Positions 1-64,000 of a DNA stretch of 64,000 nucleotides are shown here, piece after piece (within the stretch, counting starts at the first letter, position 1; each line of letters opens with the position of its first letter). The translations under genes were made by a program, and so were the position numbers. This DNA is from Caulobacter sp. AP07 (GTDB lineage: Bacteria; Pseudomonadota; Alphaproteobacteria; Caulobacterales; Caulobacteraceae): NCBI RefSeq assembly GCF_000281955.1, contig NZ_AKKF01000167.1:1-64000 (forward strand), written 5' to 3'. The notes under the pieces are model-generated. The model saw nothing but the letters and a program-made list of their open reading frames with translations. It was not told the origin of the DNA and made no database searches.

Positions 1-208
1 CGCCGCCGATCACCACCACGTCGGTGACGGCCGGCGCCGCGGCGTCGCTCGCCACCGGACGCGCGCGCGCGCGGCCCGGGACCAAGGCGCCGCCGTCGCG
101 CAGGGCCAGGGCCGCCACGCCCAGCGCCGCGCCGGCGGCCACGACGCCGCCGCCGGCCAGCGCCAGACGACGCGTCACCTGCCCCAGCCCGTTGTTGCTG
201 TCGCCCAT
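1..208 (-). CDS. FAD-dependent oxidoreductase (DAO family), N-terminal fragment; gene runs off the left edge
   Basis: Only the first 69 codons are in the window, read from an ATG at 208 on the minus strand. The fragment has a short polar start, a hydrophobic segment at about residues 15-36 (a possible membrane anchor or signal), then GGALVPGRARAR and the start of an FAD-binding strand, VVVIGG. The same GGA(I/L)V-(P/K)-G-R-(A/S)RAR element precedes the FAD motif in the proteins at 15349-16806 and at the right edge (62650-64000), so the three are paralogues. The family oxidises C-N bonds of amines and amino acids using FAD; the substrate here is unknown. A weak copy of the cluster's CCC-N5-GGG motif lies about 40 bp upstream (246-257). 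The family call rests on paralogy and is fairly safe; the function is not. Confidence 0.7.
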   Translation of the reverse strand, partial: MGDSNNGLGQVTRRLALAGGGVVAAGAALGVAALALRDGGALVPGRARARPVASDAAAPAVTDVVVIGG

Positions 209-340
209 GTGTCTAGTCCTTCAATGTCCGTAAGGGCCACGCCCGCCCTATCGGGGGCGGCGTGATCGATTGGCAGGTCCGGCCAGGCGCCACGACGGCC
301 GGTCGCGATCCCGTGGCCGAATTCGAGCGCTCGGTCCGGC

Positions 341-1594
341 TCAGGAGGCCGCTTCCAGGGCCGCCCGCGCGGCGGCCTCCTTCAGCGCGATGGCGGGATC
401 GGCCAGGACCAAGGGATCGATCGTCAGCCGCCCCGCGACGAGGGGCTTGGCCTGCACGTAGTCCTTGACCGCGTTGACGCAGTCGATCGCGATGACCACG
501 CCTTGGCGCAGGTAGATCAGGGAAAAGGACCGGGTCGCCGGATCGCCCCGCAGGACCGTCTGATCGTAGTCGGTCGACAGTCCGACCGTCTGCAGTTTGA
601 GGTCGTACTGATTGGACCAGAACCACGGCACGGCGTGATAGGGCTCGGGCGCGCCGACGATCGCCTTGGCCGCGGTGATCGCCTGGTCCGAGGCGTTCTG
701 GACCGACTCCAGCCGAAGGGGTTGGCCGGCCCCGAAGGCGTTGTCGTGCAGGGCGCAGTCGCCGATGGCGAAGACCGACGCCAGGCTGGTCTGGCAAAGC
801 TCATCGACCCGCACGCCGTTGCCGCCCGCCGCGCCCGCCTCGATCAGGGGTTCGACCGCCGGTATGATGCCGACGCCGACGATCACCATGTCGGCCGCGA
901 TATGCTCACCGTCGGCCAGGCGCACGCCCGTGACCCGGCCTTGGGCCTCGGTGATGCAGTCGACGGTGACCCCCAGCCGCACATCGACGCCGTGGGCGCG
1001 GTGCTCGCCCTCGTAGAACCGCGAGATCGGCTCGGCGGCGACGCGGGCCAAGACCCGATCAAGCGACTCCAGGAGGGTGACGGGCTTGCCAAGCTTGGTC
1101 AGGACCGCCGCCGCTTCCAGGCCGATATAGCCGCCGCCGATGACCACCACGCGGGCGGCGGAGGGCAACTCCGATTGCAGGCGGTCGACATCGGCGCGAT
1201 TGCGCACGGCGTGGACGCCGGCGGCGTCGTGCCCAGAACAGCTCAGGCGCCGGGGGCGACCGCCGGTCGCCCAGATCAGCGACCCGTAGGTCAGGACCGC
1301 GCCGTCATCGAGGGTCACCGACCGCGACAGCGGGTCGACCAAGACCGCCCGCCGGCCCAGACGCAGGGTCACGTCGCGCTCCCGCCAGAAGCTTTCGGGG
1401 CGGATCAGCAGGCGATCGAAAGGCTTGTCGCCGGCGAGATATTCCTTCGACAACGGTGGTCGCTCGTAGGGAAGATCCGGCTCGTCGCCCACGATCGTGA
1501 TTGATCCTTCGAACCGCTGTTGGCGCAGGGCGATGGCGGCCTGGGCGCCGGCATGGCCCGCGCCGACAATCAGGACGTCGCTGGAGTTGGCCAT
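341..1594 (-). CDS. FAD/NAD(P)-dependent ferredoxin reductase of a Rieske oxygenase system
   Basis: This 417-residue flavoprotein passes electrons from NAD(P)H to a [2Fe-2S] ferredoxin that feeds Rieske or P450 oxygenases. The FAD-binding GxGxxG is GAGHAG at residues 11-16, and the NAD(P)-binding motif is GGGYIGLE at about 153-160. A typical IGD flavin motif lies at about 277, and a C-terminal reductase dimerisation domain follows. Length and layout match putidaredoxin/rhodocoxin reductases. It is the only such reductase in the window, and the only ferredoxin is at 28936-29253, so the two probably serve the eight Rieske oxygenases together. It diverges from the VanA-like oxygenase at 1845, and the shared 250-bp spacer holds two copies of the cluster motif. 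The family is certain; the partners are inferred. Confidence 0.92.
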   Translation of the reverse strand: MANSSDVLIVGAGHAGAQAAIALRQQRFEGSITIVGDEPDLPYERPPLSKEYLAGDKPFDRLLIRPESFWRERDVTLRLGRRAVLVDPLSRSVTLDDGAVLTYGSLIWATGGRPRRLSCSGHDAAGVHAVRNRADVDRLQSELPSAARVVVIGGGYIGLEAAAVLTKLGKPVTLLESLDRVLARVAAEPISRFYEGEHRAHGVDVRLGVTVDCITEAQGRVTGVRLADGEHIAADMVIVGVGIIPAVEPLIEAGAAGGNGVRVDELCQTSLASVFAIGDCALHDNAFGAGQPLRLESVQNASDQAITAAKAIVGAPEPYHAVPWFWSNQYDLKLQTVGLSTDYDQTVLRGDPATRSFSLIYLRQGVVIAIDCVNAVKDYVQAKPLVAGRLTIDPLVLADPAIALKEAAARAALEAAS

Positions 1595-1684
1595 CCTGGC
1601 GTTACCTCTTCATCAAGCCGACGCGCCGGCCGTCCACGGCCTGTCGCCGTCGGGCCATATCGAACCGGCGTGTTGAAGACCGAA

Positions 1685-1702
1685 ATACCCTTGGGGGAGG
1701 AC
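1685..1702. promoter_or_regulatory. Cluster motif copy 1: ACCC-N5-GGAG
   Basis: The sequence ATACCCTTGGGGGAGGAC is an imperfect inverted repeat with a CCC half and a G-rich half around a 5-bp centre. It lies 91 bp upstream of the ferredoxin reductase start (1594, minus strand), in the divergent spacer with the Rieske gene at 1845. It is one of 14 similar sites in the window. Binding by one of the LuxR-type regulators is inferred. Confidence 0.55.
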
Positions 1703-1724
1703 GTCGCCGAGGCGACGGGAGCCT

Positions 1725-1743
1725 GTACCCGCAGGAGGGTATC
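1725..1743. promoter_or_regulatory. Cluster motif copy 2: ACCC-N5-AGGGTA
   Basis: GTACCCGCAGGAGGGTATC is one of the most symmetric copies, with TACCC and GGGTA arms. It lies about 100 bp upstream of the VanA-like oxygenase start at 1845. Together with copy 1 it gives each divergent gene its own site. Confidence 0.6.
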
Positions 1744-1844
1744 GCGCCGTGCGCGTCGCGAGCGCTTTCTGGTCGGCGATGGCGAACGTGACCCTAGACG
1801 AGCGCGACGCCCGTTCGACCTAGTTCTCCGGGGAGATGCTTGCG

Positions 1845-2867
1845 ATGACCTACCTCTACAATGCTTGGTATGCGGCGGCGTGGAGCCACGAGATCAGCGA
1901 GACGCTCTTTTCCCGGACGTTCCTGGACATTCCGGTGGTTCTCTACCGCAACGCCGAAGCCAAGGTCATCGCGCTGCACGACCGGTGTCCCCATCGGTTC
2001 GCGCCGCTGTCGATGGGCCAGATCGTCGAGGGGCGGCTGCGCTGCGGCTACCACGGCCTGTCCTTCGACGAGGCCGGCGCCTGCGTCCACAGCCTGATGT
2101 CGACGGTGGCGCCCAAGGCGGCCAAGGTGCGGGCCTTCGCCGTTCACGAGCAGGACAAGATGGTCTGGATCTGGATGGGCGACGCCGCGCCGGGCGACAC
2201 CGCCGCCATTCCCCGTCTGCCCCACCACACCGACGAGGTCATGAGCTGCAACTTTGGCCTGACGACCGCCAAGGCCGACTACCGTCTCCTGTCCGACAAC
2301 CTGATGGATCTGACCCACACCGCCCTGCTCCATCCGGCGTTCGGCGGGCTGGACTACATCGCCAAGACCAAGAGCTGGGAGGAGGACGGCCAGGTGGTTT
2401 CCGACCACGTGGTCGAGGATATGCCGGCCTTCTTCGCGCCCGGCACCGACTTGAAGGTGCACAACCGCGACACCATCCGCTGGATCGCGCCCGCGACCCA
2501 TATCCTCGAGAGCCGCATCACCCCGATGGATGACGCCAATTGGGAGACCTATATTCCCTCGGCGCACATCCTGACGCCGGAGTCGCGCAAGACCACGCAC
2601 TACTTCTGGAGCTCGGCCAGCCACAAGGATTCGGGGGTTTCGGATGAGGCGATGATGGCCACCCTGATCCAGGCCTTCGACTTCGAGGACAAGCCGATGG
2701 TCGAGGCCGTCCAGCAGCGCATGGGCGATGCGGACCTTTGGGATCTCAATCCCGTCCTGCTGCCGGCCGACGCCGGCGGCGTGCGCGTGCGTCGGCGACT
2801 GGCGGCTCTGATCGAGTCCGAGCAGGCCGCCCGCGCCGCCGAAGCCGTTGCGACGCCCGCGGGCTGA
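1845..2867 (+). CDS. Rieske [2Fe-2S] oxygenase, vanillate O-demethylase (VanA)-like
   Basis: This is a 340-residue oxygenase component that hydroxylates a methyl group, so that it leaves as formaldehyde, or an aromatic carbon. The Rieske cluster ligands are C48, H50, C67 and H70 (CPHR...CGYH). The catalytic iron site shows as NLMDLTH followed by LLHPAFGG, the pattern of the VanA/dicamba O-demethylase group. The ATG at 1845 is preferred to the one at 1836 because GGGGAG at 1830-1835 is correctly spaced only for 1845, and because the family begins with an N-x-WY-x-AAW motif. The formaldehyde operon begins 157 bp downstream, which supports a demethylase role. The closest relative in the window is 53344-54402. 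The exact substrate is not visible. Confidence 0.9.
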   Translation: MTYLYNAWYAAAWSHEISETLFSRTFLDIPVVLYRNAEAKVIALHDRCPHRFAPLSMGQIVEGRLRCGYHGLSFDEAGACVHSLMSTVAPKAAKVRAFAVHEQDKMVWIWMGDAAPGDTAAIPRLPHHTDEVMSCNFGLTTAKADYRLLSDNLMDLTHTALLHPAFGGLDYIAKTKSWEEDGQVVSDHVVEDMPAFFAPGTDLKVHNRDTIRWIAPATHILESRITPMDDANWETYIPSAHILTPESRKTTHYFWSSASHKDSGVSDEAMMATLIQAFDFEDKPMVEAVQQRMGDADLWDLNPVLLPADAGGVRVRRRLAALIESEQAARAAEAVATPAG

Positions 2868-2921
2868 GCTGGCGACGACCGCCATCGCCACCACTCCTCG
2901 ACCGCGTCCGGGCCTGAAGGC

Positions 2922-2940
2922 GTCCCCCTATAGGGTGATA
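2922..2940. promoter_or_regulatory. Cluster motif copy 3, upstream of the formaldehyde operon
   Basis: GTCCCCCTATAGGGTGATA fits CCCC-N5-GGGTGAT and sits about 85 bp before the frmA start. Its presence here ties formaldehyde oxidation to the same putative control as the Rieske genes. Confidence 0.6.
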
Positions 2941-3023
2941 TTTCGGCTTGGCGAAAAGGGCGAGGTTCCGATCGCAGTTTCGACCGCGCGCTGCATGCCG
3001 GTCGCCTATGTCGAGGATCACAG

Positions 3024-4133
<1,110 letters not shown>

Positions 4134-4144
4134 GGACGCGGCCG

Positions 4145-5053
4145 GTGACCATCAAACCAGAACTTGAGCTGCTCGAGCAGCACGTCAGCTTCGGCGGCAC
4201 CCAATCGGTGTTTCGCCATCAGTCGCAGACGGTGGGCGGACCCATGACGTTTGCGGTGTTCGTGCCGCCCCAGACGGGCCCGCTGCCGGTGGTGACCTAT
4301 CTGTCGGGCCTGACCTGCACGCACGCCAATGTCATGGACAAGGGCGAGTACCGGCGCGTGGCGGCTCAACTGGGCCTGATCGTCGTCTGCCCCGACACCA
4401 GCCCGCGCGGCGAAGGCGTGCCCGACGACGAGGCCTATGATCTTGGCCAGGGCGCGGGTTTCTACATCGACGCCGACGAGCGGCCGTACAAGCAGCACTA
4501 TCGGATGTGGAGCTACATCACGCGCGAGCTGCCTGCCCTGATCCAGCGTCACTTCGACGTCGACCGCGCCCGCCAGGGCATTTTTGGACATTCGATGGGC
4601 GGGCACGGCGCCTTGACCATCGGCCTGACCTTTCCCGAGGTCTACCGGTCGGTCTCGGCCTTCTCGCCCATCGTCGCGCCCAGCCAGGTCCCCTGGGGAC
4701 AAAAGGCCTTCACGGCCTATCTGGGCGGAGATCCGGCTCGCTGGCGCGCGCACGACGCGGTGGCGCTTATCGAGGACGGCAAACGGGTCGAGGCGCTGTT
4801 GGTGGACGTGGGTCTGGCCGATCCGTTCCTGGAGCGCGAGCTCAAACCCGAACTCCTTGAGGCCGCCTGCGCGGGGGCCGGCGTCGATCTCACGCTTCGT
4901 CGCCATCCCGGCTACGACCACTCCTACCTGTTCATCTCGACGCTGATGGAAGACCACCTGCGTTGGCATGCCGAGCGTCTCAAGCGCGCCAGCCCCGCGG
5001 GCTCGGCCGAGACCCGCCCCCTCACCTCACTCCCGGAGACCGCCAATGTCTGA
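4145..5053 (+). CDS. fghA: S-formylglutathione hydrolase
   Basis: This 302-residue alpha/beta hydrolase (esterase D family) splits S-formylglutathione into formate and glutathione, the second step of formaldehyde oxidation. The nucleophile is S150 in GHSMGG, the acid is an Asp in VGLADPF, and the catalytic His lies in HPGYDHSY near the C terminus. The oxyanion-region motif [10 protein letters not shown] is present. The start is taken as GTG at 4145, with GAGGA eight bases upstream overlapping the frmA stop region. Its end overlaps the start of gfa by 8 bp, so the three genes are translationally coupled. Confidence 0.95.
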
Positions 5054-5624
5054 CACCGTAGAACTGCACCCGTCGATCGACGGCGGGCTGACGCAAGGAT
5101 CGGCGAGTTTCGCCGGCGGCGTCCTGGCCTGCAAATGCGCCGAACGCACCGTCAAGGTGCGCATCGACAGCCAGGTGGCCCACAACCACGCCTGCGGTTG
5201 CAGCAAGTGCTGGAAGCCCGAAGGCGCGGTGTTCTCGGTCGTCGCGGTCGTGCCGCGCGACAGCGTCCAGGTCGCCGAGAACGGCGACAAGCTGAAGATC
5301 GTCGACGAGAGCGCCGCGATCCAGCGCCACGCTTGCGAGGCCTGTGGAACCCACCTCTTCGGCCGCATCGAGAACAAGAACCACCCGTTCTACGGCCTGG
5401 ATTTCATCCACGCCGAACTGTTCGAGGAGCCGGGCGCCGCGGCCCCGCAATTCGCCGCCTTCGTCTCGTCGATTATCGAGGCGGGTTACGATCCGGCGAA
5501 GATGGACGCCGTGCGCGCGACCCTCAAGTCGCTCGGACTTGAGCCCTATGACTGCCTGTCGCCGCCCTTGATGGACGCCATCGCCACCCATCTGGGCAAG
5601 GCCAGCGGCAAGCTGGCCGCCTAG
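5046..5624 (+). CDS. gfa: S-(hydroxymethyl)glutathione synthase (glutathione-dependent formaldehyde-activating enzyme)
   Basis: This 192-residue zinc protein of the GFA family is reported to speed condensation of formaldehyde with glutathione. Cysteine pairs for zinc are visible as CKC near residue 30, CGCSKC near 55 and CEACGTH near 100, in the usual order. The ATG at 5046 has GGAG upstream and overlaps the fghA stop by 8 bp. As the last gene of the operon it completes a full formaldehyde-to-formate module. The family is clear; whether it is truly catalytic or only a glutathione carrier is debated for the family. Confidence 0.93.
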
Positions 5625-5731
5625 TCGATCGGCGGAGCGGGCGCTCAAGGCCCCAGGGCCCAAGCCTCCGCTCCGCCCCCTCTTCCCGCGCGCCCCGCCC
5701 GTCCGGCGCGCCTTTCTCGAAGGAGCGCCTG

Positions 5732-6133
5732 ATGGATGCGACAGAGACGACCAAGGCCGCGATCGCCGCGCGCTCGCGACTGTTTGAACAGGCCTATGGG
5801 GCCGGCGACGCCGAGAAACTGGTCTCCGACTATTTCGTCGAGGATGGGTTGGAGCCCATCGCCTGCCCGCCTGGCGGGACGCCCCCGATCGGCGGCCGCG
5901 GGAACCTGGTGGCGATGTTCACCGGCATGTTCGCCGATGCGCCGAAGATTCGGCTTGAAACCGAAACCCTGAGGGTCTCGCCGGTCCAGGCCTTCGAAGT
6001 GGGGCGCGCGTTCCTGACCCTGGCCGACGGCTCCGGCGCCATCGGCCGCTACACCGTCTGCTGGGTCAAGTCCGGTGAGGATTGGCGCGCGGCGGTCGAT
6101 TTCTTCGCCCAGGACGGCTGGGCCAACCTCTAG
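5732..6133 (+). CDS. NTF2/SnoaL-like small protein
   Basis: This 133-residue protein has an NTF2-like cone fold pattern (SnoaL/DUF4440 type). An N-terminal helix carries LFEQAYGAGDAEKLVSDYF, strands follow, and the C terminus ends in WRAAVDFFAQDGW. It has a good ribosome site (AAGGAG) before the ATG. It is a paralogue of the protein at 14814-15245: both carry the D-YFVEDG/DYFVEDV and CPPG blocks. NTF2-like proteins can be isomerases, cyclases or small subunits of ring-hydroxylating oxygenases. A beta-subunit-like or isomerase role in the Rieske cluster is possible but not shown. It may be co-transcribed with gfa, 107 bp upstream. Confidence 0.75.
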   Translation: MDATETTKAAIAARSRLFEQAYGAGDAEKLVSDYFVEDGLEPIACPPGGTPPIGGRGNLVAMFTGMFADAPKIRLETETLRVSPVQAFEVGRAFLTLADGSGAIGRYTVCWVKSGEDWRAAVDFFAQDGWANL

Positions 6134-6138
6134 CCCCG

Positions 6139-6176
6139 CCTGGCTCGTCCAGGGCGACCCGCCCAGGCGAGCCAGG
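6139..6176. terminator. Long GC-rich hairpin after the NTF2-like gene
   Basis: CCTGGCTCG (6139-6147) pairs with CGAGCCAGG (6168-6176), and the inner GGGCG/CGCCC also pairs, giving an almost continuous stem. There is no clear T-run. It could end the formaldehyde/NTF2 transcript or act as an insulating hairpin. Confidence 0.45.
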
Positions 6177-6191
6177 ATCAGGAGATCTGCG

Positions 6192-6380
6192 ATGGGCGAG
6201 TTGCGAACCCTCGGCGCGAGGCGGCCGCTGCGGCCCAGCAGCGCTCCACATCCCTGTCTTGCCGGTTTGGTCTTGGTCGGACTGGTCGCTCTTCTGCTGT
6301 TCGCGCTGGCGGCGACGCTCGACCTGGCCTGTCATGGGCTGAGCGCGGCGGGCGACCATGTTTGGACAAGGCTGCGCTGA
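6192..6380 (+). CDS. Possible small single-pass membrane protein
   Basis: This would be a 62-residue protein starting at ATG 6192, with GGAG correctly placed upstream. A basic N terminus is followed by a hydrophobic stretch, LAGLVLVGLVALLLFALAA, at about residues 24-42, and then a short tail. Nothing in the sequence identifies a function. It lies alone between a hairpin and the convergent gabD gene. High GC produces chance frames, so existence is uncertain; the ribosome site and membrane segment are the supporting evidence. The remaining stretch, 6381-6489, shows nothing recognisable. Confidence 0.4.
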   Translation: MGELRTLGARRPLRPSSAPHPCLAGLVLVGLVALLLFALAATLDLACHGLSAAGDHVWTRLR

Positions 6381-6489
6381 GCGCGGCGGGCGCGGCGAAG
6401 GCCGGCTGGGCGCTGGCCGCCCCGCCGGCGGCGCCTTCAGGCGTCGCGCCGAGCGGCCTGTCAGGCGAGGGGCCGATCCTGCGCCGGCT

Positions 6490-8013
6490 TCAATCCAGGC
6501 CGCCGACGCAGACATATTTGATGTTCTGATAGTCGGCCAGGCCATAGCGCGAACCCTCGCGCCCATAGCCCGACTCCTTGACCCCGCCGAACGGGGCGAC
6601 CTCGGTGGACACCGCGCCCTCGTTGATCCCGACGATCCCTACGTCCAGTCGGGCGGCGACGCGATGGGTCCGGCGCGCATCGGTCGAAAAGATGTAGGCG
6701 GCCAGACCAAACGGCGTGTCGTTGGCCAGGTCCACCGCCTGGTCCTCGTCGGAAAAGCGCCCCAGGGCCACGATCGGGCCGAAAATTTCCTGGTGGCAGA
6801 GATCCATGTCCGGGCTGACGTCGGTCAGCACCGTGGGTTGGAAAAAGGCCCCGCCGAGAGGATGGCGCTGACCGCCGGTCAGGACGCGCGCGCCCTTGGC
6901 GAGCGCGTCTTGCACCAAGCGCTCCATGGCGTTGGCCGCCGCGTCGTGGATCAACGGCCCGATATCGCGCGGACCTTCTCCCGCGGGTCCGACCGTCAGC
7001 GCCGCCACGGCGTCCACCAGCCGGGCGACGAACGGCTCGTAGATCGCGTCTTGCAGATAGATGCGGTTGGCGGCCACGCAGGCCTGGCCGCCGTTGCGAA
7101 ACTTGGCTTTCATCAAGCCGTCCAGCGCAACCTCAAGATCAGCGTCGTCGAAGACGATCAGGGGCGCGTCGCCGCCAAGTTCGAGCGACAGGCGCTTGAG
7201 CGTGTCGGCGCTCTGGCGGGCCAGCGTCTTGCCCACCGCCGTCGATCCGGTGAACGACAGCTTGCGCACGCGGCTGTCGTCCATCCAGACCTGCGAGATC
7301 TCCGCGGCGCGGCGGGTCGGGACCAGGTTGATCACGCCCGGCGGGACGCCCGCCTCCTGCGCCAGGGCGCACAGGGCCAGCGCCGACAGGGGCGTTTCGG
7401 CGGCGGGCTTGGCCACCACCGTGCAGCCGGCCGCCAGGGCCGGGGCGATCTTGCGGGCGATCATCGCCACCGGAAAATTCCACGGCGTGATCACCGCGGT
7501 GACCCCGACCGGCTCCTTGACGACCTTCAACTCGCGTCCCCGGACCGGCGAGGGGATCAGGTCGCCATAGGCGCGTCGCGCCTCTTCGGCGAACCATTCC
7601 AGATAGCCGGCGCCGTAGGCGACCTCGCCCCGGGCTTCGGCCAAGGGCTTACCCTGCTCGCGCGAGACCAGACGGGCCAGGTCCTCGGCGTTGGCGCGCA
7701 CCAGGTCGAACCAGCGTCGCAGGATGGCGGCGCGAGCGGCGGCCGTCGTCTCGCGCCAAGCGACAAAGGCCGCGCTCGCCGCCTCGACGGCGGCCAAGGC
7801 CATCGCCGCGTCGCAATCGGCGACCGCGGCGATCGTCGAGCCGTCGGCCGGATCGAGGACAAGGAACTGCTCGGCGGCCGATCGCCACTCGCCCCCGACC
7901 AGGGCCTGGGCGCGCAACAGGTCCGGGCGCGAAAGGGACAGGGCTTGGGGCCAGGCGCTCACGGCGATCTCCTCGAAAAGTGGGCCATCGACAACGGCGA
8001 TTTCGGTTATCAT
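6490..8013 (-). CDS. gabD: Succinate-semialdehyde dehydrogenase (aldehyde dehydrogenase family)
   Basis: This 507-residue NAD(P)+-dependent aldehyde dehydrogenase has PWNF at 177-180, catalytic E278 (LELGG) and nucleophile C312 (GGQAC). The C-terminal [14 protein letters not shown] region is typical of GabD-type enzymes. In the homoprotocatechuate pathway the HpaI aldolase yields pyruvate and succinate semialdehyde. This enzyme would oxidise the latter to succinate. It diverges from hpaE. Its ATG (8013) lies inside the palindrome TTATCATGTTAA, so an HpaR-type repressor could block both transcription and translation start. About 25 N-terminal residues precede the usual family start, a small extension. 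Confidence 0.88.
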
Positions 8014-8018
8014 GTTAA
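8007..8018. promoter_or_regulatory. Putative HpaR operator overlapping the gabD start codon
   Basis: TTATCATGTTAA is an imperfect palindrome. It differs at one position from the perfect TTATCATGATAA found in front of hpaG1 and hpaR. It contains the gabD start codon on the minus strand. Confidence 0.6.
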
Positions 8019-8106
8019 GTGATGCTCCGGAAGGCGTCTTGATGGCGCGCCACAGAACAGCGAGCAAGACGCATCCGAACCGCTTTGTTCGATGTGGTTG
8101 CATTAG

Positions 8107-8118
8107 TTATCATAATAA
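8107..8118. promoter_or_regulatory. Putative HpaR operator upstream of hpaE
   Basis: TTATCATAATAA has the same half-site as the other two hpa palindromes and lies 28 bp before the hpaE start. The AT-rich element stands out in very GC-rich DNA. Assignment to the MarR-type HpaR encoded nearby is inference. Confidence 0.65.
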
Positions 8119-8145
8119 GTTTCTATGGTCGGAAAGGAGTTTTTC

Positions 8146-9653
<1,508 letters not shown>

Positions 9654-9657
<4 letters not shown>

Positions 9658-10118
9658 TGATCCTCGTCCACGCCCGTGGCCGCGCCGATCGCCGTGGTGA
9701 AGTCGGCCAGTTCCGTCCTCAGCCTGGCCAGGCGCTCGCGCCCGAAGCGCTCGGCATAGAGGTCGAGCAGGGCCAGGGTGTGGATGGCGGTCAGCTTCAC
9801 CAGGGTCAGGCCCTCGGGCCGCAACGCCAGGATGATGCGCCGACGGTCATCGACGTCGGCGCGCCGCTCGATCAGGCCGCGCTCGGCCAGTTCGCGCACG
9901 ATGCGGGTGACGCTGGGTGGATAGAGCAGCGCCGCCTGGGCCAGACGGGTCGGATCCAGATCGCCCTCGTCGGCCAAGACCCGCAGAACGCGCCACTGCT
10001 GATCGGTCAGGCCCGCTTCGCGCAAATAGGGCCGGATCGGCGCCATCACCGCCTCGCGGGCGGCCAGCAAGGTCCCGGCCAGGGACAGGTTGTACGGCAG
10101 AAGACGACGTTCGGACAT
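9654..10118 (-). CDS. hpaR: MarR-family repressor of homoprotocatechuate catabolism
   Basis: This 154-residue winged-helix protein has the N-terminal LAGTLLAAREAVMAPIRPYL segment, followed by the core TDQQWRVLRVLADEG...LYPPSVTRIVRELAERGLI and a wing ending DDRRR, as in HpaR and other MarR proteins. HpaR represses the hpa meta operon in E. coli and is relieved by 4-hydroxyphenylacetate-type ligands. It is divergent from hpaG1 across a perfect 14-bp palindrome. The ATG at 10118 is preferred to a TTG at 10148 because family members start near this point. Related palindromes before hpaE and at the gabD start suggest a three-promoter regulon. Confidence 0.9.
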
Positions 10119-10151
10119 GCGCCGGCCTAACACGGAAACTGCGGACAAGAA

Positions 10152-10165
10152 ATTATCATGATAAT
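10152..10165. promoter_or_regulatory. Perfect palindrome ATTATCATGATAAT, putative HpaR operator
   Basis: This is a 14-bp perfect inverted repeat in the hpaR/hpaG1 divergent spacer, 31 bp before hpaG1. It is the best copy of the three hpa-region palindromes and would allow autoregulation of hpaR. Confidence 0.75.
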
Positions 10166-10195
10166 CTCTTTTGTGAGATCGGCAGGACGAGCGGC

Positions 10196-10825
10196 ATGAT
10201 CGCGGGAACAGTCTATGGCGTCGTGCTCAACGACGCGGTCGAGCGCGAGCGGCTGGGCGAGGCCTTGGCGGCCGCGCCCTATGGCGCCCCGCCCGTCGCG
10301 CCGGTGGTCTACATCAAGCCGCGCAACTGCGTGTCGGTGGGCGGGGCGGCCGTGCCGACCCCCGGCGACGCGCCGCGACTGACCCTGGCGGCGACCCTGG
10401 GCCTGTTGTTCGAGCGGGACCTGGTCGGTGACGATCCCGCAAGCGCCGCCATCGGCGGCGCCTGCCTGGCCCTCGACGTGTTCGAACCCCATGACAGCTA
10501 TTACCGGCCCGCCATCCGGCAGCGTTGCCGCGACGGCTTCCTGCCCGTGGGCGGGCTGGCGACCCGCCCCGCCGATCCGGCGCTGGAGATCGTCACCCTG
10601 TTCGACGGCCAGGAGGTCCATCGCTGGTCGCTGTCGCGCCTGGTCCGGCCGGTGGACCAATTGATCGCCGACCTGTCGGCCTTCATGACCTTTAGGGCCG
10701 GCGATCTGCTGCTGGTGGGGGTGGCCGGCGATGCGCCGCAAGCGCAGGTCGGGACGCAGGTCACGGTGCGGGCGGCCGGCCTGCCCTCCTTGGCCACCCG
10801 CCTGGTCGCGGAGGTTTCGGCATGA
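10196..10825 (+). CDS. hpaG1: HpaG N-terminal-type subunit (OPET decarboxylase/HHDD isomerase half)
   Basis: This 209-residue protein of the fumarylacetoacetate hydrolase fold matches the first half of bifunctional HpaG. That enzyme decarboxylates 5-oxopent-3-ene-1,2,5-tricarboxylate and isomerises the product. Family features include VVYIKPRNCVSVGG, a GGACLALDVFEPHDSYYRPAI block and the ending DLSAFMTFRAGDLLLVGV. In E. coli both halves are fused in one polypeptide; here they are two genes joined by an ATGA overlap. The ATG at 10196 has AGGA upstream. This half usually carries the less complete metal site. Confidence 0.88.
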   Translation: MIAGTVYGVVLNDAVERERLGEALAAAPYGAPPVAPVVYIKPRNCVSVGGAAVPTPGDAPRLTLAATLGLLFERDLVGDDPASAAIGGACLALDVFEPHDSYYRPAIRQRCRDGFLPVGGLATRPADPALEIVTLFDGQEVHRWSLSRLVRPVDQLIADLSAFMTFRAGDLLLVGVAGDAPQAQVGTQVTVRAAGLPSLATRLVAEVSA

Positions 10826-11586
10826 AGCGCGCGCGTATTGTCCACCAGGGCCGCGAAACCTGGGCGAAGGTCGTTGAAGAGGCCGGCGGCGAGGCTCTGC
10901 TGCTGACGCCCGACGGGGCCAGGATCGGCGCCGGCGAGGCGCGGTGGCTGGCCCCGGTGACCCCGGGCGCGACGATTTTCGCGCTCGGCCTCAACTACGC
11001 CGATCACAACAAGGAACTGGGCTTCGCCGCCAAGCAGACCACCCCGCTGATCTTTCTGAAGGGAGCTTCGACCTTGACCGGCCACCTTGGCGCCACGCCG
11101 CGGGCCGCCGACGCCAACCAGATGCACCCCGAATGCGAACTGGTGGCGGTGATCGGGCGTCCGGCCCGGCGCGTGAGCGCGGCTCAGGCGCTGGACCATG
11201 TCGGGGGCTACACGATCGCCAACGACTACGCCGTTCGCGAATACCTCGAAAACTACTACCGCCCCAACGCCCGGGTGAAGAACCGCGACGCCTGCACGCC
11301 TCTGGGGCCGTGGATCGTCGACGCCGCCGAGGTCGGCGATCCCCAGGCCCTGGCCCTGTCGACCCACGTGGACGGCAAGCGCGTACAGCAAGGCTCCACG
11401 GCGGACATGGTGATGTCGGTGGCGGACCTGATCGCCTATCTGTCGGAGTTCATGACCCTGCTTCCCGGGGACATGATCCTGACCGGCACGCCCCACGGCC
11501 TGCATTTCGTCGCGCCGGGCGAGACGGTGACCTGCGAGATCGAACGGGTCGGGCGGTTGGTCAATCCGGTGGTGGCCGCGCCATGA
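10822..11586 (+). CDS. hpaG2: HpaG C-terminal-type subunit (FAH-fold OPET decarboxylase/HHDD isomerase)
   Basis: This 254-residue FAH-fold enzyme has the conserved GLNYADHNKELGF, FLKGASTLTGH and metal-binding HPECELVAVIG blocks, with NDYAVRE and the C-terminal GDMILTGTPHGLHF. It corresponds to the second half of fused HpaG and holds the usual Mg2+ ligands (E-x-E and a distal Asp). With HpaG1 it converts the HpaF product to 2-oxohept-3-ene-1,7-dioate. It overlaps hpaG1 (ATGA) and the ligA-like gene (ATGA), so the operon is tightly coupled. Confidence 0.92.
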   Translation: MKRARIVHQGRETWAKVVEEAGGEALLLTPDGARIGAGEARWLAPVTPGATIFALGLNYADHNKELGFAAKQTTPLIFLKGASTLTGHLGATPRAADANQMHPECELVAVIGRPARRVSAAQALDHVGGYTIANDYAVREYLENYYRPNARVKNRDACTPLGPWIVDAAEVGDPQALALSTHVDGKRVQQGSTADMVMSVADLIAYLSEFMTLLPGDMILTGTPHGLHFVAPGETVTCEIERVGRLVNPVVAAP

Positions 11587-11906
11587 GCCTCTACGCTCTC
11601 AGCAAGCTCCTGTTCGACCTGAACCGCAACGAGGCGGTCAAGACCGCCTTCAAGGCCGATCCGCGCGAGGTGGCGGCCGGCTACAGCCTGACCGAAGAAG
11701 AGCGCGGCGCGCTGCTGACCCCCGATATCGGGTTGCTCTATGTCCTGGGGGTCAACGGCCAGATCCTCATGCACTTCGCCGCCCTGTGCGGCATCGAGTG
11801 GTCCGACTACCTGCAGCGGATGCGCGACGGGGTGAAGACCCACGGTCCGGTTCGCGCCGGCATCTATGCCCTGACAACGTCCCCAGATGAAAAGGTCGCC
11901 GGATGA
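11583..11906 (+). CDS. LigA-like small subunit of a class III extradiol ring-cleavage dioxygenase
   Basis: This 107-residue protein resembles the protocatechuate 4,5-dioxygenase alpha subunit (LigA family). It is helical, with LSKLLFDLNRNEAVKTAFKADPREV, YSLTEEERGALLTPDIGLLYVLGVNG and a closing HFAALCGIEWSDYLQRMRDG. LigA caps the active site of LigB but holds no metal ligand. It starts within the hpaG2 stop (ATGA) and overlaps the catalytic subunit gene by ATGA. Class III HpaD of enteric bacteria works as a single polypeptide, so a separate LigA-like subunit in an hpa operon is unusual. Confidence 0.85.
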   Translation: MSLYALSKLLFDLNRNEAVKTAFKADPREVAAGYSLTEEERGALLTPDIGLLYVLGVNGQILMHFAALCGIEWSDYLQRMRDGVKTHGPVRAGIYALTTSPDEKVAG

Positions 11907-12721
11907 GCCTCGTCTTCGCAGGCGTCTGCAGCCACGCGCCCGGGATCACCGGCCGCGAGGAGCGCGCGCCCAAGGACCTGCACGATGGCTTCTACGCGGC
12001 CCTTGACGGCCTGCGCCAGGCCCTCGACGCCGCGCGCCCCGACGCGGTGATCGTCGTCGCCGCCGAGCATTTCGCCAATTTCTTCATGAACAACATGCCC
12101 GCCTTCGCGGTGGGCATGGCCGAGACCTATGTCGGCCCGATCGAAGACCCGGCCTGGCTGCGGATCCCTCGGCGCGAGGTCAAGGGCGCCCCCGACCTGT
12201 CCAAGCGGCTGGTCGAAGAGATGATGCAGACGGTCGACGTCGCCTATTGCGAGGAGTGGCAGTTCGACCACGGCATCATGGTGCCGCTGCATTTCCTCGA
12301 CCCCGACAACCAGCGCGTCATCATCCCGGCCAACATCAACTGCCAGGGTCCGCCGCTGACGCCCCTGCATCGCGCCTGGGCGTTCGGCGAGGCCATCCGC
12401 CGCGCGGCCGACAAGGTTCCCGAGCGTATCGCCCTGGTCGCCACCGGCGGTATCTCCCATTGGCCGGCCACGCCCGACAGCGGCCGGATCAACGAGGCGT
12501 GGGATCGCCAGTTCCTCACCCATTGGGCGGCCCAGGATCGCGAGGCGATGCTCTCCTACACCGACGCCCAGACCTATGTCGACGCCGGCCAGGGCGGCTT
12601 TGAGATCCGCACCTTCATCGCCGCCGCCGCCGCCGCCCGCGGCTCTGGGACCCTTCACTACTACGCGCCGATCCCGATCTGGGCGGTCGGCTGCACCGTG
12701 GCGACGCTGGAGATAGCCTGA
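11903..12721 (+). CDS. LigB-like catalytic subunit, probable homoprotocatechuate 2,3-dioxygenase
   Basis: This 272-residue class III extradiol dioxygenase cleaves a catechol ring next to a hydroxyl using Fe(II). Candidate iron ligands are H11 (CSHAPG), H56 (AAEHFAN) and E234 (GGFEIR). The catalytic base matches H186 in GGISHWP, and D122-H123 (FDHGIMVPL) is also conserved in LigB. It lies exactly where hpaD is expected, between hpaG2 and hpaF. Homoprotocatechuate (3,4-dihydroxyphenylacetate) is therefore the inferred substrate, although protocatechuate- or gallate-like substrates cannot be excluded by sequence alone. Its stop overlaps the hpaF start (TGATG). Confidence 0.88.
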
Positions 12722-13113
12722 TGCCCCACGCCATCGTCGAATGGACCAGCAACCTGAAGGGCGAGGCCGACATTCACGGCCTGCTGCAACTGATCGCCAA
12801 GCGTATGGGCCAGACAAATGGCGTGTTCCCGCTGGGCGGGATCCGGGTGCGGGGGATCGAGCTGACCGACTATGTGATCGCCGACGACAGCGGCCAGGAC
12901 GCCTTCGTCAACATCACCTTCAAGATCGGGGCCGGACGGCCCGCGGACTTCAAGACGCAATTCTTCGGCGCGTTGTTCGAGGATGTCGCGGCGCATTTCG
13001 GCGACCTCTTCGAGCGGCGCTATCTGGCGCTGTCGATGTACGTCGAGGAATTCGAGGACGGCGCCAGTTTCAAGAAGAACAACCTCCACAAGCGCTTTCA
13101 GAAAGCCTCCTGA
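12721..13113 (+). CDS. hpaF: 5-carboxymethyl-2-hydroxymuconate delta-isomerase
   Basis: This 130-residue protein of the tautomerase superfamily becomes active when Met is removed to expose Pro as the catalytic base ([12 protein letters not shown]). It shifts the double bond of 5-carboxymethyl-2-hydroxymuconate before decarboxylation by HpaG. The length and the closing [10 protein letters not shown]...NNLHKRF pattern are typical of HpaF/CHMI. TGATG overlaps occur at both ends, so translation is coupled with the ligB-like gene and hpaH. Confidence 0.93.
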
Positions 13114-13919
13114 TGCCCCTGGACCTTCAGACCATCGAGCGCCTGGCCCAACGGCTGGACACCTCGGAGCGCGAGCGCGCCCAGATCGGGCAGTTCTCGC
13201 TGGAGCACCCCGAGATGACGCTCGAGGACGGCTACGCCGTCAGCCGGGCCTGGGTGAAGCAAAAGCTGGCCTCGGGTCGCAAGGTGATCGGGCACAAGAT
13301 CGGCCTGACGAGTCGGGCGATGCAGCGCTCGTCCAATGTCGACGAGCCCGACTTCGGGACGCTGCTGGACGACATGTTGTTTGGCGACGGCACGGACATC
13401 CCGATCGCTCGGTTCATCGAACCGCGGGTGGAGGTCGAGCTGGCCTTCATTCTCAAGGCGCCGCTCAAGGGCCCCAACTGCACGCTCTATGACGTGCTGA
13501 ACGCCACGGACTATGTGACGCCGGCGATCGAGATCATCGACGCGCGCATCGAGCGCATCGACAAGGCCAGTGGCAAGACCCGCAAGGTGTTCGACACCAT
13601 TTCCGACAACGCGGCCAACGCCGGGATCGTCCTGGGCGGGCGCCCGGTCAAGCCGGACGCGGTCGACCTGCGCTGGGTCAGCGCCCTGCTCTATCGCAAC
13701 GGCGTCATCGAGGAGTCGGGCGTGGCCGCGGCGGTTCTCAACCACCCGGCCAATGGCCCGGCCTGGCTGGCCAACAAGCTGCACCCGCACGGCGAATGGC
13801 TGGAGCCAGGCCAGATCATCCTGGGCGGCAGCTTCACCGCCCCGGTGTTTGCTCGGCCGGGCGACAGCTTCCACGTCGACTACGGCCCGCTGGGCGCGAT
13901 CTCGGTGCGATTCACATGA
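13113..13919 (+). CDS. hpaH: 2-oxo-hept-4-ene-1,7-dioate hydratase
   Basis: This 268-residue hydratase of the MhpD/HpaH group (FAH-related fold) adds water to 2-oxohept-4-ene-1,7-dioate to give the HpaI substrate. Clear blocks are [41 protein letters not shown] with acidic metal ligands, and the C-terminal [13 protein letters not shown]. The ATG at 13113 sits in TGATG with the hpaF stop, and its own stop overlaps hpaI (ATGA). The assignment is strengthened by the ordered pathway genes on both sides. Confidence 0.93.
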
Positions 13920-14677
13920 ACCTGTTCAAGCAAGGCCTGGCCGAAGGCCGCCCGCTTCTGGGCCTATGGCAGGCCCTGGCCACGCCCTATACGGCCGAGA
14001 TCTGCGCGGGCGCCGGCTATGACTGGCTGTTGTTCGATGGCGAGCACGCGCCCAACACGCTGCAGACCCTGCTGGGCCAACTGCAGGCCGTGTCGGCCTA
14101 TCCGGTCGCGCCGGTGGCCCGCGTTCCGGTCGGCGATCCCAGCATCATCAAGCAGTATCTCGACATCGGCTGCGCGACCCTGCTCGTGCCCATGGTCGAG
14201 ACCGCCGACCAGGCGCGTCGCCTGGTCGCCGCGACCCGGTTTCCGCCCCACGGCGTTCGCGGGGTGGCCAGCTCCACCAGCCGGGCCTCGCGGTTCGGGG
14301 CCGACGTCAACTACGTCAAGACCGCGCGCGAGGCGGTCTGCCTGCTGGTCCAGATCGAAAGCGCCGCGGCGCTGGGGGTCATCGAAGAGATCGCCGCGGT
14401 CGAGGGTGTCGATGGCCTGTTCATTGGCCCGGCGGACCTGGCGGCGTCCCTGGGACACCTGGGCGATCCTCGCCACCCCGATGTCCAGGCGGCGATCAAC
14501 GACGCCATCGGCCGGATTCTGGCGACGGGCAAGGCGGCGGGGATCTTCGCGCTCGATGCGGCCGACGCCAGGGCGCGCCTGGCCGCCGGGGTGGCCTTCG
14601 TCTCCCTGGGCACCGACATCGGCTTGCTGGCGGCCGGGGCCAGGCGGTTGCTGGCCGACAGCCTGCAGGGGGCGTGA
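13916..14677 (+). CDS. hpaI: 4-hydroxy-2-oxoheptanedioate aldolase
   Basis: This 253-residue class II metal aldolase cleaves 4-hydroxy-2-oxoheptane-1,7-dioate to pyruvate and succinate semialdehyde. Key residues line up with E. coli HpaI: H44 (DGEHAPN), R69 (VARVPVGD), and metal ligands E148 (QIESA) and D174 (GPADLA). It is the last gene of the hpaG1-to-hpaI operon. The semialdehyde product is then the substrate of the GabD encoded at 6490-8013, which closes the pathway within 8 kb. Confidence 0.95.
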
Positions 14678-14738
14678 GGCCAGGGGCGGGCGTGTCGCGG
14701 CTGTCTGCTCGAGCCGCCAGGCTTGCGAAGGCGACGCC

Positions 14739-14756
14739 GTCCCCTCAGGGGGTGAT
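14739..14756. promoter_or_regulatory. Cluster motif copy 4
   Basis: GTCCCCTCAGGGGGTGAT fits CCCC-N5-GGGTGAT and lies 58 bp upstream of the NTF2-like gene at 14814. It marks the return from the HpaR block to the Rieske-type regulation. Confidence 0.6.
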
Positions 14757-14813
14757 GGTCGTGATGTCCAAGTCGCGCGAGGTTGGGATGCAACCCCAAC
14801 GAAGCGGCCGCCG

Positions 14814-15245
14814 ATGCCCTATTTCTTCTCCGCCTCCCTGCAACAGGTGCAACGGGTCATCACCGAACGCAATGAGAGGTTTGAGCGAAACTACGAGGCG
14901 CGCGACGCCGTGGCGGTCGTTCGGGACTATTTTGTCGAGGATGTCCATCGGCCGTTACTCTGCCCGCCAGGGCGGCGTCCTCTCAAGGGCCGCGCTGAAC
15001 TTGCAGTGCACTTCGCCGCCATGCTGATCGCCGCGCCCTATATCCGATTTGGTCTCTTCCAGACGGCGGTGTTGAGCGACAGCGTCCAGGAGACCGGCGA
15101 ACTGGAACTGATCGACCACGGGGGCATGCGAGTCGTCCATCAGCGGACCGTGCTCTGGCGCCCGATCAACGATCAATTGCGCGCCCAGGTCAGCTTTCTG
15201 GAGGCTGGCCCGGATCGGCGCGCGCCGATCCGGCTCCAGAGCTAG
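14814..15245 (+). CDS. NTF2/SnoaL-like small protein, paralogue of 5732-6133
   Basis: This 143-residue NTF2-like protein carries FERNYEARDAVAVVRDYFVED and an L-CPPGRRPLKGR block equivalent to CPPGGTPPIGGR in the paralogue. The later strands VHQRTVLWRPINDQLRAQVSFL resemble small subunits or cyclase-like folds. The start at 14814 has only a weak ribosome site, so it is uncertain. A DAO-type oxidoreductase follows 103 bp downstream and may be co-transcribed from the motif-bearing promoter. The role is unknown; an isomerase or oxygenase accessory role is possible. Confidence 0.65.
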   Translation: MPYFFSASLQQVQRVITERNERFERNYEARDAVAVVRDYFVEDVHRPLLCPPGRRPLKGRAELAVHFAAMLIAAPYIRFGLFQTAVLSDSVQETGELELIDHGGMRVVHQRTVLWRPINDQLRAQVSFLEAGPDRRAPIRLQS

Positions 15246-15348
15246 GCGACCGACGTCCCCGTCGAAGCGGCGTTCGCCGGCGCGAGCTTGTCGTGCCGGA
15301 CCTAGTGGCGCCGGCGTTGTTGGCCGTTGGACGGCCGTTCCGGAGCCC

Positions 15349-16806
15349 ATGATGCAGCCTTCCCGCCCCCGACCAGATCCGATCCGGCAGGTCCGAGACC
15401 TCGTCCAACTCGCCGCGACGGGCGGCCTCGACGTCCTCAAGGGCCTGCTCTCCGGCCGGGATGGCGGCGCCATCGTGCCGGGGCGATCGCGCGCCCGGTC
15501 CATCGACAGCGACCAGACCTGCCCCGCCCAGGTCGATGTCGTCGTCATCGGCGGCGGCTATGTCGGCTGTCTGACGGCGCTGACCCTGGCCGAGCGCGGG
15601 GTCAGCGTCGCGCTTTGCGAAAAGGGCGTGGTGGCGGGCGAGGCCTCCGGCCGGTCCCTGGGCGTGGTGGAAGGACAGTTCCTCGACGCCTCGAAGGTCG
15701 AGATCGTCAATCGCGCCAAGACGCTTTGGGGCCAGATGAACGCGCGCGTCGGCGGGGAGACCGGCTATCGGCGCGACGGGATGGCGGCGCTGTTTGGCGA
15801 GGAAGGCTTGATGGCCTATGCCGAGGGGTGGCTGGACTCGGTCCGCGATCTTCCGGGCGTCGACGCCAAGCTGCTTTCGGCGCGACAGGCCGACCGGCTC
15901 GCCGTGGGCGGGGCTCGCCCATATCTGGGCGGCCTTTTCCAAGCCAGCGACGCCAGCGTCGAGCCCCAACTGGCGGCGCCGGCCATCGCCGAGGCCGTCC
16001 GCAAGGCCGGCGGGATCGTCCTGCAAAACTGCGCCGTACGCGGCGTGGAGACCAGCGCCGGCGCGATCTCGGCCGTTGTCACCGAGCTCGGGCGCATCGC
16101 CTGCCAGGGCGTGGTGGTGGCCGGCGGCGCCTGGTCGCCGGTCCTGCTTCGCAGCCTGGGACTGGACCTGCCGCAATTCATGGCGTTCTCGTCCGTCGTC
16201 CGGCTCGGCCGCGCCAAGGGCCCCGCCACGCCGTTCATGGACGGCCACACCGGCCTGGTCGTCCGCCGCACCATCCATGGCGAGTTCGACGTCTGCAGAG
16301 CGATCGGATCGGTGCCCGTCACGCCCGACATTCTCGGCAATCTGGGTCGTTTGTCCCCGGCTATGCGGCACATGGGCAACCAGTTGGAACCGGTCTGGAA
16401 CCTGTCCACCTTCCTCGGCCAGTGGCGTCTTCCCAAGACCTGGTCCCTGGAGCGTCCCTCCCCGTTCGAACAGAACCGCATCCTGACGCCCGAGGTCCGC
16501 AATCGCCTGCTCGACGATGTCGTCGGCACGATCGCCGGGACCTTTCCGGCGCTGGGCGCGGGGCCCGTCGTCGACCGGTGGGCCGGGGCGATGACCAGCA
16601 CCATCGACAACATGCCGGTCATTTCCGCCGTCGAAGGCCGCCCGGGCCTGTTCATCGGTTCAGGGTTCTATTTTGGCCTGACCATGGCGCCGGCGGCGGG
16701 CGAAGCCCTGGCCGATCTGGTCATGGGGCGTACGCCCGCCATCGACCTGTCGCTCTATCGCTATTCGCGTTTCAGCGACGGCTCGCCGCTGGTCTTCAGG
16801 CCCTGA
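15349..16806 (+). CDS. FAD-dependent oxidoreductase (DAO family)
   Basis: This 485-residue flavoprotein has the FAD motif GGGYVG at about 68-73 after an unusually long N-terminal extension of about 60 residues. The DAO pattern continues with EKGVVAGEASGRS and the C-terminal DNMPVISAVEGRPGLFIGSGFYFGLTMAPAAGEALADLV. Family members oxidise amines, N-methyl amino acids or similar compounds and reduce oxygen or a quinone. It is a close paralogue of the truncated genes at both window edges, and more distantly of 33813-35177. The long extension contains a GGAIVPGRSRAR element shared with those edge genes. The natural substrate is unknown. Confidence 0.85.
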   Translation: MMQPSRPRPDPIRQVRDLVQLAATGGLDVLKGLLSGRDGGAIVPGRSRARSIDSDQTCPAQVDVVVIGGGYVGCLTALTLAERGVSVALCEKGVVAGEASGRSLGVVEGQFLDASKVEIVNRAKTLWGQMNARVGGETGYRRDGMAALFGEEGLMAYAEGWLDSVRDLPGVDAKLLSARQADRLAVGGARPYLGGLFQASDASVEPQLAAPAIAEAVRKAGGIVLQNCAVRGVETSAGAISAVVTELGRIACQGVVVAGGAWSPVLLRSLGLDLPQFMAFSSVVRLGRAKGPATPFMDGHTGLVVRRTIHGEFDVCRAIGSVPVTPDILGNLGRLSPAMRHMGNQLEPVWNLSTFLGQWRLPKTWSLERPSPFEQNRILTPEVRNRLLDDVVGTIAGTFPALGAGPVVDRWAGAMTSTIDNMPVISAVEGRPGLFIGSGFYFGLTMAPAAGEALADLVMGRTPAIDLSLYRYSRFSDGSPLVFRP

Positions 16807-16827
16807 CCGCCTGAGATGGCGCGTTCA

Positions 16828-16859
16828 TCGTCGCCAGCCGAGCGGGGGCTTGGCGACGA
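16828..16859. terminator. Hairpin between convergent genes
   Basis: TCGTCGCCA (16828-16836) pairs with TGGCGACGA (16851-16859), a 9-bp stem in the 207-bp spacer between the convergent DAO gene (ends 16806) and Rieske gene (ends 17014). It is a possible bidirectional terminator without an obvious T-run. Nothing else is recognisable in this spacer. Confidence 0.4.
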
Positions 16860-17013
16860 CGGGGCCGCTGTATCGGCGGGGCCGGTCCAGGCCGGGGGCC
16901 AAGACGATGAAAGATCTTCGCCAGGGCGCCTTGCGACGCGCCGGCGAAGGTTCTGGAGAGTCGGTGCGAGGCCGGCCCGATCGCGATCGTCGCGAGCGAG
17001 CCGGCCAGCACGA

Positions 17014-18075
17014 TCACCCGGCCGGAAGGGCCGCGCCTTCGGCTCGCCCCAGGCCAAGCTGGCGCAGGCGGCGGCGATAGGCCGAGCTGACATTGTCCAC
17101 CGGCAGATGGATTTCGAGTTTTTCGCTGATCGGCAGATCCTGGATGCGCAGGTGGCTCAGGATGTCGATGTCCTGCTGGTTGATGACGCCCGGTCCGTCG
17201 GAGGGGGAGCCAAACACTGGCGGCGCGTCGAAGATGTCACCCGGCTTACCCACCGGTATGACCTGGAAGACGCGACAGGTATGGGCCGTGGTCGGCGAGG
17301 CGATATTGACCGATGCGAAGCCCTGACCGCCGTCAGGCCGGCTTTGGAAGTTGATCCCGAACGGCAGCAACAGCTCATAGCTCAAGAAGCATTCGGTCGG
17401 CTTCTCGAACGGCACCGTCTCCACGAAGCTGGCGGTGAACAGCAGCGACTGGTCTCGCTCTTCGATGCGGGCCGGCTTGATCTTGCCGTTCGGATCCCCG
17501 CCCAGGGTGGTGGCGTGGATCAGCGGCAGGTGGGCCAGGTCGAAGAAGTTTTCGATCTGACGGGCGGCCGACATCGGCCACAAACAGACATTGCCGAACC
17601 CCAGCGCACTGATGTCGTAGCCCTCCAGGGCCTCGAAGGTCGGCAGCGGCTCCTGACTGTCGTCGTCCAGGCAAACCCAGATCATGCCGTACTTGATCGC
17701 CGTGCGGAACGTCGCCACGCGGTAGCTCGCCGGCAGTTTCGCCGTGCGGCCAAGGGCGGGAACATGGACGCATTGCCCCGTGCCGTCGAACGCCAGGCCA
17801 TGGAACGGGCAAACGATATTGCCGTCGGTGACCGTTCCGGCGCTCAGACGAATCCAGCGGTGCGGGCACATGTCCAGGGCGGCGGTGACGCCGTCCTGCG
17901 CGCGGTAGAGCACCAGATCGACATCGAGGAGTTTGACCGCGAGCGGCGCCTCGGCGAGGTCCTCGGCCTTGGCGACCGGGTGCCAGAACCTCGCCAGGAC
18001 CGCCCAGTCGCCGGGACGGATCTCCGAAGACGTGGGACGCACGGTCGGCGGGGCGGCGTCGATGGGCAAAAACAT
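17014..18075 (-). CDS. Rieske [2Fe-2S] oxygenase, large subunit
   Basis: This 353-residue oxygenase component has Rieske ligands C70, H72, C89 and H92 (CPHRWIRLS...CPFHGLAF) and a mononuclear iron region ENFFDLAHLPLIHATTLGG. It is closest to the protein at 54443-55528: both share PGDW-x-VL-x-RFW-P-(V/I)A near the start and end with a D-NVSSAYRRRLR-type helix. It is the last gene of a four-gene minus-strand operon (22938 to 17014) that also encodes a TonB receptor, 49 bp after the preceding Rieske gene. The substrate is unknown; a demethylase or hydroxylase role is inferred from family and context. Confidence 0.88.
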   Translation of the reverse strand: MFLPIDAAPPTVRPTSSEIRPGDWAVLARFWHPVAKAEDLAEAPLAVKLLDVDLVLYRAQDGVTAALDMCPHRWIRLSAGTVTDGNIVCPFHGLAFDGTGQCVHVPALGRTAKLPASYRVATFRTAIKYGMIWVCLDDDSQEPLPTFEALEGYDISALGFGNVCLWPMSAARQIENFFDLAHLPLIHATTLGGDPNGKIKPARIEERDQSLLFTASFVETVPFEKPTECFLSYELLLPFGINFQSRPDGGQGFASVNIASPTTAHTCRVFQVIPVGKPGDIFDAPPVFGSPSDGPGVINQQDIDILSHLRIQDLPISEKLEIHLPVDNVSSAYRRRLRQLGLGRAEGAALPAG

Positions 18076-18124
18076 GCTCGGTGTCCTTGGAATTGCGCGC
18101 CTGATCGAACGGGCGCGTCTCGAA

Positions 18125-19318
18125 TTACGATGTGACGGCGGGGTCGGCAGGCCGCCCGGCGGCCATGAAATTGCCGGACGCCGAGCCGACCAGCTCTTGG
18201 CCGGGCGACTGCGTCCACCCCTGCGGATCACCACCCTCACCGACGAGCTTGACCTGGCGGGCCAGAAGCCGGCGCAGCATGGCCACCCCTTCGTCGGTGC
18301 TGGCCAGATGCTCGACCGAGTGAAGGGTGATCGGCCCTTGGCTGGTCTGGGCTTCCCAGTCGCCCGGATAGCGTTGGCGCTCTTCGGCGGTGAGGTCGCG
18401 CCAGTCCTTGCCGGCCGGCTTGGAGCGGACGCTGTTCAAGTCGGTTCCGATCGGAACCCGCGCGACGTTGAAGACCAGGAAATGCGTCGAGTCGATCGGG
18501 ACGACGAAGCCGATGCCGTTGGTCGCGCCTTCGGCGAGGCGCGGACTGGGGACGACGCGAATATTGGGCAGCAGGCATTCGGTGACGCGGCGCAGGGTCG
18601 TCCCGTCGCCGAGATCGCGCACCTGCTCCGTCCGCACCCCCTGCTCGAAATAGGAGAAGGTCACCTCGGGCTTGACGCCCATTTGCTGGACGAACTGCGT
18701 TCCGCTGAACGACTGATGCAGGACGGGGACGTGGAAGGGATCGACTACGTTTTCGAAGTGCTGAAGCCAGTTGCAAGGGGCCACGCCATAACCGCCCGAA
18801 CCGAGATTGCTGTCGTCGGCCTGGAGTTCCTCGCCCTCGCCCAGGGTCTCGAGCAGCTCGAAGCGGGGCAGCAGGGGCTTCTTCTCCGGCGGCCCCATAT
18901 AGGCGAAGATCAGGCCATAGCGCTCCTCGACCGGATACCAGGGCTGACGGACCTTGCCACGCACCTTCTGTCCGTTGCCGGGCTCCATGGGCATGTCGAG
19001 GCAACGCCCCTCCACATCGAAAAGCCAGCCGTGATAGCAGCAGCGAAGGCCGTCTTCCTCGCCGCGGCCGTAATAGAGGTCCGATCCGCGGTGACAGCAG
19101 CGGGCGTGCACCAGGCCCGCGCGGCCTTGGCCGTCGCGGAACAGGATCAGGTCCTCGGCCAGCACCCGCACCTTCTTCGGCGTCGCGGTGGCGTCCGCGG
19201 CCAGGCCGACCGGATGCCAGAAGCGCCGCAGATATTCGCCCATGGGCGAGCCGCGCTCGACGAGGGTCAACTCGGGTCGGAAACTCGGCGTCTTGCCGCT
19301 GTAGTCGTAGCCATTCAT
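18125..19318 (-). CDS. Rieske [2Fe-2S] oxygenase, phthalate-dioxygenase-like large subunit
   Basis: This 397-residue oxygenase component has cluster ligands C74, H76, C93 and H96. Each CxH/CxxH motif carries an extra neighbouring Cys (CCHRG and CCYHGW), as in the phthalate/phenoxybenzoate dioxygenase group. The catalytic iron region reads NWLQHFENVVDPFHVPVLHQ. This group acts with a reductase or ferredoxin to hydroxylate or O-demethylate aromatic acids. The ATG is at 19318. It sits 62 bp downstream of the TonB receptor and 49 bp before the next Rieske gene, in one operon. Confidence 0.88.
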   Translation of the reverse strand: MNGYDYSGKTPSFRPELTLVERGSPMGEYLRRFWHPVGLAADATATPKKVRVLAEDLILFRDGQGRAGLVHARCCHRGSDLYYGRGEEDGLRCCYHGWLFDVEGRCLDMPMEPGNGQKVRGKVRQPWYPVEERYGLIFAYMGPPEKKPLLPRFELLETLGEGEELQADDSNLGSGGYGVAPCNWLQHFENVVDPFHVPVLHQSFSGTQFVQQMGVKPEVTFSYFEQGVRTEQVRDLGDGTTLRRVTECLLPNIRVVPSPRLAEGATNGIGFVVPIDSTHFLVFNVARVPIGTDLNSVRSKPAGKDWRDLTAEERQRYPGDWEAQTSQGPITLHSVEHLASTDEGVAMLRRLLARQVKLVGEGGDPQGWTQSPGQELVGSASGNFMAAGRPADPAVTS

Positions 19319-19380
19319 GCGACGTCTCAATGTCTTGACCGAAGAGCGGGCCGCCCGCCGGGGCGAGCGGCCCAAGTCAC

Positions 19381-21708
19381 CTAGAACCTGTAGTTGGCCT
19401 GCACGCCCCAGGTCCGCCGCGGCCCGTAGATGGTCGGCGCCACATAGGTCTGGTTGAACGTGAAGACCCGTTGATCGTGATCGGTGATGTTGTCGACATA
19501 GGCGGCCAGTTCCCAGGTTCCGGTTTCCGGGCCGTAGGTGATGCGCGCATTGCCGATCGTTCGCGACGGATCTTGGGTCACCGCGACATTGAACGAGTCG
19601 AAGGCGTACTTGGAGCGGTAGCTCCAGTCGGTTCTGAGGCCGATGTCGCGGCCATTGCCGACGGGGAAGCTGTAGGACAGGGCGACGTTGCTCGTCCACG
19701 ACGGGGCATAGGGCAGCGGATTGCCCGACAGGTTGACGGGGAGGCCGGCGACCAGGGTCAGATAGTCGTTGTAGACGGCCTTGTTGTAGCCCACCGAGGT
19801 CGACAGGATCAGGCGTTCGGCCAGGGCGGCCTCGACTTCCAGTTCCGCGCCCTTGATCGAGGCCGAAGAGGCGTTGGAAAAGCCCAGGCCGGAAGTGTTC
19901 TGATTGGCCGTCTGGATCTGCATGTCCTTGTAGTCGGCCTTGTAGACGTCGCCGTTGACGCGCAGGCGGCCGCCGGCCCATTCGCTCTTGAAGCCGATTT
20001 CGCGCGAGGTCACGGTTTCGGGGCTGAGCGAGACATATTCGCTGGCCGAGCCGGCCGGGGCCGGGAAGAACCCACCCGAGCGGAAGCCCGTGCCGATCTT
20101 GGCGTAGATCAGCAGGTCGTCGGTGGGCTTGTAGTTGGCCGTCGCGTCCCAGGTCAGCTTGTTCCAGGTGTCCGCGCCGTAGAAGGTTTCGAACGTGTCG
20201 CCGAGCAAGGGCTCATACCGCGCCAGGCCGTAGCCCATGTCGAAATAGCGGTCGTCGATCACCCGGCCCGGATTGGCGAAGTTGAACAGCCTCAGCGCTC
20301 GGAAGTTGGAAGCCTTCTTGCGCTCGTGGGAATAGCGCAGACCCCCGATCAACGAAAACTGCTTGCTGACGTCGAAGGTCACCGAGCCGAAGGCGGCGCT
20401 GGTGCTCGTCGCGGACGTTCCGTCGTTCATCTGCACGTATTGGTCGGGTTGCGGCGAGCGCGTCGACAGCGAGCCCTGGACGGCGCGGATCCGGTCGTAT
20501 TGGTAGTAGAGACCCAGCACCGCGCGTAGCGGCTTGGTGACGGGCGTCGCCAGCCGCAGCTCCTGGCTGGCCTGGGTCTGGAAGCCGGTTTGATGGGAGT
20601 GGAAGAAGTCGCTGCCCAGCCCGTCGTCATTGGTCGCGGCCTTGTAGTGGCCCGACTGGGCGCCGGTGATCGAGGTCAGGACGTAGTCGCCCAGCGACTG
20701 CTCGATCTTCAGGGTGGCGCCGTAATTGTCCCATTTCTCATAGGTCGGGACCTCGGAATAGGTTTTCCGGCTGTCGCGGCTGATCGGCGAGGGTTGGCCG
20801 CTGGCGTTGCAGCCGAAATAGCCGGCGACGCCGGGATTGGAGCAGGGATCGCCGAAATAGCCTCGGGCGATATAGACGGGCCCATCGCCGTTGCTCTTCA
20901 GGGCATAGACCTTGAGGCTGACCTGGGTGTCGTCGGTCGGACGCCAGGCCACGATGACACGGCCGTTATAGCTGGTGTATTCGCCCAGCTTGCTGCCGTC
21001 GTAGAGGTTGTCGACATACGAGCCGCGATGGTCGATGCGGCCGCTGGCCCGCACCGCGAGCGTGTCGGAGATCGCCTTGTTGAACATGCCCTCCAGGCTG
21101 TAGCGCCGGTAGTCGCCGCCGGCGGCGTCCAGGGTGATGTAGCCTTCGTCCTTGAACTTCGGCGCGGCCGAGAAATAGTTGACCGAGCCGGCCGTGGTGT
21201 TCTTGCCAAACAGCGTGCCCTGCGGACCGCGCAGGACCTCGATGCGGTCCAGATCGAAAACCTGCGTGCCCACCCCGAACTGCGAGACCTGGTAGACGTC
21301 GTCGAGATAGAGGGCCGCGGGGCTGGAGGCTTCCAGGGCGAACGAGGTGCTGGTCTGCCCGCGGATCGAAACGTGGGTCTGGCCCCCGCCCAGGCCCTGA
21401 TCGACCATCAGGTTGGGCGCCAGGTTCGACAATTGCCGAGGATCGGTGATCCCGCGGGCGGCCAGCGCCTCGCCGCCGATCGCCGAGACCGCGATCGGAA
21501 CCTCCTGGACGTTGGTCGAGCGCCGCGTCGCGGTGACGATGACGTCCGGAAGCCAGGTCACATCGTCCTTCTGGCCCGCCGCCGGCGCGGCGGGCTGATC
21601 CTGGGCGGCCGCGACCGCCGGACCGGCCGCATGCGCCAGAGCGGCGTGCGAGGTGCAGAGCAGCAAAGCTAAAGCAACAGACTTGGTATGCCTTGAATAG
21701 AACATCAT
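19381..21708 (-). CDS. TonB-dependent outer-membrane receptor
   Basis: This 775-residue receptor has a signal peptide (ALALLLCTSHAALAHA), a TonB-box-like segment DVIVTATRRSTNVQEVPIAVS, a plug domain with VEVLRGPQGTLFGKNTT, and a beta-barrel ending in an aromatic residue (WGVQANYRF). It belongs to the large group that imports non-iron ligands in Caulobacterales and Sphingomonadales. Its place between Rieske oxygenase genes suggests uptake of their aromatic or methylated substrate. The start at 21708 is preferred because AAGGGGA lies eight bases upstream. Its closest analogue in the window is 49471-51783. Confidence 0.93.
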   Translation of the reverse strand: MMFYSRHTKSVALALLLCTSHAALAHAAGPAVAAAQDQPAAPAAGQKDDVTWLPDVIVTATRRSTNVQEVPIAVSAIGGEALAARGITDPRQLSNLAPNLMVDQGLGGGQTHVSIRGQTSTSFALEASSPAALYLDDVYQVSQFGVGTQVFDLDRIEVLRGPQGTLFGKNTTAGSVNYFSAAPKFKDEGYITLDAAGGDYRRYSLEGMFNKAISDTLAVRASGRIDHRGSYVDNLYDGSKLGEYTSYNGRVIVAWRPTDDTQVSLKVYALKSNGDGPVYIARGYFGDPCSNPGVAGYFGCNASGQPSPISRDSRKTYSEVPTYEKWDNYGATLKIEQSLGDYVLTSITGAQSGHYKAATNDDGLGSDFFHSHQTGFQTQASQELRLATPVTKPLRAVLGLYYQYDRIRAVQGSLSTRSPQPDQYVQMNDGTSATSTSAAFGSVTFDVSKQFSLIGGLRYSHERKKASNFRALRLFNFANPGRVIDDRYFDMGYGLARYEPLLGDTFETFYGADTWNKLTWDATANYKPTDDLLIYAKIGTGFRSGGFFPAPAGSASEYVSLSPETVTSREIGFKSEWAGGRLRVNGDVYKADYKDMQIQTANQNTSGLGFSNASSASIKGAELEVEAALAERLILSTSVGYNKAVYNDYLTLVAGLPVNLSGNPLPYAPSWTSNVALSYSFPVGNGRDIGLRTDWSYRSKYAFDSFNVAVTQDPSRTIGNARITYGPETGTWELAAYVDNITDHDQRVFTFNQTYVAPTIYGPRRTWGVQANYRF

Positions 21709-21762
21709 ATTCCGTCCCCTTATTGTTGATTGTTTTAGCATTCGCCGAAGCTCTACGAAGTA

Positions 21763-22938
21763 TTATTCGGCTGCGATCCGCTCCGAATTCTCGACCAGCA
21801 TGTGGTCGAGCCACCAGTTGTGGAACTGGTGGAGCGGCTTCTCCATGTGCGACAGGCGTCCCTGCGTGACGAAGCGGGACTGAACGCCGCGACCGACCCC
21901 GGTGCAGACGCTGATGTCTTCCAGCAGCACCGGTTCGATAAAGCTGCCGAACAACTTCACATCGTCGAGGATGTCCGGCTTCTGGCTGCTGCCCTTGGGC
22001 AGCAGCACGTGCCAGACGAGCTCGTGCTCGTTCTCGTTCTTGATGTTGAAGTCCAGAAAGATCGGCGTGGCCGGATCCGTCAGGGCGTGCATGTAAGGGT
22101 AGACGTTGAACACCATCACGCGCCGCAGAAACGCGTCGGGCATGTCGGCGTGAGGCGGCGTGAAGGTCTTGATGTGCTCGCCCTTTTCCTCGGGCAGGAA
22201 GAAGGCGCTGTAGGGACCGTTCGCGTCGAGATATTCGGCCAGGGCGGCGGGAAAGCCCTTCTCGGCGGTGTTGGTGTGCACCCAGGGCTGGTGATAGGCC
22301 TCGCTGAAGTTTTCCAGCGAGATCTTCCAGTTCCACGGCACGGTGGAGCGCCGCATCTCGAAGGCTTCCATGTCTTCGTAGCGATAGGGCGCGACGAGCG
22401 GCTCGAACTCGACCATCTGCTCGGCCAGCGACTGGGCGTCGGCGTCGAAATTGACGAACACGAAGCCGTGCCAGACCTCGTGGCGAAACTCCGGCAACTT
22501 GATTTCGCGACGGGCGAAATCCTCGGCCTGGTCCATGAACGGTGCGGCCAGGAGCTGGCCGTCCAGGCCATAGGTCCAGCCGTGATACGGGCAGATGATC
22601 CGGTTGCCCTTGCACTGACCCTCGCCGTCGACCAGCGTGGTGTTGCGATGGCGGCAGACGTTGGACATCACCCGGATTTCACCTTCGCGGCCGCGCAGCG
22701 CCATGATCGCCTCGCCCGCCAGCTGACGGGAGACGAAGCTGCCCGGCTCACGGATCTGGCTGATGTGGCAGACCGGCAGCCAGGTCCTGGCGAAGATCCG
22801 TTCCTTCTCGAGGCGGAAGATTTCCGGATCGCTGTAGACGGTGGCCGGCAGGAGCGAGGCGCGGGACAGGGGCGCGCGGACCGCCGCGATCTGGGCCGCC
22901 GTCAGACCGGTGCCGTGGGACTGCGAAACTGAGGACAT
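21763..22938 (-). CDS. Rieske [2Fe-2S] aromatic ring-hydroxylating oxygenase, alpha subunit
   Basis: This 391-residue protein has Rieske ligands C95, H97, C116 and H119 (CRHRN...CPYHGW) and a C-terminal SRPBCC-type catalytic domain with SEAYHQPWVH as the iron region. It is the first gene of the operon, 54 bp ahead of the TonB receptor gene. It is paralogous to 47116-48300: both share AYHQP(W/Y)VH and the closing SRF-x-x-QG-x-x-S-x-MEK-x-(L/V)HQFH. No beta-subunit gene of classical type is adjacent, so it may be a homotrimeric enzyme. Upstream there is a weak cluster motif. The substrate is unknown. Confidence 0.9.
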   Translation of the reverse strand: MSSVSQSHGTGLTAAQIAAVRAPLSRASLLPATVYSDPEIFRLEKERIFARTWLPVCHISQIREPGSFVSRQLAGEAIMALRGREGEIRVMSNVCRHRNTTLVDGEGQCKGNRIICPYHGWTYGLDGQLLAAPFMDQAEDFARREIKLPEFRHEVWHGFVFVNFDADAQSLAEQMVEFEPLVAPYRYEDMEAFEMRRSTVPWNWKISLENFSEAYHQPWVHTNTAEKGFPAALAEYLDANGPYSAFFLPEEKGEHIKTFTPPHADMPDAFLRRVMVFNVYPYMHALTDPATPIFLDFNIKNENEHELVWHVLLPKGSSQKPDILDDVKLFGSFIEPVLLEDISVCTGVGRGVQSRFVTQGRLSHMEKPLHQFHNWWLDHMLVENSERIAAE

Positions 22939-23007
22939 TTTGGGCTTCCTAACCTGCAGAGCGGGTGTTCTTGATCTGCAGCATGGGCGCCCGGCGCCGA
23001 TCTCACG

Positions 23008-23025
23008 ATACCCTTGTGAAGCGAC
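23008..23025. promoter_or_regulatory. Cluster motif copy 5 (degenerate right half)
   Basis: ATACCCTTGTGAAGCGAC keeps ACCC-TTGTG but has AAGCGAC instead of RGGGAC. It lies 70 bp upstream of the Rieske/TonB operon start at 22938, the only plausible position for its promoter. Confidence 0.45.
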
Positions 23026-23047
23026 AGCCGGGGCCTGGCGGCCCGGG

Positions 23048-24511
23048 TCAGGCCCGGTCGGCGGGATGTCGCTCGGCGAAGCCGAGCGCGGCGGCGAGCC
23101 GTTCGGCGACCCGAATGGCCCGATAGTCCTGCAGGTAGGGCGCGGTCACCTGCAGGCCGATCGGCAGGCCGTCATCGGTGAAGCCGGCCGGGAAAACCAC
23201 GCCGGGCAGGTTGGCCAGGGCCTGGTGCGCGGCCCAGAACAGCTGATCGCGGCCCATATGGCTTTGGCCGTTGATGGTGATGGTGCGGCCAAAATAGTTC
23301 GGGCCGTGCTCGATGGCCGGCAGGCCGATGATCGGCGACAACATGATGTCGTACCGCTCGAAATATTCGGCCCATTTGACCCGGATCTCGCCGCGCAACT
23401 GGCTGTCCTGAACGAAGTCGGCGAAGGAGCAGAGGACGCCGCGCGTGCGCTGGACGTCGCTGTCGTTGACGCCCGCCTGATCGTAGGCGTCCAGGGTCTT
23501 GCGCAGCGCCTCGCGCTGGTCGGGCGGCGTGCCCGCCCCGGTGATCGCGCCGCCCATCCGGATATAGAGATCATAGGCGGCTTGAACGTCGAAATCGGGC
23601 TTGGCGGCCTGTTGCTGGGTCAGGCCGGCGACCTTCAGCGCTTCGAGCGCCCGCTCGAGCACCACGCTGACGGCCCTGTCGACCGGCGCGATCTCATCGT
23701 CCATCCAGAGCGCGACCCTGAGCGCGCCCAGGTCGGTGATCGGCGCGTCCGGCAACTCCGGCTTGGAGACCCAGCCAAAGCGCGGCTCGCCCCCGCGCAC
23801 GATGTCGAACGCCAACCGCAGATCGCGGGCGCTGCGCGCCATGGGTCCGGGCGTGCCGATCTCGTCGACGGTCAGGGAGCCCGGCATGCCGGGGATATGG
23901 CCGATGCCGGAGATCGTCCCCCAACTGGGACGCATGCCAAACACGTTGTTGTAGTGGGCGGGGTTGCGGCTGGACCCGCCAAAGTCGCTGCCCAGTTCCA
24001 GGCTCGTCAGCCCGGCGGCCAGGGCGACGGCGCTACCGCCCGAAGATCCGCCGGCGATCCGGCTGGGATCCCAGGCGTTGCCGGTCACGCCATGCAACGG
24101 GTTGTCGGTCGCCAGGTCGGCGGCGAACACCGGGACGTTGGTCTTGCCGAAGATGATCGCGCCGGCGTCAAGCAGACGCTGGACGGGGGTGGCGTTCTGC
24201 GTGGGCCGGTGATCCTTCAGGAACGGCGATCCCGCCGTGCAGGGCATGCCGACCACCTCGAAGGTGTCCTTGATGGTGATCGGCACGCCGTGCAGCGGTC
24301 CCCAAAGCTCGCCGCGCGCCAGGGCCGCGTCGGCCTGGGCGGCCCGGGCCCGCGCGCCGGTCTCGTCGAGGGCGACGATGCAGTTGAGGATCGGATTGAT
24401 GCGGGCGACCCGCTCCAGATAGTGCTCCAGGACCGCGGCGGCCGTGACCTGCCCCGTCCGGATGCGTTCGGCGATCTCGGTCGCGTCCAGCCAATGAAGC
24501 GCCTCGTCCAT
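23048..24511 (-). CDS. Amidase (amidase-signature family)
   Basis: This 487-residue enzyme has the Ser-cisSer-Lys triad: K81 (TIKDTF), S156 (GGSSGGSA) and nucleophile S180 (GSDFGGS), with the normal spacing of 24 residues between the two serines. The usual signature continues as SSRNPA instead of SIRxPA, a small deviation. Amidase-signature enzymes hydrolyse amides, aryl amides or carbamates, and the substrate cannot be read from sequence. Its gene is divergent from an MFS carrier over a spacer with a good cluster motif. Cleavage of an amide-linked aromatic substrate before oxidation is a reasonable inference. Confidence 0.92.
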   Translation of the reverse strand: MDEALHWLDATEIAERIRTGQVTAAAVLEHYLERVARINPILNCIVALDETGARARAAQADAALARGELWGPLHGVPITIKDTFEVVGMPCTAGSPFLKDHRPTQNATPVQRLLDAGAIIFGKTNVPVFAADLATDNPLHGVTGNAWDPSRIAGGSSGGSAVALAAGLTSLELGSDFGGSSRNPAHYNNVFGMRPSWGTISGIGHIPGMPGSLTVDEIGTPGPMARSARDLRLAFDIVRGGEPRFGWVSKPELPDAPITDLGALRVALWMDDEIAPVDRAVSVVLERALEALKVAGLTQQQAAKPDFDVQAAYDLYIRMGGAITGAGTPPDQREALRKTLDAYDQAGVNDSDVQRTRGVLCSFADFVQDSQLRGEIRVKWAEYFERYDIMLSPIIGLPAIEHGPNYFGRTITINGQSHMGRDQLFWAAHQALANLPGVVFPAGFTDDGLPIGLQVTAPYLQDYRAIRVAERLAAALGFAERHPADRA

Positions 24512-24620
24512 GCTTGGATCTCCCTGAAGAAAATGCGGTCCGCTCCAAGAGCGACCTGGGTGGGCGGGCGATCGTCCGCCGCCTTGGCGGTGACTGTTTC
24601 CGAGCCAGGCCTAACAAGCA

Positions 24621-24638
24621 GTCCCCTTGTAGAGGGAC
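24621..24638. promoter_or_regulatory. Cluster motif copy 6
   Basis: GTCCCCTTGTAGAGGGAC is a strong inverted repeat (arms GTCCCC and GGGAC). It lies in the amidase/MFS divergent spacer, 110 bp from the amidase start and 134 bp from the MFS start. It shares its TTGT centre with copy 5. Confidence 0.65.
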
Positions 24639-24771
24639 GCGCGCGGCCAGATCGCCGGACGGCGAATCCTTCCGCTCGCGGGTCAGGGGCTCCCGCAGCT
24701 TGTCATACTTGGAGGTTACGAGGCCGCTTCGACACCCGTGTTATCGGAGAGCGTTGATCCCGGAGTTCACG

Positions 24772-25971
24772 ATGAGCCTTTCGCCCGCCGCCGTTTCACG
24801 CCTGACGCATCTTCGCTGTTTCATCGCTGCGGCGACGGGAACCTGCATCGCCAGCAGCACCTCGTGGATGCAGCCGCTGATCTTTCAGTATCTCGCCAGC
24901 GACAAGCACCTGCACGAGGCCACAGCCGGCTTGATGCTGACCGTCGAGATGGGCGCGATGGCGACGGGCGCCATGCTGGCGGCGCGCTTCGTGCCCCGCG
25001 TTCTGGCCCAAAGGTCGGCGATCATCGGTCTCGTCCTGGCCGCGGTCGGCTCCCTGGCGACCATCTACGCCGATCAGATCTGGTTGCTTTTCGTGTCGCG
25101 ACTTCTGGTGGGCCTGGGCTTTGGCTCCACCGTGATGATCTCCAACATCGTTGCCGCCAATTTCAAGGATCCCGACAAGGCTCTGGCGCAGTTTGGCGTC
25201 ATGAACCTGGTCTTCGGCGGGATCCTGGTCGGGCTCTACCCGCTCGTGGGCCACCTGATCCCCGCCGCGACGCCCTTCACCATGATCTTCGGCGTGATCC
25301 TGGTCTTGGGGCCGGTGCTGCTGATCCTGCCGCCGATGGCCAGCTTCGACAGGGCCGCGGAGATGAGCGTGCCTCACGCCCACGAGACCACGCGCCGCGC
25401 GGCCAAGTTCAACACCCTGTTGCTGATCCTCGTGACCGCGATCGTGGTCCTGGCCAGCGGTGCGGTCTGGGGTCTGTACGCGGTGATCGGCGAGCAGATC
25501 GGCATGGCGCCGGCCGTGGTCAACGCGGCGATTTCCTTCGCGATCTTCTCGTCCATCGTGGGCGTGGCCGCGCCGGCCCTGTTTGGCAACCGCTTCGGCC
25601 GTTCGGCGCCGTTCACCCTGGCCATGGTCGCGATCGCCGGGGCCATCTACGTCCTGACCTCCCATCCCAGCGAACTGATGTTTCGGGTCGCCGTCTGCAT
25701 CAACATCAGTGCGATCTATTTCATGATGCCCTATCTGAGCGGCGCGGCGATCGTTTTGGACGGCGGTGGAAAGGCGGCGGGCTATGTCAGCAGCGCCTTC
25801 TTCTACGCCACCGCGCTGGGGCCGTTCGTCGGCGGCCTGGCCTTGTCGACGGTCGGTCTGGGGATCATCGGCGAGATCATGGTGGTGCTGACCATGCTGG
25901 TGATCGGGATCTTCATCTATGTGGACCGCTCGACCAAAATCCATCTTGCGCAGCCCTTGCCGGCCGAGTAG
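24772..25971 (+). CDS. Major facilitator superfamily transporter
   Basis: This 399-residue membrane protein has about 12 hydrophobic segments and an MFS-like loop (ARFVPRVLAQR) after the second segment. The ATG at 24772 has GGAG six bases upstream. It is clearly related to the protein at 61389-62555: both have an N-terminal CIAS/CAAN...WMQP(L/I), a conserved SN-x-VA-x-F-x-DPDKA-x-A loop and the same length. The pair form a subgroup found next to Rieske genes here. It is probably a proton-driven aromatic acid or metabolite carrier; the direction is unknown. Confidence 0.88.
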   Translation: MSLSPAAVSRLTHLRCFIAAATGTCIASSTSWMQPLIFQYLASDKHLHEATAGLMLTVEMGAMATGAMLAARFVPRVLAQRSAIIGLVLAAVGSLATIYADQIWLLFVSRLLVGLGFGSTVMISNIVAANFKDPDKALAQFGVMNLVFGGILVGLYPLVGHLIPAATPFTMIFGVILVLGPVLLILPPMASFDRAAEMSVPHAHETTRRAAKFNTLLLILVTAIVVLASGAVWGLYAVIGEQIGMAPAVVNAAISFAIFSSIVGVAAPALFGNRFGRSAPFTLAMVAIAGAIYVLTSHPSELMFRVAVCINISAIYFMMPYLSGAAIVLDGGGKAAGYVSSAFFYATALGPFVGGLALSTVGLGIIGEIMVVLTMLVIGIFIYVDRSTKIHLAQPLPAE

Positions 25972-26028
25972 CGCCGGCCTTCGATCTCGGCGGCTGCCAG
26001 CGGATGCGAAGCACGATAAGGCGGACAC

Positions 26029-26460
26029 ATGCCTGTTTCCCTGCTCCTCGCCGCCGCGATCATCGCTTGCAACGCGCCCAAGGTTCATGACGGCGACACG
26101 CTGCGCTGCGGGTCTGAAAGTGTTCGGCTGTTCGGCGTCGACGCCCCGGAAGTCCGCCGCGGCGCGACGCCGGCCGAACCCCTGGCCTATGAGGCGCGTG
26201 ACGAACTCGTGCGCCTGACGCGAGGACGGGCCGGCTACCGCTTCGTCGACAGGGACCGCTACGGCCGGTTCGTGGGTCGATGCTGGTCGGACGCGTCGCC
26301 TGACCTGAACGCGGCGCTGATCCGATCGGGCTACGCCACCGAGTATCGCCGCTACAGCAAAGGCCTGTATTCGGCAGCGGAGGCGAAGGCCCGCGCCGAG
26401 GGCCGGGGTGCGTGGGCCGCCCCCCAGCCCGTTCAGCCGAAACAACCCGTCACGCCCTGA
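26029..26460 (+). CDS. Secreted thermonuclease-family (SNase-like) protein
   Basis: This 143-residue protein has a short hydrophobic N terminus (VSLLLAAAIIAC) and the staphylococcal-nuclease fold motifs: calcium-binding HDGDTLRC (D21), RLFGVDAPE (R33, E41) and DRDRYGRFVGRCW with the second active-site Arg. It ends in a proline-rich tail. Such nucleases cut DNA or RNA in the periplasm or outside the cell. It is 57 bp after the MFS gene, but no functional link is apparent. The family is clear; activity is likely since key residues are present. Confidence 0.88.
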   Translation: MPVSLLLAAAIIACNAPKVHDGDTLRCGSESVRLFGVDAPEVRRGATPAEPLAYEARDELVRLTRGRAGYRFVDRDRYGRFVGRCWSDASPDLNAALIRSGYATEYRRYSKGLYSAAEAKARAEGRGAWAAPQPVQPKQPVTP

Positions 26461-26549
26461 CCCACGAATTCGTGAGGGCGACGGCCGCCGACCAATCCGG
26501 ACCCAAGGCGTTATCGACCGCGAGACTGGACGAGGACGGGAGACCCAGC

Positions 26550-26738
26550 ATGATCGAGCGGACCTTCGAGCCCGGAGAACAGGTGCTGCGCACGGGCGCG
26601 GACCTGCCCCATCTCGGCGTTTTCAACGGCCAGGTTTACGAGGTCGAGGACTTCGCACGCCACCATGCCGAGGGTCTCTATGTCCGGGGCGTGCCCGAGG
26701 GTCTGGACCCGGCCAGTTTCCAGCCGCTCGAAATCTAG
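26550..26738 (+). CDS. Small hypothetical protein
   Basis: This 62-residue acidic protein is predicted from an ATG at 26550 with GGGAG nine bases upstream. It contains a compact beta-type sequence (LGVFNGQVYEVEDFARHHAEGLYVRGVPEGLDP) with no signal or membrane segment. It is not recognised as a known family. Codon use is normal for the window, so it is more convincing than a random frame. Confidence 0.5.
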   Translation: MIERTFEPGEQVLRTGADLPHLGVFNGQVYEVEDFARHHAEGLYVRGVPEGLDPASFQPLEI

Positions 26739-26743
26739 CGCTC

Positions 26744-26887
26744 GCGATCTGGACGGCAACGGCCGACGGATTTCGTTTTGAGAACCTGATCTACGAATAT
26801 GATGCGGGAAAGATCCGCTGGGTCTGGTCCGTCATCGACCAGGCCGCGATGGATCTCAGCTTGCGCGTCGGGAGGGCTGAGCCGTTA
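26744..26887 (+). pseudogene. Possible remnant of a SnoaL/ester-cyclase-like gene
   Basis: A reading frame without its own start encodes a segment (residues such as FRFENLIYEYDAGKIRW followed by VWSVIDQAAM) that resembles the C-terminal end of SnoaL-like/ester-cyclase proteins. The frame before it and after it is not coding-like. This is best read as a decayed fragment, but the match is by eye only. The rest of the 26739-26965 gap shows no other gene. Confidence 0.3.
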
Positions 26888-26965
26888 CGGCACCGCCAAC
26901 ACCATCGTCCTGGGAGCCACCGCCACACCGCCGTCCGGGCTGGACTGGAGGCCAGGGCGCGAGCG

Positions 26966-27520
26966 TCAACCTCGCCCCGCGCCTGCGATGAAGCTGGCCA
27001 TCACCAAGCGGCGCAGGCTTGAAGGATCGGCGCTGCTCTCTTGGCTCAGCGTCCCGGCCGCCATCAGCAGAGCATCGTAGGTTCGCAGCAGCCAGTCGGC
27101 TCCAAGATCGTCCCGAAAGGCTCCGGTCGCCTGGCCACGACGGAAAAAGCCGATCATGCGTGCGCGATAGTCGTCCATGACCGGGTCGGCGGGCGGCATC
27201 TGTCCCGGACGAGGCCGCGGCGCGCCCTCCTCGATCCAGAAACTGTAGAGCGCCGCGTCCTCCAGGAAATCGAGGGTCAGGGCGGCCAGAACCTGTTGTG
27301 GATCGCCATCGGCCAGGCCCGCCGCGTCGAGCGCGCGCGCGGTGGCCAGATGGGCTTCCTGGCGCAGCAAGTCCAACAAGGCCTCGCGCGAGGCGGCTAC
27401 CCGATAGAGGGTCCTGCGGCTGATGCCGGCGTGCGGGGCTAGGTCCTGATAGGTCGCGCCGGGATGGTCGACCAGGGCCCGGGCCAAACCACGGATCAAT
27501 TCTGTTCGCTTTCGCGTCAC
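26966..27520 (-). CDS. TetR-family transcriptional regulator
   Basis: This 184-residue protein has an N-terminal TetR helix-turn-helix (ATYQDLAPHAGISRRTLYRVAASREALLDLL at about 22-52) and a variable helical ligand domain. The start is GTG at 27520; the nearby ATG at 27525 runs straight into a stop. It is divergent from the Rieske gene at 27659, and a perfect palindrome lies between them, so it most likely represses that gene and itself. The ligand is unknown, probably the Rieske substrate or product. Confidence 0.88.
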   Translation of the reverse strand: MTRKRTELIRGLARALVDHPGATYQDLAPHAGISRRTLYRVAASREALLDLLRQEAHLATARALDAAGLADGDPQQVLAALTLDFLEDAALYSFWIEEGAPRPRPGQMPPADPVMDDYRARMIGFFRRGQATGAFRDDLGADWLLRTYDALLMAAGTLSQESSADPSSLRRLVMASFIAGAGRG

Positions 27521-27596
27521 GCCATTCCCGCCTTGCGGCCTCGCTCGCCGCGAGAGCTATCGGTTCGCCCCGCGACTGTCACTGGCCCGTTGAATA

Positions 27597-27614
27597 TGGC
27601 ACATAAATGTGCCA
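27597..27614. promoter_or_regulatory. Perfect inverted repeat TGGCACAT-AA-ATGTGCCA, TetR operator
   Basis: Eight-base arms (TGGCACAT/ATGTGCCA) surround a 2-bp centre in the TetR/Rieske divergent spacer, 45 bp before the Rieske start. Its size and symmetry fit a TetR dimer site. No other copy was noticed in the window. Confidence 0.75.
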
Positions 27615-27658
27615 TTTTAAGGTTCACCTTTTCACCTTCAATGGATCGGAAGCCATCC

Positions 27659-28768
27659 ATGTCCGCCGCCTCGCGTCCCGAAACCTTCACCAACCTGTCC
27701 CGAGACGCCTACGTCTCCGAAGCGGTCTACGAGGAGGAGCTTCGAAAGGTCCTGGGTCGCCAATGGCTGCTGGCCGGTCACAGCTCGTCGCTGAAGGCCA
27801 GCGGCGACTACTATGTCCGTCAGGTCGGGCCCGAGAGCCTCATCCTGACGCGCGACGGCGAAGGCCGGGTGCGCGCCTATTTCAACGTCTGCCGCCACCG
27901 CGGGTCGCGGTTGCTCGAAGACGGCGACTGCGGCCGCGCCCAGGGTTTCGTTTGTCCCTACCACAGGTGGACCTACGACCTGGCCGGACGGCTGCGCACC
28001 GTTCCCGGCGCCAAGGACGGCTCGCCGTTCAGCTACGCCGACTATCCGCTGCATGAAGCGCGCTGCGACACCTTTCACGGCTGGATCTATGTCTGGCTCG
28101 GCGAGGACGAGCCCCCCGCCCTGGCCGACGTGCTGGGCCCGGCCAGCGACGAGGCCGCTCTGAAGACGGTCGGCTCCGAGCGGCTGAAACTGGCCCACCA
28201 GGAGACCTATGTGATCGCGGCCAACTGGAAGACGATGCTGGAGAACAACGCCGAGTGCTATCACTGCGGACACGGGGGCCACCCGTCCCTGGCGATCGCG
28301 TGCGATTTCCAAGGGTTCTTTTCCGACACGCCCTCGGACCAGGCCTTCCCGTTGCGAGACGGCATGGCGACCTTCTCCATGACCGGGCGTCGGGTCTGTC
28401 AAAAGCCCTTGGGAACCGCGCCGCCCGACGGTTTCAGCACCGGCTTCTTGCTGATGCCGATGTTCTGCGGTCCGGTCTATTTCGCCGATCACGCCGTGTC
28501 GCTCGAACTCACGCCGCTGAGCGCGACCCAGAGCCAGCTGATCTGCGAATGGTACGTCCACGAGGACGCGGTCGAGGGCGTCGACTACGAGGTGCCCGCG
28601 CTGATCGAGGTCTTCCACGTGACCAATCTGGAGGATGGCGTCTTCGCCGAGCGCAACGCGCGCGGCGTCAGTTCGCGGCGGTTCACGCCGGGGCCGCACC
28701 TGGCTCACCGCGAGGCTGGGGTTGGCGGGGCGCTGGGCCTCTACAAGACGATGATGGCCGCCGACTAG
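27659..28768 (+). CDS. Rieske [2Fe-2S] oxygenase, quaternary-amine/glycine-betaine-demethylase-like
   Basis: This 369-residue oxygenase component has cluster ligands C78, H80, C99 and H102 (CRHRG...CPYHRW; the usual HGW is HRW here). The catalytic region reads NNAECYHCGHGGHPSL. The ECYHC-x(4)-HP pattern is typical of GbcA, carnitine and stachydrine oxygenases that remove N-methyl groups as formaldehyde. ATG 27659 is preferred over 27641 because GGA is better spaced. It is the only Rieske gene here controlled by TetR and lacking the CCC-N5-GGG motif. N-demethylation or C-N cleavage of a quaternary amine is inferred. Confidence 0.88.
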   Translation: MSAASRPETFTNLSRDAYVSEAVYEEELRKVLGRQWLLAGHSSSLKASGDYYVRQVGPESLILTRDGEGRVRAYFNVCRHRGSRLLEDGDCGRAQGFVCPYHRWTYDLAGRLRTVPGAKDGSPFSYADYPLHEARCDTFHGWIYVWLGEDEPPALADVLGPASDEAALKTVGSERLKLAHQETYVIAANWKTMLENNAECYHCGHGGHPSLAIACDFQGFFSDTPSDQAFPLRDGMATFSMTGRRVCQKPLGTAPPDGFSTGFLLMPMFCGPVYFADHAVSLELTPLSATQSQLICEWYVHEDAVEGVDYEVPALIEVFHVTNLEDGVFAERNARGVSSRRFTPGPHLAHREAGVGGALGLYKTMMAAD

Positions 28769-28878
28769 GACGGCGATGGCCGGCGCTCGCCGCGGTCCAG
28801 GCCGGGGCGAGCGCTTGTCGCTTGGCCGCCGCGCGAGCGGCCCCGGGGCCGGGCAGGGACGAAGGGCGCGATCGCGGC

Positions 28879-28910
28879 AAAAAAAGAGGGCCGCCCACGA
28901 GAGGCGGCCC
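28879..28910 (-). terminator. Intrinsic terminator of the ferredoxin operon
   Basis: On the minus strand GGGCCGCC (28910-28903) pairs with GGCGGCCC (28895-28888) and is followed after a few bases by seven T residues (28885-28879). It lies 26 bp after the ferredoxin stop. It is the clearest intrinsic terminator in the window. Confidence 0.8.
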
Positions 28911-28935
28911 AAGAGTTTGCCGAGAAAGCGGTTGC

Positions 28936-29253
28936 CTAGTCTTCCGGCGCGATCGTCACGCGCAGGCCTTCCAGGGCTTGGCTGAAACGCAGCTGGCACG
29001 ATAGCCGCGACCGCTCCTGGCGGTGATCGGAGCTGTCGAGGAGGTCGTTCTCGTCCTCGCTCAGGGGCGGCAGCGAGCCCGCGGAGTCCGGATCGACATA
29101 GACGTGGCAGGTCGCGCACGAACAGCACCCCCCGCACAAGGCCAGAAGCTCGTCAAAGCCGCTGTCGCGAATGACCTCCATCACCGAGACGCCTTCGGCG
29201 CCTTCGACAACGCTTTCGACGCCCTCCCGGGTGGTCACGATCAGTTTGGGCAT
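28936..29253 (-). CDS. [2Fe-2S] ferredoxin, adrenodoxin/putidaredoxin type
   Basis: This 105-residue electron carrier has cluster ligands C40, C46, C49 and C86 in the C-x5-C-x2-C...C pattern ([10 protein letters not shown]...LSC). It is the only ferredoxin gene in the window. It would shuttle electrons from the reductase at 341-1594 to the Rieske oxygenases. It is the last gene of a minus-strand operon with a VOC protein and an alpha/beta hydrolase, ending at an intrinsic terminator. The start (29253) excludes an 18-residue upstream extension that lacks coding character. Confidence 0.93.
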
Positions 29254-29272
29254 ACGCAATGGGTCCTGTGGT

Positions 29273-29812
29273 CTAGCGGCCGGCGTGTTGGCCGGCGGCG
29301 TTGTCATCGAGTTTGGCGCGCTTTTCTCGGGTCCAGGCGTCGAGGTCCGTGCGCGCCCGGAGCGCGGCCTTGTCCATGTGGTCCTGATCGACCAGCCAGG
29401 TGGTCAGTTCGACCCGCAAGCCATTGGGGTCGAACATGTAGATCGACTCGATGATGTGGTGGTCGGTGATGCCCAGGACCTCGACGCCCGCGGCCTCGAG
29501 ACGGGCCTTGGCCGCCAGAAGGTGGCTGCGGTCGGGCACCTGCAGCGCGATATGATTGACCCAGGCCGGGGTGTTGGGCGAGGGCTCGGCCGCGATGTCG
29601 TCGCCCAGATCGAAGAAGGCGACGAACGAGCCGTCGGCCATCTTGAAGAAGATGTGGGTGTAGGGGCAGTACTCGCCCGTCGAGGGGACATGATCGGCCC
29701 GGATGACATGGGCCAGCGGCAGGCCCAGCAGATCCTCGTAGAAGGCCCGAGTCTCCTCGGCGTCGCGACAACGCCAGGCGAAATGGTTGAGGCGCTCGAT
29801 CTTAAGGTCCAT
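29273..29812 (-). CDS. VOC-superfamily protein, extradiol-dioxygenase/glyoxalase-like
   Basis: This 179-residue protein has paired beta-alpha-beta-beta-beta modules. Candidate metal ligands are H10 (RLNHFAWRC), H87 (WVNHIALQV) and E135 (LRVEL), the His-His-Glu pattern of type I extradiol dioxygenases and other VOC enzymes. The [10 protein letters not shown] motif is typical. At 179 residues it is a single-chain, two-module protein, shorter than classical catechol 2,3-dioxygenases. It sits between an alpha/beta hydrolase and a ferredoxin, suggesting a second aromatic ring-cleavage branch, but a non-dioxygenase role is equally possible. Confidence 0.8.
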
Positions 29813-29823
29813 CGTGATCGTCC

Positions 29824-30933
29824 CTACAATGAAGCCGCGAAGGCGGCGAACTCGTCGGACAGTTGATCAACCAGGTCGGGTTGACCGCTCAGATAGTGGT
29901 TGCCGCCCTTCAGCGCGAAGCTGCGCACCCGGCCTTGCGCCGCGGCGAGCCATTCGTCGCGATCGCTGGGGAAGGTCGAGGCATCGGCGGTGTGCTCGGC
30001 GTGGATGACCGGCACCGAGGTCTGCGCCAAGCGAGCCGGTCCGTCGCCGCGGCTGCACCGCGCCCATTGGCTGAGGAAAGCCGTCAGGGAGGTGTAGCGC
30101 CCCATGCTGTTGGCCGCGAAGTTCTGCTGTCGGGGCGGGCCCCAGAGCGTCACGCCGGGCGGGCGGTCGTTGGGGTCGAGCAAGGGGTCCAGGCAACGCG
30201 GATCGGCCAGGGTGCGATGGACGACGAACGCCATGTCCGTGGGGCCGTCGGGCAGGCTGCGCAGTTGGCGCAGCTTGCTGCGGGTCCACGCCTCGAGGCG
30301 ATCGAGCCGCTCGTGCTGAGCGGCGCGATATCGCGCCAGGAACGCGGCCGAATAGCCCGGTCCGTTCCGCGGGTTGAACATGTCTAGCTCGGGATCCGTC
30401 GAGAGCGGATCGTGTTCGTCGATCAGCGACGGGTCGATCCACTGCGCCATCAGGCGCGATCGGCCAAGATGGGCGGCGCTCAAGGCGATCCCCTGCGCCG
30501 GCGGCAGGTCCGCCGGCGTCAGATCGATCGGGTCGCCGGCGCAGGTCTCGGTGATGTCCAGACGTTCGGCCTGGCTCTGGTACAGCGTCACCAACGCCGC
30601 GCCCCCGCTGCTGCCGATCAGCAACACGCGCTCATAGCCCTGCTCGTGCAGCCAGCGCACGCCCGCGCCGAGGTCCTGGATGGCGCGCTCGAGGATGAGC
30701 GCCACGTCGCTGCCCATGTAGCGCGTGTTCAGTCCCAGGGTGGCGACCCCGCGCCGAGCCAGGGGCTCCAGCAGGTAGTGGTGCATGAAGTTCGAGGTCG
30801 GATGAATGACGATGGCCGCCACCTTGCCCGGCGCGCGATGGAAGGCGCCCCAGATTCTGGGCCTGATGAGCTGAAGTCCGGACTGGCTCTCGTGAGCCGA
30901 GCCGGCTGCCACATCGATGAGGACGGCTTCCAT
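29824..30933 (-). CDS. Alpha/beta hydrolase
   Basis: This 369-residue hydrolase has the nucleophile elbow GSSGG with S109 and a C-terminal catalytic His in LKGGNHYLSGQ. The N-terminal AIVIHPTSNFMHHYLLEPLARRG forms the oxyanion region. It starts the operon that continues with the VOC protein (11 bp gap) and ferredoxin. It could hydrolyse an ester or thioester, or a meta-cleavage product; the sequence does not decide. It shares a divergent upstream region, with a cluster motif, with the LuxR-type gene at 31195. Confidence 0.85.
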   Translation of the reverse strand: MEAVLIDVAAGSAHESQSGLQLIRPRIWGAFHRAPGKVAAIVIHPTSNFMHHYLLEPLARRGVATLGLNTRYMGSDVALILERAIQDLGAGVRWLHEQGYERVLLIGSSGGAALVTLYQSQAERLDITETCAGDPIDLTPADLPPAQGIALSAAHLGRSRLMAQWIDPSLIDEHDPLSTDPELDMFNPRNGPGYSAAFLARYRAAQHERLDRLEAWTRSKLRQLRSLPDGPTDMAFVVHRTLADPRCLDPLLDPNDRPPGVTLWGPPRQQNFAANSMGRYTSLTAFLSQWARCSRGDGPARLAQTSVPVIHAEHTADASTFPSDRDEWLAAAQGRVRSFALKGGNHYLSGQPDLVDQLSDEFAAFAASL

Positions 30934-30992
30934 TGAAGGTTCCGATTACGAACGCAATGGAACCTTCCTTGCCCCAGCTCCTCCCGCGTCCC

Positions 30993-31012
30993 TATCCCCT
31001 TGGAGGGTGATG
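30993..31012. promoter_or_regulatory. Cluster motif copy 7
   Basis: TATCCCCTTGGAGGGTGATG fits CCCC-N5-GGGTGAT and lies 60 bp upstream of the hydrolase operon start and about 185 bp before the LuxR gene at 31195. It may serve both, allowing the regulator to control its own gene. Confidence 0.65.
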
Positions 31013-31044
31013 GGCGCCGCGACCGCCGCGCGCCTGAGACGGCC

Positions 31045-31061
31045 TGAGACGGATCGTCTCA
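31045..31061. promoter_or_regulatory. Palindrome TGAGACG-GAT-CGTCTCA upstream of the LuxR-type gene
   Basis: Seven-base arms surround a 3-bp centre, with an extra direct GCCTGAGAC copy just before it. A second GC-rich hairpin, CCCCGGC/GCCGGGG, follows at 31062-31079. Position between the divergent hydrolase and regulator genes suggests a binding site or an attenuating hairpin for the regulator's leader; this is inference. Confidence 0.45.
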
Positions 31062-31194
31062 CCCCGGCCGCAGCCGGGGCGCGAGTAACGCTCCAAAGCT
31101 CGGTTCGCCCAAGCTTTGATCATCCGGGATGGGGATTTGCGGTCCTGAGCGCACGCCCCGCCCGCCGCTTGACACCCCCCCCGCCGGGACTAGC

Positions 31195-32088
31195 ATGCGT
31201 GAAAAATATATGCGCCGCTTGAGTACGGCGTGTGACGAAAGCGGGGAAACGTTGCGTATTCACGGCACCAGTGAGTTGGATCGACTGGGCGACCTGACGG
31301 CCTCGATCGGGTCCGAAAACTTCGCCATGACCTATTACGACGTGTTTCGCGATCTGCTGAACATCGAGGAATGCACGGTCTTTTCGTTCCAGCGCTCCAA
31401 CAAGCCCAAGCCCCTGATCGCCGAAGGCCGCAACGAGCGCCCCTATTCGACGCGTCAGCTGGCTCAGGACTATGTCTCTGGCGGCTATCTCGAAGACCCC
31501 AACGTGATATCCCGACATGTGTCGAGCAACGGCGCCTATGTCATCCAGAGCGAAGAGATCAAGAACGAGCTTTTTCGTCGTCACTATTACGAGTTTCCGG
31601 CCATCGCGCAGGAGATGGTGATGAAGGGCGACGCCGGCGGCACGCTCTATTACGCCAGCTTCTACCGCAAGGCCGACGCCCGGCAATTTGATCTGCAGGA
31701 AATGCAGACCATCAACGCCCTGTCGGGCTTCATCACCAAGGCGCTGCATCGCCACAGCGAGCTTTTCTCGCCCTGCAACGGCGATGGCTTCAGTCTGGCC
31801 ACGCACGGCGCGACCTCCGCGGAGGTTCGCGACCGCACCCTGGAGCACCTGTCCAACGTCCTGTTCAACGGGCCCCATCGCCTCAGCAAGCGCGAGGCCG
31901 AGATCTGCGCCGGCATCGTGCTGGGCTATTCCACCCTGGCCATCAGCCTCAATTGCGCGATCTCCCCCAACACCGTGGCCACGCACCGCAAGCGCGCCTA
32001 CGCCAAGATGGGCATTTCCAGCCAGAACGAGCTTTTCACACGCTATTTCTCCAGCGTGCGCGAGTTTCAGTCCCGCCTGGCCCACTGA
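31195..32088 (+). CDS. LuxR-type (GerE helix-turn-helix) transcriptional regulator, copy 1
   Basis: This 297-residue regulator has an N-terminal sensor-like domain (about 25-190, no recognised signature) and a C-terminal LuxR helix-turn-helix at about 230-285. The helix-turn-helix starts RLSKREAEICAGIVLGY and contains the recognition segment NTVATHRKRAYAK. The second regulator (48498-49307) has the same NTVATHRKRAYAK stretch and matching flanks (ISSQ-x-ELF), although the sensor halves differ strongly. Both could therefore bind the same DNA motif but respond to different ligands. ATG 31195 is chosen; 31210 is an alternative. No phosphoacceptor domain is present, so direct ligand sensing is inferred. 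Confidence 0.88.
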   Translation: MREKYMRRLSTACDESGETLRIHGTSELDRLGDLTASIGSENFAMTYYDVFRDLLNIEECTVFSFQRSNKPKPLIAEGRNERPYSTRQLAQDYVSGGYLEDPNVISRHVSSNGAYVIQSEEIKNELFRRHYYEFPAIAQEMVMKGDAGGTLYYASFYRKADARQFDLQEMQTINALSGFITKALHRHSELFSPCNGDGFSLATHGATSAEVRDRTLEHLSNVLFNGPHRLSKREAEICAGIVLGYSTLAISLNCAISPNTVATHRKRAYAKMGISSQNELFTRYFSSVREFQSRLAH

Positions 32089-32202
32089 GGCCGAGCGGGC
32101 GCGACGCGCTTTTCGAACCGCCAAGACGGGTCACCTTGTAAGAGCATCGACCGTCCCCGGACGGGTCTCGATAGTCTGGCCATGACTGGTCGGGATTAGC
32201 GC

Positions 32203-33618
32203 ATGGCCCACTCCAATGACGGCGAACTGCGCCAGGGCGCCCTGGGACCCTTGGCGATCGCCTTTTTCGTCGTCTCGGCTGCCGGGCCCCTCGTCGCCAT
32301 GGCCGGCGGCATTCCGATCGCGATGATGTTTGGCAACGGCCCGGGCATACCGGCGCTGTTCGTCGCCGCGACCCTGGTCCTGCTGGCCTTTTCGGCCGGC
32401 TATACGGCCATGGCGCGCGACGTGCGCAACGCCGGCGCCTTCTACGCCTTCACCGCCTTTGGCCTGGGCCGGGCCGCCGGGGGCGCGGCGGGCCTGATCG
32501 CCCTGCTGAGCTACAACGCCATCCAGATCGGCCTCTACGGCCTGTTTGGGGCCGCGGCCCAGGGCCTCATCGAACCGGTGACCCACATCCACCTGCCCTG
32601 GTGGACCTATGCCGGGCTGGCGATGGTCTCGATCGGCCTGCTGGGCTACCGGCAGGTGGACCTTTCGGCCAAGGTTCTGGGGCTGCTGGTGGCCGGCGAA
32701 TATCTGGTGGTTCTGGCGCTGGACCTGGCGATCACCCACGCGGGCGGCGATGCGGGGCTGAACCTGCGGGCGTTCGAGCCGGGAATCGTGGCGGGCGGGT
32801 CGCCCGCCACGGGCTTGATGCTGTGCTTCGCCGCCTTCGTCGGCTTCGAAGCCACGACGATCTACGGCGAGGAAGCCCGTGATCCGCAGCGCACCATCCC
32901 CCTGGCGACCTACGCCTCGGTTCTGCTGATCGGCGTCTTCTATGCGTTCTCGACCTGGGCCATCGTCAATGGCGCGGGCGTCGATAGGCTGATGCCGATG
33001 CTGACCCAGGCGAGCGATCCCACCAGCCTGCTATTTACCCTGGCCGAGCGCTATTCGGGCCAACCGCTGGTCCTGGCCATGCGCGTTCTCTATGTCACCA
33101 GCGCCTATGCGAGCCTGCTGGCCTTTCACAACGCCATCGCCCGCTACTTCTTCGCCATGGGGCGCGGGCGTCTGCTGCCCAAGGTCCTGGCCCGGACCCA
33201 CGAGCGGTTCGCCAGCCCGCATATCGGCTCCATGACCCAGACGGGCCTGGCGGCCGGGGCCTTGATCCTGCTGGCCGCCAGCCGCGCCGATCCGATCCTC
33301 GTGGTCTTCACCCTGCCCTCGGCGGTCGCCACTCTGGGCATCGTCGTCCTGATGGCGCTCAGTTCGGCCGCCGCCGTCCGTCACCTCGCCGCCAAGCGTC
33401 CTCACATGCGGCTCACCATCGTGTTGAGCGCGCTGGCCTTCATCGCCTTCGCGGGCATCGCCGGCTTGGCCACGGTTCACTTCGACGTTCTGGCCGGATC
33501 GTCCAGCAAGGCGATCTATGTCCTGCCCCTGCTGATCCTGGCGGTCGGCGCGGCGGGGGCCGTCCTTGGGCAGAAGCGCGCCCTGAAGCTGGTCGAAGCG
33601 CCGGCGCTCCAGCCCTAG
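32203..33618 (+). CDS. APC-family amino acid/amine permease
   Basis: This 471-residue protein has about 12 membrane segments and hallmarks of the APC superfamily. These include the N-terminal GPLVAMAGGIP helix break, a FAAFVGFEATTIYGEEARDPQRTIP segment after helix 6, and a loop with YFFAMGRGRLLP. It probably imports an amino acid, quaternary amine or related cation by proton or sodium symport. It lies just downstream of a LuxR-type gene and before a DAO-type oxidoreductase, which fits uptake of a nitrogenous substrate. Two degenerate copies of the cluster motif (about 32131 and 32153) are too weak to count. Confidence 0.9.
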   Translation: MAHSNDGELRQGALGPLAIAFFVVSAAGPLVAMAGGIPIAMMFGNGPGIPALFVAATLVLLAFSAGYTAMARDVRNAGAFYAFTAFGLGRAAGGAAGLIALLSYNAIQIGLYGLFGAAAQGLIEPVTHIHLPWWTYAGLAMVSIGLLGYRQVDLSAKVLGLLVAGEYLVVLALDLAITHAGGDAGLNLRAFEPGIVAGGSPATGLMLCFAAFVGFEATTIYGEEARDPQRTIPLATYASVLLIGVFYAFSTWAIVNGAGVDRLMPMLTQASDPTSLLFTLAERYSGQPLVLAMRVLYVTSAYASLLAFHNAIARYFFAMGRGRLLPKVLARTHERFASPHIGSMTQTGLAAGALILLAASRADPILVVFTLPSAVATLGIVVLMALSSAAAVRHLAAKRPHMRLTIVLSALAFIAFAGIAGLATVHFDVLAGSSSKAIYVLPLLILAVGAAGAVLGQKRALKLVEAPALQP

Positions 33619-33703
33619 GATCGCTTTGGCCGATCGCCAGGCCGTCGTCCAGGTTCGGCCGTTCGGCGGCTTGATCCGCGATGACCCTGACGCCTGGGTG
33701 AGC

Positions 33704-33721
33704 GTCACTCCGCAGGGGTAC
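33704..33721. promoter_or_regulatory. Cluster motif copy 8 (reads on the minus strand)
   Basis: On the minus strand the sequence GTACCCCTGCGGAGTGAC fits CCCC-N5-AGTGAC. It lies about 95 bp before the DAO gene at 33813, in the 195-bp spacer after the permease. Confidence 0.5.
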
Positions 33722-33812
33722 AGCGCCAGGGGCGCGGGCTTGGCAAGGTTTGTCGCGGTTCGCCGCCCAGCGTGATCGCGGTGATCCGCATACCTGCGCC
33801 AAACCCGAGGGG

Positions 33813-35177
33813 ATGACCTTGTCCGCACCGATCCTACCCCTGCCCGCGCCGCGGCAGACGCCCTATGGCCTGCTTCGCGGGGCGGCGTTCGTCGGCGATC
33901 AGGACCTGCCCGCCCAGAGCGAGGTGGTGATCATCGGCGGCGGAATCCTGGGGGCCGCCACGGCCTACTACCTGGCCCTGCGGAAGATCCCCGTCGTGCT
34001 CTGCGAGAAGGCCGAGATCGCCTGCGAGTCGTCCAGCCGCGCCTTTGGCTGGATCACCGAGATGGAGCTTCAGGCCTCGATCGCGCCGATCCTGAACCAG
34101 AGCAAGGCGCTGTGGGCGGGCCTGCAGTCGGAAATCGGGGAAACCGGCTACCGGCAACACGGCATCCTGCACCTGGCCGACACCGAAGAAGACCTGGCCC
34201 TGCACCAGGCGTGGCTGGACGGCGCGCGCGACTTCGCCGGGGCCGGCACGCGCATGCTCACCAGCCAGGAGGTCGCCGAACGCCTTCCGACCGCCAGCCG
34301 CCGGTTCGCCGGCGGCCTGTTGTCGCCGACCGACGGCAGCATCGAGCCGATCATCGCCACCGCCAAGGTCGCCGAGGCCGCGCGCCGGGCCGGCGCGCGC
34401 ATCGTGACCGACTGCGCCGTGCGCGGTCTGGACCTGGCCGCCGGCCGCGTGACGGGCGTTTTCACCGAGAAGGGCTACATCAAGACCTCGACCGTGCTTT
34501 GCGCGGCCAACAGCTGGTCGCGGCTGTTCTGCGGCAATCTCGGCGTCGACGTTCCCCAGCTCTATGTGATCATGTCCATGGGCCGCACCAGCGTGACGCC
34601 GGGGCCGATCGGATCGGGCGGGCAGCACCTGTGGGCCTGGCGTAGCCAGATCGACGGGGGCTATTCCCTGGGTGGGGTGACGGGCGTGCGCGCTCCGGCG
34701 ACGCGAGACGGCGTCAAGCTTTACAAGCGCTTCGCGCCGCTGATGAAGATGATGGGCGGGGCGAAGTTCGATTTCGGCCGCGACGCCTGGAACGATCTTC
34801 GCCTGGCGCGTCGCTGGGATCCGCGCAAGACCTCGCCGTTCGAGATGCTGCGCGTGCTTTCGGGCGTCACCGCGCCGGTGGCCCAAGGGTCCTTGGCCGA
34901 CAACGCCAAGGTCTTCCCGGAAATGGCCGCCGCCACCGTCGCCGAGACCTGGTCGGGCCCGTTGACCTTGACGCCGGACGGCGCGCCGATCCTGGGCCCG
35001 GTGGACCAGATCCCCGGCTTCCACATCGCCACGGGCTGCGCCATGGGCCTGAGCTGGGGACCGGCGATCGGCAAGGCGATGGCGGCGGACATGACCGGCG
35101 AGACCGCGGACTTCGATCTCAAGGACTTCCGGCTGGGCCGGTTTTCGGACGCCGCCGCATCGACCAAGGACGGCTAG
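33813..35177 (+). CDS. FAD-dependent oxidoreductase (DAO family)
   Basis: This 454-residue flavoprotein has the FAD motif IIGGGILGAATAYYLA at about 37-52, followed by EKAEIACESSSRAFGWI. The C-terminal DGAPILGPVDQIPGFHIATGCAMGLSWGPAIGKAMAADM resembles dimethylglycine/sarcosine-type oxidases and D-amino acid dehydrogenases. Unlike its three paralogues here, it lacks the long N-terminal extension. GAGGGG directly abuts the ATG at 33813, so translation may really start at the TTG at 33819 (six bases later). In context it might oxidise an N-methyl amine left by a Rieske enzyme; the substrate is unknown. Confidence 0.85.
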   Translation: MTLSAPILPLPAPRQTPYGLLRGAAFVGDQDLPAQSEVVIIGGGILGAATAYYLALRKIPVVLCEKAEIACESSSRAFGWITEMELQASIAPILNQSKALWAGLQSEIGETGYRQHGILHLADTEEDLALHQAWLDGARDFAGAGTRMLTSQEVAERLPTASRRFAGGLLSPTDGSIEPIIATAKVAEAARRAGARIVTDCAVRGLDLAAGRVTGVFTEKGYIKTSTVLCAANSWSRLFCGNLGVDVPQLYVIMSMGRTSVTPGPIGSGGQHLWAWRSQIDGGYSLGGVTGVRAPATRDGVKLYKRFAPLMKMMGGAKFDFGRDAWNDLRLARRWDPRKTSPFEMLRVLSGVTAPVAQGSLADNAKVFPEMAAATVAETWSGPLTLTPDGAPILGPVDQIPGFHIATGCAMGLSWGPAIGKAMAADMTGETADFDLKDFRLGRFSDAAASTKDG

Positions 35178-35184
35178 GCGCGGC

Positions 35185-35215
35185 GCCTTCGGCGCGGTCC
35201 CGCGACGCCGAAGGC
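35185..35215. terminator. Bidirectional hairpin between convergent genes
   Basis: GCCTTCGGCG (35185-35194) pairs perfectly with CGCCGAAGGC (35206-35215), a 10-bp GC-rich stem with an 11-base loop. It lies between the convergent DAO (ends 35177) and formate dehydrogenase (ends 35234) genes. Confidence 0.6.
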
Positions 35216-35233
35216 CTCGAACCGCGTCTGGGC

Positions 35234-37522
35234 CTAGGCGGCGGCCGACAGCCTGACGGGCGCGGACTTGTAGGCCGGGGTGCCGCTGCGTTCGTCGCGA
35301 TCGTCCAGCCCCACCAGGGCGTTGGTCTCCGGATAATAGGCCGCCACGCAGCCGCGCGGCAGGTCCATCGCCACGGCGACCATGCCGCGGACCGCTCGCT
35401 GCCCGCTCGGCGCGAACGCGGCGACCAGATCGATGAGGTCGCCGGCCTTCAGGCCGCGCGCCGCCAAGTCCGCCGGATTGACGAAGACCACGTCGCGCCG
35501 GCCGAACACGCCGCGATAGCGGTCGTCATTGCCGTAGATGGTGGTGTTGTACTGGTCGTGACTGCGCAAGGTGGTCAGGAGCAGGACGTCGCCCTGGCCG
35601 CGGCGCGGATCGGCGGCGGGCGCCAGCGGCAGGAAATGGGCCTTGCCGCTGGCCGTCTTCCAAACCCGCTCGGACGGGCCGACCGGCAGGCGAAAGCCGC
35701 CCGGTACGCGGATCCTGTCATTGTAGCCGGAAAAGAGCTCGGGCAGCACCGCTTCGATCAGCGCGCGGATGCGGTCGTAGTCGGCCACCAGGTCTTCCCA
35801 AGGCACCGGGTCGTCCGGCCCGAAGACGGCGCGCGCCATGCCGGCCACGATCGCCGGCTCCGACAACAGGGTGTCGGCGGCCGGGGTGTTGAGGCCTCGC
35901 GAGGCATGGACCATCGACATGGAGTCCTCGACGGTCACCGCCTGGCGCCCGCCGGCCTGAAGATCGATCTCGGTGCGGCCCAGGCAGGGCAGCAGCAGGC
36001 TGGCGCGCCCCTGCAGCAGATGGGTGCGATTGAGCTTGGTGGCGACATGGACGCTCAGCTCGAGTCGTCGCATGGCCGCGCAGGTCCGGCCCGGATCGGG
36101 CGCGGCGATGGCGAAATTGCCGCCCAGGCCGATGAACACCTTGGCCCGTCCCTGCTCCATCGCCTCGATGGCTTCGACGACCGTATGGCCGTGACGCCGC
36201 GGCGAGACGATGCCGAACACGCGGTCCATCGCCGCCAGGAACGCCTCGGTGGGCTTTTCCCAGACCCCGACGGTCCGATCGCCCTGCACGTTCGAATGGC
36301 CTCTGAGCGGACAGATCCCCGCGCCCGGCCGGCCGATATTGCCGCGCAGCAGCAGCAGGTTGGCCAACTGATGGATCGACGAGGAGGCGTTGCGGTGCTG
36401 GGTCAGGCCCATGCCATAACAGAGGATGGCGGCCTTGGACCGCGCATAGATCGTGGCGATCTCCTCGATGCGGGCGCGCTCGAGCCCGCATCTCTGCTCG
36501 ATCGCCGGCCATTCCAGACCCGCCAGATGGGCAGCCAGCGCCTCCAGGCCCAGGGTGTGCTCGGCGATGAAGCCATGGTCGAGCACGGGCTCGGCCCCGG
36601 ATCGGCGCGCTTCCTCGTCCCGGGTCACCAGGCATTTCATGACGCCCTCGACCAGGGCCGCGTCGCCGCCGATCGCGACCTGGTAGTAGTGCGAGGCGAT
36701 CGGCGTGGCGGTCAGGGTCGCCATCTCCTTGGGATCCTGGGGCGAGGCGAAGCGCTCCAGCGCCCGTTCCCGCAGGGGATTGAACACCAGGATCGCCGCG
36801 CCGCGCCGGGCGGCCTCGCGCAGGGTCGCCATCATCCTGGGATGGTTGGTCCCGGGATTGTGGCCAAAGCACAGGATCAGGTCGGCGTGGTCGAAATCCT
36901 CCAGGGTGACCGACCCCTTGCCCAATCCGATGGAGTCGGGCAGCGCCACGCTGGTCGGCTCGTGGCACATGTTGGAGCAATCGGGGAAGTTGTTGGTCCC
37001 GAACTTGCGGCCCAGCAGCTGGTAGAGAAAGGCCGCCTCGTTGGACGCCCGGCCCGAGGCGTAGAACTCGGCCTGGTCGGGGCTCTCCAGAGCGCGCAGC
37101 GCGCCGCCGATCTGATCGAAGGCGTCGGCCCACGAAATCGGCAGATAGCGGTCGCTGGCGTGATCATAGGCCATGGGATGGGTCAGGCGCCCGACGTCCT
37201 CCAGGTCGTGATCGTTCCAGCTCAGCAGTTCGGTGACGCTATGACGGGCGAAGAAGTCCGGTCTCGCGCGCTTGCTGGTGGCCTCCCACGCCACGGCCTT
37301 GGCGCCGTTCTCGCAAAATTCGAACGAGGCGGTGTGCTTGGGATCGGGCCAGGCGCAGCCGGGACAGTCAAAGCCGTCGGGCTTGTTGGCGTGCAGAAGA
37401 CTGCGTCCGCCTTCGACGACGGCCTTCTGGTCGGCCAGGGCTCGTCCCACCGCCTTGAGCGCGCCCCAGCCGCCGGCGGGACCATGATAGGGCCGAACCC
37501 CTTCTATGGTGTCATCGGACAT
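35234..37522 (-). CDS. fdhF: FdhF/YdeP-family molybdopterin oxidoreductase, probable formate dehydrogenase
   Basis: This 762-residue enzyme has an N-terminal cysteine set (C53, C56, C70) that could hold an iron-sulfur cluster. Molybdopterin-binding blocks include FGHNPGTNHPRMM and GMGLTQHRNAS. C186 in DCSNMCHEPTSVAL aligns with the selenocysteine/cysteine of formate dehydrogenases (U/C-H-x-PSV). YdeP-group members have uncertain substrates, but the adjoining fdhD and moeA genes and the upstream formaldehyde pathway favour formate oxidation to CO2. Its ATG follows the fdhD stop by one base. This would be the last step of C1 removal. Confidence 0.88.
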   Translation of the reverse strand: MSDDTIEGVRPYHGPAGGWGALKAVGRALADQKAVVEGGRSLLHANKPDGFDCPGCAWPDPKHTASFEFCENGAKAVAWEATSKRARPDFFARHSVTELLSWNDHDLEDVGRLTHPMAYDHASDRYLPISWADAFDQIGGALRALESPDQAEFYASGRASNEAAFLYQLLGRKFGTNNFPDCSNMCHEPTSVALPDSIGLGKGSVTLEDFDHADLILCFGHNPGTNHPRMMATLREAARRGAAILVFNPLRERALERFASPQDPKEMATLTATPIASHYYQVAIGGDAALVEGVMKCLVTRDEEARRSGAEPVLDHGFIAEHTLGLEALAAHLAGLEWPAIEQRCGLERARIEEIATIYARSKAAILCYGMGLTQHRNASSSIHQLANLLLLRGNIGRPGAGICPLRGHSNVQGDRTVGVWEKPTEAFLAAMDRVFGIVSPRRHGHTVVEAIEAMEQGRAKVFIGLGGNFAIAAPDPGRTCAAMRRLELSVHVATKLNRTHLLQGRASLLLPCLGRTEIDLQAGGRQAVTVEDSMSMVHASRGLNTPAADTLLSEPAIVAGMARAVFGPDDPVPWEDLVADYDRIRALIEAVLPELFSGYNDRIRVPGGFRLPVGPSERVWKTASGKAHFLPLAPAADPRRGQGDVLLLTTLRSHDQYNTTIYGNDDRYRGVFGRRDVVFVNPADLAARGLKAGDLIDLVAAFAPSGQRAVRGMVAVAMDLPRGCVAAYYPETNALVGLDDRDERSGTPAYKSAPVRLSAAA

Positions 37523-37523
37523 G

Positions 37524-38345
37524 TCAGAGCTCCGTGCAGAGGGCGGCGGCCGGATCGAACCGTTCGGCGCCGCTGAAAACCGTGTGGCCATCGGCCCGGG
37601 CCAGGGCCACCAAGGTGACGCCGGCGGCTTGCGCCTTGCTGATGGCCAGATCCGTGGGCGCCGAGATGGCGACGATCATCGGGCAGTCGAGACGAGCGAC
37701 CTTCTCGACCATCTCGAACGAGCAGCGGCTGGTGACGACGATGAAGCCCAGGCTCGGGTCAATCGCCGCCCTCATCAGCGCGCCGCCAAGCTTATCCAGG
37801 GCGTTGTGGCGGCCGACGTCTTCGCGCACCGGCCCCAGGGCCCCGTCGGCGAAGGCGAACGCCGCCGCATGGGTCGCACGGGTCAGGGCGCCCAAGGGCT
37901 GTCGGCGCTCCAAGGCTTCCAGCGCGCGTTGGATCGCCTGATGGGTGAAGACCTGGCCCGCTGTGACGAAGGGCAGCGGCCGGATGGCGTCGGCTAGGCG
38001 CTGCACGCCGCAAAGACCGCAACTGGAGCGCCCTTCGAGCCCCCGCGGCCGCGCCTTGGTCCGCGGGGCGGCCGCATGCAGACGGATATCGACCATCAGG
38101 CCGTCCGGATGGACAGAGATCTCGGCGCCGGCGATGGCCCCATAGGACGCCACGCCCTCGGTGATGGTGAACCCGATCGCCAGGTCCTCGACATCGGCCG
38201 GCGAGGCCATCAGCACCGTGTGAGGGCGACGGTCGAACGACAGGGCGATCGCCGTTTCTTGGGGCGTGGCCCGATCAATGGTCGCCGGCGACCCGGCGAC
38301 CCGCCACAACTGGCCCGAACGACGTGTCGACAGATCCTGGTGCAC
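37524..38345 (-). CDS. fdhD: Formate dehydrogenase sulfurtransferase/accessory protein
   Basis: This 273-residue protein of the FdhD family transfers sulfur from a cysteine desulfurase to the molybdenum cofactor of formate dehydrogenase. The catalytic cysteine loop is CGLCG (C109, C112), and the C-terminal FDxxSRCSFEM-type block reads VTSRCSFEMVEKVARLDCPM. The start is GTG at 38345. It lies one base upstream of fdhF and 106 bp after moeA, in a minus-strand operon. Its presence supports FdhF being a true Mo-sulfido formate dehydrogenase. Confidence 0.95.
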   Translation of the reverse strand: MHQDLSTRRSGQLWRVAGSPATIDRATPQETAIALSFDRRPHTVLMASPADVEDLAIGFTITEGVASYGAIAGAEISVHPDGLMVDIRLHAAAPRTKARPRGLEGRSSCGLCGVQRLADAIRPLPFVTAGQVFTHQAIQRALEALERRQPLGALTRATHAAAFAFADGALGPVREDVGRHNALDKLGGALMRAAIDPSLGFIVVTSRCSFEMVEKVARLDCPMIVAISAPTDLAISKAQAAGVTLVALARADGHTVFSGAERFDPAAALCTEL

Positions 38346-38451
38346 GAGGACGCGTTTCCCTTCTGGACCGCGGGGCGGTCCGCCTTATGGCCCCGGCCGC
38401 CGCGTCGCGGCCGGCCGGGGCCGGTCAGATTTCCACCGGCCGGCGACACCC

Positions 38452-39735
38452 TCAGAGGGGCAAGCACATCGCCGGATCGGCCGTGCGATCCGCGCCGTCC
38501 TGGCGCAGGTGGACCAGCGCGTTGGCCCGCGTCAGGGCCGCGTGTCCCGAGGCCTCCTGCTTGTCGATGATCACCGTGCCGTCCGCCCGGCGCTCGGCCA
38601 GCAGAAAGAGATCGCGGTCCGCGGCGGCGGCTGGGACCAGCACGCTGTCGTCCTCGCTCCAGTCCAGGGCCGCCCGGGCGTCCCGCCCGGCCAGCGCCGC
38701 GATGGCCGGGGCGAGCAGCACGCGGGCGGCGACCAGGGCGGCCGTGGGATTGCCGGGAAGCCCCACGATCAGGCGGTCGGCGAGCACGGCGGCCCAGACC
38801 GGCTTGCCCGGCCGCATGCGCACGCCTTCGAACAAGAGGGTCGCGCCGGCCTGGCCCGCCGCCGATCGGCCCAGGTCCCGCTCGCTGCGCGAGGCGCCGC
38901 CGACGATCACCAGGACATCGGCGTGGGTCGCTTGACGCCGGACGGCGTCCAGCAGGATCTCGCCGACGTCCTTGCAATAGGTCCGGTCGACGACCTCTCC
39001 GCCCCAGGCCTGGATCAGGGCGGCCACCCCGTACGAGACGCTGTCGGGCGTCCGCCGGGCGGCATCGGACGGCGGGGCAATCTCGTCGCCGGTGACCAGG
39101 AGGCGAACGCGAGGCCGGCGCACGACCGTCAAGGTCGTCGCCTCGGCGGCGGCGGCGGCCATCATCGCCCCGGGACCGAGAACGGATCCGACCGGCAACA
39201 ACGGCGCGCCGGCGGAGAAGTCCGAACCGGCCGGTCGCACATGCGCCTTGTCGCCCGGCCAGGCCACCAGGCGCACCTCGCCGCCGGCGGCGGAGGTCGC
39301 CTCATCGACGATGACCCGGTCGGCGCGATCGGGCAGGGTCGCGCCCGTCGTGACGCGCACGGCCTGCCCCGGCTGGAGGCGCCCGACGAAGGGCGCGCCC
39401 GGATAGGCCGCGCCAACGAGCTTTAGCCCGTCACGCATGGCCAAGAGATCCGACGAGGCGATGGCGTATCCGTCCATGGCCGAGAGCGCCGCGGCCGGCC
39501 GCGCCCGCGCGGCGAAGACCGGCTGCGCCAAGACGCGCCCATGGCCGGCCTCCAGGCCGACGGCCTCTGCCTCCAGCGGCGAGACGGCGCCCAGCAGGCG
39601 CCCAAGCGCCTCGTCGTAGCTGGGCAAGCCCGGCGCGGCGCAGGTCAGAGGCTCGCCGGCCAAGTCGCGCCGAACGGCTCCCCCGGTCACGAGGGATGTC
39701 TTCGCGCCGACCGCGTGATTCTGTTTAGGCTTCAC
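38452..39735 (-). CDS. moeA: Molybdopterin molybdenumtransferase
   Basis: This protein of about 427 residues inserts molybdate into adenylated molybdopterin. It shows the MoeA blocks SYDEALGRLL, SAMDGYAI, VRVTTGATLP, RVRLLVTGDEI, the MPT-binding VIVGGAS-x-x-ERDL region and the LPGNPTA motif. The start is uncertain: GTG 39735 overlaps the end of the DUF2218 gene by 11 bp, while GTG 39690 is an alternative; neither has a strong ribosome site. A second, housekeeping moeA probably exists elsewhere, making this an operon-dedicated copy for formate dehydrogenase. Confidence 0.9.
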   Translation of the reverse strand: MKPKQNHAVGAKTSLVTGGAVRRDLAGEPLTCAAPGLPSYDEALGRLLGAVSPLEAEAVGLEAGHGRVLAQPVFAARARPAAALSAMDGYAIASSDLLAMRDGLKLVGAAYPGAPFVGRLQPGQAVRVTTGATLPDRADRVIVDEATSAAGGEVRLVAWPGDKAHVRPAGSDFSAGAPLLPVGSVLGPGAMMAAAAAEATTLTVVRRPRVRLLVTGDEIAPPSDAARRTPDSVSYGVAALIQAWGGEVVDRTYCKDVGEILLDAVRRQATHADVLVIVGGASRSERDLGRSAAGQAGATLLFEGVRMRPGKPVWAAVLADRLIVGLPGNPTAALVAARVLLAPAIAALAGRDARAALDWSEDDSVLVPAAAADRDLFLLAERRADGTVIIDKQEASGHAALTRANALVHLRQDGADRTADPAMCLPL

Positions 39736-40012
39736 GTCGCCAAGGGATCTGAAGGTCGGGTTCACGATGGGCGAAGCGCTGGATGTGATCGGCGACGATG
39801 GTTTCAAGACCCTCGAAGCCCTCGGCCGCGCCCGTGACCTTGACGATCAGCGCATCGTCTTCGGCGTCCAGGCGGCAGTTGCTGTCCCCAAAATCGATGT
39901 CGGCGCGCTGGGGCGTGAAGTCGACCTTGAAATGATGGCCCCAGTGCTTGGCCAGTTGCTGGAGGTAGCGCGAGCCGTTGACCGTCGGGATGCGGGCGAT
40001 GGAACTGGGCAT
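39725..40012 (-). CDS. DUF2218-family protein
   Basis: This 95-residue protein matches the DUF2218 pattern: an N-terminal NGSRYLQQLAKHWGHHF, central acidic strands and a C-terminal ETIVADHIQRFAHRE helix. Function is unknown; members often occur beside metal or redox genes. It is the first gene of the operon that continues with moeA (overlapping), fdhD and fdhF. It could assist cofactor handling, but this is only context. The upstream spacer with two cluster motifs is shared with the divergent gene at 40223. Confidence 0.75.
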   Translation of the reverse strand: MPSSIARIPTVNGSRYLQQLAKHWGHHFKVDFTPQRADIDFGDSNCRLDAEDDALIVKVTGAAEGFEGLETIVADHIQRFAHREPDLQIPWRREA

Positions 40013-40077
40013 GTCAAACCTGTGGACGGGACCTGGGGGCGGACCGTGCGGGAGTGCCATGCCGCGGTCGAGCCGCC

Positions 40078-40097
40078 CATACCCCTGACGAGGGACC
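40078..40097. promoter_or_regulatory. Cluster motif copy 9
   Basis: CATACCCCTGACGAGGGACC fits CCCC-N5-AGGGAC and is 66 bp from the DUF2218/formate dehydrogenase operon start. It links formate oxidation to the Rieske regulon. Confidence 0.6.
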
Positions 40098-40118
40098 CGC
40101 GCGGCCGGGGCCGCAGGC

Positions 40119-40136
40119 TCACCCTTGGGGGTGATG
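40119..40136. promoter_or_regulatory. Cluster motif copy 10 (perfect TCACCC/GGGTGA arms)
   Basis: TCACCCTTGGGGGTGATG has perfectly complementary six-base arms around TTGG. It lies 87 bp before the divergent gene at 40223 and 107 bp from the DUF2218 gene. Two sites in one divergent spacer mirror the arrangement at 1685-1743. Confidence 0.65.
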
Positions 40137-40222
40137 GACGTCGCGGCGGTCGCGACGGAGACTCGCCGCTCTTGGACGCCGTGGGCGGTGAGGCGACCTT
40201 TTCGAACGGGCGAGGACGGGGC

Positions 40223-41014
40223 GTGCATACCGCGTTTGATCTCAACAAGTCGATGTTCGCCCTGACGGTCGATGGTCAGGCGGCCGATCGCGACGTCCTG
40301 CTCGATTGGGAAGCGCGCGATCGTCTGGGCGTGATCATCGACCGGCCGGTCGGCGCGCTCGGGGCGGGGCTGCTGACCCTGATGACGATCACCGCCTTCT
40401 ACGACGTTCGCGGCAAGAAGCGCCGCCAACGCCCCCTGTACCCCGATATCTTTCTCATCCACGCGGGCGGCCCCTGGGGCCCGTTCGTGTCGTTCGATTT
40501 TTGGCCCGACCACAAGGAAGTGTTCGTCGAGGCCGAGCCCCGCGAACTCCTGCGCGGCATCAACCATCTCGGCCTCACCCATCTGGCCCTGCCCGACCGT
40601 CCGCGGGCCGCCGTCGTTCATCGTTTCAAGGAGCCGGAGGCGGCGCGCGACCGGTTGAAGATGTGTTTCGCCTACGGCCCCGACGGCCGGGTAGAGGGGG
40701 GCGACATCGCTATCCGGTCCGACCACCCGGCGGTGTTCGACAATTTCGACGCCGTCTTGAACATCAAGCGACAACTGGCGGATTTGGCGTCGGCGCCGCG
40801 GTCCTCGATCCCCCGGCGCTTGCAATCGACGTCGAGCGACGAGAACAAGCGCGCCTTCGCCTATATTTCCGCGCGGGCGCAGGCCGAGGCCAGGCCCGAC
40901 CACCCCGATCACCTGGCGGCCGCCGCGCGATTGGCCAAGGCCCGCGGGGGAGCGGGCCTGACCGAGACCCTGCGCAGGGTCTCGGTGGATTGCGCGCTGG
41001 AAATGCTGGGCTGA
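40223..41014 (+). CDS. Conserved-looking protein of unknown function
   Basis: This 263-residue soluble protein has no signal peptide or membrane segment. It starts at GTG 40223 with GAGGACGG upstream; ATG 40253 is the alternative. Visible features are a hydrophobic GALGAGLLTLMTITAFYDVRGKK segment, a strand-rich core with HAGGPWGPFVSFDFWPDHKEVFVEAEP, and a charged helical C terminus. It is not recognised. It is divergent from the formate dehydrogenase operon across a spacer with two cluster motifs, so it is probably co-regulated with C1 or aromatic metabolism. It may be specific to these Rieske islands. Confidence 0.7.
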   Translation: MHTAFDLNKSMFALTVDGQAADRDVLLDWEARDRLGVIIDRPVGALGAGLLTLMTITAFYDVRGKKRRQRPLYPDIFLIHAGGPWGPFVSFDFWPDHKEVFVEAEPRELLRGINHLGLTHLALPDRPRAAVVHRFKEPEAARDRLKMCFAYGPDGRVEGGDIAIRSDHPAVFDNFDAVLNIKRQLADLASAPRSSIPRRLQSTSSDENKRAFAYISARAQAEARPDHPDHLAAAARLAKARGGAGLTETLRRVSVDCALEMLG

Positions 41015-41138
41015 CGTGGCCCCGACCCAATGGGCCGCGGGAAAACGCGGCTCAATGCCCCCTCAACCCGCGCTTGCGCGAAAATGCCGCAGAACCTGGA
41101 AGGCGCGTCTTAACCGGAGCGCGAACAAGATCGAGGCC

Positions 41139-43301
41139 ATGACCGTCACGACCCAAGCCACACCCGATCGCTTTGGCGCCAGGATCGTGCGTCCCGTGGC
41201 CGTGGTGATCGTCATCACCCTGCTCACGCTGCTGGCCTCGGCGTTCTGGGCCGCCAAGCGCAGCGACGACCTGGCGATGGATCGCCAGCGCGCCATCGTT
41301 CAACGGGCCGTGGACACCGCCCAGCAGGACCTGTTGGCCGAACAGCAGATCGTCGCGATCTGGGACGATCCGGTCAAACGGCTCGCCGCGCCGAGCCCGG
41401 CGGACCTGCAATGGGCCAACGACAATATCGGCATGTGGCTCAACACGCGCTTTGGCCAGGACGAGGTCTATCTGCTGTCGGGGACCAACGCGCCTCTCTA
41501 CGCCATGCAACTGGGCGAGCGGCGGCCGGCGACGGCGTTCGCCAGCGCCGGGCCGGACTTGGCGGCGATGGTGCGGCGCCTGCGCCAGGTGAGCGACGAC
41601 GCCATCACCGGCCTGGTGCAAGTCAACGGCAAGCCGTCCTTCGTCAGCCTCTCGAAGATGATCCCGTTGACCGGCGCGGCGCGGCGCACGCCCGGCGCGG
41701 AGCCGGTGGTCGTCAGCGTCGTCCATCTCGAGGGTGGTTTCGCCGAGCGCCTCGATCGCCGAAACCTGTTGGCCGGCGCTCGGTTCGGGCCCTCGCCGAC
41801 GACCGCTCGCGGCGAGATTTCCGAGGAGTTGAAGGACAGAGGGGGGCGAACGATCGGCTATGTGTCCTGGCGCCCCGCCCTGCCCGGCCGATCGGTGTTG
41901 CAGGTGATCTTACCCTTTTCGATCTTCGCGTTCGTGATCGTCGCCGCCGCCCTGGGGCTTCTGGTGCGCAATCTCAAGCGGTCCGGCCGCCGGCTGCAGG
42001 CCAGCGAGGCCCATGCGCAGCATCTGGCCTATCACGACGTCCTGACCGGCCTGCCCAACCGCGCGCTGTTCGCCGATCGCCTCGATCAGGCCCTGGCCCG
42101 GGTGCGGCGCGGCGACGAAATGGTCGCCCTGCTCTATCTGGATCTGGACCGTTTCAAGGCCGTCAACGATCGCCTGGGACACGCGGCCGGCGACGCCCTG
42201 ATCCGGGAATTCGCGAGCCGGGTGGGTTTGCTGCTCCGCGCCGGCGACACCTTGGCGCGCTTTGGCGGCGACGAATTCGCCGTCATTCAGGGCGGCGTGC
42301 GCGATCACGACAGCGTCGAGGCGCTGTGCGCCCGCATTCGCCAAGCCGTGGCCGAGCCGTTCGAGATCCTTGGCGCACAGGCCTTCGTAGGGGTCAGTAT
42401 CGGCGTGGCCTTCGCCCCCGAACACGCCGGCGATCGTGTCGAACTGGCCCGCAAGGCCGATATCGCCCTCTACCGCGCCAAGGCCCTGGGGCGTGACCGC
42501 TTCGAGGTCTTCGCCGAACATCTCGACGAAAGCGTCAACCATCGCGCGCGGATCGAGGCGGCTCTGCGCACGGCGATGACCAGCGGACAGGGGCTGGCGG
42601 TTCACTACCAGCCCCAGTACGCCAACAGCGGCGCGACGCTCGTCGGCTTCGAAGCCCTGGTGCGCTGGACAGACCCGACGTCCGGCGTGATGAGCCCCGA
42701 CCATTTCATCCCCATCGCCGAGGAGACCGGCCTGATCGTCGAACTGGGCGAGTGGGTGTTGGCTCAGGCGTGTCTGGTGTCTGCCCGGCAACCGGCTCTG
42801 ACCATGTCGGTGAACGTCTCGGCCGTGCAGTTGCGCGCCGCCGACGCCGCCGAACGCCTCCTGGCCGTGATCGCCGCCAGCGGCGCCAATCCGCGGGCCA
42901 TCGAGCTGGAGATCACCGAGACGGCTTTCCTCGACGATGTGGAAAGCCTGAGCGAGGCGATCGGCAAGCTGCGCGCAGCCGGGGTGCGGCTGGCGCTCGA
43001 CGACTTTGGGACCGGCTATTCAAGTTTGGCGCGCCTGCAGCGTTTCGCGGTCGATCGCATCAAGATCGATGGCTCCTTCGTCCGCAACCTGGGCTCGGCG
43101 GGGGACTCGCGGGCGATCGTGGCGGCGGTGATCAATCTGGCCGCCGCCCTGCGTATCGAGGTGACGGCCGAGGGTGTCGAGACCGCCGAGCAGATGCGTC
43201 TGCTCGGCGACCTGGGCTGTCGTGAAATGCAGGGCTTTCTGTTTTCGAAAGCGGTGCCGGAGAGCCAGCTTCGCCGCATGTTGGCGCGGGCGGCCTCCTA
43301 G
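41139..43301 (+). CDS. Membrane sensor with CHASE4-like, GGDEF and EAL domains (cyclic-di-GMP turnover)
   Basis: This 720-residue inner-membrane protein has one segment at about 18-38, a periplasmic CHASE4-like domain (about 40-250) and a second segment at about 253-279. A GGDEF domain follows, with the intact motif at 376-380 and an RxxD inhibitory site (RAGD) just before it, then an EAL domain with the motif at 505-507 and DDFGTGYSS. Both catalytic signatures look complete, so it could make and break cyclic di-GMP. ATG 41139 has GAGG upstream. It is 124 bp after the unknown gene and probably unrelated to the catabolic cluster. Confidence 0.92.
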   Translation: MTVTTQATPDRFGARIVRPVAVVIVITLLTLLASAFWAAKRSDDLAMDRQRAIVQRAVDTAQQDLLAEQQIVAIWDDPVKRLAAPSPADLQWANDNIGMWLNTRFGQDEVYLLSGTNAPLYAMQLGERRPATAFASAGPDLAAMVRRLRQVSDDAITGLVQVNGKPSFVSLSKMIPLTGAARRTPGAEPVVVSVVHLEGGFAERLDRRNLLAGARFGPSPTTARGEISEELKDRGGRTIGYVSWRPALPGRSVLQVILPFSIFAFVIVAAALGLLVRNLKRSGRRLQASEAHAQHLAYHDVLTGLPNRALFADRLDQALARVRRGDEMVALLYLDLDRFKAVNDRLGHAAGDALIREFASRVGLLLRAGDTLARFGGDEFAVIQGGVRDHDSVEALCARIRQAVAEPFEILGAQAFVGVSIGVAFAPEHAGDRVELARKADIALYRAKALGRDRFEVFAEHLDESVNHRARIEAALRTAMTSGQGLAVHYQPQYANSGATLVGFEALVRWTDPTSGVMSPDHFIPIAEETGLIVELGEWVLAQACLVSARQPALTMSVNVSAVQLRAADAAERLLAVIAASGANPRAIELEITETAFLDDVESLSEAIGKLRAAGVRLALDDFGTGYSSLARLQRFAVDRIKIDGSFVRNLGSAGDSRAIVAAVINLAAALRIEVTAEGVETAEQMRLLGDLGCREMQGFLFSKAVPESQLRRMLARAAS

Positions 43302-43563
43302 AGCCTGTTGGCGAGCTCACGAAAATGCAGCAGGACCGCCGGCTTGGACGCGTCGCCCGCCGTCTTCTAGGACGCCTGGTTCGCGGAATATCCGAACGAG
43401 GCCGCCGCGCTGAGCCGTCTGCGCGTGGCGCCCAACGCTCTCTGGGCGCGGGGGGCAAGGCGAGCATCAACCGCAGTTCAGCCCGTTGACGGCAGGGAGC
43501 ACTTCTTGACCAACGCTGTTGTTTCCAAGCCGGCGGCTTCCTGCCTTAGCCTTGCGGGACGGA
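43302..43563. other. Intergenic stretch with a possible decayed coding fragment
   Basis: This is 262 bases between convergent genes. The plus-strand frame near 43345-43470 reads DASPAVF, a TAG stop at about 43370, then coding-like DAWFAEYPNEAAALSRLRVA without a start codon. It might be a gene remnant interrupted by an amber codon. No RNA gene or clear terminator is visible. Confidence 0.25.
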
Positions 43564-44115
43564 TCAACGACGATATTTTCTGCGGTCGCTGGCAAGGCAG
43601 CCCTGTGCGCGAAAGACGGCCGCGCGGAAGCTCTCGCTGTCCAGGGCGAAGTTGCGCTCCCACCCTAAGCGTTTGACCTCGATATTTGCTTCCTCGTCCG
43701 CTTGGTCGATCCATGCATTCAGGTCGTCATTCGAAAAGACGAACGATGTCATGAAATACAAGGTTGAGGTTTTCATCTCCATCTTTGGAGCCGACCCGAT
43801 CTTGATCGAGAAATCCCGCGCCGGCGCCGAATAGGGAAGCTTCGGCGAGCGGATCGTGAGAACGTTGTAGTCGCCTCCTGGTGCACGGTCGTGGCGCAGC
43901 GTGAGGGTGATGGCGTCCCCCTCCTCGCCGCCCTTCGTCACCAAGCATTCGTAGTAGTAGTCCAGCGGCCCGCGGCACTCGCTGCGCCAGTCGCCGATCG
44001 GCAATACGGTCTGGCAGTCCGCCGGCCGCGCGGCGGTCGCCGAGGCTGTCGCCAAGACGCCGCACACAACCGCCGCCGCCGCCAATATCCATCTGGCCTG
44101 GACCAGCAAGTGCAC
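43564..44115 (-). CDS. Secreted hypothetical protein
   Basis: This 183-residue protein from GTG 44115 begins with a clean signal peptide (HLLVQARWILAAAAVVCGVLA... ending ATAA) and a mature part with several Cys (ADCQTVLPIGDW, CRGPLDYYYECLV, AQGCLASD). The frame stays open upstream to 44385 but that part has no coding character, which is why the GTG is chosen; the ribosome site is weak. It is not recognised as a family. It lies in the less GC-rich block with the caspase-like and lysozyme-like genes, on the same strand, so it may belong to that cassette. Confidence 0.6.
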   Translation of the reverse strand: MHLLVQARWILAAAAVVCGVLATASATAARPADCQTVLPIGDWRSECRGPLDYYYECLVTKGGEEGDAITLTLRHDRAPGGDYNVLTIRSPKLPYSAPARDFSIKIGSAPKMEMKTSTLYFMTSFVFSNDDLNAWIDQADEEANIEVKRLGWERNFALDSESFRAAVFRAQGCLASDRRKYRR

Positions 44116-44447
44116 GGGCTTCTGGGAGGCTGGGTCCAGCGAACCGCTTCGTCGATGTCTGCGAACGTCCAGAACCCTTGATTTTACGGGGGAGCTTGGG
44201 CTTGAATCTGCCGTCGCATCATTGGATGAGCGGGTCTTGGAGCGAGCCGCGCACCAACCTGTTGCAATCGAGCGGACCATAATCCATCTCCGATGGCTGT
44301 GACGCAGCCCTTCCATCGCAAAGCCTAGGCAACCTAGCGCTGACAGATAGGGCAAGAAATCAAGTTTGGACGGACATCCAGACACCCCTGGGCGCCGGCA
44401 TGAATAGCTCTGTATCTCGCGGTGCTTGAAAGCGAAGAACGGTCTCG
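44116..44447. other. 332-bp non-coding stretch of lower GC
   Basis: This stretch lies between the caspase-like gene (ends 44448) and the secreted protein (starts 44115), both on the minus strand. It is noticeably less GC-rich than the catabolic regions. No RNA gene, repeat or cluster motif was found. It probably holds the promoter of the secreted protein gene. Confidence 0.4.
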
Positions 44448-45761
44448 TCAGCGATAGGCCGATGGCGCCGGAGCCGGGTTGCGCAGAGAGGCCTCACGGG
44501 AGCAAGCCTCCTCGGGCCCGTCGATCGTTCCCCAGTAGAAGGTGTCGCCGGCGTATTGCAGGGCCGTGGACGAGGCCAGCTTCACCGTTTCGTTGTGTTT
44601 GAGTACGCGGATCTTGCACCCGTAGTCGGTCCCTCGGTCGCCAGGGGTTGGGAGGCCGCGCCGCACATAGACCGGGGTCGAAACCGTGACCGTGCGGGAG
44701 AACGAACCGCGCTTGCCGCCGTCCTTGAAGCCCTCGGCGACCTGTTTCAGCACGCTGCAGCCGAACGGATAGAGATCGCTAACGCTTTGGGGCTTGCAAT
44801 CGGCCGCCGACAGCTTGCCTAGAAACACCGCTGGCCTGGCTCCGCCGATATTGGTGGCCGCTTGGTTCGCCAACAGCGCCTTCGGCGAGATCAGCTTTGT
44901 CGCTGTTTCCACGAAGGGGTTGGGCTTCTTGAAGGATTCGACCGACACCTGCTGCACGCCGGCGCTGCAGGTGTCGAAACACCACTGGTCGAGGACGGCG
45001 TTTTCAAACGTCGGAAACTGAGGGTTGGGCTTCACCAAGTCGACGACCTGACGGCGCAGTTCGAGGGCGAAGAGGTTGATGTCCTGCCCCTTCCAGCTGT
45101 CGAACAGGGTGACGAATTTTCGCGAGAACGGAGAGCCGAGTTTGGCCTTTGCGTCCTCGCCAGACAGCTTGTCCGCCGAGGTTTGGGTATATTTGGCCGA
45201 GTAGAGAATGAAAGAGTTGGTCGGCGTGTAGTCCTGCCGCCGCAGACCGCCTGTCGAGGCATAGGGCCGCCCCCCGGCATAGGGGTTCTCGCGACAGGCA
45301 TCGACGATCCAGACCTGAATCGTCGCGGCGCGGGCCTCGATCGCCTCCATCCAGTCGCGGATGGGGATCATCCTTTCCTTCATGGCGTATTCGCCGCCGA
45401 GGGCCTGACTGCTCGGGCTGTCGTAGGGAACGAACATGTTCTCCCCACGAATATCCAGGCCGTGTCCCGAATAGTAGACGAGCACCTCGTCGTGCTCGTC
45501 GATGGTATCGAGAAACTTGTCGAAAGCGGTGATGAGCTTGTCCTTCGATGCCTGCTCCTCAAGCACGGTGGTGACGATGTATCCGGCGTTGGTGAGCTTG
45601 GGCGCGATGGCCTCGATATCCACGACGGGATTGTCCAGCGGCTTGCCAAGCTGTGGATACGTCGCGATCCCCACAAGGAAGGCTCGTCTGGCGGCGAACG
45701 CCGGCGAAGCGAAACAGGTCAGCAGAACGGCGATGAGAAGCAGGCTGCGGCAACGGTTCAT
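44448..45761 (-). CDS. Secreted caspase-like (peptidase C14/metacaspase-type) protease
   Basis: This 437-residue protein has a signal peptide (residues 1-23, ending AFA) and a caspase p20-like domain. The catalytic dyad is H100 (DEVLVYYSGHGLD) and C156 (WIVDACRENP). Family members cut after basic or acidic residues and serve in stress or conflict. The remaining C-terminal half (about 230-437) has several Cys pairs and no recognised domain. ATG 45761 is preferred to 45770 because GAGGA, overlapping the stop of the preceding lysozyme-like gene, is correctly spaced. The two genes are therefore translationally coupled. Export of a caspase-like enzyme is unusual. Confidence 0.88.
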   Translation of the reverse strand: MNRCRSLLLIAVLLTCFASPAFAARRAFLVGIATYPQLGKPLDNPVVDIEAIAPKLTNAGYIVTTVLEEQASKDKLITAFDKFLDTIDEHDEVLVYYSGHGLDIRGENMFVPYDSPSSQALGGEYAMKERMIPIRDWMEAIEARAATIQVWIVDACRENPYAGGRPYASTGGLRRQDYTPTNSFILYSAKYTQTSADKLSGEDAKAKLGSPFSRKFVTLFDSWKGQDINLFALELRRQVVDLVKPNPQFPTFENAVLDQWCFDTCSAGVQQVSVESFKKPNPFVETATKLISPKALLANQAATNIGGARPAVFLGKLSAADCKPQSVSDLYPFGCSVLKQVAEGFKDGGKRGSFSRTVTVSTPVYVRRGLPTPGDRGTDYGCKIRVLKHNETVKLASSTALQYAGDTFYWGTIDGPEEACSREASLRNPAPAPSAYR

Positions 45762-45772
45762 CGCGCGCATCC

Positions 45773-46627
45773 TCAGGCCTTGAGGCCTTGCTTGAAGAGC
45801 GCCGCTTCGAGATCGCGGCGCAGGAGCAGGCCCTTCATGTCGGGATCGTCGGCCCACAAACGCTTCATGCTGATGAGCTGATCAGGGATCTTCGCGAATT
45901 CCTTCCTGACCATGGCGAGCTTGATCGCCCGCATCTCGGCGTAGCGATCGGTTGTCTTCTTGAAGCTGGCGCCACGGTTGTAGACCAGCGACACCAGCGC
46001 TCCCAAACTGTCGTCGGAGAGCAGGTTGGTATTTGGCAAGGTTCCAATCGTTTCGGCGACAAACCGCGGTAGCGTCGTGGTGGTGAACTGGCCGTAGGCG
46101 GCGTCCCAGCCGATGCGCAGGCTCGCCAGTTGGGGCAGCAAGGCCTTGGCGGCGGGACCGGTGACTTCGCAGGCGGACTCAAGCCTCGCCAAGTCCGTGG
46201 CGCCGAGGACTTTGCCCCAATCCTCCCGCAGATAGGCGGCGGTCACATAGCCCAGGTCATAGCCGATCCCCAGCGTGACGCCTGACTGGCCCTTGGGCCA
46301 GATCGGTTGTTGGTACTTGGCTTCGTAGCGTTTGCGATCGCTGACCTCGAGCGTGACAATCATCTTCACGGCGTCAGGAGAGATCGCTCGCTTCGACGGG
46401 GCTCTACGCGGGGCGATCGCCTTGGTGACCGTCTCCTCGTAGAGCGTCTGAAGGCCTTCCCGGTCACCGTGCGTGGCTTCGAGCACCTCAGGTTCGGCCA
46501 ACGCGGTGTTCAGGAGATTTTCGAAGGGCGTGACGGCTGGTTGCGCCGTCAATGCACTTGGCGTGGCCAGCGCCGCGCCCATGCCAAATAGCGCCGCTCG
46601 TCGCGCAATCATCCCCAATGTCCCCAT
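45773..46627 (-). CDS. Exported lysozyme-like (GH24/T4-lysozyme-related) protein
   Basis: This protein of up to 284 residues has an N-terminal signal with twin arginines (ARRAALFGMGAALATPSALTA), possibly Tat-type. A lysozyme-like core begins at about 85: TLEVSDRKRYEAKY with candidate catalytic E94, then GQSGVTLGIGYDLGY, and a C-terminal ALVSLVYNRGASF block. This layout resembles muramidases of the T4/GH24 type. The start is 46627 or 46612. It precedes the caspase-like gene by 11 bp in one operon. It may cleave peptidoglycan, or bind it without cleavage; activity is not proven by sequence. Confidence 0.72.
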   Translation of the reverse strand: MGTLGMIARRAALFGMGAALATPSALTAQPAVTPFENLLNTALAEPEVLEATHGDREGLQTLYEETVTKAIAPRRAPSKRAISPDAVKMIVTLEVSDRKRYEAKYQQPIWPKGQSGVTLGIGYDLGYVTAAYLREDWGKVLGATDLARLESACEVTGPAAKALLPQLASLRIGWDAAYGQFTTTTLPRFVAETIGTLPNTNLLSDDSLGALVSLVYNRGASFKKTTDRYAEMRAIKLAMVRKEFAKIPDQLISMKRLWADDPDMKGLLLRRDLEAALFKQGLKA

Positions 46628-47115
46628 GAGCCTAGGTTACGTGGAACGCACCGCCCAGGCGAACATCGGACGTCTCTCCGACGTGACTGATGCTGAAAAC
46701 TTGAACAACCCGCCCCGGCTGTAATTGGCAGTGCAACATCTATAGATGGTGGAGTCAAGTCAGGCCAAGCTTGACGGCTTGCCCTTGCTCGCGCTTCCAA
46801 ATCGGCGCGCTCTTGGGGCTGACGGAGTGACTGGTCCTCGAAACGTCAACGTCCTGGAAGGGAGCCAAGGACCGTTCCTGGGACGCAGCGATCCTCGGTC
46901 ATGCGGCTTCCAACGCCTACCGGCTACCCGTCTCAGGCACTAGCCAGATCGACTTTTGAACCTCGGTCCGGTCGCTCCCAATACCAAGGAGATGATCCGT
47001 TTTCCTGATTGGCGGCCGCGCGCCGTCGCCGCGTGTATTTCTGGGGCCTCGCGCGGACGATCTCCACCGGCCCGGCGCCTTCGACAGGCGTCGTGCCGGC
47101 GGAGACCCCGAGTTC
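46628..47115. other. 488-bp stretch without a convincing gene
   Basis: This lies between the lysozyme-like gene and the Rieske gene ending at 47116, and is less GC-rich on its left side. A short open stretch near 46840-46960 looks slightly coding-like but has no start. No tRNA, repeat or cluster motif was recognised. It marks the right border of the low-GC block and could be a junction of acquired DNA. Confidence 0.4.
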
Positions 47116-48300
47116 CTAGGCTTGGGCGGTGTAGCGCTCGGCCAGCCACGTGTGAAACTGATGGACCGACTTTTCCATCCAGGAATAGTTGCCCTGCTCG
47201 GCGAACCGAGACGACTGGCCCTGGCGCACCGTCTCACAGGCCAACTCGTCCTCGTCCCAGGTGGGGACCAGGGCGGCGGTGTAGGCGTCGCGAACCGCCG
47301 CGAAGTCTGGCCGGTCGTACGAGGCCTCCGTCACCAGGATGTCCCAGCGCGCCGTCAGGCGGTCGACGCTGTGAACGTCCATGTCGAGGATGACCACCGA
47401 GCAGGGATCGATCAGCATGTGGAACATCGGAAAGACGTTCACGACGATGAACGCGTTGGCGTGGCGCTCCGGAAGACCCGGAACCGGATCGAAGAAGGTG
47501 TCGATCGACCCGCCGTCCGGGGCCGGCAGCCAGAACAGGTTGTAGGGTCCGTCGACGTCCTCGTAGATCCCCTTGCGCGCCGGGGCCATGGGCTCGAACG
47601 TCGTGGGATGGACATAGGGCTGGTGATAGGCCTCGGTGAAATTGTCGAGCGTGGCCTTCCAATTGCCGGGCCAGGCCTTCTCCCGCATGGTCGAGCACTT
47701 CATCGACGCCAGCCCGAACGGCTCAAGAACCGCGTCGAGGGTCTTCAGACGCGGCGACAGCGGCTCGGCGTCCCTGTCAAAATTGAAGAAGACGAACCCC
47801 TGCCAGACATCGACGGCGAACTCCGGCAGGCTCTCGCCTTCCGGCGAATAGCCTTCCTGCATGTAGGGCGCGGCGGCCAGGGTTCCGTCGGTTCGATAGC
47901 GCCACCCGTGATAGGGACAGACGAACCCCTTCTTGCCGCAGTTGCCCGCGCCGGAGGCGACCGGATAGCCGCGGTGGCGACAGGCGGCGGAGAAGGCTTT
48001 GATGCCGCCCTTGTGGTCGCGCATGATGATCACCGTCTCGTCGAACCGACGCAGGGTGAAATAGTCGCCGGGGTTGGCGACCTGATCGACGCGACCGGCG
48101 TAGATCCATTCGCGGGTCAGCACCTTTTCGACTTCGAAGCGGTGAAAGTCGGGGTCGGTATAGCAACGCGGCGGCAGAACCCGGGCGATCTCGAAGGGCT
48201 TCATCACCGCGTCGAAGGCCGCCCGAGCAACGCCGCCCAGGCTATTGTGATGGGAAGCAGCGTCCGTCGCCGGACGTTGTTGTTGGATCAAGGTCGTCAT
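47116..48300 (-). CDS. Rieske [2Fe-2S] aromatic ring-hydroxylating oxygenase, alpha subunit
   Basis: This 394-residue protein has cluster ligands C107, H109, C128 and H131 (CRHRG...CPYHGW) and the iron region TEAYHQPYVH. It is a paralogue of 21763-22938 and also lacks a neighbouring beta-subunit gene. ATG 48300 has GAGGCGG upstream. A near-perfect cluster motif is 60 bp before the start, and the next gene on the same strand upstream encodes the second LuxR-type regulator. It is expected to use the ferredoxin and reductase encoded elsewhere in the window. The substrate is unknown. Confidence 0.9.
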   Translation of the reverse strand: MTTLIQQQRPATDAASHHNSLGGVARAAFDAVMKPFEIARVLPPRCYTDPDFHRFEVEKVLTREWIYAGRVDQVANPGDYFTLRRFDETVIIMRDHKGGIKAFSAACRHRGYPVASGAGNCGKKGFVCPYHGWRYRTDGTLAAAPYMQEGYSPEGESLPEFAVDVWQGFVFFNFDRDAEPLSPRLKTLDAVLEPFGLASMKCSTMREKAWPGNWKATLDNFTEAYHQPYVHPTTFEPMAPARKGIYEDVDGPYNLFWLPAPDGGSIDTFFDPVPGLPERHANAFIVVNVFPMFHMLIDPCSVVILDMDVHSVDRLTARWDILVTEASYDRPDFAAVRDAYTAALVPTWDEDELACETVRQGQSSRFAEQGNYSWMEKSVHQFHTWLAERYTAQA

Positions 48301-48359
48301 GGTTCCGCCTCTGCCTCGGCACGTTGGCCAAAGCATCCCGCGCCCGGCTTCGGCTCGCC

Positions 48360-48378
48360 ATACCCTCGCTGGGGTAGC
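48360..48378. promoter_or_regulatory. Cluster motif copy 11
   Basis: ATACCCTCGCTGGGGTAGC has TACCC and GGGTA arms and lies 60 bp upstream of the Rieske gene start (48300, minus strand). It is one of the best copies. Confidence 0.7.
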
Positions 48379-48497
48379 GCTGGGCCTTGTCAGGCCCGGA
48401 CCAGGCCGGGTCGGTGGTCTGCGAAGTCGCGGGGCCCGACACAGGACGCCAAGAGCGTTCTGAGGGACGAGGCTGCGCGATCCTAGCCGATCTCGCC

Positions 48498-49307
48498 CTA
48501 GGTTTCCCAACCGGCGAAGAAGATCCCGAAAAGTTCGGTCTGGCTGGAGATGTTGAGCTTGGCGTAGGCGCGCTTGCGGTGCGTGGCCACGGTGTTGGCG
48601 GCGATGCCGAGCAGTTCGGCGACCGCCTCGGCGCGATAACCGACGACGATCGCGGCGCAGACGTCCGCCTCGCGCGGCGTGAGGCCGGCCTGGTGCTGGA
48701 GCAGGATCCGGCGCAGCGCCCCCAGTTTTCGCTCGCGCATGAGGCGCAGGTTGGAACCGCCCGCATCGACCGTGGCGGCATGTCTGCGCACCAGGCTGAC
48801 CAGGAGCGGCGAGATCGACAGCAAGGCCTGGACCTCCTCGGGACGATAGCCGGCGGCGGTCGAGGAGAGGCCGACATAGAGCGTGCTGGAGGCCTGCCGC
48901 CGGAAAATGGAGATCTCCTCGGCCGCGTCCATGTCGTCGAAATATTTCAGGCGGATCTTGCCCTCGCGGTCGCCCGCGTGCTGCAGGAGCCAGTCGACCG
49001 AACCCAGCGCGCCGCGGCTGTGAAGTTTGAACACGTCGTCGTCGGCGTAGTCCTCCAGCGCATAGTCGCGCGAGATCTTCCGCGCCCGCGCGGTCAGGTC
49101 GTCGTCGAGACCCTCGGTCAGCAGGACCCTTCCGCCGCCCTTGTCCTCGAGCTCGATGGCGAAGAGCACGGAGAGGGAGGCGTAGTGGCCGCAGAACGCA
49201 TAGAGCCGTCGCTCGAACGTCTCGGAGCCGAGGGTGTCGATCAGACCCGCCAGGCGCACAAGGGCGTCCTCGCCGGCCGGTGATTGATCGACGAGATCGG
49301 GGCGCAT
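48498..49307 (-). CDS. LuxR-type transcriptional regulator, copy 2
   Basis: This 269-residue regulator has a divergent N-terminal sensor-like domain and a C-terminal LuxR helix-turn-helix at about 208-262. The helix-turn-helix begins LTPREADVCAAIVVGYRAE and has the recognition segment NTVATHRKRAYAK, identical to copy 1 at 31195-32088. It lies between a Rieske gene and a TonB receptor gene, all on the minus strand, each downstream gene having its own motif-bearing promoter. No copy of the motif was found directly upstream of this gene. The ligand is unknown; no receiver domain is present. Confidence 0.88.
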   Translation of the reverse strand: MRPDLVDQSPAGEDALVRLAGLIDTLGSETFERRLYAFCGHYASLSVLFAIELEDKGGGRVLLTEGLDDDLTARARKISRDYALEDYADDDVFKLHSRGALGSVDWLLQHAGDREGKIRLKYFDDMDAAEEISIFRRQASSTLYVGLSSTAAGYRPEEVQALLSISPLLVSLVRRHAATVDAGGSNLRLMRERKLGALRRILLQHQAGLTPREADVCAAIVVGYRAEAVAELLGIAANTVATHRKRAYAKLNISSQTELFGIFFAGWET

Positions 49308-49470
49308 CTACCCCCCCGACCCGCAGGGGCCAGGGCGCGCCGTCTCCGCCCTGCCCCCTGCGTCAAGATCGGTCTTGTCCATGTGTCGCGCCTGCGGCCC
49401 AAGGACCATAGATGGGTCCAAGGCCCCAGCCTCCCGGTTCAACACGATGACGCCGCCGATCCCGTCACGC

Positions 49471-51783
49471 CTAGAACTTGACTCCGGCCTGGAGGCCAAA
49501 GAGGCGGCGGTCGCTGTAGACCCGAGAGTACCACGCGGTTCCCGTAAAGAAACCGAACACGTGGTACTTCTGGTCGGTTAGATTGTTGACGTAGGCGTCC
49601 AGGTGCCACTGCCTTGGCCCCGCCGGCGCGGTCAGGGAGATGCGCGCGTTGCCGAGCACGAGGCTGCCGTCGCCGGTGTAGCTGAAGTTATAGGCGTCGA
49701 AATAGACCTTACTGCGATAGTTCCAGTCGGTGCTCAGGCGGATGTTGTATCCGTTGCTCAGGTCGAAATCGTAGGCGGCCGACGTCGAGGCGGTCCATTT
49801 GGGCGCATAGGCCAAGCGGTGGCCGGCCAAACTGATGGGCTGACCCGCAAAGAGCGTGTGATACTCGTCGAAACGCGCGTCCGTGTAGCCGAGCGAGCCC
49901 GACAGGCGCAGATGCGCCACAACGGCCGCCTCGGCCTCGACCTCGAAACCCTTGACCGTGGAGGATCCGGCGTTGCTGAGCTTGACCCCGGCCCCGCTGG
50001 CGCCCGTCGACAGGATCTGCTGGTCCGACAACTCGTAATAGAACCCCGAGGAGTTGAGGCGAAGCCGGTTGTCGAAGAACTCCAGCTTCGCGCCCGCCTC
50101 ATAGGAGCGAAGAATTTCGGGACGAACCGTGGCGATGGCGTCGGGCGTGGAGGCAAACAGGTTGTAGCCCCCGGACCGGAAGCCCTCGGCGGCCTTGACG
50201 TAAAGCAGGGCGTCGTCGGACGGCTTGTAGTTCAGCGTCAGGTCCCAGGTCGCCCGGTTCCAGGTGTTGGTCTCGTGTTGGCCGAACCGCACGTCGACCG
50301 CCGGATCGACGACGAATGGCGGATGGGCGATGTCAAAGCCGATCAGGGTGTCGTCGGTGAAGTCATAGCCACCGCTGAAGACATCGAGGCCGACGATGTC
50401 GACTTTCTTGCGCTCGGAGGAATAGCGAAGGCCGCCGATGACGGAAAACCGCTCGTCGATCTTGAACGTCACGTTGGTGAAGGCCGCCAAGGTCTGGGTC
50501 TTCTGGTCGGCGTCGTCGCGAAGGATATTGTCTCGCGGCGGCCCAAACAGCACGCTGCCGGTGGAGGTCGGAGCCTTGGCGCGGTCATACTGAGCGAAAA
50601 GGCCGAAGACGCCGCTCAGGCGGCGTCCGGCGGGGCTGGCGGCGCGCACTTCCTGACTGATCTGCCAGGCGTGCAGGTCCTGCCGCGTACCGAAGAAGTC
50701 GGTCGCGTTGCCATCGTCGTTGGTGCGGATCTTGTAGTCGATCTTTTGGTAGCCGGTGATCGCCGTCAGGCTCCAGTCGCCGGCGTCCTGGTCGATGCGC
50801 AGATTGAGCCCGGAATTGCTGTATTTCTCGAAGCTCTGGGTCTCGTCGTTGACCTCGCCGGGCGCCTCGTAGGTCTTGGGGAGGCTGGAGCCGTTGCAGT
50901 TGGCGTAGGGCGTGTTGGTCGGGTCGAAGCGGGCCGGATCGCAAATGTTCTGGACGAAGCCGCCATGGTACAGGGTCGCGTCGCCATTGCTGCGCATCCC
51001 AAACAGCTTCAGGTTGACGCGGGTGGCGTCGCTCGGGGTCCATTCGAATTGGGCGCGGCCGGCGAGCATCCGGTTCTCGCCGAGGTCCTGACCGTTGAAG
51101 ACGTTGCGGACGTAGGCGTCGCGGTTCTCGTAGCGAAGGTCGAACCGCGCGGCGAGCGTGTCCGAAATGGGCGTGTTGAGGACCCCCTCGAGGGTGCGCT
51201 TGTTGTATTCACCGGTGATCAGGTCGGCGTTGACGTAGCCGCCCAATTGCTTTTGAGGACGGGCCGAATAATAGGCCACGGCGCCGCCCGTGGTGTTCTT
51301 GCCAAACAGCGTGCCTTGCGGACCGCGCAGCACCTCGACGCGATCCAGGTCGAACAGCTGAGAGCCGATGCCGAAGCTGTAGGGCTGATAGACGTCGTCG
51401 ATATAGATCGCCACCGGACTGGCGCCGGCCTGCGAAAAGTCGGTCGCGCCCAGGCCGCGGATCGCAAAACGGGTGTTGCCGCCGGCATAGCCGCTCGTGG
51501 CGAAGAGATTGGGCGTGATGCGGGCCAGTTGCACCGCGTCGGTGATGCCCTGCCGGGCCAACTGCTCGCCGGCGACCGCGGTGACGGCGGTCGAGACGTC
51601 CTGGACATTGGTCGCGCGTCGCGTCGCGGTGACGATGATTTCGTCCAGGGCGATCTTGTCCCCGTCGCGCGCCGCCGCCGCGGGCTGGGCGACCTCCTTG
51701 GTCTCTTGCGCGTGGGCGCCGCTACAGGCGAGCACCAGCGCCGTTGTCGACAATAGCGTGGTGGTGAAGCTCATCGGTCGCAT
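49471..51783 (-). CDS. TonB-dependent outer-membrane receptor
   Basis: This 770-residue receptor has a signal peptide (TTTLLSTTALVLACSGAHA), the TonB-box region DEIIVTATRRATNVQDVSTAV, a plug with VEVLRGPQGTLFGKNTTGG, and a beta-barrel closing with an aromatic C terminus (LFGLQAGVKF). It is similar in layout to 19381-21708 and likely imports an aromatic or other non-iron substrate. ATG 51783 has AAGGGGAGAG upstream. The promoter region carries a cluster motif about 105 bp before the start, so it is probably induced together with the Rieske genes. Confidence 0.93.
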   Translation of the reverse strand: MRPMSFTTTLLSTTALVLACSGAHAQETKEVAQPAAAARDGDKIALDEIIVTATRRATNVQDVSTAVTAVAGEQLARQGITDAVQLARITPNLFATSGYAGGNTRFAIRGLGATDFSQAGASPVAIYIDDVYQPYSFGIGSQLFDLDRVEVLRGPQGTLFGKNTTGGAVAYYSARPQKQLGGYVNADLITGEYNKRTLEGVLNTPISDTLAARFDLRYENRDAYVRNVFNGQDLGENRMLAGRAQFEWTPSDATRVNLKLFGMRSNGDATLYHGGFVQNICDPARFDPTNTPYANCNGSSLPKTYEAPGEVNDETQSFEKYSNSGLNLRIDQDAGDWSLTAITGYQKIDYKIRTNDDGNATDFFGTRQDLHAWQISQEVRAASPAGRRLSGVFGLFAQYDRAKAPTSTGSVLFGPPRDNILRDDADQKTQTLAAFTNVTFKIDERFSVIGGLRYSSERKKVDIVGLDVFSGGYDFTDDTLIGFDIAHPPFVVDPAVDVRFGQHETNTWNRATWDLTLNYKPSDDALLYVKAAEGFRSGGYNLFASTPDAIATVRPEILRSYEAGAKLEFFDNRLRLNSSGFYYELSDQQILSTGASGAGVKLSNAGSSTVKGFEVEAEAAVVAHLRLSGSLGYTDARFDEYHTLFAGQPISLAGHRLAYAPKWTASTSAAYDFDLSNGYNIRLSTDWNYRSKVYFDAYNFSYTGDGSLVLGNARISLTAPAGPRQWHLDAYVNNLTDQKYHVFGFFTGTAWYSRVYSDRRLFGLQAGVKF

Positions 51784-52114
51784 TGAAGTCTCTCCCCTTG
51801 AGCGCCGCCACGACCTGGACCTAATGCCCGACCTGGTTTTTTGGCGAACGCCGATACGCAGTTCACTGGTAGGAGAGGAGACGGCCCATACCCTCAACGG
51901 GTTACGGCTCAACCGCCTCTTGGCAATAGAATAGGCGCCCGTCGCCGCGCCCGCTTCCGATCAGGCACGACGCCTTCTCCGCAAGACCTTTGGTCGACGA
52001 CCCGTTTGGCGCTCAAACCGTATTGGCGCGACCTAATCATCGGCCTGATGATTTAGCGACGTGGCATAGTGTCAGGGTCAATACCTGCCTAGTCTGGCGG
52101 AGGGCCAGTCTTGG
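51784..52114. other. 331-bp upstream region of the TonB receptor
   Basis: This stretch separates the TonB receptor start from the end of the MFS operon on the same strand. It carries one cluster motif (51888-51905) and no recognisable gene. The part 51910-52080 is less GC-rich and may include the promoter and the end of the upstream transcript. Confidence 0.5.
51888..51905. promoter_or_regulatory. Cluster motif copy 12
   Basis: ATACCCTCAACGGGTTAC fits ACCC-N5-GGGTTA, upstream of the TonB receptor. It shares ATACCCTC with copy 11. Confidence 0.6.
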
Positions 52115-53347
52115 TCAGGTCGCGGCGCCCCGGTCCGAACGCGCCGAACGCTCGGCCTGCAGCGCGCACGCCAGGCAGAGAACCGCGCAGGCGGCCGCGA
52201 CCAGGGCGGTGGACATCGACACATTGGAGCCGAGGCTCGAAAGCGGCGGGGTCAGGGCGCTGAGCGCGAATTCCGCCACGCCGATGACCGCCGAAGCAGC
52301 TCCCGCCTGGGCGGGATCGGCCCGCTGCATGGCCACGGATACCGAATTGCCCAGGGTCAGCCCCAGCAGGCCGATCCAGAGGACCAGGAGCGACGACAGC
52401 AGGATGTCGCTTTCCAGGTGAAGGCCGACAACGGTCAACAGGCCCAAGGCGCAGATCACCTGGCCCCAGAGACCCAGCGCCAGCAACCGGCCCGCCGAAG
52501 CGCGCGCCAGCGCCCAGACATTGATCTGGCAAAAGGCGATGAACGCCGCCGACGACAGCGCATAGAGCGCCGTATAGGCGCCGGTGGACCAACCGCGCTG
52601 CTGGATGAACATGAACGCGCTGCCGGCCAACAGGGCGAACATGCCGCCCATGGCGAAGGCCGTGACCAAGGTCCCCCACAGAAAAGGCGCGACGTTCAGC
52701 AGCGCCCCATAGGCCCTCAGAGACATCCAGAACCTTGTCTTGATCCGTCGGCTGGCCGGAAGGCTCTCGCGCAGGTCGACCCAGGCCCAGGCCAGGCAGA
52801 CCCCGCCCGCGCCGGCCAGCAGGAGAAAGATCGCGCGCCACGAGGTGACGCTCAACAGGCCCCCGCCCACCAGCGGGGCGACCATCGCCGTCACGCCCAG
52901 CACCAGCATCAGGACCGAATAGATGCGGGCCGAAGCGTCCGGCGGCCACAGATCGCTGACCACGGCGCGGGCCAGAACCATGCCGGCCGAAGCGCCGACG
53001 GCCTGCAGAAGCCGCGCCAACAGCAGCAACTGCAGGCTCGGCGCGGCCGCCGCCATCAAGGCGCCGATGATGTAGACGACAAGCCCCATCAGCATCGGAC
53101 CGCGACGACCCAGCCGGTCGCTCAGCGGACCCCAGAACGCCTGGCCGACCGCCGCCCCGACCATGAACAGGCCGAGCGTCCATTGCGCCGCCGTGGCGTC
53201 GACCTGGAAATCGCGCTGCACGGCCGGAAGCGCGGGGACATAGCTGTCGATGGCCATGGCGCCGGTGGCGGTCAACAGGCCAAGCAGCGCCACGCGGGGG
53301 CGGGCCATGCGCGCGGCGTCGGACCCCAGAGCGAGGTCCGAGGTCAC
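52115..53347 (-). CDS. Bcr/CflA-type MFS multidrug/metabolite efflux carrier
   Basis: This 410-residue MFS protein has about 12 segments and the Bcr/CflA hallmarks. The N-terminal reads TATGAMAIDSYVPALPAVQRDF, the first-loop motif is GPLSDRLGRRGPM, and segment 4/5 carries RLLQAVGASAGMVLARAVVSD. These carriers mostly export drugs, sulfonamides or small molecules. A GTG start at 53347 overlaps the Rieske stop (GTGA); ATG 53308 is an alternative. It ends a Rieske-Rieske-MFS operon, so it probably exports or imports an intermediate of that pathway. Confidence 0.9.
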   Translation of the reverse strand: MTSDLALGSDAARMARPRVALLGLLTATGAMAIDSYVPALPAVQRDFQVDATAAQWTLGLFMVGAAVGQAFWGPLSDRLGRRGPMLMGLVVYIIGALMAAAAPSLQLLLLARLLQAVGASAGMVLARAVVSDLWPPDASARIYSVLMLVLGVTAMVAPLVGGGLLSVTSWRAIFLLLAGAGGVCLAWAWVDLRESLPASRRIKTRFWMSLRAYGALLNVAPFLWGTLVTAFAMGGMFALLAGSAFMFIQQRGWSTGAYTALYALSSAAFIAFCQINVWALARASAGRLLALGLWGQVICALGLLTVVGLHLESDILLSSLLVLWIGLLGLTLGNSVSVAMQRADPAQAGAASAVIGVAEFALSALTPPLSSLGSNVSMSTALVAAACAVLCLACALQAERSARSDRGAAT

Positions 53348-54402
53348 GAGGCGGGCATGGCGGCGGCCAGATCCTCTGGCGGCGCGGGCGCCTCGCCGCG
53401 CTGCTCGGCGTGGAGCTTTCGCCGCATGAGGCGGCGCGCCCGAACCCCGGCGGCGTCGTAGGCCAGGATGGCCGGACGCAGATCCCAGAAGTCCTTGCCT
53501 TCCATGCCCTCCTGGACCGCTTCCAGCATCGGCGCGTCCTCCAGGTCGAAGGCGAACTTCATCGCCTCCACATGCTCTTCGTCGGTGATCGGCGCGTCGC
53601 GTTCGGCGCCGGAGGCCCAGAAATAGTGGGTCGTGGTCGCCGTTTCCGGGCAGAGAATATGCGACGACGGCTGCAACGCCCGGGCGTCGTCGGGGGCGTC
53701 GGCCAGCCGCAGCTCGATGTGCAGGTACATCGAGGCCGGCGCGTTCCAGCGGATATAGTCCGTCTCGCGGATCTGGCGCCCGTTGGCCGGCAGATAGCCC
53801 TCGCTGAACGGCGAGGGCGGATACTGCGCGATCGTGTAGTGCGCGTAGAGGGTCTCCTCCTCCTGCGAGAACGCCACCTCCGGAACCCAGTCGTCGCCGC
53901 CGAAGGCGGGGTGGAGATAGCGCGTATGGGTCAGGTCCATCAGATTGTCGGTGATGACCTCGAAATGGGCCCCCACCGCCGAATAGCCCTTCACCACGCG
54001 GTAGGCCGGATCGAGGTGGTAGCCGAAATCGGGGATCGACCCCGGATCGGCCAGTTCGGGTTGGCCCGGCCACAACCACAGGCAGGCGTCGCGTTCGACG
54101 ACGGGAAAACTGCGGACCTCGGCCCCGGGCGGAACCGCGAGGCCAAAGGGGCTGTCGACGCACTTGCCCGCGGCCGAGAAGCCCAGGCCGTGATAGCCGC
54201 AGCGGATCATCTCGCCCTGCACCTGACCCCTGGAGAGCGGGGCGAAGCGGTGCGGGCACCGGTTGATCAGGGCCGCGGCCTGACCCGTCGCGGTCCGGAA
54301 CAAGACGATCGGCATGTCGAGCACCCGGCGTGCCAACGGCGCGGCCGTCAGTTCGTCGGTCCAGGCGACCATGTACCAGGCGTTCAGGACAAAGTTCGTC
54401 AT
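53344..54402 (-). CDS. Rieske [2Fe-2S] oxygenase, vanillate O-demethylase (VanA)-like
   Basis: This 352-residue oxygenase component is closely related to 1845-2867. Its Rieske ligands are C49, H51, C68 and H71 (CPHRFAPLS...CGYHGLGF), and its iron site reads NLMDLTHTRYLHPAFGG. ATG 54402 has GGAG upstream. The gene lies between a second Rieske oxygenase (40 bp upstream) and an MFS carrier (4-bp overlap). Members of this group demethylate methoxy-aromatics such as vanillate, with formaldehyde as by-product. It could act on a methoxylated compound, but the exact one is not visible. Confidence 0.9.
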   Translation of the reverse strand: MTNFVLNAWYMVAWTDELTAAPLARRVLDMPIVLFRTATGQAAALINRCPHRFAPLSRGQVQGEMIRCGYHGLGFSAAGKCVDSPFGLAVPPGAEVRSFPVVERDACLWLWPGQPELADPGSIPDFGYHLDPAYRVVKGYSAVGAHFEVITDNLMDLTHTRYLHPAFGGDDWVPEVAFSQEEETLYAHYTIAQYPPSPFSEGYLPANGRQIRETDYIRWNAPASMYLHIELRLADAPDDARALQPSSHILCPETATTTHYFWASGAERDAPITDEEHVEAMKFAFDLEDAPMLEAVQEGMEGKDFWDLRPAILAYDAAGVRARRLMRRKLHAEQRGEAPAPPEDLAAAMPAS

Positions 54403-54442
54403 CACGTTCTCCAAGGCCTAGGCCAGGTCCAACCGTCCGGAC

Positions 54443-55528
54443 TCAAACGTTCTCAAGAGGTTCGGTCCGCGCCTCCGTCAGCGCCCAGTCTCGGTCCTGG
54501 ACCGGCGCGCCGCCAAGCCCCAGTCCCCGCAGCCGCTCGCGATAGGCGTGGGCGATGTTGTCGACCTGAAGATGGATTTCGTGACGGGCGTTGAGCGGAA
54601 TGTCATCCTGGGTCATCCCGGCCAGGATGCCGATGTCCTCCAGGTTGACGTGGTCAAGCCCTTCGATCAGGGCGCGGTGATGCTCGTCGACGTGCCGGGT
54701 GTCCTTCATGAACTGGAACACCCGGCAGGCATGCGCGCTCGTGGGGCTGGCGATGTCGTAGAGCCTCATGTCGTGGCCGGTGCCGTCGCGGACCGTGAAG
54801 TCGATCGCGAACGGCAGGACGATGCGATAGGTATATTCGCACGGGCGCGGCGCGCCGCCGAAGGGCGTTTCGACATAGACCGCAACCAGGGTGACGCTGT
54901 CTTTCTGATGGGTCACCTTGCCGGCCGCGACCGGGTCGGAGGGCTTGCCGCCCAAGGTCGCGCCATGCACCACCGGCAGGTGGCCGATGTCGAAGAAGTT
55001 CTCCACCTGGCGCGCCGAGGAGACCGGCCAATCCCGGGTCTTGATGAAGACCACGTCCTCGGGACGGGAATCGACCAGGTCCGGGAAGACCGGCAGGTCG
55101 CGGTCGGGGTCGGGAACCAGGCAGGTCCACACCAGGCCGTATCGCACCTGGACCGGAAAGGTCTCGACCCGATAGTTGCGCGGAATCCGCGCGTCCGGCC
55201 CGACGGCGGGAATGCGGGTGCATTGCCCCGTCTCGTCGAAGGCGAGCGCATGATAGGGGCAGATGATCTGTCCGTCCTCGACCTGGCCGCCGCTCAGCCG
55301 CACGTGGCGGTGGGGACAACGGTCGCGCGCGACGGCCAGGCCGTTGGCGCCGCGGAAGACCACCAGGTCGACGTCGAGCAGGCGCGCCTTGAACGGCGCG
55401 GCGCCGACTTCGACCACCTCGGCGATCGGAAACCAGAAGCGCGAGAGCACGTCCCAGTCGCCCGGAGAAATCCCCGAACCGTCCGGCCGAAGCGAAGGGC
55501 CAGGGGTAGAATCGTGTTGCAGAAACAA
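54443..55528 (-). CDS. Rieske [2Fe-2S] oxygenase, large subunit, with TTG start
   Basis: This 361-residue oxygenase component, paralogous to 17014-18075, has Rieske ligands C71, H73, C90 and H93 (CPHRHVRLS...CPYHALAF; the usual HG is HA). The catalytic region reads VENFFDIGHLPVVHGATLGG. It starts at TTG 55528 with a strong GGAGG six bases before it and no nearby ATG. It heads the Rieske-Rieske-MFS operon, downstream of cluster motif copy 13. Pairing of this subtype with a different Rieske subtype also occurs in the operon at 17-23 kb. Confidence 0.88.
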   Translation of the reverse strand: MFLQHDSTPGPSLRPDGSGISPGDWDVLSRFWFPIAEVVEVGAAPFKARLLDVDLVVFRGANGLAVARDRCPHRHVRLSGGQVEDGQIICPYHALAFDETGQCTRIPAVGPDARIPRNYRVETFPVQVRYGLVWTCLVPDPDRDLPVFPDLVDSRPEDVVFIKTRDWPVSSARQVENFFDIGHLPVVHGATLGGKPSDPVAAGKVTHQKDSVTLVAVYVETPFGGAPRPCEYTYRIVLPFAIDFTVRDGTGHDMRLYDIASPTSAHACRVFQFMKDTRHVDEHHRALIEGLDHVNLEDIGILAGMTQDDIPLNARHEIHLQVDNIAHAYRERLRGLGLGGAPVQDRDWALTEARTEPLENV

Positions 55529-55860
55529 GGGAAACCTCCAACCCAGTGCGCTCGGCGCCCCTTTCCAAAATGCCCTCGCGCCACCGCTCGGCGCCGCAAA
55601 GGCTTGGCGGCAGAGCGGCTCGGCGCACGGTGATCGGAGCTGTGGCGATTTTGGGTTCTGGGGTCGCCCGGGCCTATACCCGCAAAGGGGGAGACGCCCT
55701 CGCCGGTCGCGTCCCCGCCTGAGGTTATGGTCCGCGGCGTCCGCGGCCGCCTAGGGTTCAGGCATGACGGTCGTCATGGCGCTCGGCCCGCGCGGGCGGG
55801 TCTTGGTCGACATGCGCGCCGACCCGGGCAAGCCGGTGGGCCAGGATTTGAGAGGCGTCG
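55529..55860. other. 332-bp divergent spacer
   Basis: This spacer lies between the Rieske operon (minus) and the beta-helix-like gene (plus). It contains cluster motif copy 13 and no convincing gene. A short open frame at 55764 is not coding-like. Confidence 0.5.
55676..55695. promoter_or_regulatory. Cluster motif copy 13
   Basis: ATACCCGCAAAGGGGGAGAC (with preceding T) fits ACCC-N5-GGGGGA and is about 150 bp upstream of the Rieske/Rieske/MFS operon and 165 bp before the divergent gene at 55861. It is the most distant copy from a start codon. Confidence 0.55.
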
Positions 55861-57075
55861 ATGCGACACCAGAGGACCCCAGCACGAGAAGTGACCGACG
55901 CCGCCCAACTGTCCGCGGCGGTGCACGGCGGGGCCGCGGACATCGTGATCCGAGGGGTGATCGGCTGTCGCGGGCCCCTCGGCCTTGGTCCCGGTCAAAG
56001 CTTGCGCGGCGCCGACGACGAGGCGGCCCTGATGTTCCGACGCGGCGGCCTGGTTCTGACGCGCAACAACCGCATCGCCAACTTGAGCCTGCGCAGCGGC
56101 CCGCACGATCTGGCCGTGTCCCTCGAAGCGGGACCGGAGGACCGCGGGACCTTGGATCTGGCCGATCTCAGGATCGAAGGGCGCGTCCAACTGATCTTCG
56201 GGCTGCGCGCCAACCAAGGCCGCGTGCGCATCACCCGCGTGGCGCTGACCGCGGCCGACGCCACCGGTGAAGCCGATCGCCCCTGGGGCAATGGCGTGGA
56301 GGTGGTGCTCGGCGCCATGACGATCTGGAACCGCGCCACGGCGCGCTCCTGCATCGACCTGGAGATCGACGGCCTGGCGCTGGGCGCCCCTCAAGCGCCG
56401 GTCCGGGGCACGGGACTGTTCATCGCCGGGGCCGGCGACGGCGCCGGCGGCGTGGTCAGGGCGGGAGCCTTGTCCGTCGGCCCCGTCTACGCCGACAGCG
56501 GGCTGCCGCCGGGCACGACCCATGCCGCCGCCGGCGGCGTCTTCATCCTGACCGACGCAGAGGTCGATCACCTGGCCTGCGCCGGGCCGTTGGTGACCCA
56601 CGGCGCCAACGCCGTGCCGGTGGACAACTGGGGGCGCACGCGCCTGTGGACGGTGACCGGCGACGTGATCTCGCATGGCCCCAGCGCGATCGGGGTGATC
56701 AACGCCGGACACCTGGGGCGCCTGGAGATCCAGGGTCGGGTCGAGACCTTCGGCCAGGGCGCGCGCGGATGCTCCATCTATGGACCGACGGGCGCGCTGC
56801 GGCTGGGGGCGCTGCGCACCCACGGCGCCGCCGCGACTGGGGTGCAGATCGTCGATCGGCTCGAGAGTTTGGAGATCCTCGACCATCTGACCAGTTCCGG
56901 CGATCCTGGCGAAGGCCTGGTCAAGGGCGTCATGGTGCCGATGCCGGCGGACGGCGTTCATATCGAGACCAGCGGGGACCTGGGTCGGCTGTCGGTGGGA
57001 CGCTACGCCGTCACCGGACGGGACGCCCTGGCGGTCCGCAACGACGGCCGACTGGGCGATCACGGCGCGGGCTGA
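55861..57075 (+). CDS. Repeat-rich protein, possible right-handed beta-helix, unknown function
   Basis: This 404-residue protein has many short strands ending in turn-forming Gly, Asn and Asp (for example NNRIANLSLRSG, VRITRVALTAADATG and ALRTHGAAATGVQIVDRLESLEIL). The pattern resembles right-handed beta-helix folds of the pectate-lyase type. There is no signal peptide or membrane segment and no catalytic motif is recognised. ATG 55861 has GAGAGG upstream. It is divergent from the Rieske operon and shares its motif-bearing spacer, so co-regulation is possible. It may bind or modify a carbohydrate or aromatic glycoside, but this is speculative. Confidence 0.65.
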   Translation: MRHQRTPAREVTDAAQLSAAVHGGAADIVIRGVIGCRGPLGLGPGQSLRGADDEAALMFRRGGLVLTRNNRIANLSLRSGPHDLAVSLEAGPEDRGTLDLADLRIEGRVQLIFGLRANQGRVRITRVALTAADATGEADRPWGNGVEVVLGAMTIWNRATARSCIDLEIDGLALGAPQAPVRGTGLFIAGAGDGAGGVVRAGALSVGPVYADSGLPPGTTHAAAGGVFILTDAEVDHLACAGPLVTHGANAVPVDNWGRTRLWTVTGDVISHGPSAIGVINAGHLGRLEIQGRVETFGQGARGCSIYGPTGALRLGALRTHGAAATGVQIVDRLESLEILDHLTSSGDPGEGLVKGVMVPMPADGVHIETSGDLGRLSVGRYAVTGRDALAVRNDGRLGDHGAG

Positions 57076-57276
57076 CCGCGAGCGCCGCAGCGTCCTGAAC
57101 ACCTAGGGCTGATCGACATTCAGCGCTTGGGCCGCTCAGTCAGTGAAGCATGCTCCTTGTCCATTATCCCTCGAAATGACGAGGATACACCCTTCCAGAC
57201 AATCTCCGCCGGCCGGTGCCGAGAGCGAACAGGGTGAACATATGTTCGAGGTCGATCGTCGCCGCGAGTTCAATTC

Positions 57277-57312
57277 GAGAATCATTCTCATTTAAATTGA
57301 GATTCAGTCTCA
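57277..57312. promoter_or_regulatory. Tandem Fur-type iron boxes
   Basis: GAGAAT-C-ATTCTC (57277-57289) is a perfect 6-1-6 palindrome. A second copy, TGAGATTCAGTCTCA (57298-57312), follows 8 bp later. The AT-rich sites lie 48-83 bp before the siderophore receptor start, the usual place for Fur repression under iron-replete conditions. The rest of 57076-57359 shows nothing else. Confidence 0.85.
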
Positions 57313-57359
57313 TTCGCTGTAGGGGCGGCCTTCTAGGTCGGTAACTACGGAGTCGGGCT

Positions 57360-59510
57360 GTGGGTATAGGTAGGGCGTCGGCGATTTCCATGGCGGTGCT
57401 GGTCAGCGTTGCGAGCCTTGGCGGGTTCGGTTCCGCCTGGGCGAACGAAACGCCGGCGGCGACGGCGGAAGCGGACGATCCGTTCCTGGTCATCGTCACG
57501 GCCCGGGCCCGCCAGCTCTATCGGGCCAATGAAACCACCAGCGGCAAGCTGGCGACCGCGCCGCTGGACTCCAGCCTCAACATCCAGGTGCTCAACGCCG
57601 AACTGATCCGCGACCAGGGCGCGCGGGACGCCCAGGACCTCTATCGCAACATCGCCGGCGTCAGCCTATTCTCCTATGCCGGCGTGACGGCGCGAGGCTT
57701 CCGCCAGGAGGAGATCTTCTTCGATGGCCTGCGCGGCGACCCCTATGTCGCCTTCTCGGTGCCGCAGCTGTTCAATGTCGAGCGGCTGGAGTTCCTGAAG
57801 GGCCCGGCGGGCATGCTGTACGGTCCCGGCGCGCCGGGCGGCCTGTTCAACTACATCACCAAGACGCCGAAGACGGAATTCTCGGCGCGGGCCACCGCGG
57901 TGGTTGGAACCGAGGCGCGCACGGGCGGTTCGGTCGAGGTCGAGGGCTTCCTGCCGGGCGACAACGCGCCGGCCACGCGCCTGGGCGTGTTCTACGAGGA
58001 CCGCAACACCCCGCGCCGCAATTCCGGCAGCGAGGTGCTGATCCTCGACGGTGGGGTCAAGACCAACCTCGGCCCGGCGGCCCTGACGCTGCAGGCCACG
58101 CGCTACGAGCAGAACCTGCAGGGCAACCGCCTGCGCGGCGTGTCGACCGACAACCTGGGCCGCTTCCTCACCGACCGGCGCTGGAACCACAACGAGAAGA
58201 GCGACTTCCTCGACCTGACGGCCAATGTGCTGCAGGCGCGGGTGGAATGGCCCGTCACCGAAAGCCTGAAGGTCGACGCCGGCCTGCGTTATTCGGAGAG
58301 CCTGGAGCGCCAGCAGTATCACGAGCCACGCGGCCTGACCGACAACAACCGCGACGGCGTGCCGGACCTGTCGCGCCGCGAGTTCCGCGACCAGGAGCGC
58401 GACCTGGATCAGCTGAGCTTCGGCGCCAACGCCGTCTGGTCGCGCGACCTCGGCGCGGTCCGCAACCGGGTGCTGGTCGGGGTCGACGCCTACCGGAGCG
58501 AGCTGGTCAACAACAACCGCCCCTCGCTGCTGGGCGGCTTCACCGTCGTGGCCGGCCTGCCGGCGCCGCTCAGCCTGACCAATCCGGTCTATGGCGTGAC
58601 CGATCCCAAGACCTACAACCTCGGGGCCCGGGTCCGCACCTCGGCCATCCAGGAGCGGGTCGGCGCCTACCTGCTGGAAGAAGCGACGATCGGGCCGTTC
58701 ATCGCCACGGCCGGCGTGCGCTTCGACCGCTACGAGGACGAGTCCGCCGCCGCCACCTTCGAGGACGAGAAGGCGACCTGGCGCGCCGGCCTGGTCTGGC
58801 GGGCCCGTCCCGACGTGTCGGTCTATGGTCAGTGGGCTCAGAGCTATGAGCCGCAGGGCGTCTCCAGCCAGGACCCCCTGGCCGGCGGTCCGTTCGCGCC
58901 CACCGAGGGCGAAGTCCTGGAGGGCGGCGTCAAGACCGAGCTGCTGGGCGGCCGCCTGCAGACCACCTTGGCGATCTATGAGATCGTCCGGACCAACATC
59001 CTGCAGAGCGACCCGCGGGGCGACGTCAACGGCGACGGCGTCAACGACATGGTCGCGTTCGGCGAGGTCACCAGCAAGGGCGCCGAGTTCGACCTGGCCG
59101 CCGATCTGACCAACAACTGGGTGCTGACGGCCTCCTACGCCTACAACGACACCCGCATCACCAAGACCAACGGCGCGACGGTGATCACCAACAGCGTCGG
59201 CGAGCGCTTCGCCAACGCCCCCGAGCACAAGGCCGGCTTCTGGACCCGCTACCAGTTCCCCGAGCTTGGCCTGGCCCTGGCCCTGGGCGGCGACTATGTC
59301 GACGTCCGCACCTCGATCAGCGGCCAGAAGGTGCGGCCCTATACGGTGTTCGACGCCTCGGTCATCTACAAGGTCGGGCCGTGGTCGACCCTGCTGCGGG
59401 TCGACAACCTGTTCGACGAAACCTACGCCGCCTCCGGCTTCATCGACCGCACCGGCCACTTCCCCGGCGAGCCGCGTTCGGTGTTCCTGGAAGTCTCGCG
59501 GGAATGGTGA
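57360..59510 (+). CDS. TonB-dependent siderophore receptor (FhuA/FpvA-like)
   Basis: This 716-residue outer-membrane receptor has an N-terminal signal (SMAVLVSVASLGGFGSAWA), the TonB-box-like FLVIVTARARQLY, and a plug with VERLEFLKGPAGMLYGPGAPGG, the ferric-siderophore signature. Its large beta-barrel ends in a C-terminal aromatic residue (REW). The start is GTG 57360 with GGAG upstream; ATG 57390 is possible. Two Fur boxes precede it and a PepSY membrane protein overlaps its end, forming an iron-uptake pair. It is not related to the catabolic TonB receptors in detail. Iron supply for Rieske and non-haem iron enzymes could make its presence here useful. Confidence 0.94.
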   Translation: MGIGRASAISMAVLVSVASLGGFGSAWANETPAATAEADDPFLVIVTARARQLYRANETTSGKLATAPLDSSLNIQVLNAELIRDQGARDAQDLYRNIAGVSLFSYAGVTARGFRQEEIFFDGLRGDPYVAFSVPQLFNVERLEFLKGPAGMLYGPGAPGGLFNYITKTPKTEFSARATAVVGTEARTGGSVEVEGFLPGDNAPATRLGVFYEDRNTPRRNSGSEVLILDGGVKTNLGPAALTLQATRYEQNLQGNRLRGVSTDNLGRFLTDRRWNHNEKSDFLDLTANVLQARVEWPVTESLKVDAGLRYSESLERQQYHEPRGLTDNNRDGVPDLSRREFRDQERDLDQLSFGANAVWSRDLGAVRNRVLVGVDAYRSELVNNNRPSLLGGFTVVAGLPAPLSLTNPVYGVTDPKTYNLGARVRTSAIQERVGAYLLEEATIGPFIATAGVRFDRYEDESAAATFEDEKATWRAGLVWRARPDVSVYGQWAQSYEPQGVSSQDPLAGGPFAPTEGEVLEGGVKTELLGGRLQTTLAIYEIVRTNILQSDPRGDVNGDGVNDMVAFGEVTSKGAEFDLAADLTNNWVLTASYAYNDTRITKTNGATVITNSVGERFANAPEHKAGFWTRYQFPELGLALALGGDYVDVRTSISGQKVRPYTVFDASVIYKVGPWSTLLRVDNLFDETYAASGFIDRTGHFPGEPRSVFLEVSREW

Positions 59511-60745
59511 GCGTCGAGCGCGCGCGGGCGGCGGCGGCGCCCAGGCGCGCGGCCAAGGCCAAGGGCGCCCGCCTCTGGTGGCGGGTCCACCAGTGGGCGG
59601 GACTGAAGCTGTCGATCATCCTGGGCTTCGTCTTCCTGACGGGCACGATCGCGGTGTTCAGCAACGAGATCGACTGGATGCTGCGGCCGGCCATGCGGGT
59701 CGATCCGGCGACGGTCGAGGGGCCGGTCGCCTGGTCGGCCGCCGCCCGCAATGTCGCGGCCCTGCACCCCCAGGCCAGGATCCTGCTCATCGAGGCGCCG
59801 ATCGATCGTGGCTTCGCGACGATCGCGACGATCCAGAAGCCGGACGGGCGGCGCGGGTTCGTCTATCTGCACCCCTCGACGGGCGCGGTGCGGGGCGAGG
59901 GGCCGTGGGTCGGCGCCCAGCGCATCCTGCGAAACATGCACCGACACCTGAACCTGCCGACCAAGATCGGGGTGCCGATCGTCTCGGCCCTGTCGATCCT
60001 GCTGCTGATCAGCGTGGCGACGTCCTTCGTCGTCTACAAGAAATGGTGGCGGGGCTTGTTCCGGCCGATCCGCTGGCGCGACGCCCGCACGGCCATGGGC
60101 GACCTGCATCGCCTGGCCGGGTTGTGGAGCCTGTGGTTCGTGGCCCTGATCGGCGCGACCGGCCTCTGGTACCTGGCCGAGAGCACGGTGGCCAAGGCCC
60201 CGCCCGCGCCGCGCGCCAAGGCCGCCGCCGTCAAGCTCGACACCCGCGAGCTCGCCGACCGGCTGGAGGCCAACCTGACGGCCGCGCGGGCGGCCTATCC
60301 GGGGCTGCGGATCCAGCGCATCGTCTTCCCGGCCGGCAAGGTCGGCGCCTTCCAGTTCCAGGGACAGCACAGGGCCGTTCTGGTTCGCGAACGGGCCAAT
60401 GTCGCCTGGACCAACGCGGCGACCGGCGCGGTCGTGCTGCTGACCGACGGCCGCGAACTGACGGCGCACCAGCGCCTGTCCGAAATGGCCGACCCCCTGC
60501 ACTTCGGCACGTTCGGCGGGGTCTGGACCAAGCTGATCTGGTTCGTCTTCGGCCTGGTCCTGACAGGCGTGGCGGTGTCGGGCGTGGCGGTCTACGCCCT
60601 GCGGCTGTCGCGCGAAGGGCGGGCCTCGGCCGTCTGGGCGACGGCCTGGCGCGGCATGGGTCCCTGGCGCTGGCCCGCCCTGGTCGGCGTCGGCATCGCC
60701 CTGGCGCTGCTACCGACGCTGTTCCGGGCGGCCGGCGGGGACTAG
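59504..60745 (+). CDS. PepSY-associated transmembrane protein (iron-regulated, PiuB type)
   Basis: This 413-residue inner-membrane protein has an N-terminal segment (WWRVHQWAGLKLSIILGFVFLTGTIAVF), central PepSY regions and further segments near the middle and end. Conserved HQW and LHRLAGLWSLWFV histidines are typical of this family, which often reduces or takes up iron from siderophores. ATG 59504 overlaps the receptor stop by 7 bp, so the two are translationally coupled and probably Fur-controlled. The exact reaction, ferric siderophore reduction or another, is unproven. Confidence 0.9.
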   Translation: MVSVERARAAAAPRRAAKAKGARLWWRVHQWAGLKLSIILGFVFLTGTIAVFSNEIDWMLRPAMRVDPATVEGPVAWSAAARNVAALHPQARILLIEAPIDRGFATIATIQKPDGRRGFVYLHPSTGAVRGEGPWVGAQRILRNMHRHLNLPTKIGVPIVSALSILLLISVATSFVVYKKWWRGLFRPIRWRDARTAMGDLHRLAGLWSLWFVALIGATGLWYLAESTVAKAPPAPRAKAAAVKLDTRELADRLEANLTAARAAYPGLRIQRIVFPAGKVGAFQFQGQHRAVLVRERANVAWTNAATGAVVLLTDGRELTAHQRLSEMADPLHFGTFGGVWTKLIWFVFGLVLTGVAVSGVAVYALRLSREGRASAVWATAWRGMGPWRWPALVGVGIALALLPTLFRAAGGD

Positions 60746-60915
60746 ACGCCGAGGCCTACCGAACGTCCATAGAGGGGCGGCTCGCCATGGTCGCTCGCCC
60801 AACCATGCCAGGCACAGACATTCCTCTGGTCGGTTCGAGGTTGAATTCGTCGCTGGCAACCTGACTGCAAGCGGTCTTTCAGGTCGCCACCGCCAGGGAT
60901 TGTCGGCCCCGGTGA

Positions 60916-60960
60916 ATTCCCGCCCTTGTCGCGGGCACGGGGTTCCCCAAGGGCGGGAAT
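60916..60960. repeat. Long palindromic element (13-bp perfect stem)
   Basis: ATTCCCGCCCTTG (60916-60928) pairs with CAAGGGCGGGAAT (60948-60960) around a 19-base loop. It lies between convergent genes ending at 60745 and 61002. It may be a terminator or a member of a dispersed REP-like family of the type ATTCCCGC...GCGGGAAT. The rest of the 256-bp spacer shows nothing more. Confidence 0.65.
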
Positions 60961-61001
60961 GACGGCTGAATTGGGGAATCACACCTGAATGTCGATACCT
61001 C

Positions 61002-61280
61002 CTAGACCTCGCCGTCGCAGACCAGGATCTGTTCGCTGCCGATCACGAAACCCGATTCCTCGATATGACCGCGAACGGCCGGATCGTAGATCATGTCGTG
61101 CACCGCGCGCGGCGTGGTCGTCCGCACGGCGTAGACCGCCGCCTGCTCGCCGATCACGGGGTGGCGAAAGACATCCTCGATGCCCGCCGCGGCGCGGGCC
61201 TGGCTGTGCTGGTCGAAGCGCTCCGCCCAATGGGCGAAGGGCTTGGACAGACTCAGTTTGACCACCAGCAAGAATTTCAT
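61002..61280 (-). CDS. Small hypothetical protein (DUF3764-like)
   Basis: This 92-residue protein starts at ATG 61280 with GGAG eight bases upstream. It has an N-terminal strand (MKFLLVVKLSLSKPFAHW), a central AAGIEDVFRHPVIG and a C-terminal strand (GFVIGSEQILVCDGE), a ferredoxin-like alpha-beta pattern. It resembles the DUF3764 group, with moderate certainty. It follows the MFS gene by 108 bp on the same strand and may be co-transcribed. No function is known. Confidence 0.65.
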   Translation of the reverse strand: MKFLLVVKLSLSKPFAHWAERFDQHSQARAAAGIEDVFRHPVIGEQAAVYAVRTTTPRAVHDMIYDPAVRGHIEESGFVIGSEQILVCDGEV

Positions 61281-61388
61281 CCGTAGCTCCAAGAGCAGAT
61301 CCCCCGCGCGGGGGTCATAGGGTTCAGGATTTGGCCGCTGGCGCCCAACCGACGCCATCCCGCGGCCGTTGGCCGATCGCCGCGCCGT

Positions 61389-62555
61389 CTATCCGGCGAC
61401 GGCGGTCTTCGCCAATCTCTGGACATAGACGAACAGCAGGCTGGCGATCGCCGAGCCGACGAAGACCGCGGCGCCGACCACCTCGATGCCGGCGACCCGC
61501 TCGAGATAGCCGCCCAGGACGGGACTGACGGCGCCGGTGAAATAGAAGATCCCGCCGACATAGGACACGCCCCGGCCGCTGGTGTCCAAGGCCGCCGCCG
61601 CGCCGAACACATAGGGCAGGACGAAGTAGAGCGCCGCGAGGTTGGCGCAGGTCGCCACCCGAAAGCCCGCCGCCGAGGGATGCGAGGCCAGCATCGAAAT
61701 CCCGATCGTCATGATGGCCAGGGCCGCCAGGACCGGAGCGAGGCGCCCGAACCTGACGCCGATCAGGCCGCCGATGGCGCTGCCAGCGATGGCCGCGACG
61801 ATGGCCAGGGAGATGGCGCCGTCGACCTGGGCGACCGACAGTCCGGCCTGGCCGCCGATAATGCCGTAGAAGGCCCAAAGGGTTCCGCTGGAGATCCCCA
61901 CGATGAGGGTGATCGCCATCAAGGCCACCAGCGCGGGGCCCACGACGAGCGGTCCGACGGGCGCGCCTACAGCCTGTTCGGGATTGGCGGCGGGGGGGCG
62001 GAGCTTCGGCAGCAGGGCCATGGCGACGCTGAGCGCGAGCAGGGCCAGCAAGATCGCCGCGTAGGGATCGGTCACCGAAACGCCGTGCAGAAGCGGCGCC
62101 AGCCCCACGATCAGGGCCCCGAAGATCAGATTGACGACATTGATGCGGGCGAAGGCCTTGTCGGGGTCGTCAAACCCGGCGACCACTCGGTTGGAGACCA
62201 CCAGGGCGGCCCCCACCCCGGCGCCGGCCAGGCAGCGGGCGATCAGCAACGGGACGAACTGGTGCAGGCCCAGGGTCGCGATCGAGGCGATGATCGCCAG
62301 GCCCATCCCCAGCAGCCCGGTCTTGCGAAATTCCCAATGGGGCGCGAACCGGACGATCAGGGCCGAGGTGGCGGCCAGCGCGGCCATCTCGGCGGAAACC
62401 AGCAATCCGGCCAGCGGTGCGGAGAGACTGGCGTTGGTGATCAGATAGCCGATCAGGATTGGCTGCATCCACCACGTGGCGTTGGCGGCGCAAGCGCCAG
62501 CCGCGGCGGCGGCGAATCGGCGCATGTCCCCGCGCCCTCGCACCATGTTGTTCAA
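61389..62555 (-). CDS. Major facilitator superfamily transporter, paralogue of 24772-25971
   Basis: This 388-residue MFS protein has about 12 segments. Shared features with the other copy include CAAN-x-TWWMQPI near the start, SN-R-VVAGF-x-DPDKAFARI, and the C-terminal GRGVSYVGGIFYFTGAVSPVLGG matching its GKAAGYVSSAFFYATALGPFVGG. It starts at TTG 62555, which has AGGAGG upstream; ATG 62546 follows three codons later. A cluster motif is 55 bp before the start. It probably carries an aromatic acid or related metabolite; the direction is unknown. Confidence 0.88.
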   Translation of the reverse strand: MNNMVRGRGDMRRFAAAAAGACAANATWWMQPILIGYLITNASLSAPLAGLLVSAEMAALAATSALIVRFAPHWEFRKTGLLGMGLAIIASIATLGLHQFVPLLIARCLAGAGVGAALVVSNRVVAGFDDPDKAFARINVVNLIFGALIVGLAPLLHGVSVTDPYAAILLALLALSVAMALLPKLRPPAANPEQAVGAPVGPLVVGPALVALMAITLIVGISSGTLWAFYGIIGGQAGLSVAQVDGAISLAIVAAIAGSAIGGLIGVRFGRLAPVLAALAIMTIGISMLASHPSAAGFRVATCANLAALYFVLPYVFGAAAALDTSGRGVSYVGGIFYFTGAVSPVLGGYLERVAGIEVVGAAVFVGSAIASLLFVYVQRLAKTAVAG

Positions 62556-62609
62556 CGCTTTCCCCTCCTGACGGCCTAAAAACCATGTCAAAAGCGCGAC
62601 TGTCGCAAT

Positions 62610-62629
62610 CTACCCCCAAAAGGGGATAG
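62610..62629. promoter_or_regulatory. Cluster motif copy 14
   Basis: CTACCCCCAAAAGGGGATAG is nearly a perfect palindrome (CTACCCC/GGGGATAG) around AAA. It lies 55 bp before the MFS start and directly after the end of the DAO gene at 62650. Confidence 0.65.
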
Positions 62630-62649
62630 CCCGGCCAGGCGAGCGCGCA

Positions 62650-64000
62650 TCAGGCGCGGAAGGCGACGGGCGAGCCGTCGCTGAAACGCTGGTGTTGGAA
62701 GGCCGACAGGTCGATCGCCGGCCTTTGGCCCGTCACCAGGTCCGCCAGGGCCTCGCCCGCCGCGGGGGCCATGGTCAGGCCGTAATAGAAGCCCGTGCCC
62801 AGATAGAGCCCGGGCGTCTGGGTCACCGCCGAAATAATCGGCATATTGTCCAGCGTCGTGCTGATCACCCCGCCCCAGGCTTCGACGATGCGGGCCGGGG
62901 CGAAGACCGGATACTTGGCTTTCAGGGCCACGGCCACCGCGTCCAGCAGGCTTCGACGAACCTCCGGGGTCAGGATGCGGTTACGTTCGAACGGTGAAGG
63001 CGCGTCGAGCGCCCAGTGGGCCGGCGCGGTGAGCTGGTCCAGAAAGGTCGAACCGTTGAAGACCGGAAGGACCTCCCCCCACATGCGCCGCATGGCCGGC
63101 AGCAGCCGGGGACTGTTGGCCAGCAGCGCCGGGGTGATCGGCGCCACGCCGGTGATCGCCGCCAAGGTGTAGCCGCCGTCGATCTGCGGTCGCCAGCAAT
63201 AGTCGGGGCCCCAGGCCGAGACCGCGGGACCGTCGCGCACGCCGGCCATTCGGGCGACCGAGGCGTGCGCGTCGAACTGGCCCAGGTCCAGGCCAAGGCT
63301 GCGCGCCATCAGCGGCGACCATGCGCCGCCGGCCAGGATGACGGCCTGGGCGGCGATCGGTCCGCGCTCGGTCACCACGCCGCTGACTCGCCCCGCCGCG
63401 GTCTGCAGGCCCCGGACCGCGCAGTTCTGCAGGATCACCGCTCCGTGGCGGCGCGCGGCGTCGGCCAGGCTCGGCGCGAACAGGGTCGGCTCGGCCGACC
63501 CGTCGCTGGGCTGGAACATCGCCCCGGCCCAGCGCCGGCCGCTCCTGGGCAGCAAACCGTCCAACTGGGATCCTGAGATGATCCTGGCGTCGACGCCGGG
63601 CGCGCCCTTGACGCTGGCCAGCCAGGCCTGGGCTTCGGCGAGCGCCGCCTGCGTCTCGAAGACGCTGACCAGACCGGTTTGGCGATATCCGGTTTCGGCC
63701 GCGACCCGCTGGTTCAGGGTCCGCCAAAGGGCTTTGGACCGTCCGATGATCTCCATCTTGGCCGGGTCGAGAAACTGGCTGTCAACATAGCCCACCGAAC
63801 GACCGGACGCCTCGCCGGCGATCACGCCCTTTTCGCAGATCGCCACGCGCAGGCCGCGCTCGGCCAGGGTCAGCCCCGCGGCGCAGCCGATATTGCCGCC
63901 GCCGATCACCACGACATCGACCACGGCGGGCGCCGCCGCGTCGCTGCGCACGCTTCTGGCCCGGCCGACGCCGGGCTTGACGATCGCCCCGCCCGGCTTG
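62650..64000 (-). CDS. FAD-dependent oxidoreductase (DAO family), 5' end cut by the right edge
   Basis: About 450 residues are visible. The FAD motif is VVVIGGGNIGCAAGL, then EKGVIAGEASGRSVGYV, and the C terminus reads DNMPIISAVTQTPGLYLGTGFYYGLTMAPAAGEALADLV. It is very similar to 15349-16806. An internal GTG at 63951 could be mistaken for the start, but the frame stays open to the edge with GGAIVKPGVGRAR, the element also present in the paralogues, so the real start lies beyond the window. It is paralogous to the gene cut at the left edge. The substrate is unknown. Confidence 0.88.
   Translation of the reverse strand, partial: KPGGAIVKPGVGRARSVRSDAAAPAVVDVVVIGGGNIGCAAGLTLAERGLRVAICEKGVIAGEASGRSVGYVDSQFLDPAKMEIIGRSKALWRTLNQRVAAETGYRQTGLVSVFETQAALAEAQAWLASVKGAPGVDARIISGSQLDGLLPRSGRRWAGAMFQPSDGSAEPTLFAPSLADAARRHGAVILQNCAVRGLQTAAGRVSGVVTERGPIAAQAVILAGGAWSPLMARSLGLDLGQFDAHASVARMAGVRDGPAVSAWGPDYCWRPQIDGGYTLAAITGVAPITPALLANSPRLLPAMRRMWGEVLPVFNGSTFLDQLTAPAHWALDAPSPFERNRILTPEVRRSLLDAVAVALKAKYPVFAPARIVEAWGGVISTTLDNMPIISAVTQTPGLYLGTGFYYGLTMAPAAGEALADLVTGQRPAIDLSAFQHQRFSDGSPVAFRA

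What the first reader, a model, noticed from the sequence alone, without database searches (positions are those of the whole stretch)
1685..62629. A recurrent inverted repeat (A/C)CCC-N5-(A/G)GGG marks nearly all Rieske, TonB, MFS, formaldehyde and formate units
Fourteen copies were found by eye: 1685, 1725, 2922, 14739, 23008, 24621, 30993, 33704, 40078, 40119, 48360, 51888, 55676 and 62610. Almost all lie in spacers 35-165 bp before start codons, and extended arms often read TACCC...GGGTA or CCCC...GGGTGAT. None was noticed in front of the HpaR block, the Fur-controlled pair, the nuclease, the caspase cassette or the TetR-controlled Rieske gene. This looks like an undescribed regulon joining substrate import, demethylation and C1 oxidation.
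Basis: partly seen in the sequence, partly recalled or inferred. Interest (0 to 1): 0.9.

Follow-up and report, generated by a model that had tools for sequence, protein, structure and literature searches.

The report
Shared operator of a catabolic regulon
A short palindromic DNA site, repeated in front of genes for importing and demethylating aromatic-type compounds and for oxidising the formaldehyde and formate released, looks like the docking site of a family of LuxR-type regulators that tie these genes into one regulon.

Summary
The fourteen sites are real and far above chance, but the consensus needs correcting: it is a 16-bp palindrome T(A/C)(A/C)CC-N6-GG(G/T)(G/T)A, not (A/C)CCC-N5-(A/G)GGG. 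The exact form occurs 10 times in the window at spacer 6 and 0-2 times at other spacers. Of 54 exact matches in the genome, 12 lie on the window's contig and 11 on C205, a parallel cluster with homologous genes; these two contigs hold the four LuxR-family proteins of this kind. In other Proteobacteria the motif is enriched around LuxR homologues with recognition helix NTVATHRKRAYAK or close to it (26 sites, mean 2.2 at other spacers) and not around homologues with altered helices (6, mean 3.2). Fifteen congeners show no such excess; 14 lack the LuxR. The LuxR fold resembles VqsR and quorum-sensing receptors. Best reading: LuxR-type solo receptors activating a multi-operon catabolic regulon. 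Binding, inducer and direction of control are untested. Searches of a partial paper library found no description.

The parts
1686..1701 (.). operator-like site TACCCTTGGGGGAGGA, divergent promoter ferredoxin reductase / VanA-type Rieske
   Evidence: score 13.1 with combined matrix; about 100 and 143 bp from the two start codons
1726..1741 (.). operator site TACCCGCAGGAGGGTA, same divergent promoter
   Evidence: exact motif, 17.0
2923..2938 (.). operator site before glutathione-dependent formaldehyde dehydrogenase
   Evidence: exact motif, 17.7; 94 bp before ATG 3024
14740..14755 (.). operator site before orf 14814-15245, followed by DAO-type oxidoreductase 15349-16806
   Evidence: exact motif, 18.0; sequence read
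23009..23024 (.). weak operator-like site before Rieske oxygenase 21763-22938 and TonB receptor 19381-21741
   Evidence: 10.2, 8.4 with the other-species matrix
24622..24637 (.). operator site between amidase and MFS (divergent)
   Evidence: 14.8
27398..27413 (.). doubtful site before Rieske oxygenase 27464-28768
   Evidence: one mismatch to TMCCC-N6-GGGKA but matrix score only 5.4-7.3
30995..31010 (.). operator site before LuxR1 and divergent orf369
   Evidence: exact motif, 20.5
33705..33720 (.). operator site before DAO-type oxidoreductase
   Evidence: 13.3; 100 bp before ATG 33813
40080..40095 (.). operator site, divergent promoter of formate dehydrogenase operon / orf263
   Evidence: 13.5; 8.5 with the other-species matrix
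40119..40134 (.). second operator site of the same promoter
   Evidence: exact motif, 14.1; only 7.4 with the C205 matrix
48361..48376 (.). operator site before Rieske oxygenase 47116-48336
   Evidence: exact motif, 17.7
51889..51904 (.). operator site before TonB receptor 49471-51783
   Evidence: exact motif, 20.5
55677..55692 (.). operator site between Rieske 54443-55528 and orf404
   Evidence: exact motif, 14.4
   Evidence: exact motif, 16.6
62611..62626 (.). operator site before MFS 61389-62546
   Evidence: exact motif, 18.2
31129..32088 (+). LuxR1: LuxR-family regulator, GerE helix-turn-helix at residues 251-302; proposed regulator
48498..49307 (-). LuxR2: LuxR-family regulator, GerE at residues 209-259; N-terminal domain with autoinducer-receptor fold; proposed regulator
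341..1594 (-). ferredoxin reductase
   Evidence: PF07992, PF14759; 69% identical to C205:33517-34761
1836..2867 (+). VanA-type Rieske oxygenase (demethylase-like)
   Evidence: PF19112, PF00355
3024..4133 (+). S-(hydroxymethyl)glutathione dehydrogenase
   Evidence: TIGR02818 above cut-off
35234..40012 (-). formate dehydrogenase operon: DUF2218, MoeA, FdhD, molybdopterin oxidoreductase
   Evidence: that it is one operon is inferred from order and strand
49471..51783 (-). TonB-dependent receptor
   Evidence: PF00593
61389..62546 (-). MFS transporter
   Evidence: PF07690

Best explanation
The palindrome TMMCC-N6-GGKKA is the operator of a clade of LuxR-type solo regulators (autoinducer-receptor-like ligand domain plus GerE helix-turn-helix with recognition helix NT(V/I)xTHRKRAYAK). 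Two are encoded in the window and two on contig C205. A dimer binds the two half-sites, whose centres are 11 bp apart, upstream of each operon. On binding a pathway compound it most likely activates uptake (TonB, MFS), Rieske demethylation, amine oxidase-like steps, and the C1 tail (glutathione-dependent formaldehyde dehydrogenase, formate dehydrogenase), and it probably controls its own gene LuxR1. Shown by sequence: the motif, its placement and its co-distribution with the helix. Inferred: that the LuxR proteins bind it, that the effect is activation, and that the inducer is a substrate or intermediate.
For: Spacer 6 only: window 10, C205 11, against 0-2 and 0-1 at other spacers. Matrices trained without the window recover the sites, all or nearly all intergenic. 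Density at score 12 or more with the other-species matrix: 16.1 per 100 kb on C167, 10.9 on C205, 1.5 in 392 kb of the same genome. 23 of 54 exact sites lie on the two contigs with the four LuxR genes. Seventeen loci with the helix in named genomes hold 24 sites at spacer 6 (mean 1.9 elsewhere), in 14 of 17 loci; 11 loci with other helices hold 3 (mean 2.1). With the plasmid and same-family loci added: 18 helix-bearing loci 26 sites (mean 2.2 elsewhere), 20 loci without the helix 6 sites (mean 3.2). Own genome 33 oriented hits against 0-12 in 15 congeners, 14 of them without the LuxR. In 8 of 12 other genomes at least two TACCC-N6-GGTGA sites lie on the contig of the LuxR locus. Footprint in Rhizobiales. 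Proteins encoded next to sites elsewhere: Rieske, aldehyde dehydrogenases, aminotransferase, binding proteins, FdhD and others.
Against: No binding or expression data. LuxR2 and one of the two C205 LuxR genes have no site directly in front. Three of 17 helix-bearing loci have no exact site in the DNA held, and 6 of 22 sites checked in other species fall inside called ORFs. Several other-species loci are close relatives, so they are not 17 independent events. Of 12 genomes searched with TACCC-N6-GGTGA, 2 had one hit at the LuxR locus and 2 none that I could place there. Three of four plasmid homologues with altered helices still have one exact site each (L077, L078, L080), that of L077 about 95 bp before its LuxR gene. 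The motif form was refined partly on the window and C205, so P values on those contigs flatter it.
Confidence: 0.8

Rival explanations
1. The sites are the operator of a different regulator that travels with the same catabolic clusters, for example a CsoR/FrmR-type formaldehyde repressor (G/C-tract operators, recalled) or a TetR or MarR protein.
For: Operators of CsoR/RcnR/FrmR proteins also contain TACC..GGTA ends and C/G runs (recalled), and formaldehyde is a likely product here.
Against: The only CsoR-family (PF02583) gene found in the genome is on contig C21, on neither cluster. The motif excess follows the LuxR recognition helix across genera and is not seen near LuxR homologues with altered helices. 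The middle bases carry little information, unlike a continuous G-tract. TetR and MarR candidates were not tested one by one.
Confidence: 0.12
2. The regulators are the LuxR proteins but they respond to cell density or foreign N-acyl-homoserine lactones rather than to the growth substrate, so the regulon is a quorum or eavesdropping response.
For: The N-terminal domain has the fold of QscR, TraR and VqsR. The genome has one autoinducer-synthase family (PF00765) match, on contig C26.
Against: That synthase is on neither cluster contig. Most of the proteins next to sites in other species look catabolic or transport-related (17 of 20 scanned had a family match). The best sequence match to the ligand domain is VqsR, recalled not to bind acyl-homoserine lactones.
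Confidence: 0.15
3. The palindromes are not operators but terminators, mobile repeats or chance inverted repeats in GC-rich DNA.
For: GC-rich short inverted repeats are common at 67.6% GC.
Against: Only spacer 6 is enriched, there is little information outside the 16 bp, sites lie upstream of starts, and the reversed-arm control occurs 25 times against 54 genome-wide.
Confidence: 0.02

Closest known systems
VqsR of Pseudomonas aeruginosa (LuxR-type orphan regulator)
   Same: Best profile match for the N-terminal domain (5xhx, E 1.4e-12) and LuxR-type regulator; its reported box TCGCC-N8-GGCGA (recalled, paper not held) has a half-site of the same form T..CC.
   Different: TCGCC-N8-GGCGA is not enriched in the window or on C205; the spacer here is 6. 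Genes here are catabolic operons near the regulators; VqsR acts on quorum-sensing genes such as qscR (passages of PMC4211393 and PMC4176358).
AHL-binding LuxR receptors (TraR, QscR, SdiA, RhlR)
   Same: Two-domain fold; Foldseek E down to 1.2e-8.
   Different: The genome's one autoinducer-synthase match is on another contig; the operator is a 16-bp TMMCC-N6-GGKKA palindrome and not the 20-bp lux box (recalled, not searched for).
NarL/FixJ response regulators
   Same: GerE helix-turn-helix; NarL heptamers TACYYMT in inverted 7-2-7 arrangement (recalled) have the same TACCC..GGGTA look.
   Different: No receiver domain found in either window protein.
HpaR-controlled homoprotocatechuate operon
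   Same: Lies inside the window (8-15 kb); in Gemmobacter a LuxR of this clade sits beside an hpa operon.
   Different: The hpa genes of the window have no strong site in front, so they may stay under the MarR-family (HpaR-like) regulator at 9654-10148.

Membership tests
LuxR-type solo with autoinducer-receptor fold (VqsR-like) | C-terminal GerE helix-turn-helix | tested here: met
   PF00196 above cut-off in LuxR1 and LuxR2 and in the two C205 proteins
LuxR-type solo with autoinducer-receptor fold (VqsR-like) | N-terminal domain with the autoinducer-binding fold | tested here: met
   LuxR2 model pLDDT 85.8; QscR, TraR-type and VqsR structures top the PDB fold matches. TM-scores on the query are modest (about 0.4-0.5), perhaps because domain orientation differs. 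Only LuxR2 was modelled.
LuxR-type solo with autoinducer-receptor fold (VqsR-like) | no linked LuxI synthase | tested here: met
   the genome's only PF00765 match is on contig C26, not C167 or C205; a functional pairing at a distance is not excluded
VqsR itself | box TCGCC-N8-GGCGA (recalled) | tested here: not met
   2 in the window and 3 on C205 at spacer 8, within the 0-4 and 0-9 seen at other spacers
NarL/FixJ response regulator | receiver domain | tested here: not met
   only GerE (plus a sub-threshold sigma-70 r4 match in LuxR2) found by Pfam
FrmR/CsoR regulon | CsoR-family gene with the clusters | tested here: not met
   single PF02583 gene, on contig C21
LuxR-type solo with autoinducer-receptor fold (VqsR-like) | ligand bound by the N-terminal domain | not testable with these tools
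   needs binding or induction experiments

The most novel reading that the evidence does not exclude
A proteobacterial clade of quorum-sensing-receptor-like LuxR solos has been recruited as substrate sensors of aromatic or amine catabolism. It uses one exchangeable operator, TMMCC-N6-GGKKA, so that separately located islands (homoprotocatechuate-linked and homogentisate-linked in this genome) and their C1-disposal modules are wired into one regulon, with several paralogous receptors reading the same site for different inducers.
Probability: 0.5. Interest if true: 0.7.

Novelty: new variant of a known kind. Interest (0 to 1): 0.55.

Why it matters
It gives a concrete consensus and a defined regulator clade with which operons of uncharacterised catabolic islands can be grouped in several groups of Proteobacteria. 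It predicts that four paralogous receptors in one cell share an operator, which makes inducer cross-talk directly testable. It also suggests that the quorum-sensing receptor fold is used for nutrient sensing, and that formaldehyde and formate disposal is co-ordered with demethylation by the same site.

Tried and rejected
The literal string (A/C)CCC-N5-(A/G)GGG was tested and is a poor description (16 matches, 6 of them at 5 of the 14 listed sites). Terminator, repeat and chance readings were rejected by spacer scans, reversed-arm controls and placement. The excess at spacer 5 (8 intergenic hits) is overlap: 7 of the 8 are spacer-6 sites read one base short. A formaldehyde-sensing CsoR/FrmR repressor was considered and disfavoured. 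The recalled VqsR box TCGCC-N8-GGCGA was searched and is not enriched. Plasmid homologues with other helices (L077-L080) gave no site or one site each. Palindromes of the CCCCCATAGGGGG and TACCCGATCCCGGGTA kinds outside the clusters were set aside as probably other regulators; the latter recurs in congeners without the LuxR. Searches for a matching paper were unsuccessful; only listings were seen, plus short passages of PMC9144697, PMC4211393 and PMC4176358. The paper search matches words from their start, so a motif printed inside a longer string would be missed. A guess that the substrate is a benzylisoquinoline-type compound was looked for in the listing and found no support, so no substrate is claimed. 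The first helix regex matched nothing and was replaced by tblastn.
Full report
What was checked. The 14 coordinates were read from the sequence. Each holds an imperfect inverted repeat of about 16 bp. Scanning two arms with all spacers showed the true symmetry, T(A/C)CCC...GGG(G/T)A with a spacer of 6: 14 intergenic hits with at most one mismatch, against 8 at spacer 5 and 0-3 at the other spacers; 5 further hits at spacer 6 are coding. Seven of the eight at spacer 5 are the same sites read one base short. The broader form T(A/C)(A/C)CC-N6-GG(G/T)(G/T)A gives 10 exact hits in the window and 11 on contig C205, and 0-2 or 0-1 at other spacers from 0 to 14.

Is it more than chance? Weight matrices were trained without the window. 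From C205 (20 sites): 14 intergenic and 0 coding hits at score 10 or more, 0.56 expected in the intergenic share of resampled sequence. From other species (25 sites): 13 and 2, 0.37 expected. The gene calls behind 'intergenic' are my own simple ones, and the resampling is first-order Markov, 20 runs. With the other-species matrix (24 sites), density at score 12 or more is 16.1 per 100 kb on the whole contig C167, 10.9 on C205 and 1.5 in 392 kb from 20 other stretches of the same genome that I picked. Genome-wide there are 54 exact sites against 25 for the reversed control; 12 lie on C167 and 11 on C205 (whose list shows 50 of the 54 in contig order and reaches past both contigs). Binomial values are 3e-11 and 1e-9; the pattern was refined partly on these contigs, so they flatter it. 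In 15 congeners the oriented form TACCC-N6-GGKKA occurs 0-12 times against 33 here (reversed control 19 here), and 22 of the 33 are on the two contigs. Fourteen of those 15 have no match to this LuxR family at E 1e-10; the fifteenth, G168, has one with a different helix.

What the sites stand in front of. Ferredoxin reductase / VanA-type Rieske (1686, 1726), glutathione-dependent formaldehyde dehydrogenase (2923), a small orf followed by a DAO-type oxidoreductase (14740), Rieske-TonB (23009, weak), amidase / MFS (24622), LuxR1 / orf369 (30995), DAO (33705), DUF2218-MoeA-FdhD-molybdopterin oxidoreductase / orf263 (40080, 40119), Rieske (48361), TonB (51889), Rieske / orf404 (55677, 55712), MFS (62611), and beyond the window DAO / histone-deacetylase-like protein (64199, 64256; my gene call for the latter overlaps the two sites, so its start is uncertain). 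No site scoring 10 or more precedes the HpaR block, nuclease, caspase cassette or TonB/PepSY pair. The Rieske gene at 27464 has a doubtful site at 27398.

A second cluster. C205 carries homologues of these genes: ferredoxin reductase 69% identical, VanA-type 58%, DAO 50%, orf369 54%, TonB 38%, Rieske 36%, amidase 28%, LuxR 41%. With at most one mismatch to TMCCC-N6-GGGKA it has 22 hits, 19 of them intergenic by my calls, in front of many of these genes. It adds homogentisate dioxygenase, fumarylacetoacetase, FolD and a formyltransferase-domain protein. So a homoprotocatechuate-linked and a homogentisate-linked island share the operator.

Who binds it? The genome has four LuxR-family proteins of one kind, two on each contig, with nearly identical recognition helices (two further matches are weak). 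Of 28 homologous loci found in named genomes, 17 (L038-L054) have the helix NTVATHRKRAYAK or a near form. They hold 24 exact sites at spacer 6 against a mean of 1.9 at other spacers (highest 5), in 14 of 17 loci. The other 11 (altered helix, e.g. TTVKTHRKRAYAK, or weak matches) hold 3 against 2.1. A Gemmobacter plasmid homologue with the helix, beside an hpa operon, has 2 sites. Homologues with other helices in two genomes of the same family and one of the same genus have none in the 20-40 kb fetched; of four plasmid homologues with other helices three have one each. Put together: 18 helix-bearing loci, 26 sites at spacer 6 against a mean of 2.2; 20 loci without the helix, 6 against a mean of 3.2. 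In whole genomes, TACCC-N6-GGTGA occurs at least twice on the contig of the LuxR locus in 8 of 12 genomes (for example 3 of 4 hits in a Rhizobium, 3 of 7 in a Rhodobacteraceae bacterium), once in 2, and not recognisably in 2. Five Rhizobiales promoters differ widely except at the site, where 14 of 16 bases are invariant; two of the five are close relatives. Among 20 proteins scanned next to sites in other species 17 had a Pfam match, including Rieske oxygenase, aldehyde dehydrogenases, aminotransferase, FAD monooxygenase-type proteins, solute-binding proteins, MFS, FAA hydrolase and FdhD. Of 22 sites examined in 12 loci, 16 lie outside called ORFs.

What kind of protein? The model of LuxR2 (pLDDT 85.8) resembles QscR, VqsR, TraR and other autoinducer receptors. 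The family profile matches the VqsR ligand domain at E 1.4e-12. No receiver domain was found. The genome's one autoinducer-synthase match lies on another contig. VqsR's own box, TCGCC-N8-GGCGA, is recalled from a paper that was not held; its half-site resembles this one, but that box is not enriched here. The LuxR family is rare in the window's taxonomic family (3 of 149 genomes at E 1e-15, own included; the other two have other helices), so the islands are probably acquired (inference).

Conclusion. The motif is a real operator of a real regulon (about 95% sure), most likely bound by these LuxR solos (about 85%), acting mostly as inducer-dependent activators (about 60%).

Noticed in passing
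C205 (L016-L020): A second catabolic island with homogentisate dioxygenase, fumarylacetoacetase, FolD, Rieske, TonB, amidase and two LuxR genes, homologous to the window's island.
   Followed up: partly
G000:C122:91059, C163:13242, L024:4218, L027:1162: Another palindrome, of the CCCCCATAGGGGG kind, recurs between genes outside the two islands; probably a different regulator.
   Followed up: no
G142, G161, G163, G165, G169, G134: TACCCGATCCCGGGTA recurs in congeners that lack the LuxR, so a separate conserved operator with the same arms may exist in the genus.
   Followed up: no
44448-46627: Caspase-domain protein (PF00656, 44448-45857) with an overlapping upstream orf without a Pfam match.
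   Followed up: no
29824-30933: 369-aa protein without Pfam or NCBIfam match, 54% identical to a C205 protein and encoded beside a glyoxalase-family gene in both islands.
   Followed up: partly
8125-14677: Homoprotocatechuate block (HpaE equivalog, 5-carboxymethyl-2-hydroxymuconate isomerase, HpcH/HpaI aldolase) whose ring-cleavage enzyme matches the LigB family and scores far below the HpaD_Fe cut-off.
   Followed up: partly
L077:11870: A Bradyrhizobium plasmid LuxR homologue with an altered helix has an exact motif site about 95 bp before its gene, so the helix-motif link may not be strict.
   Followed up: no
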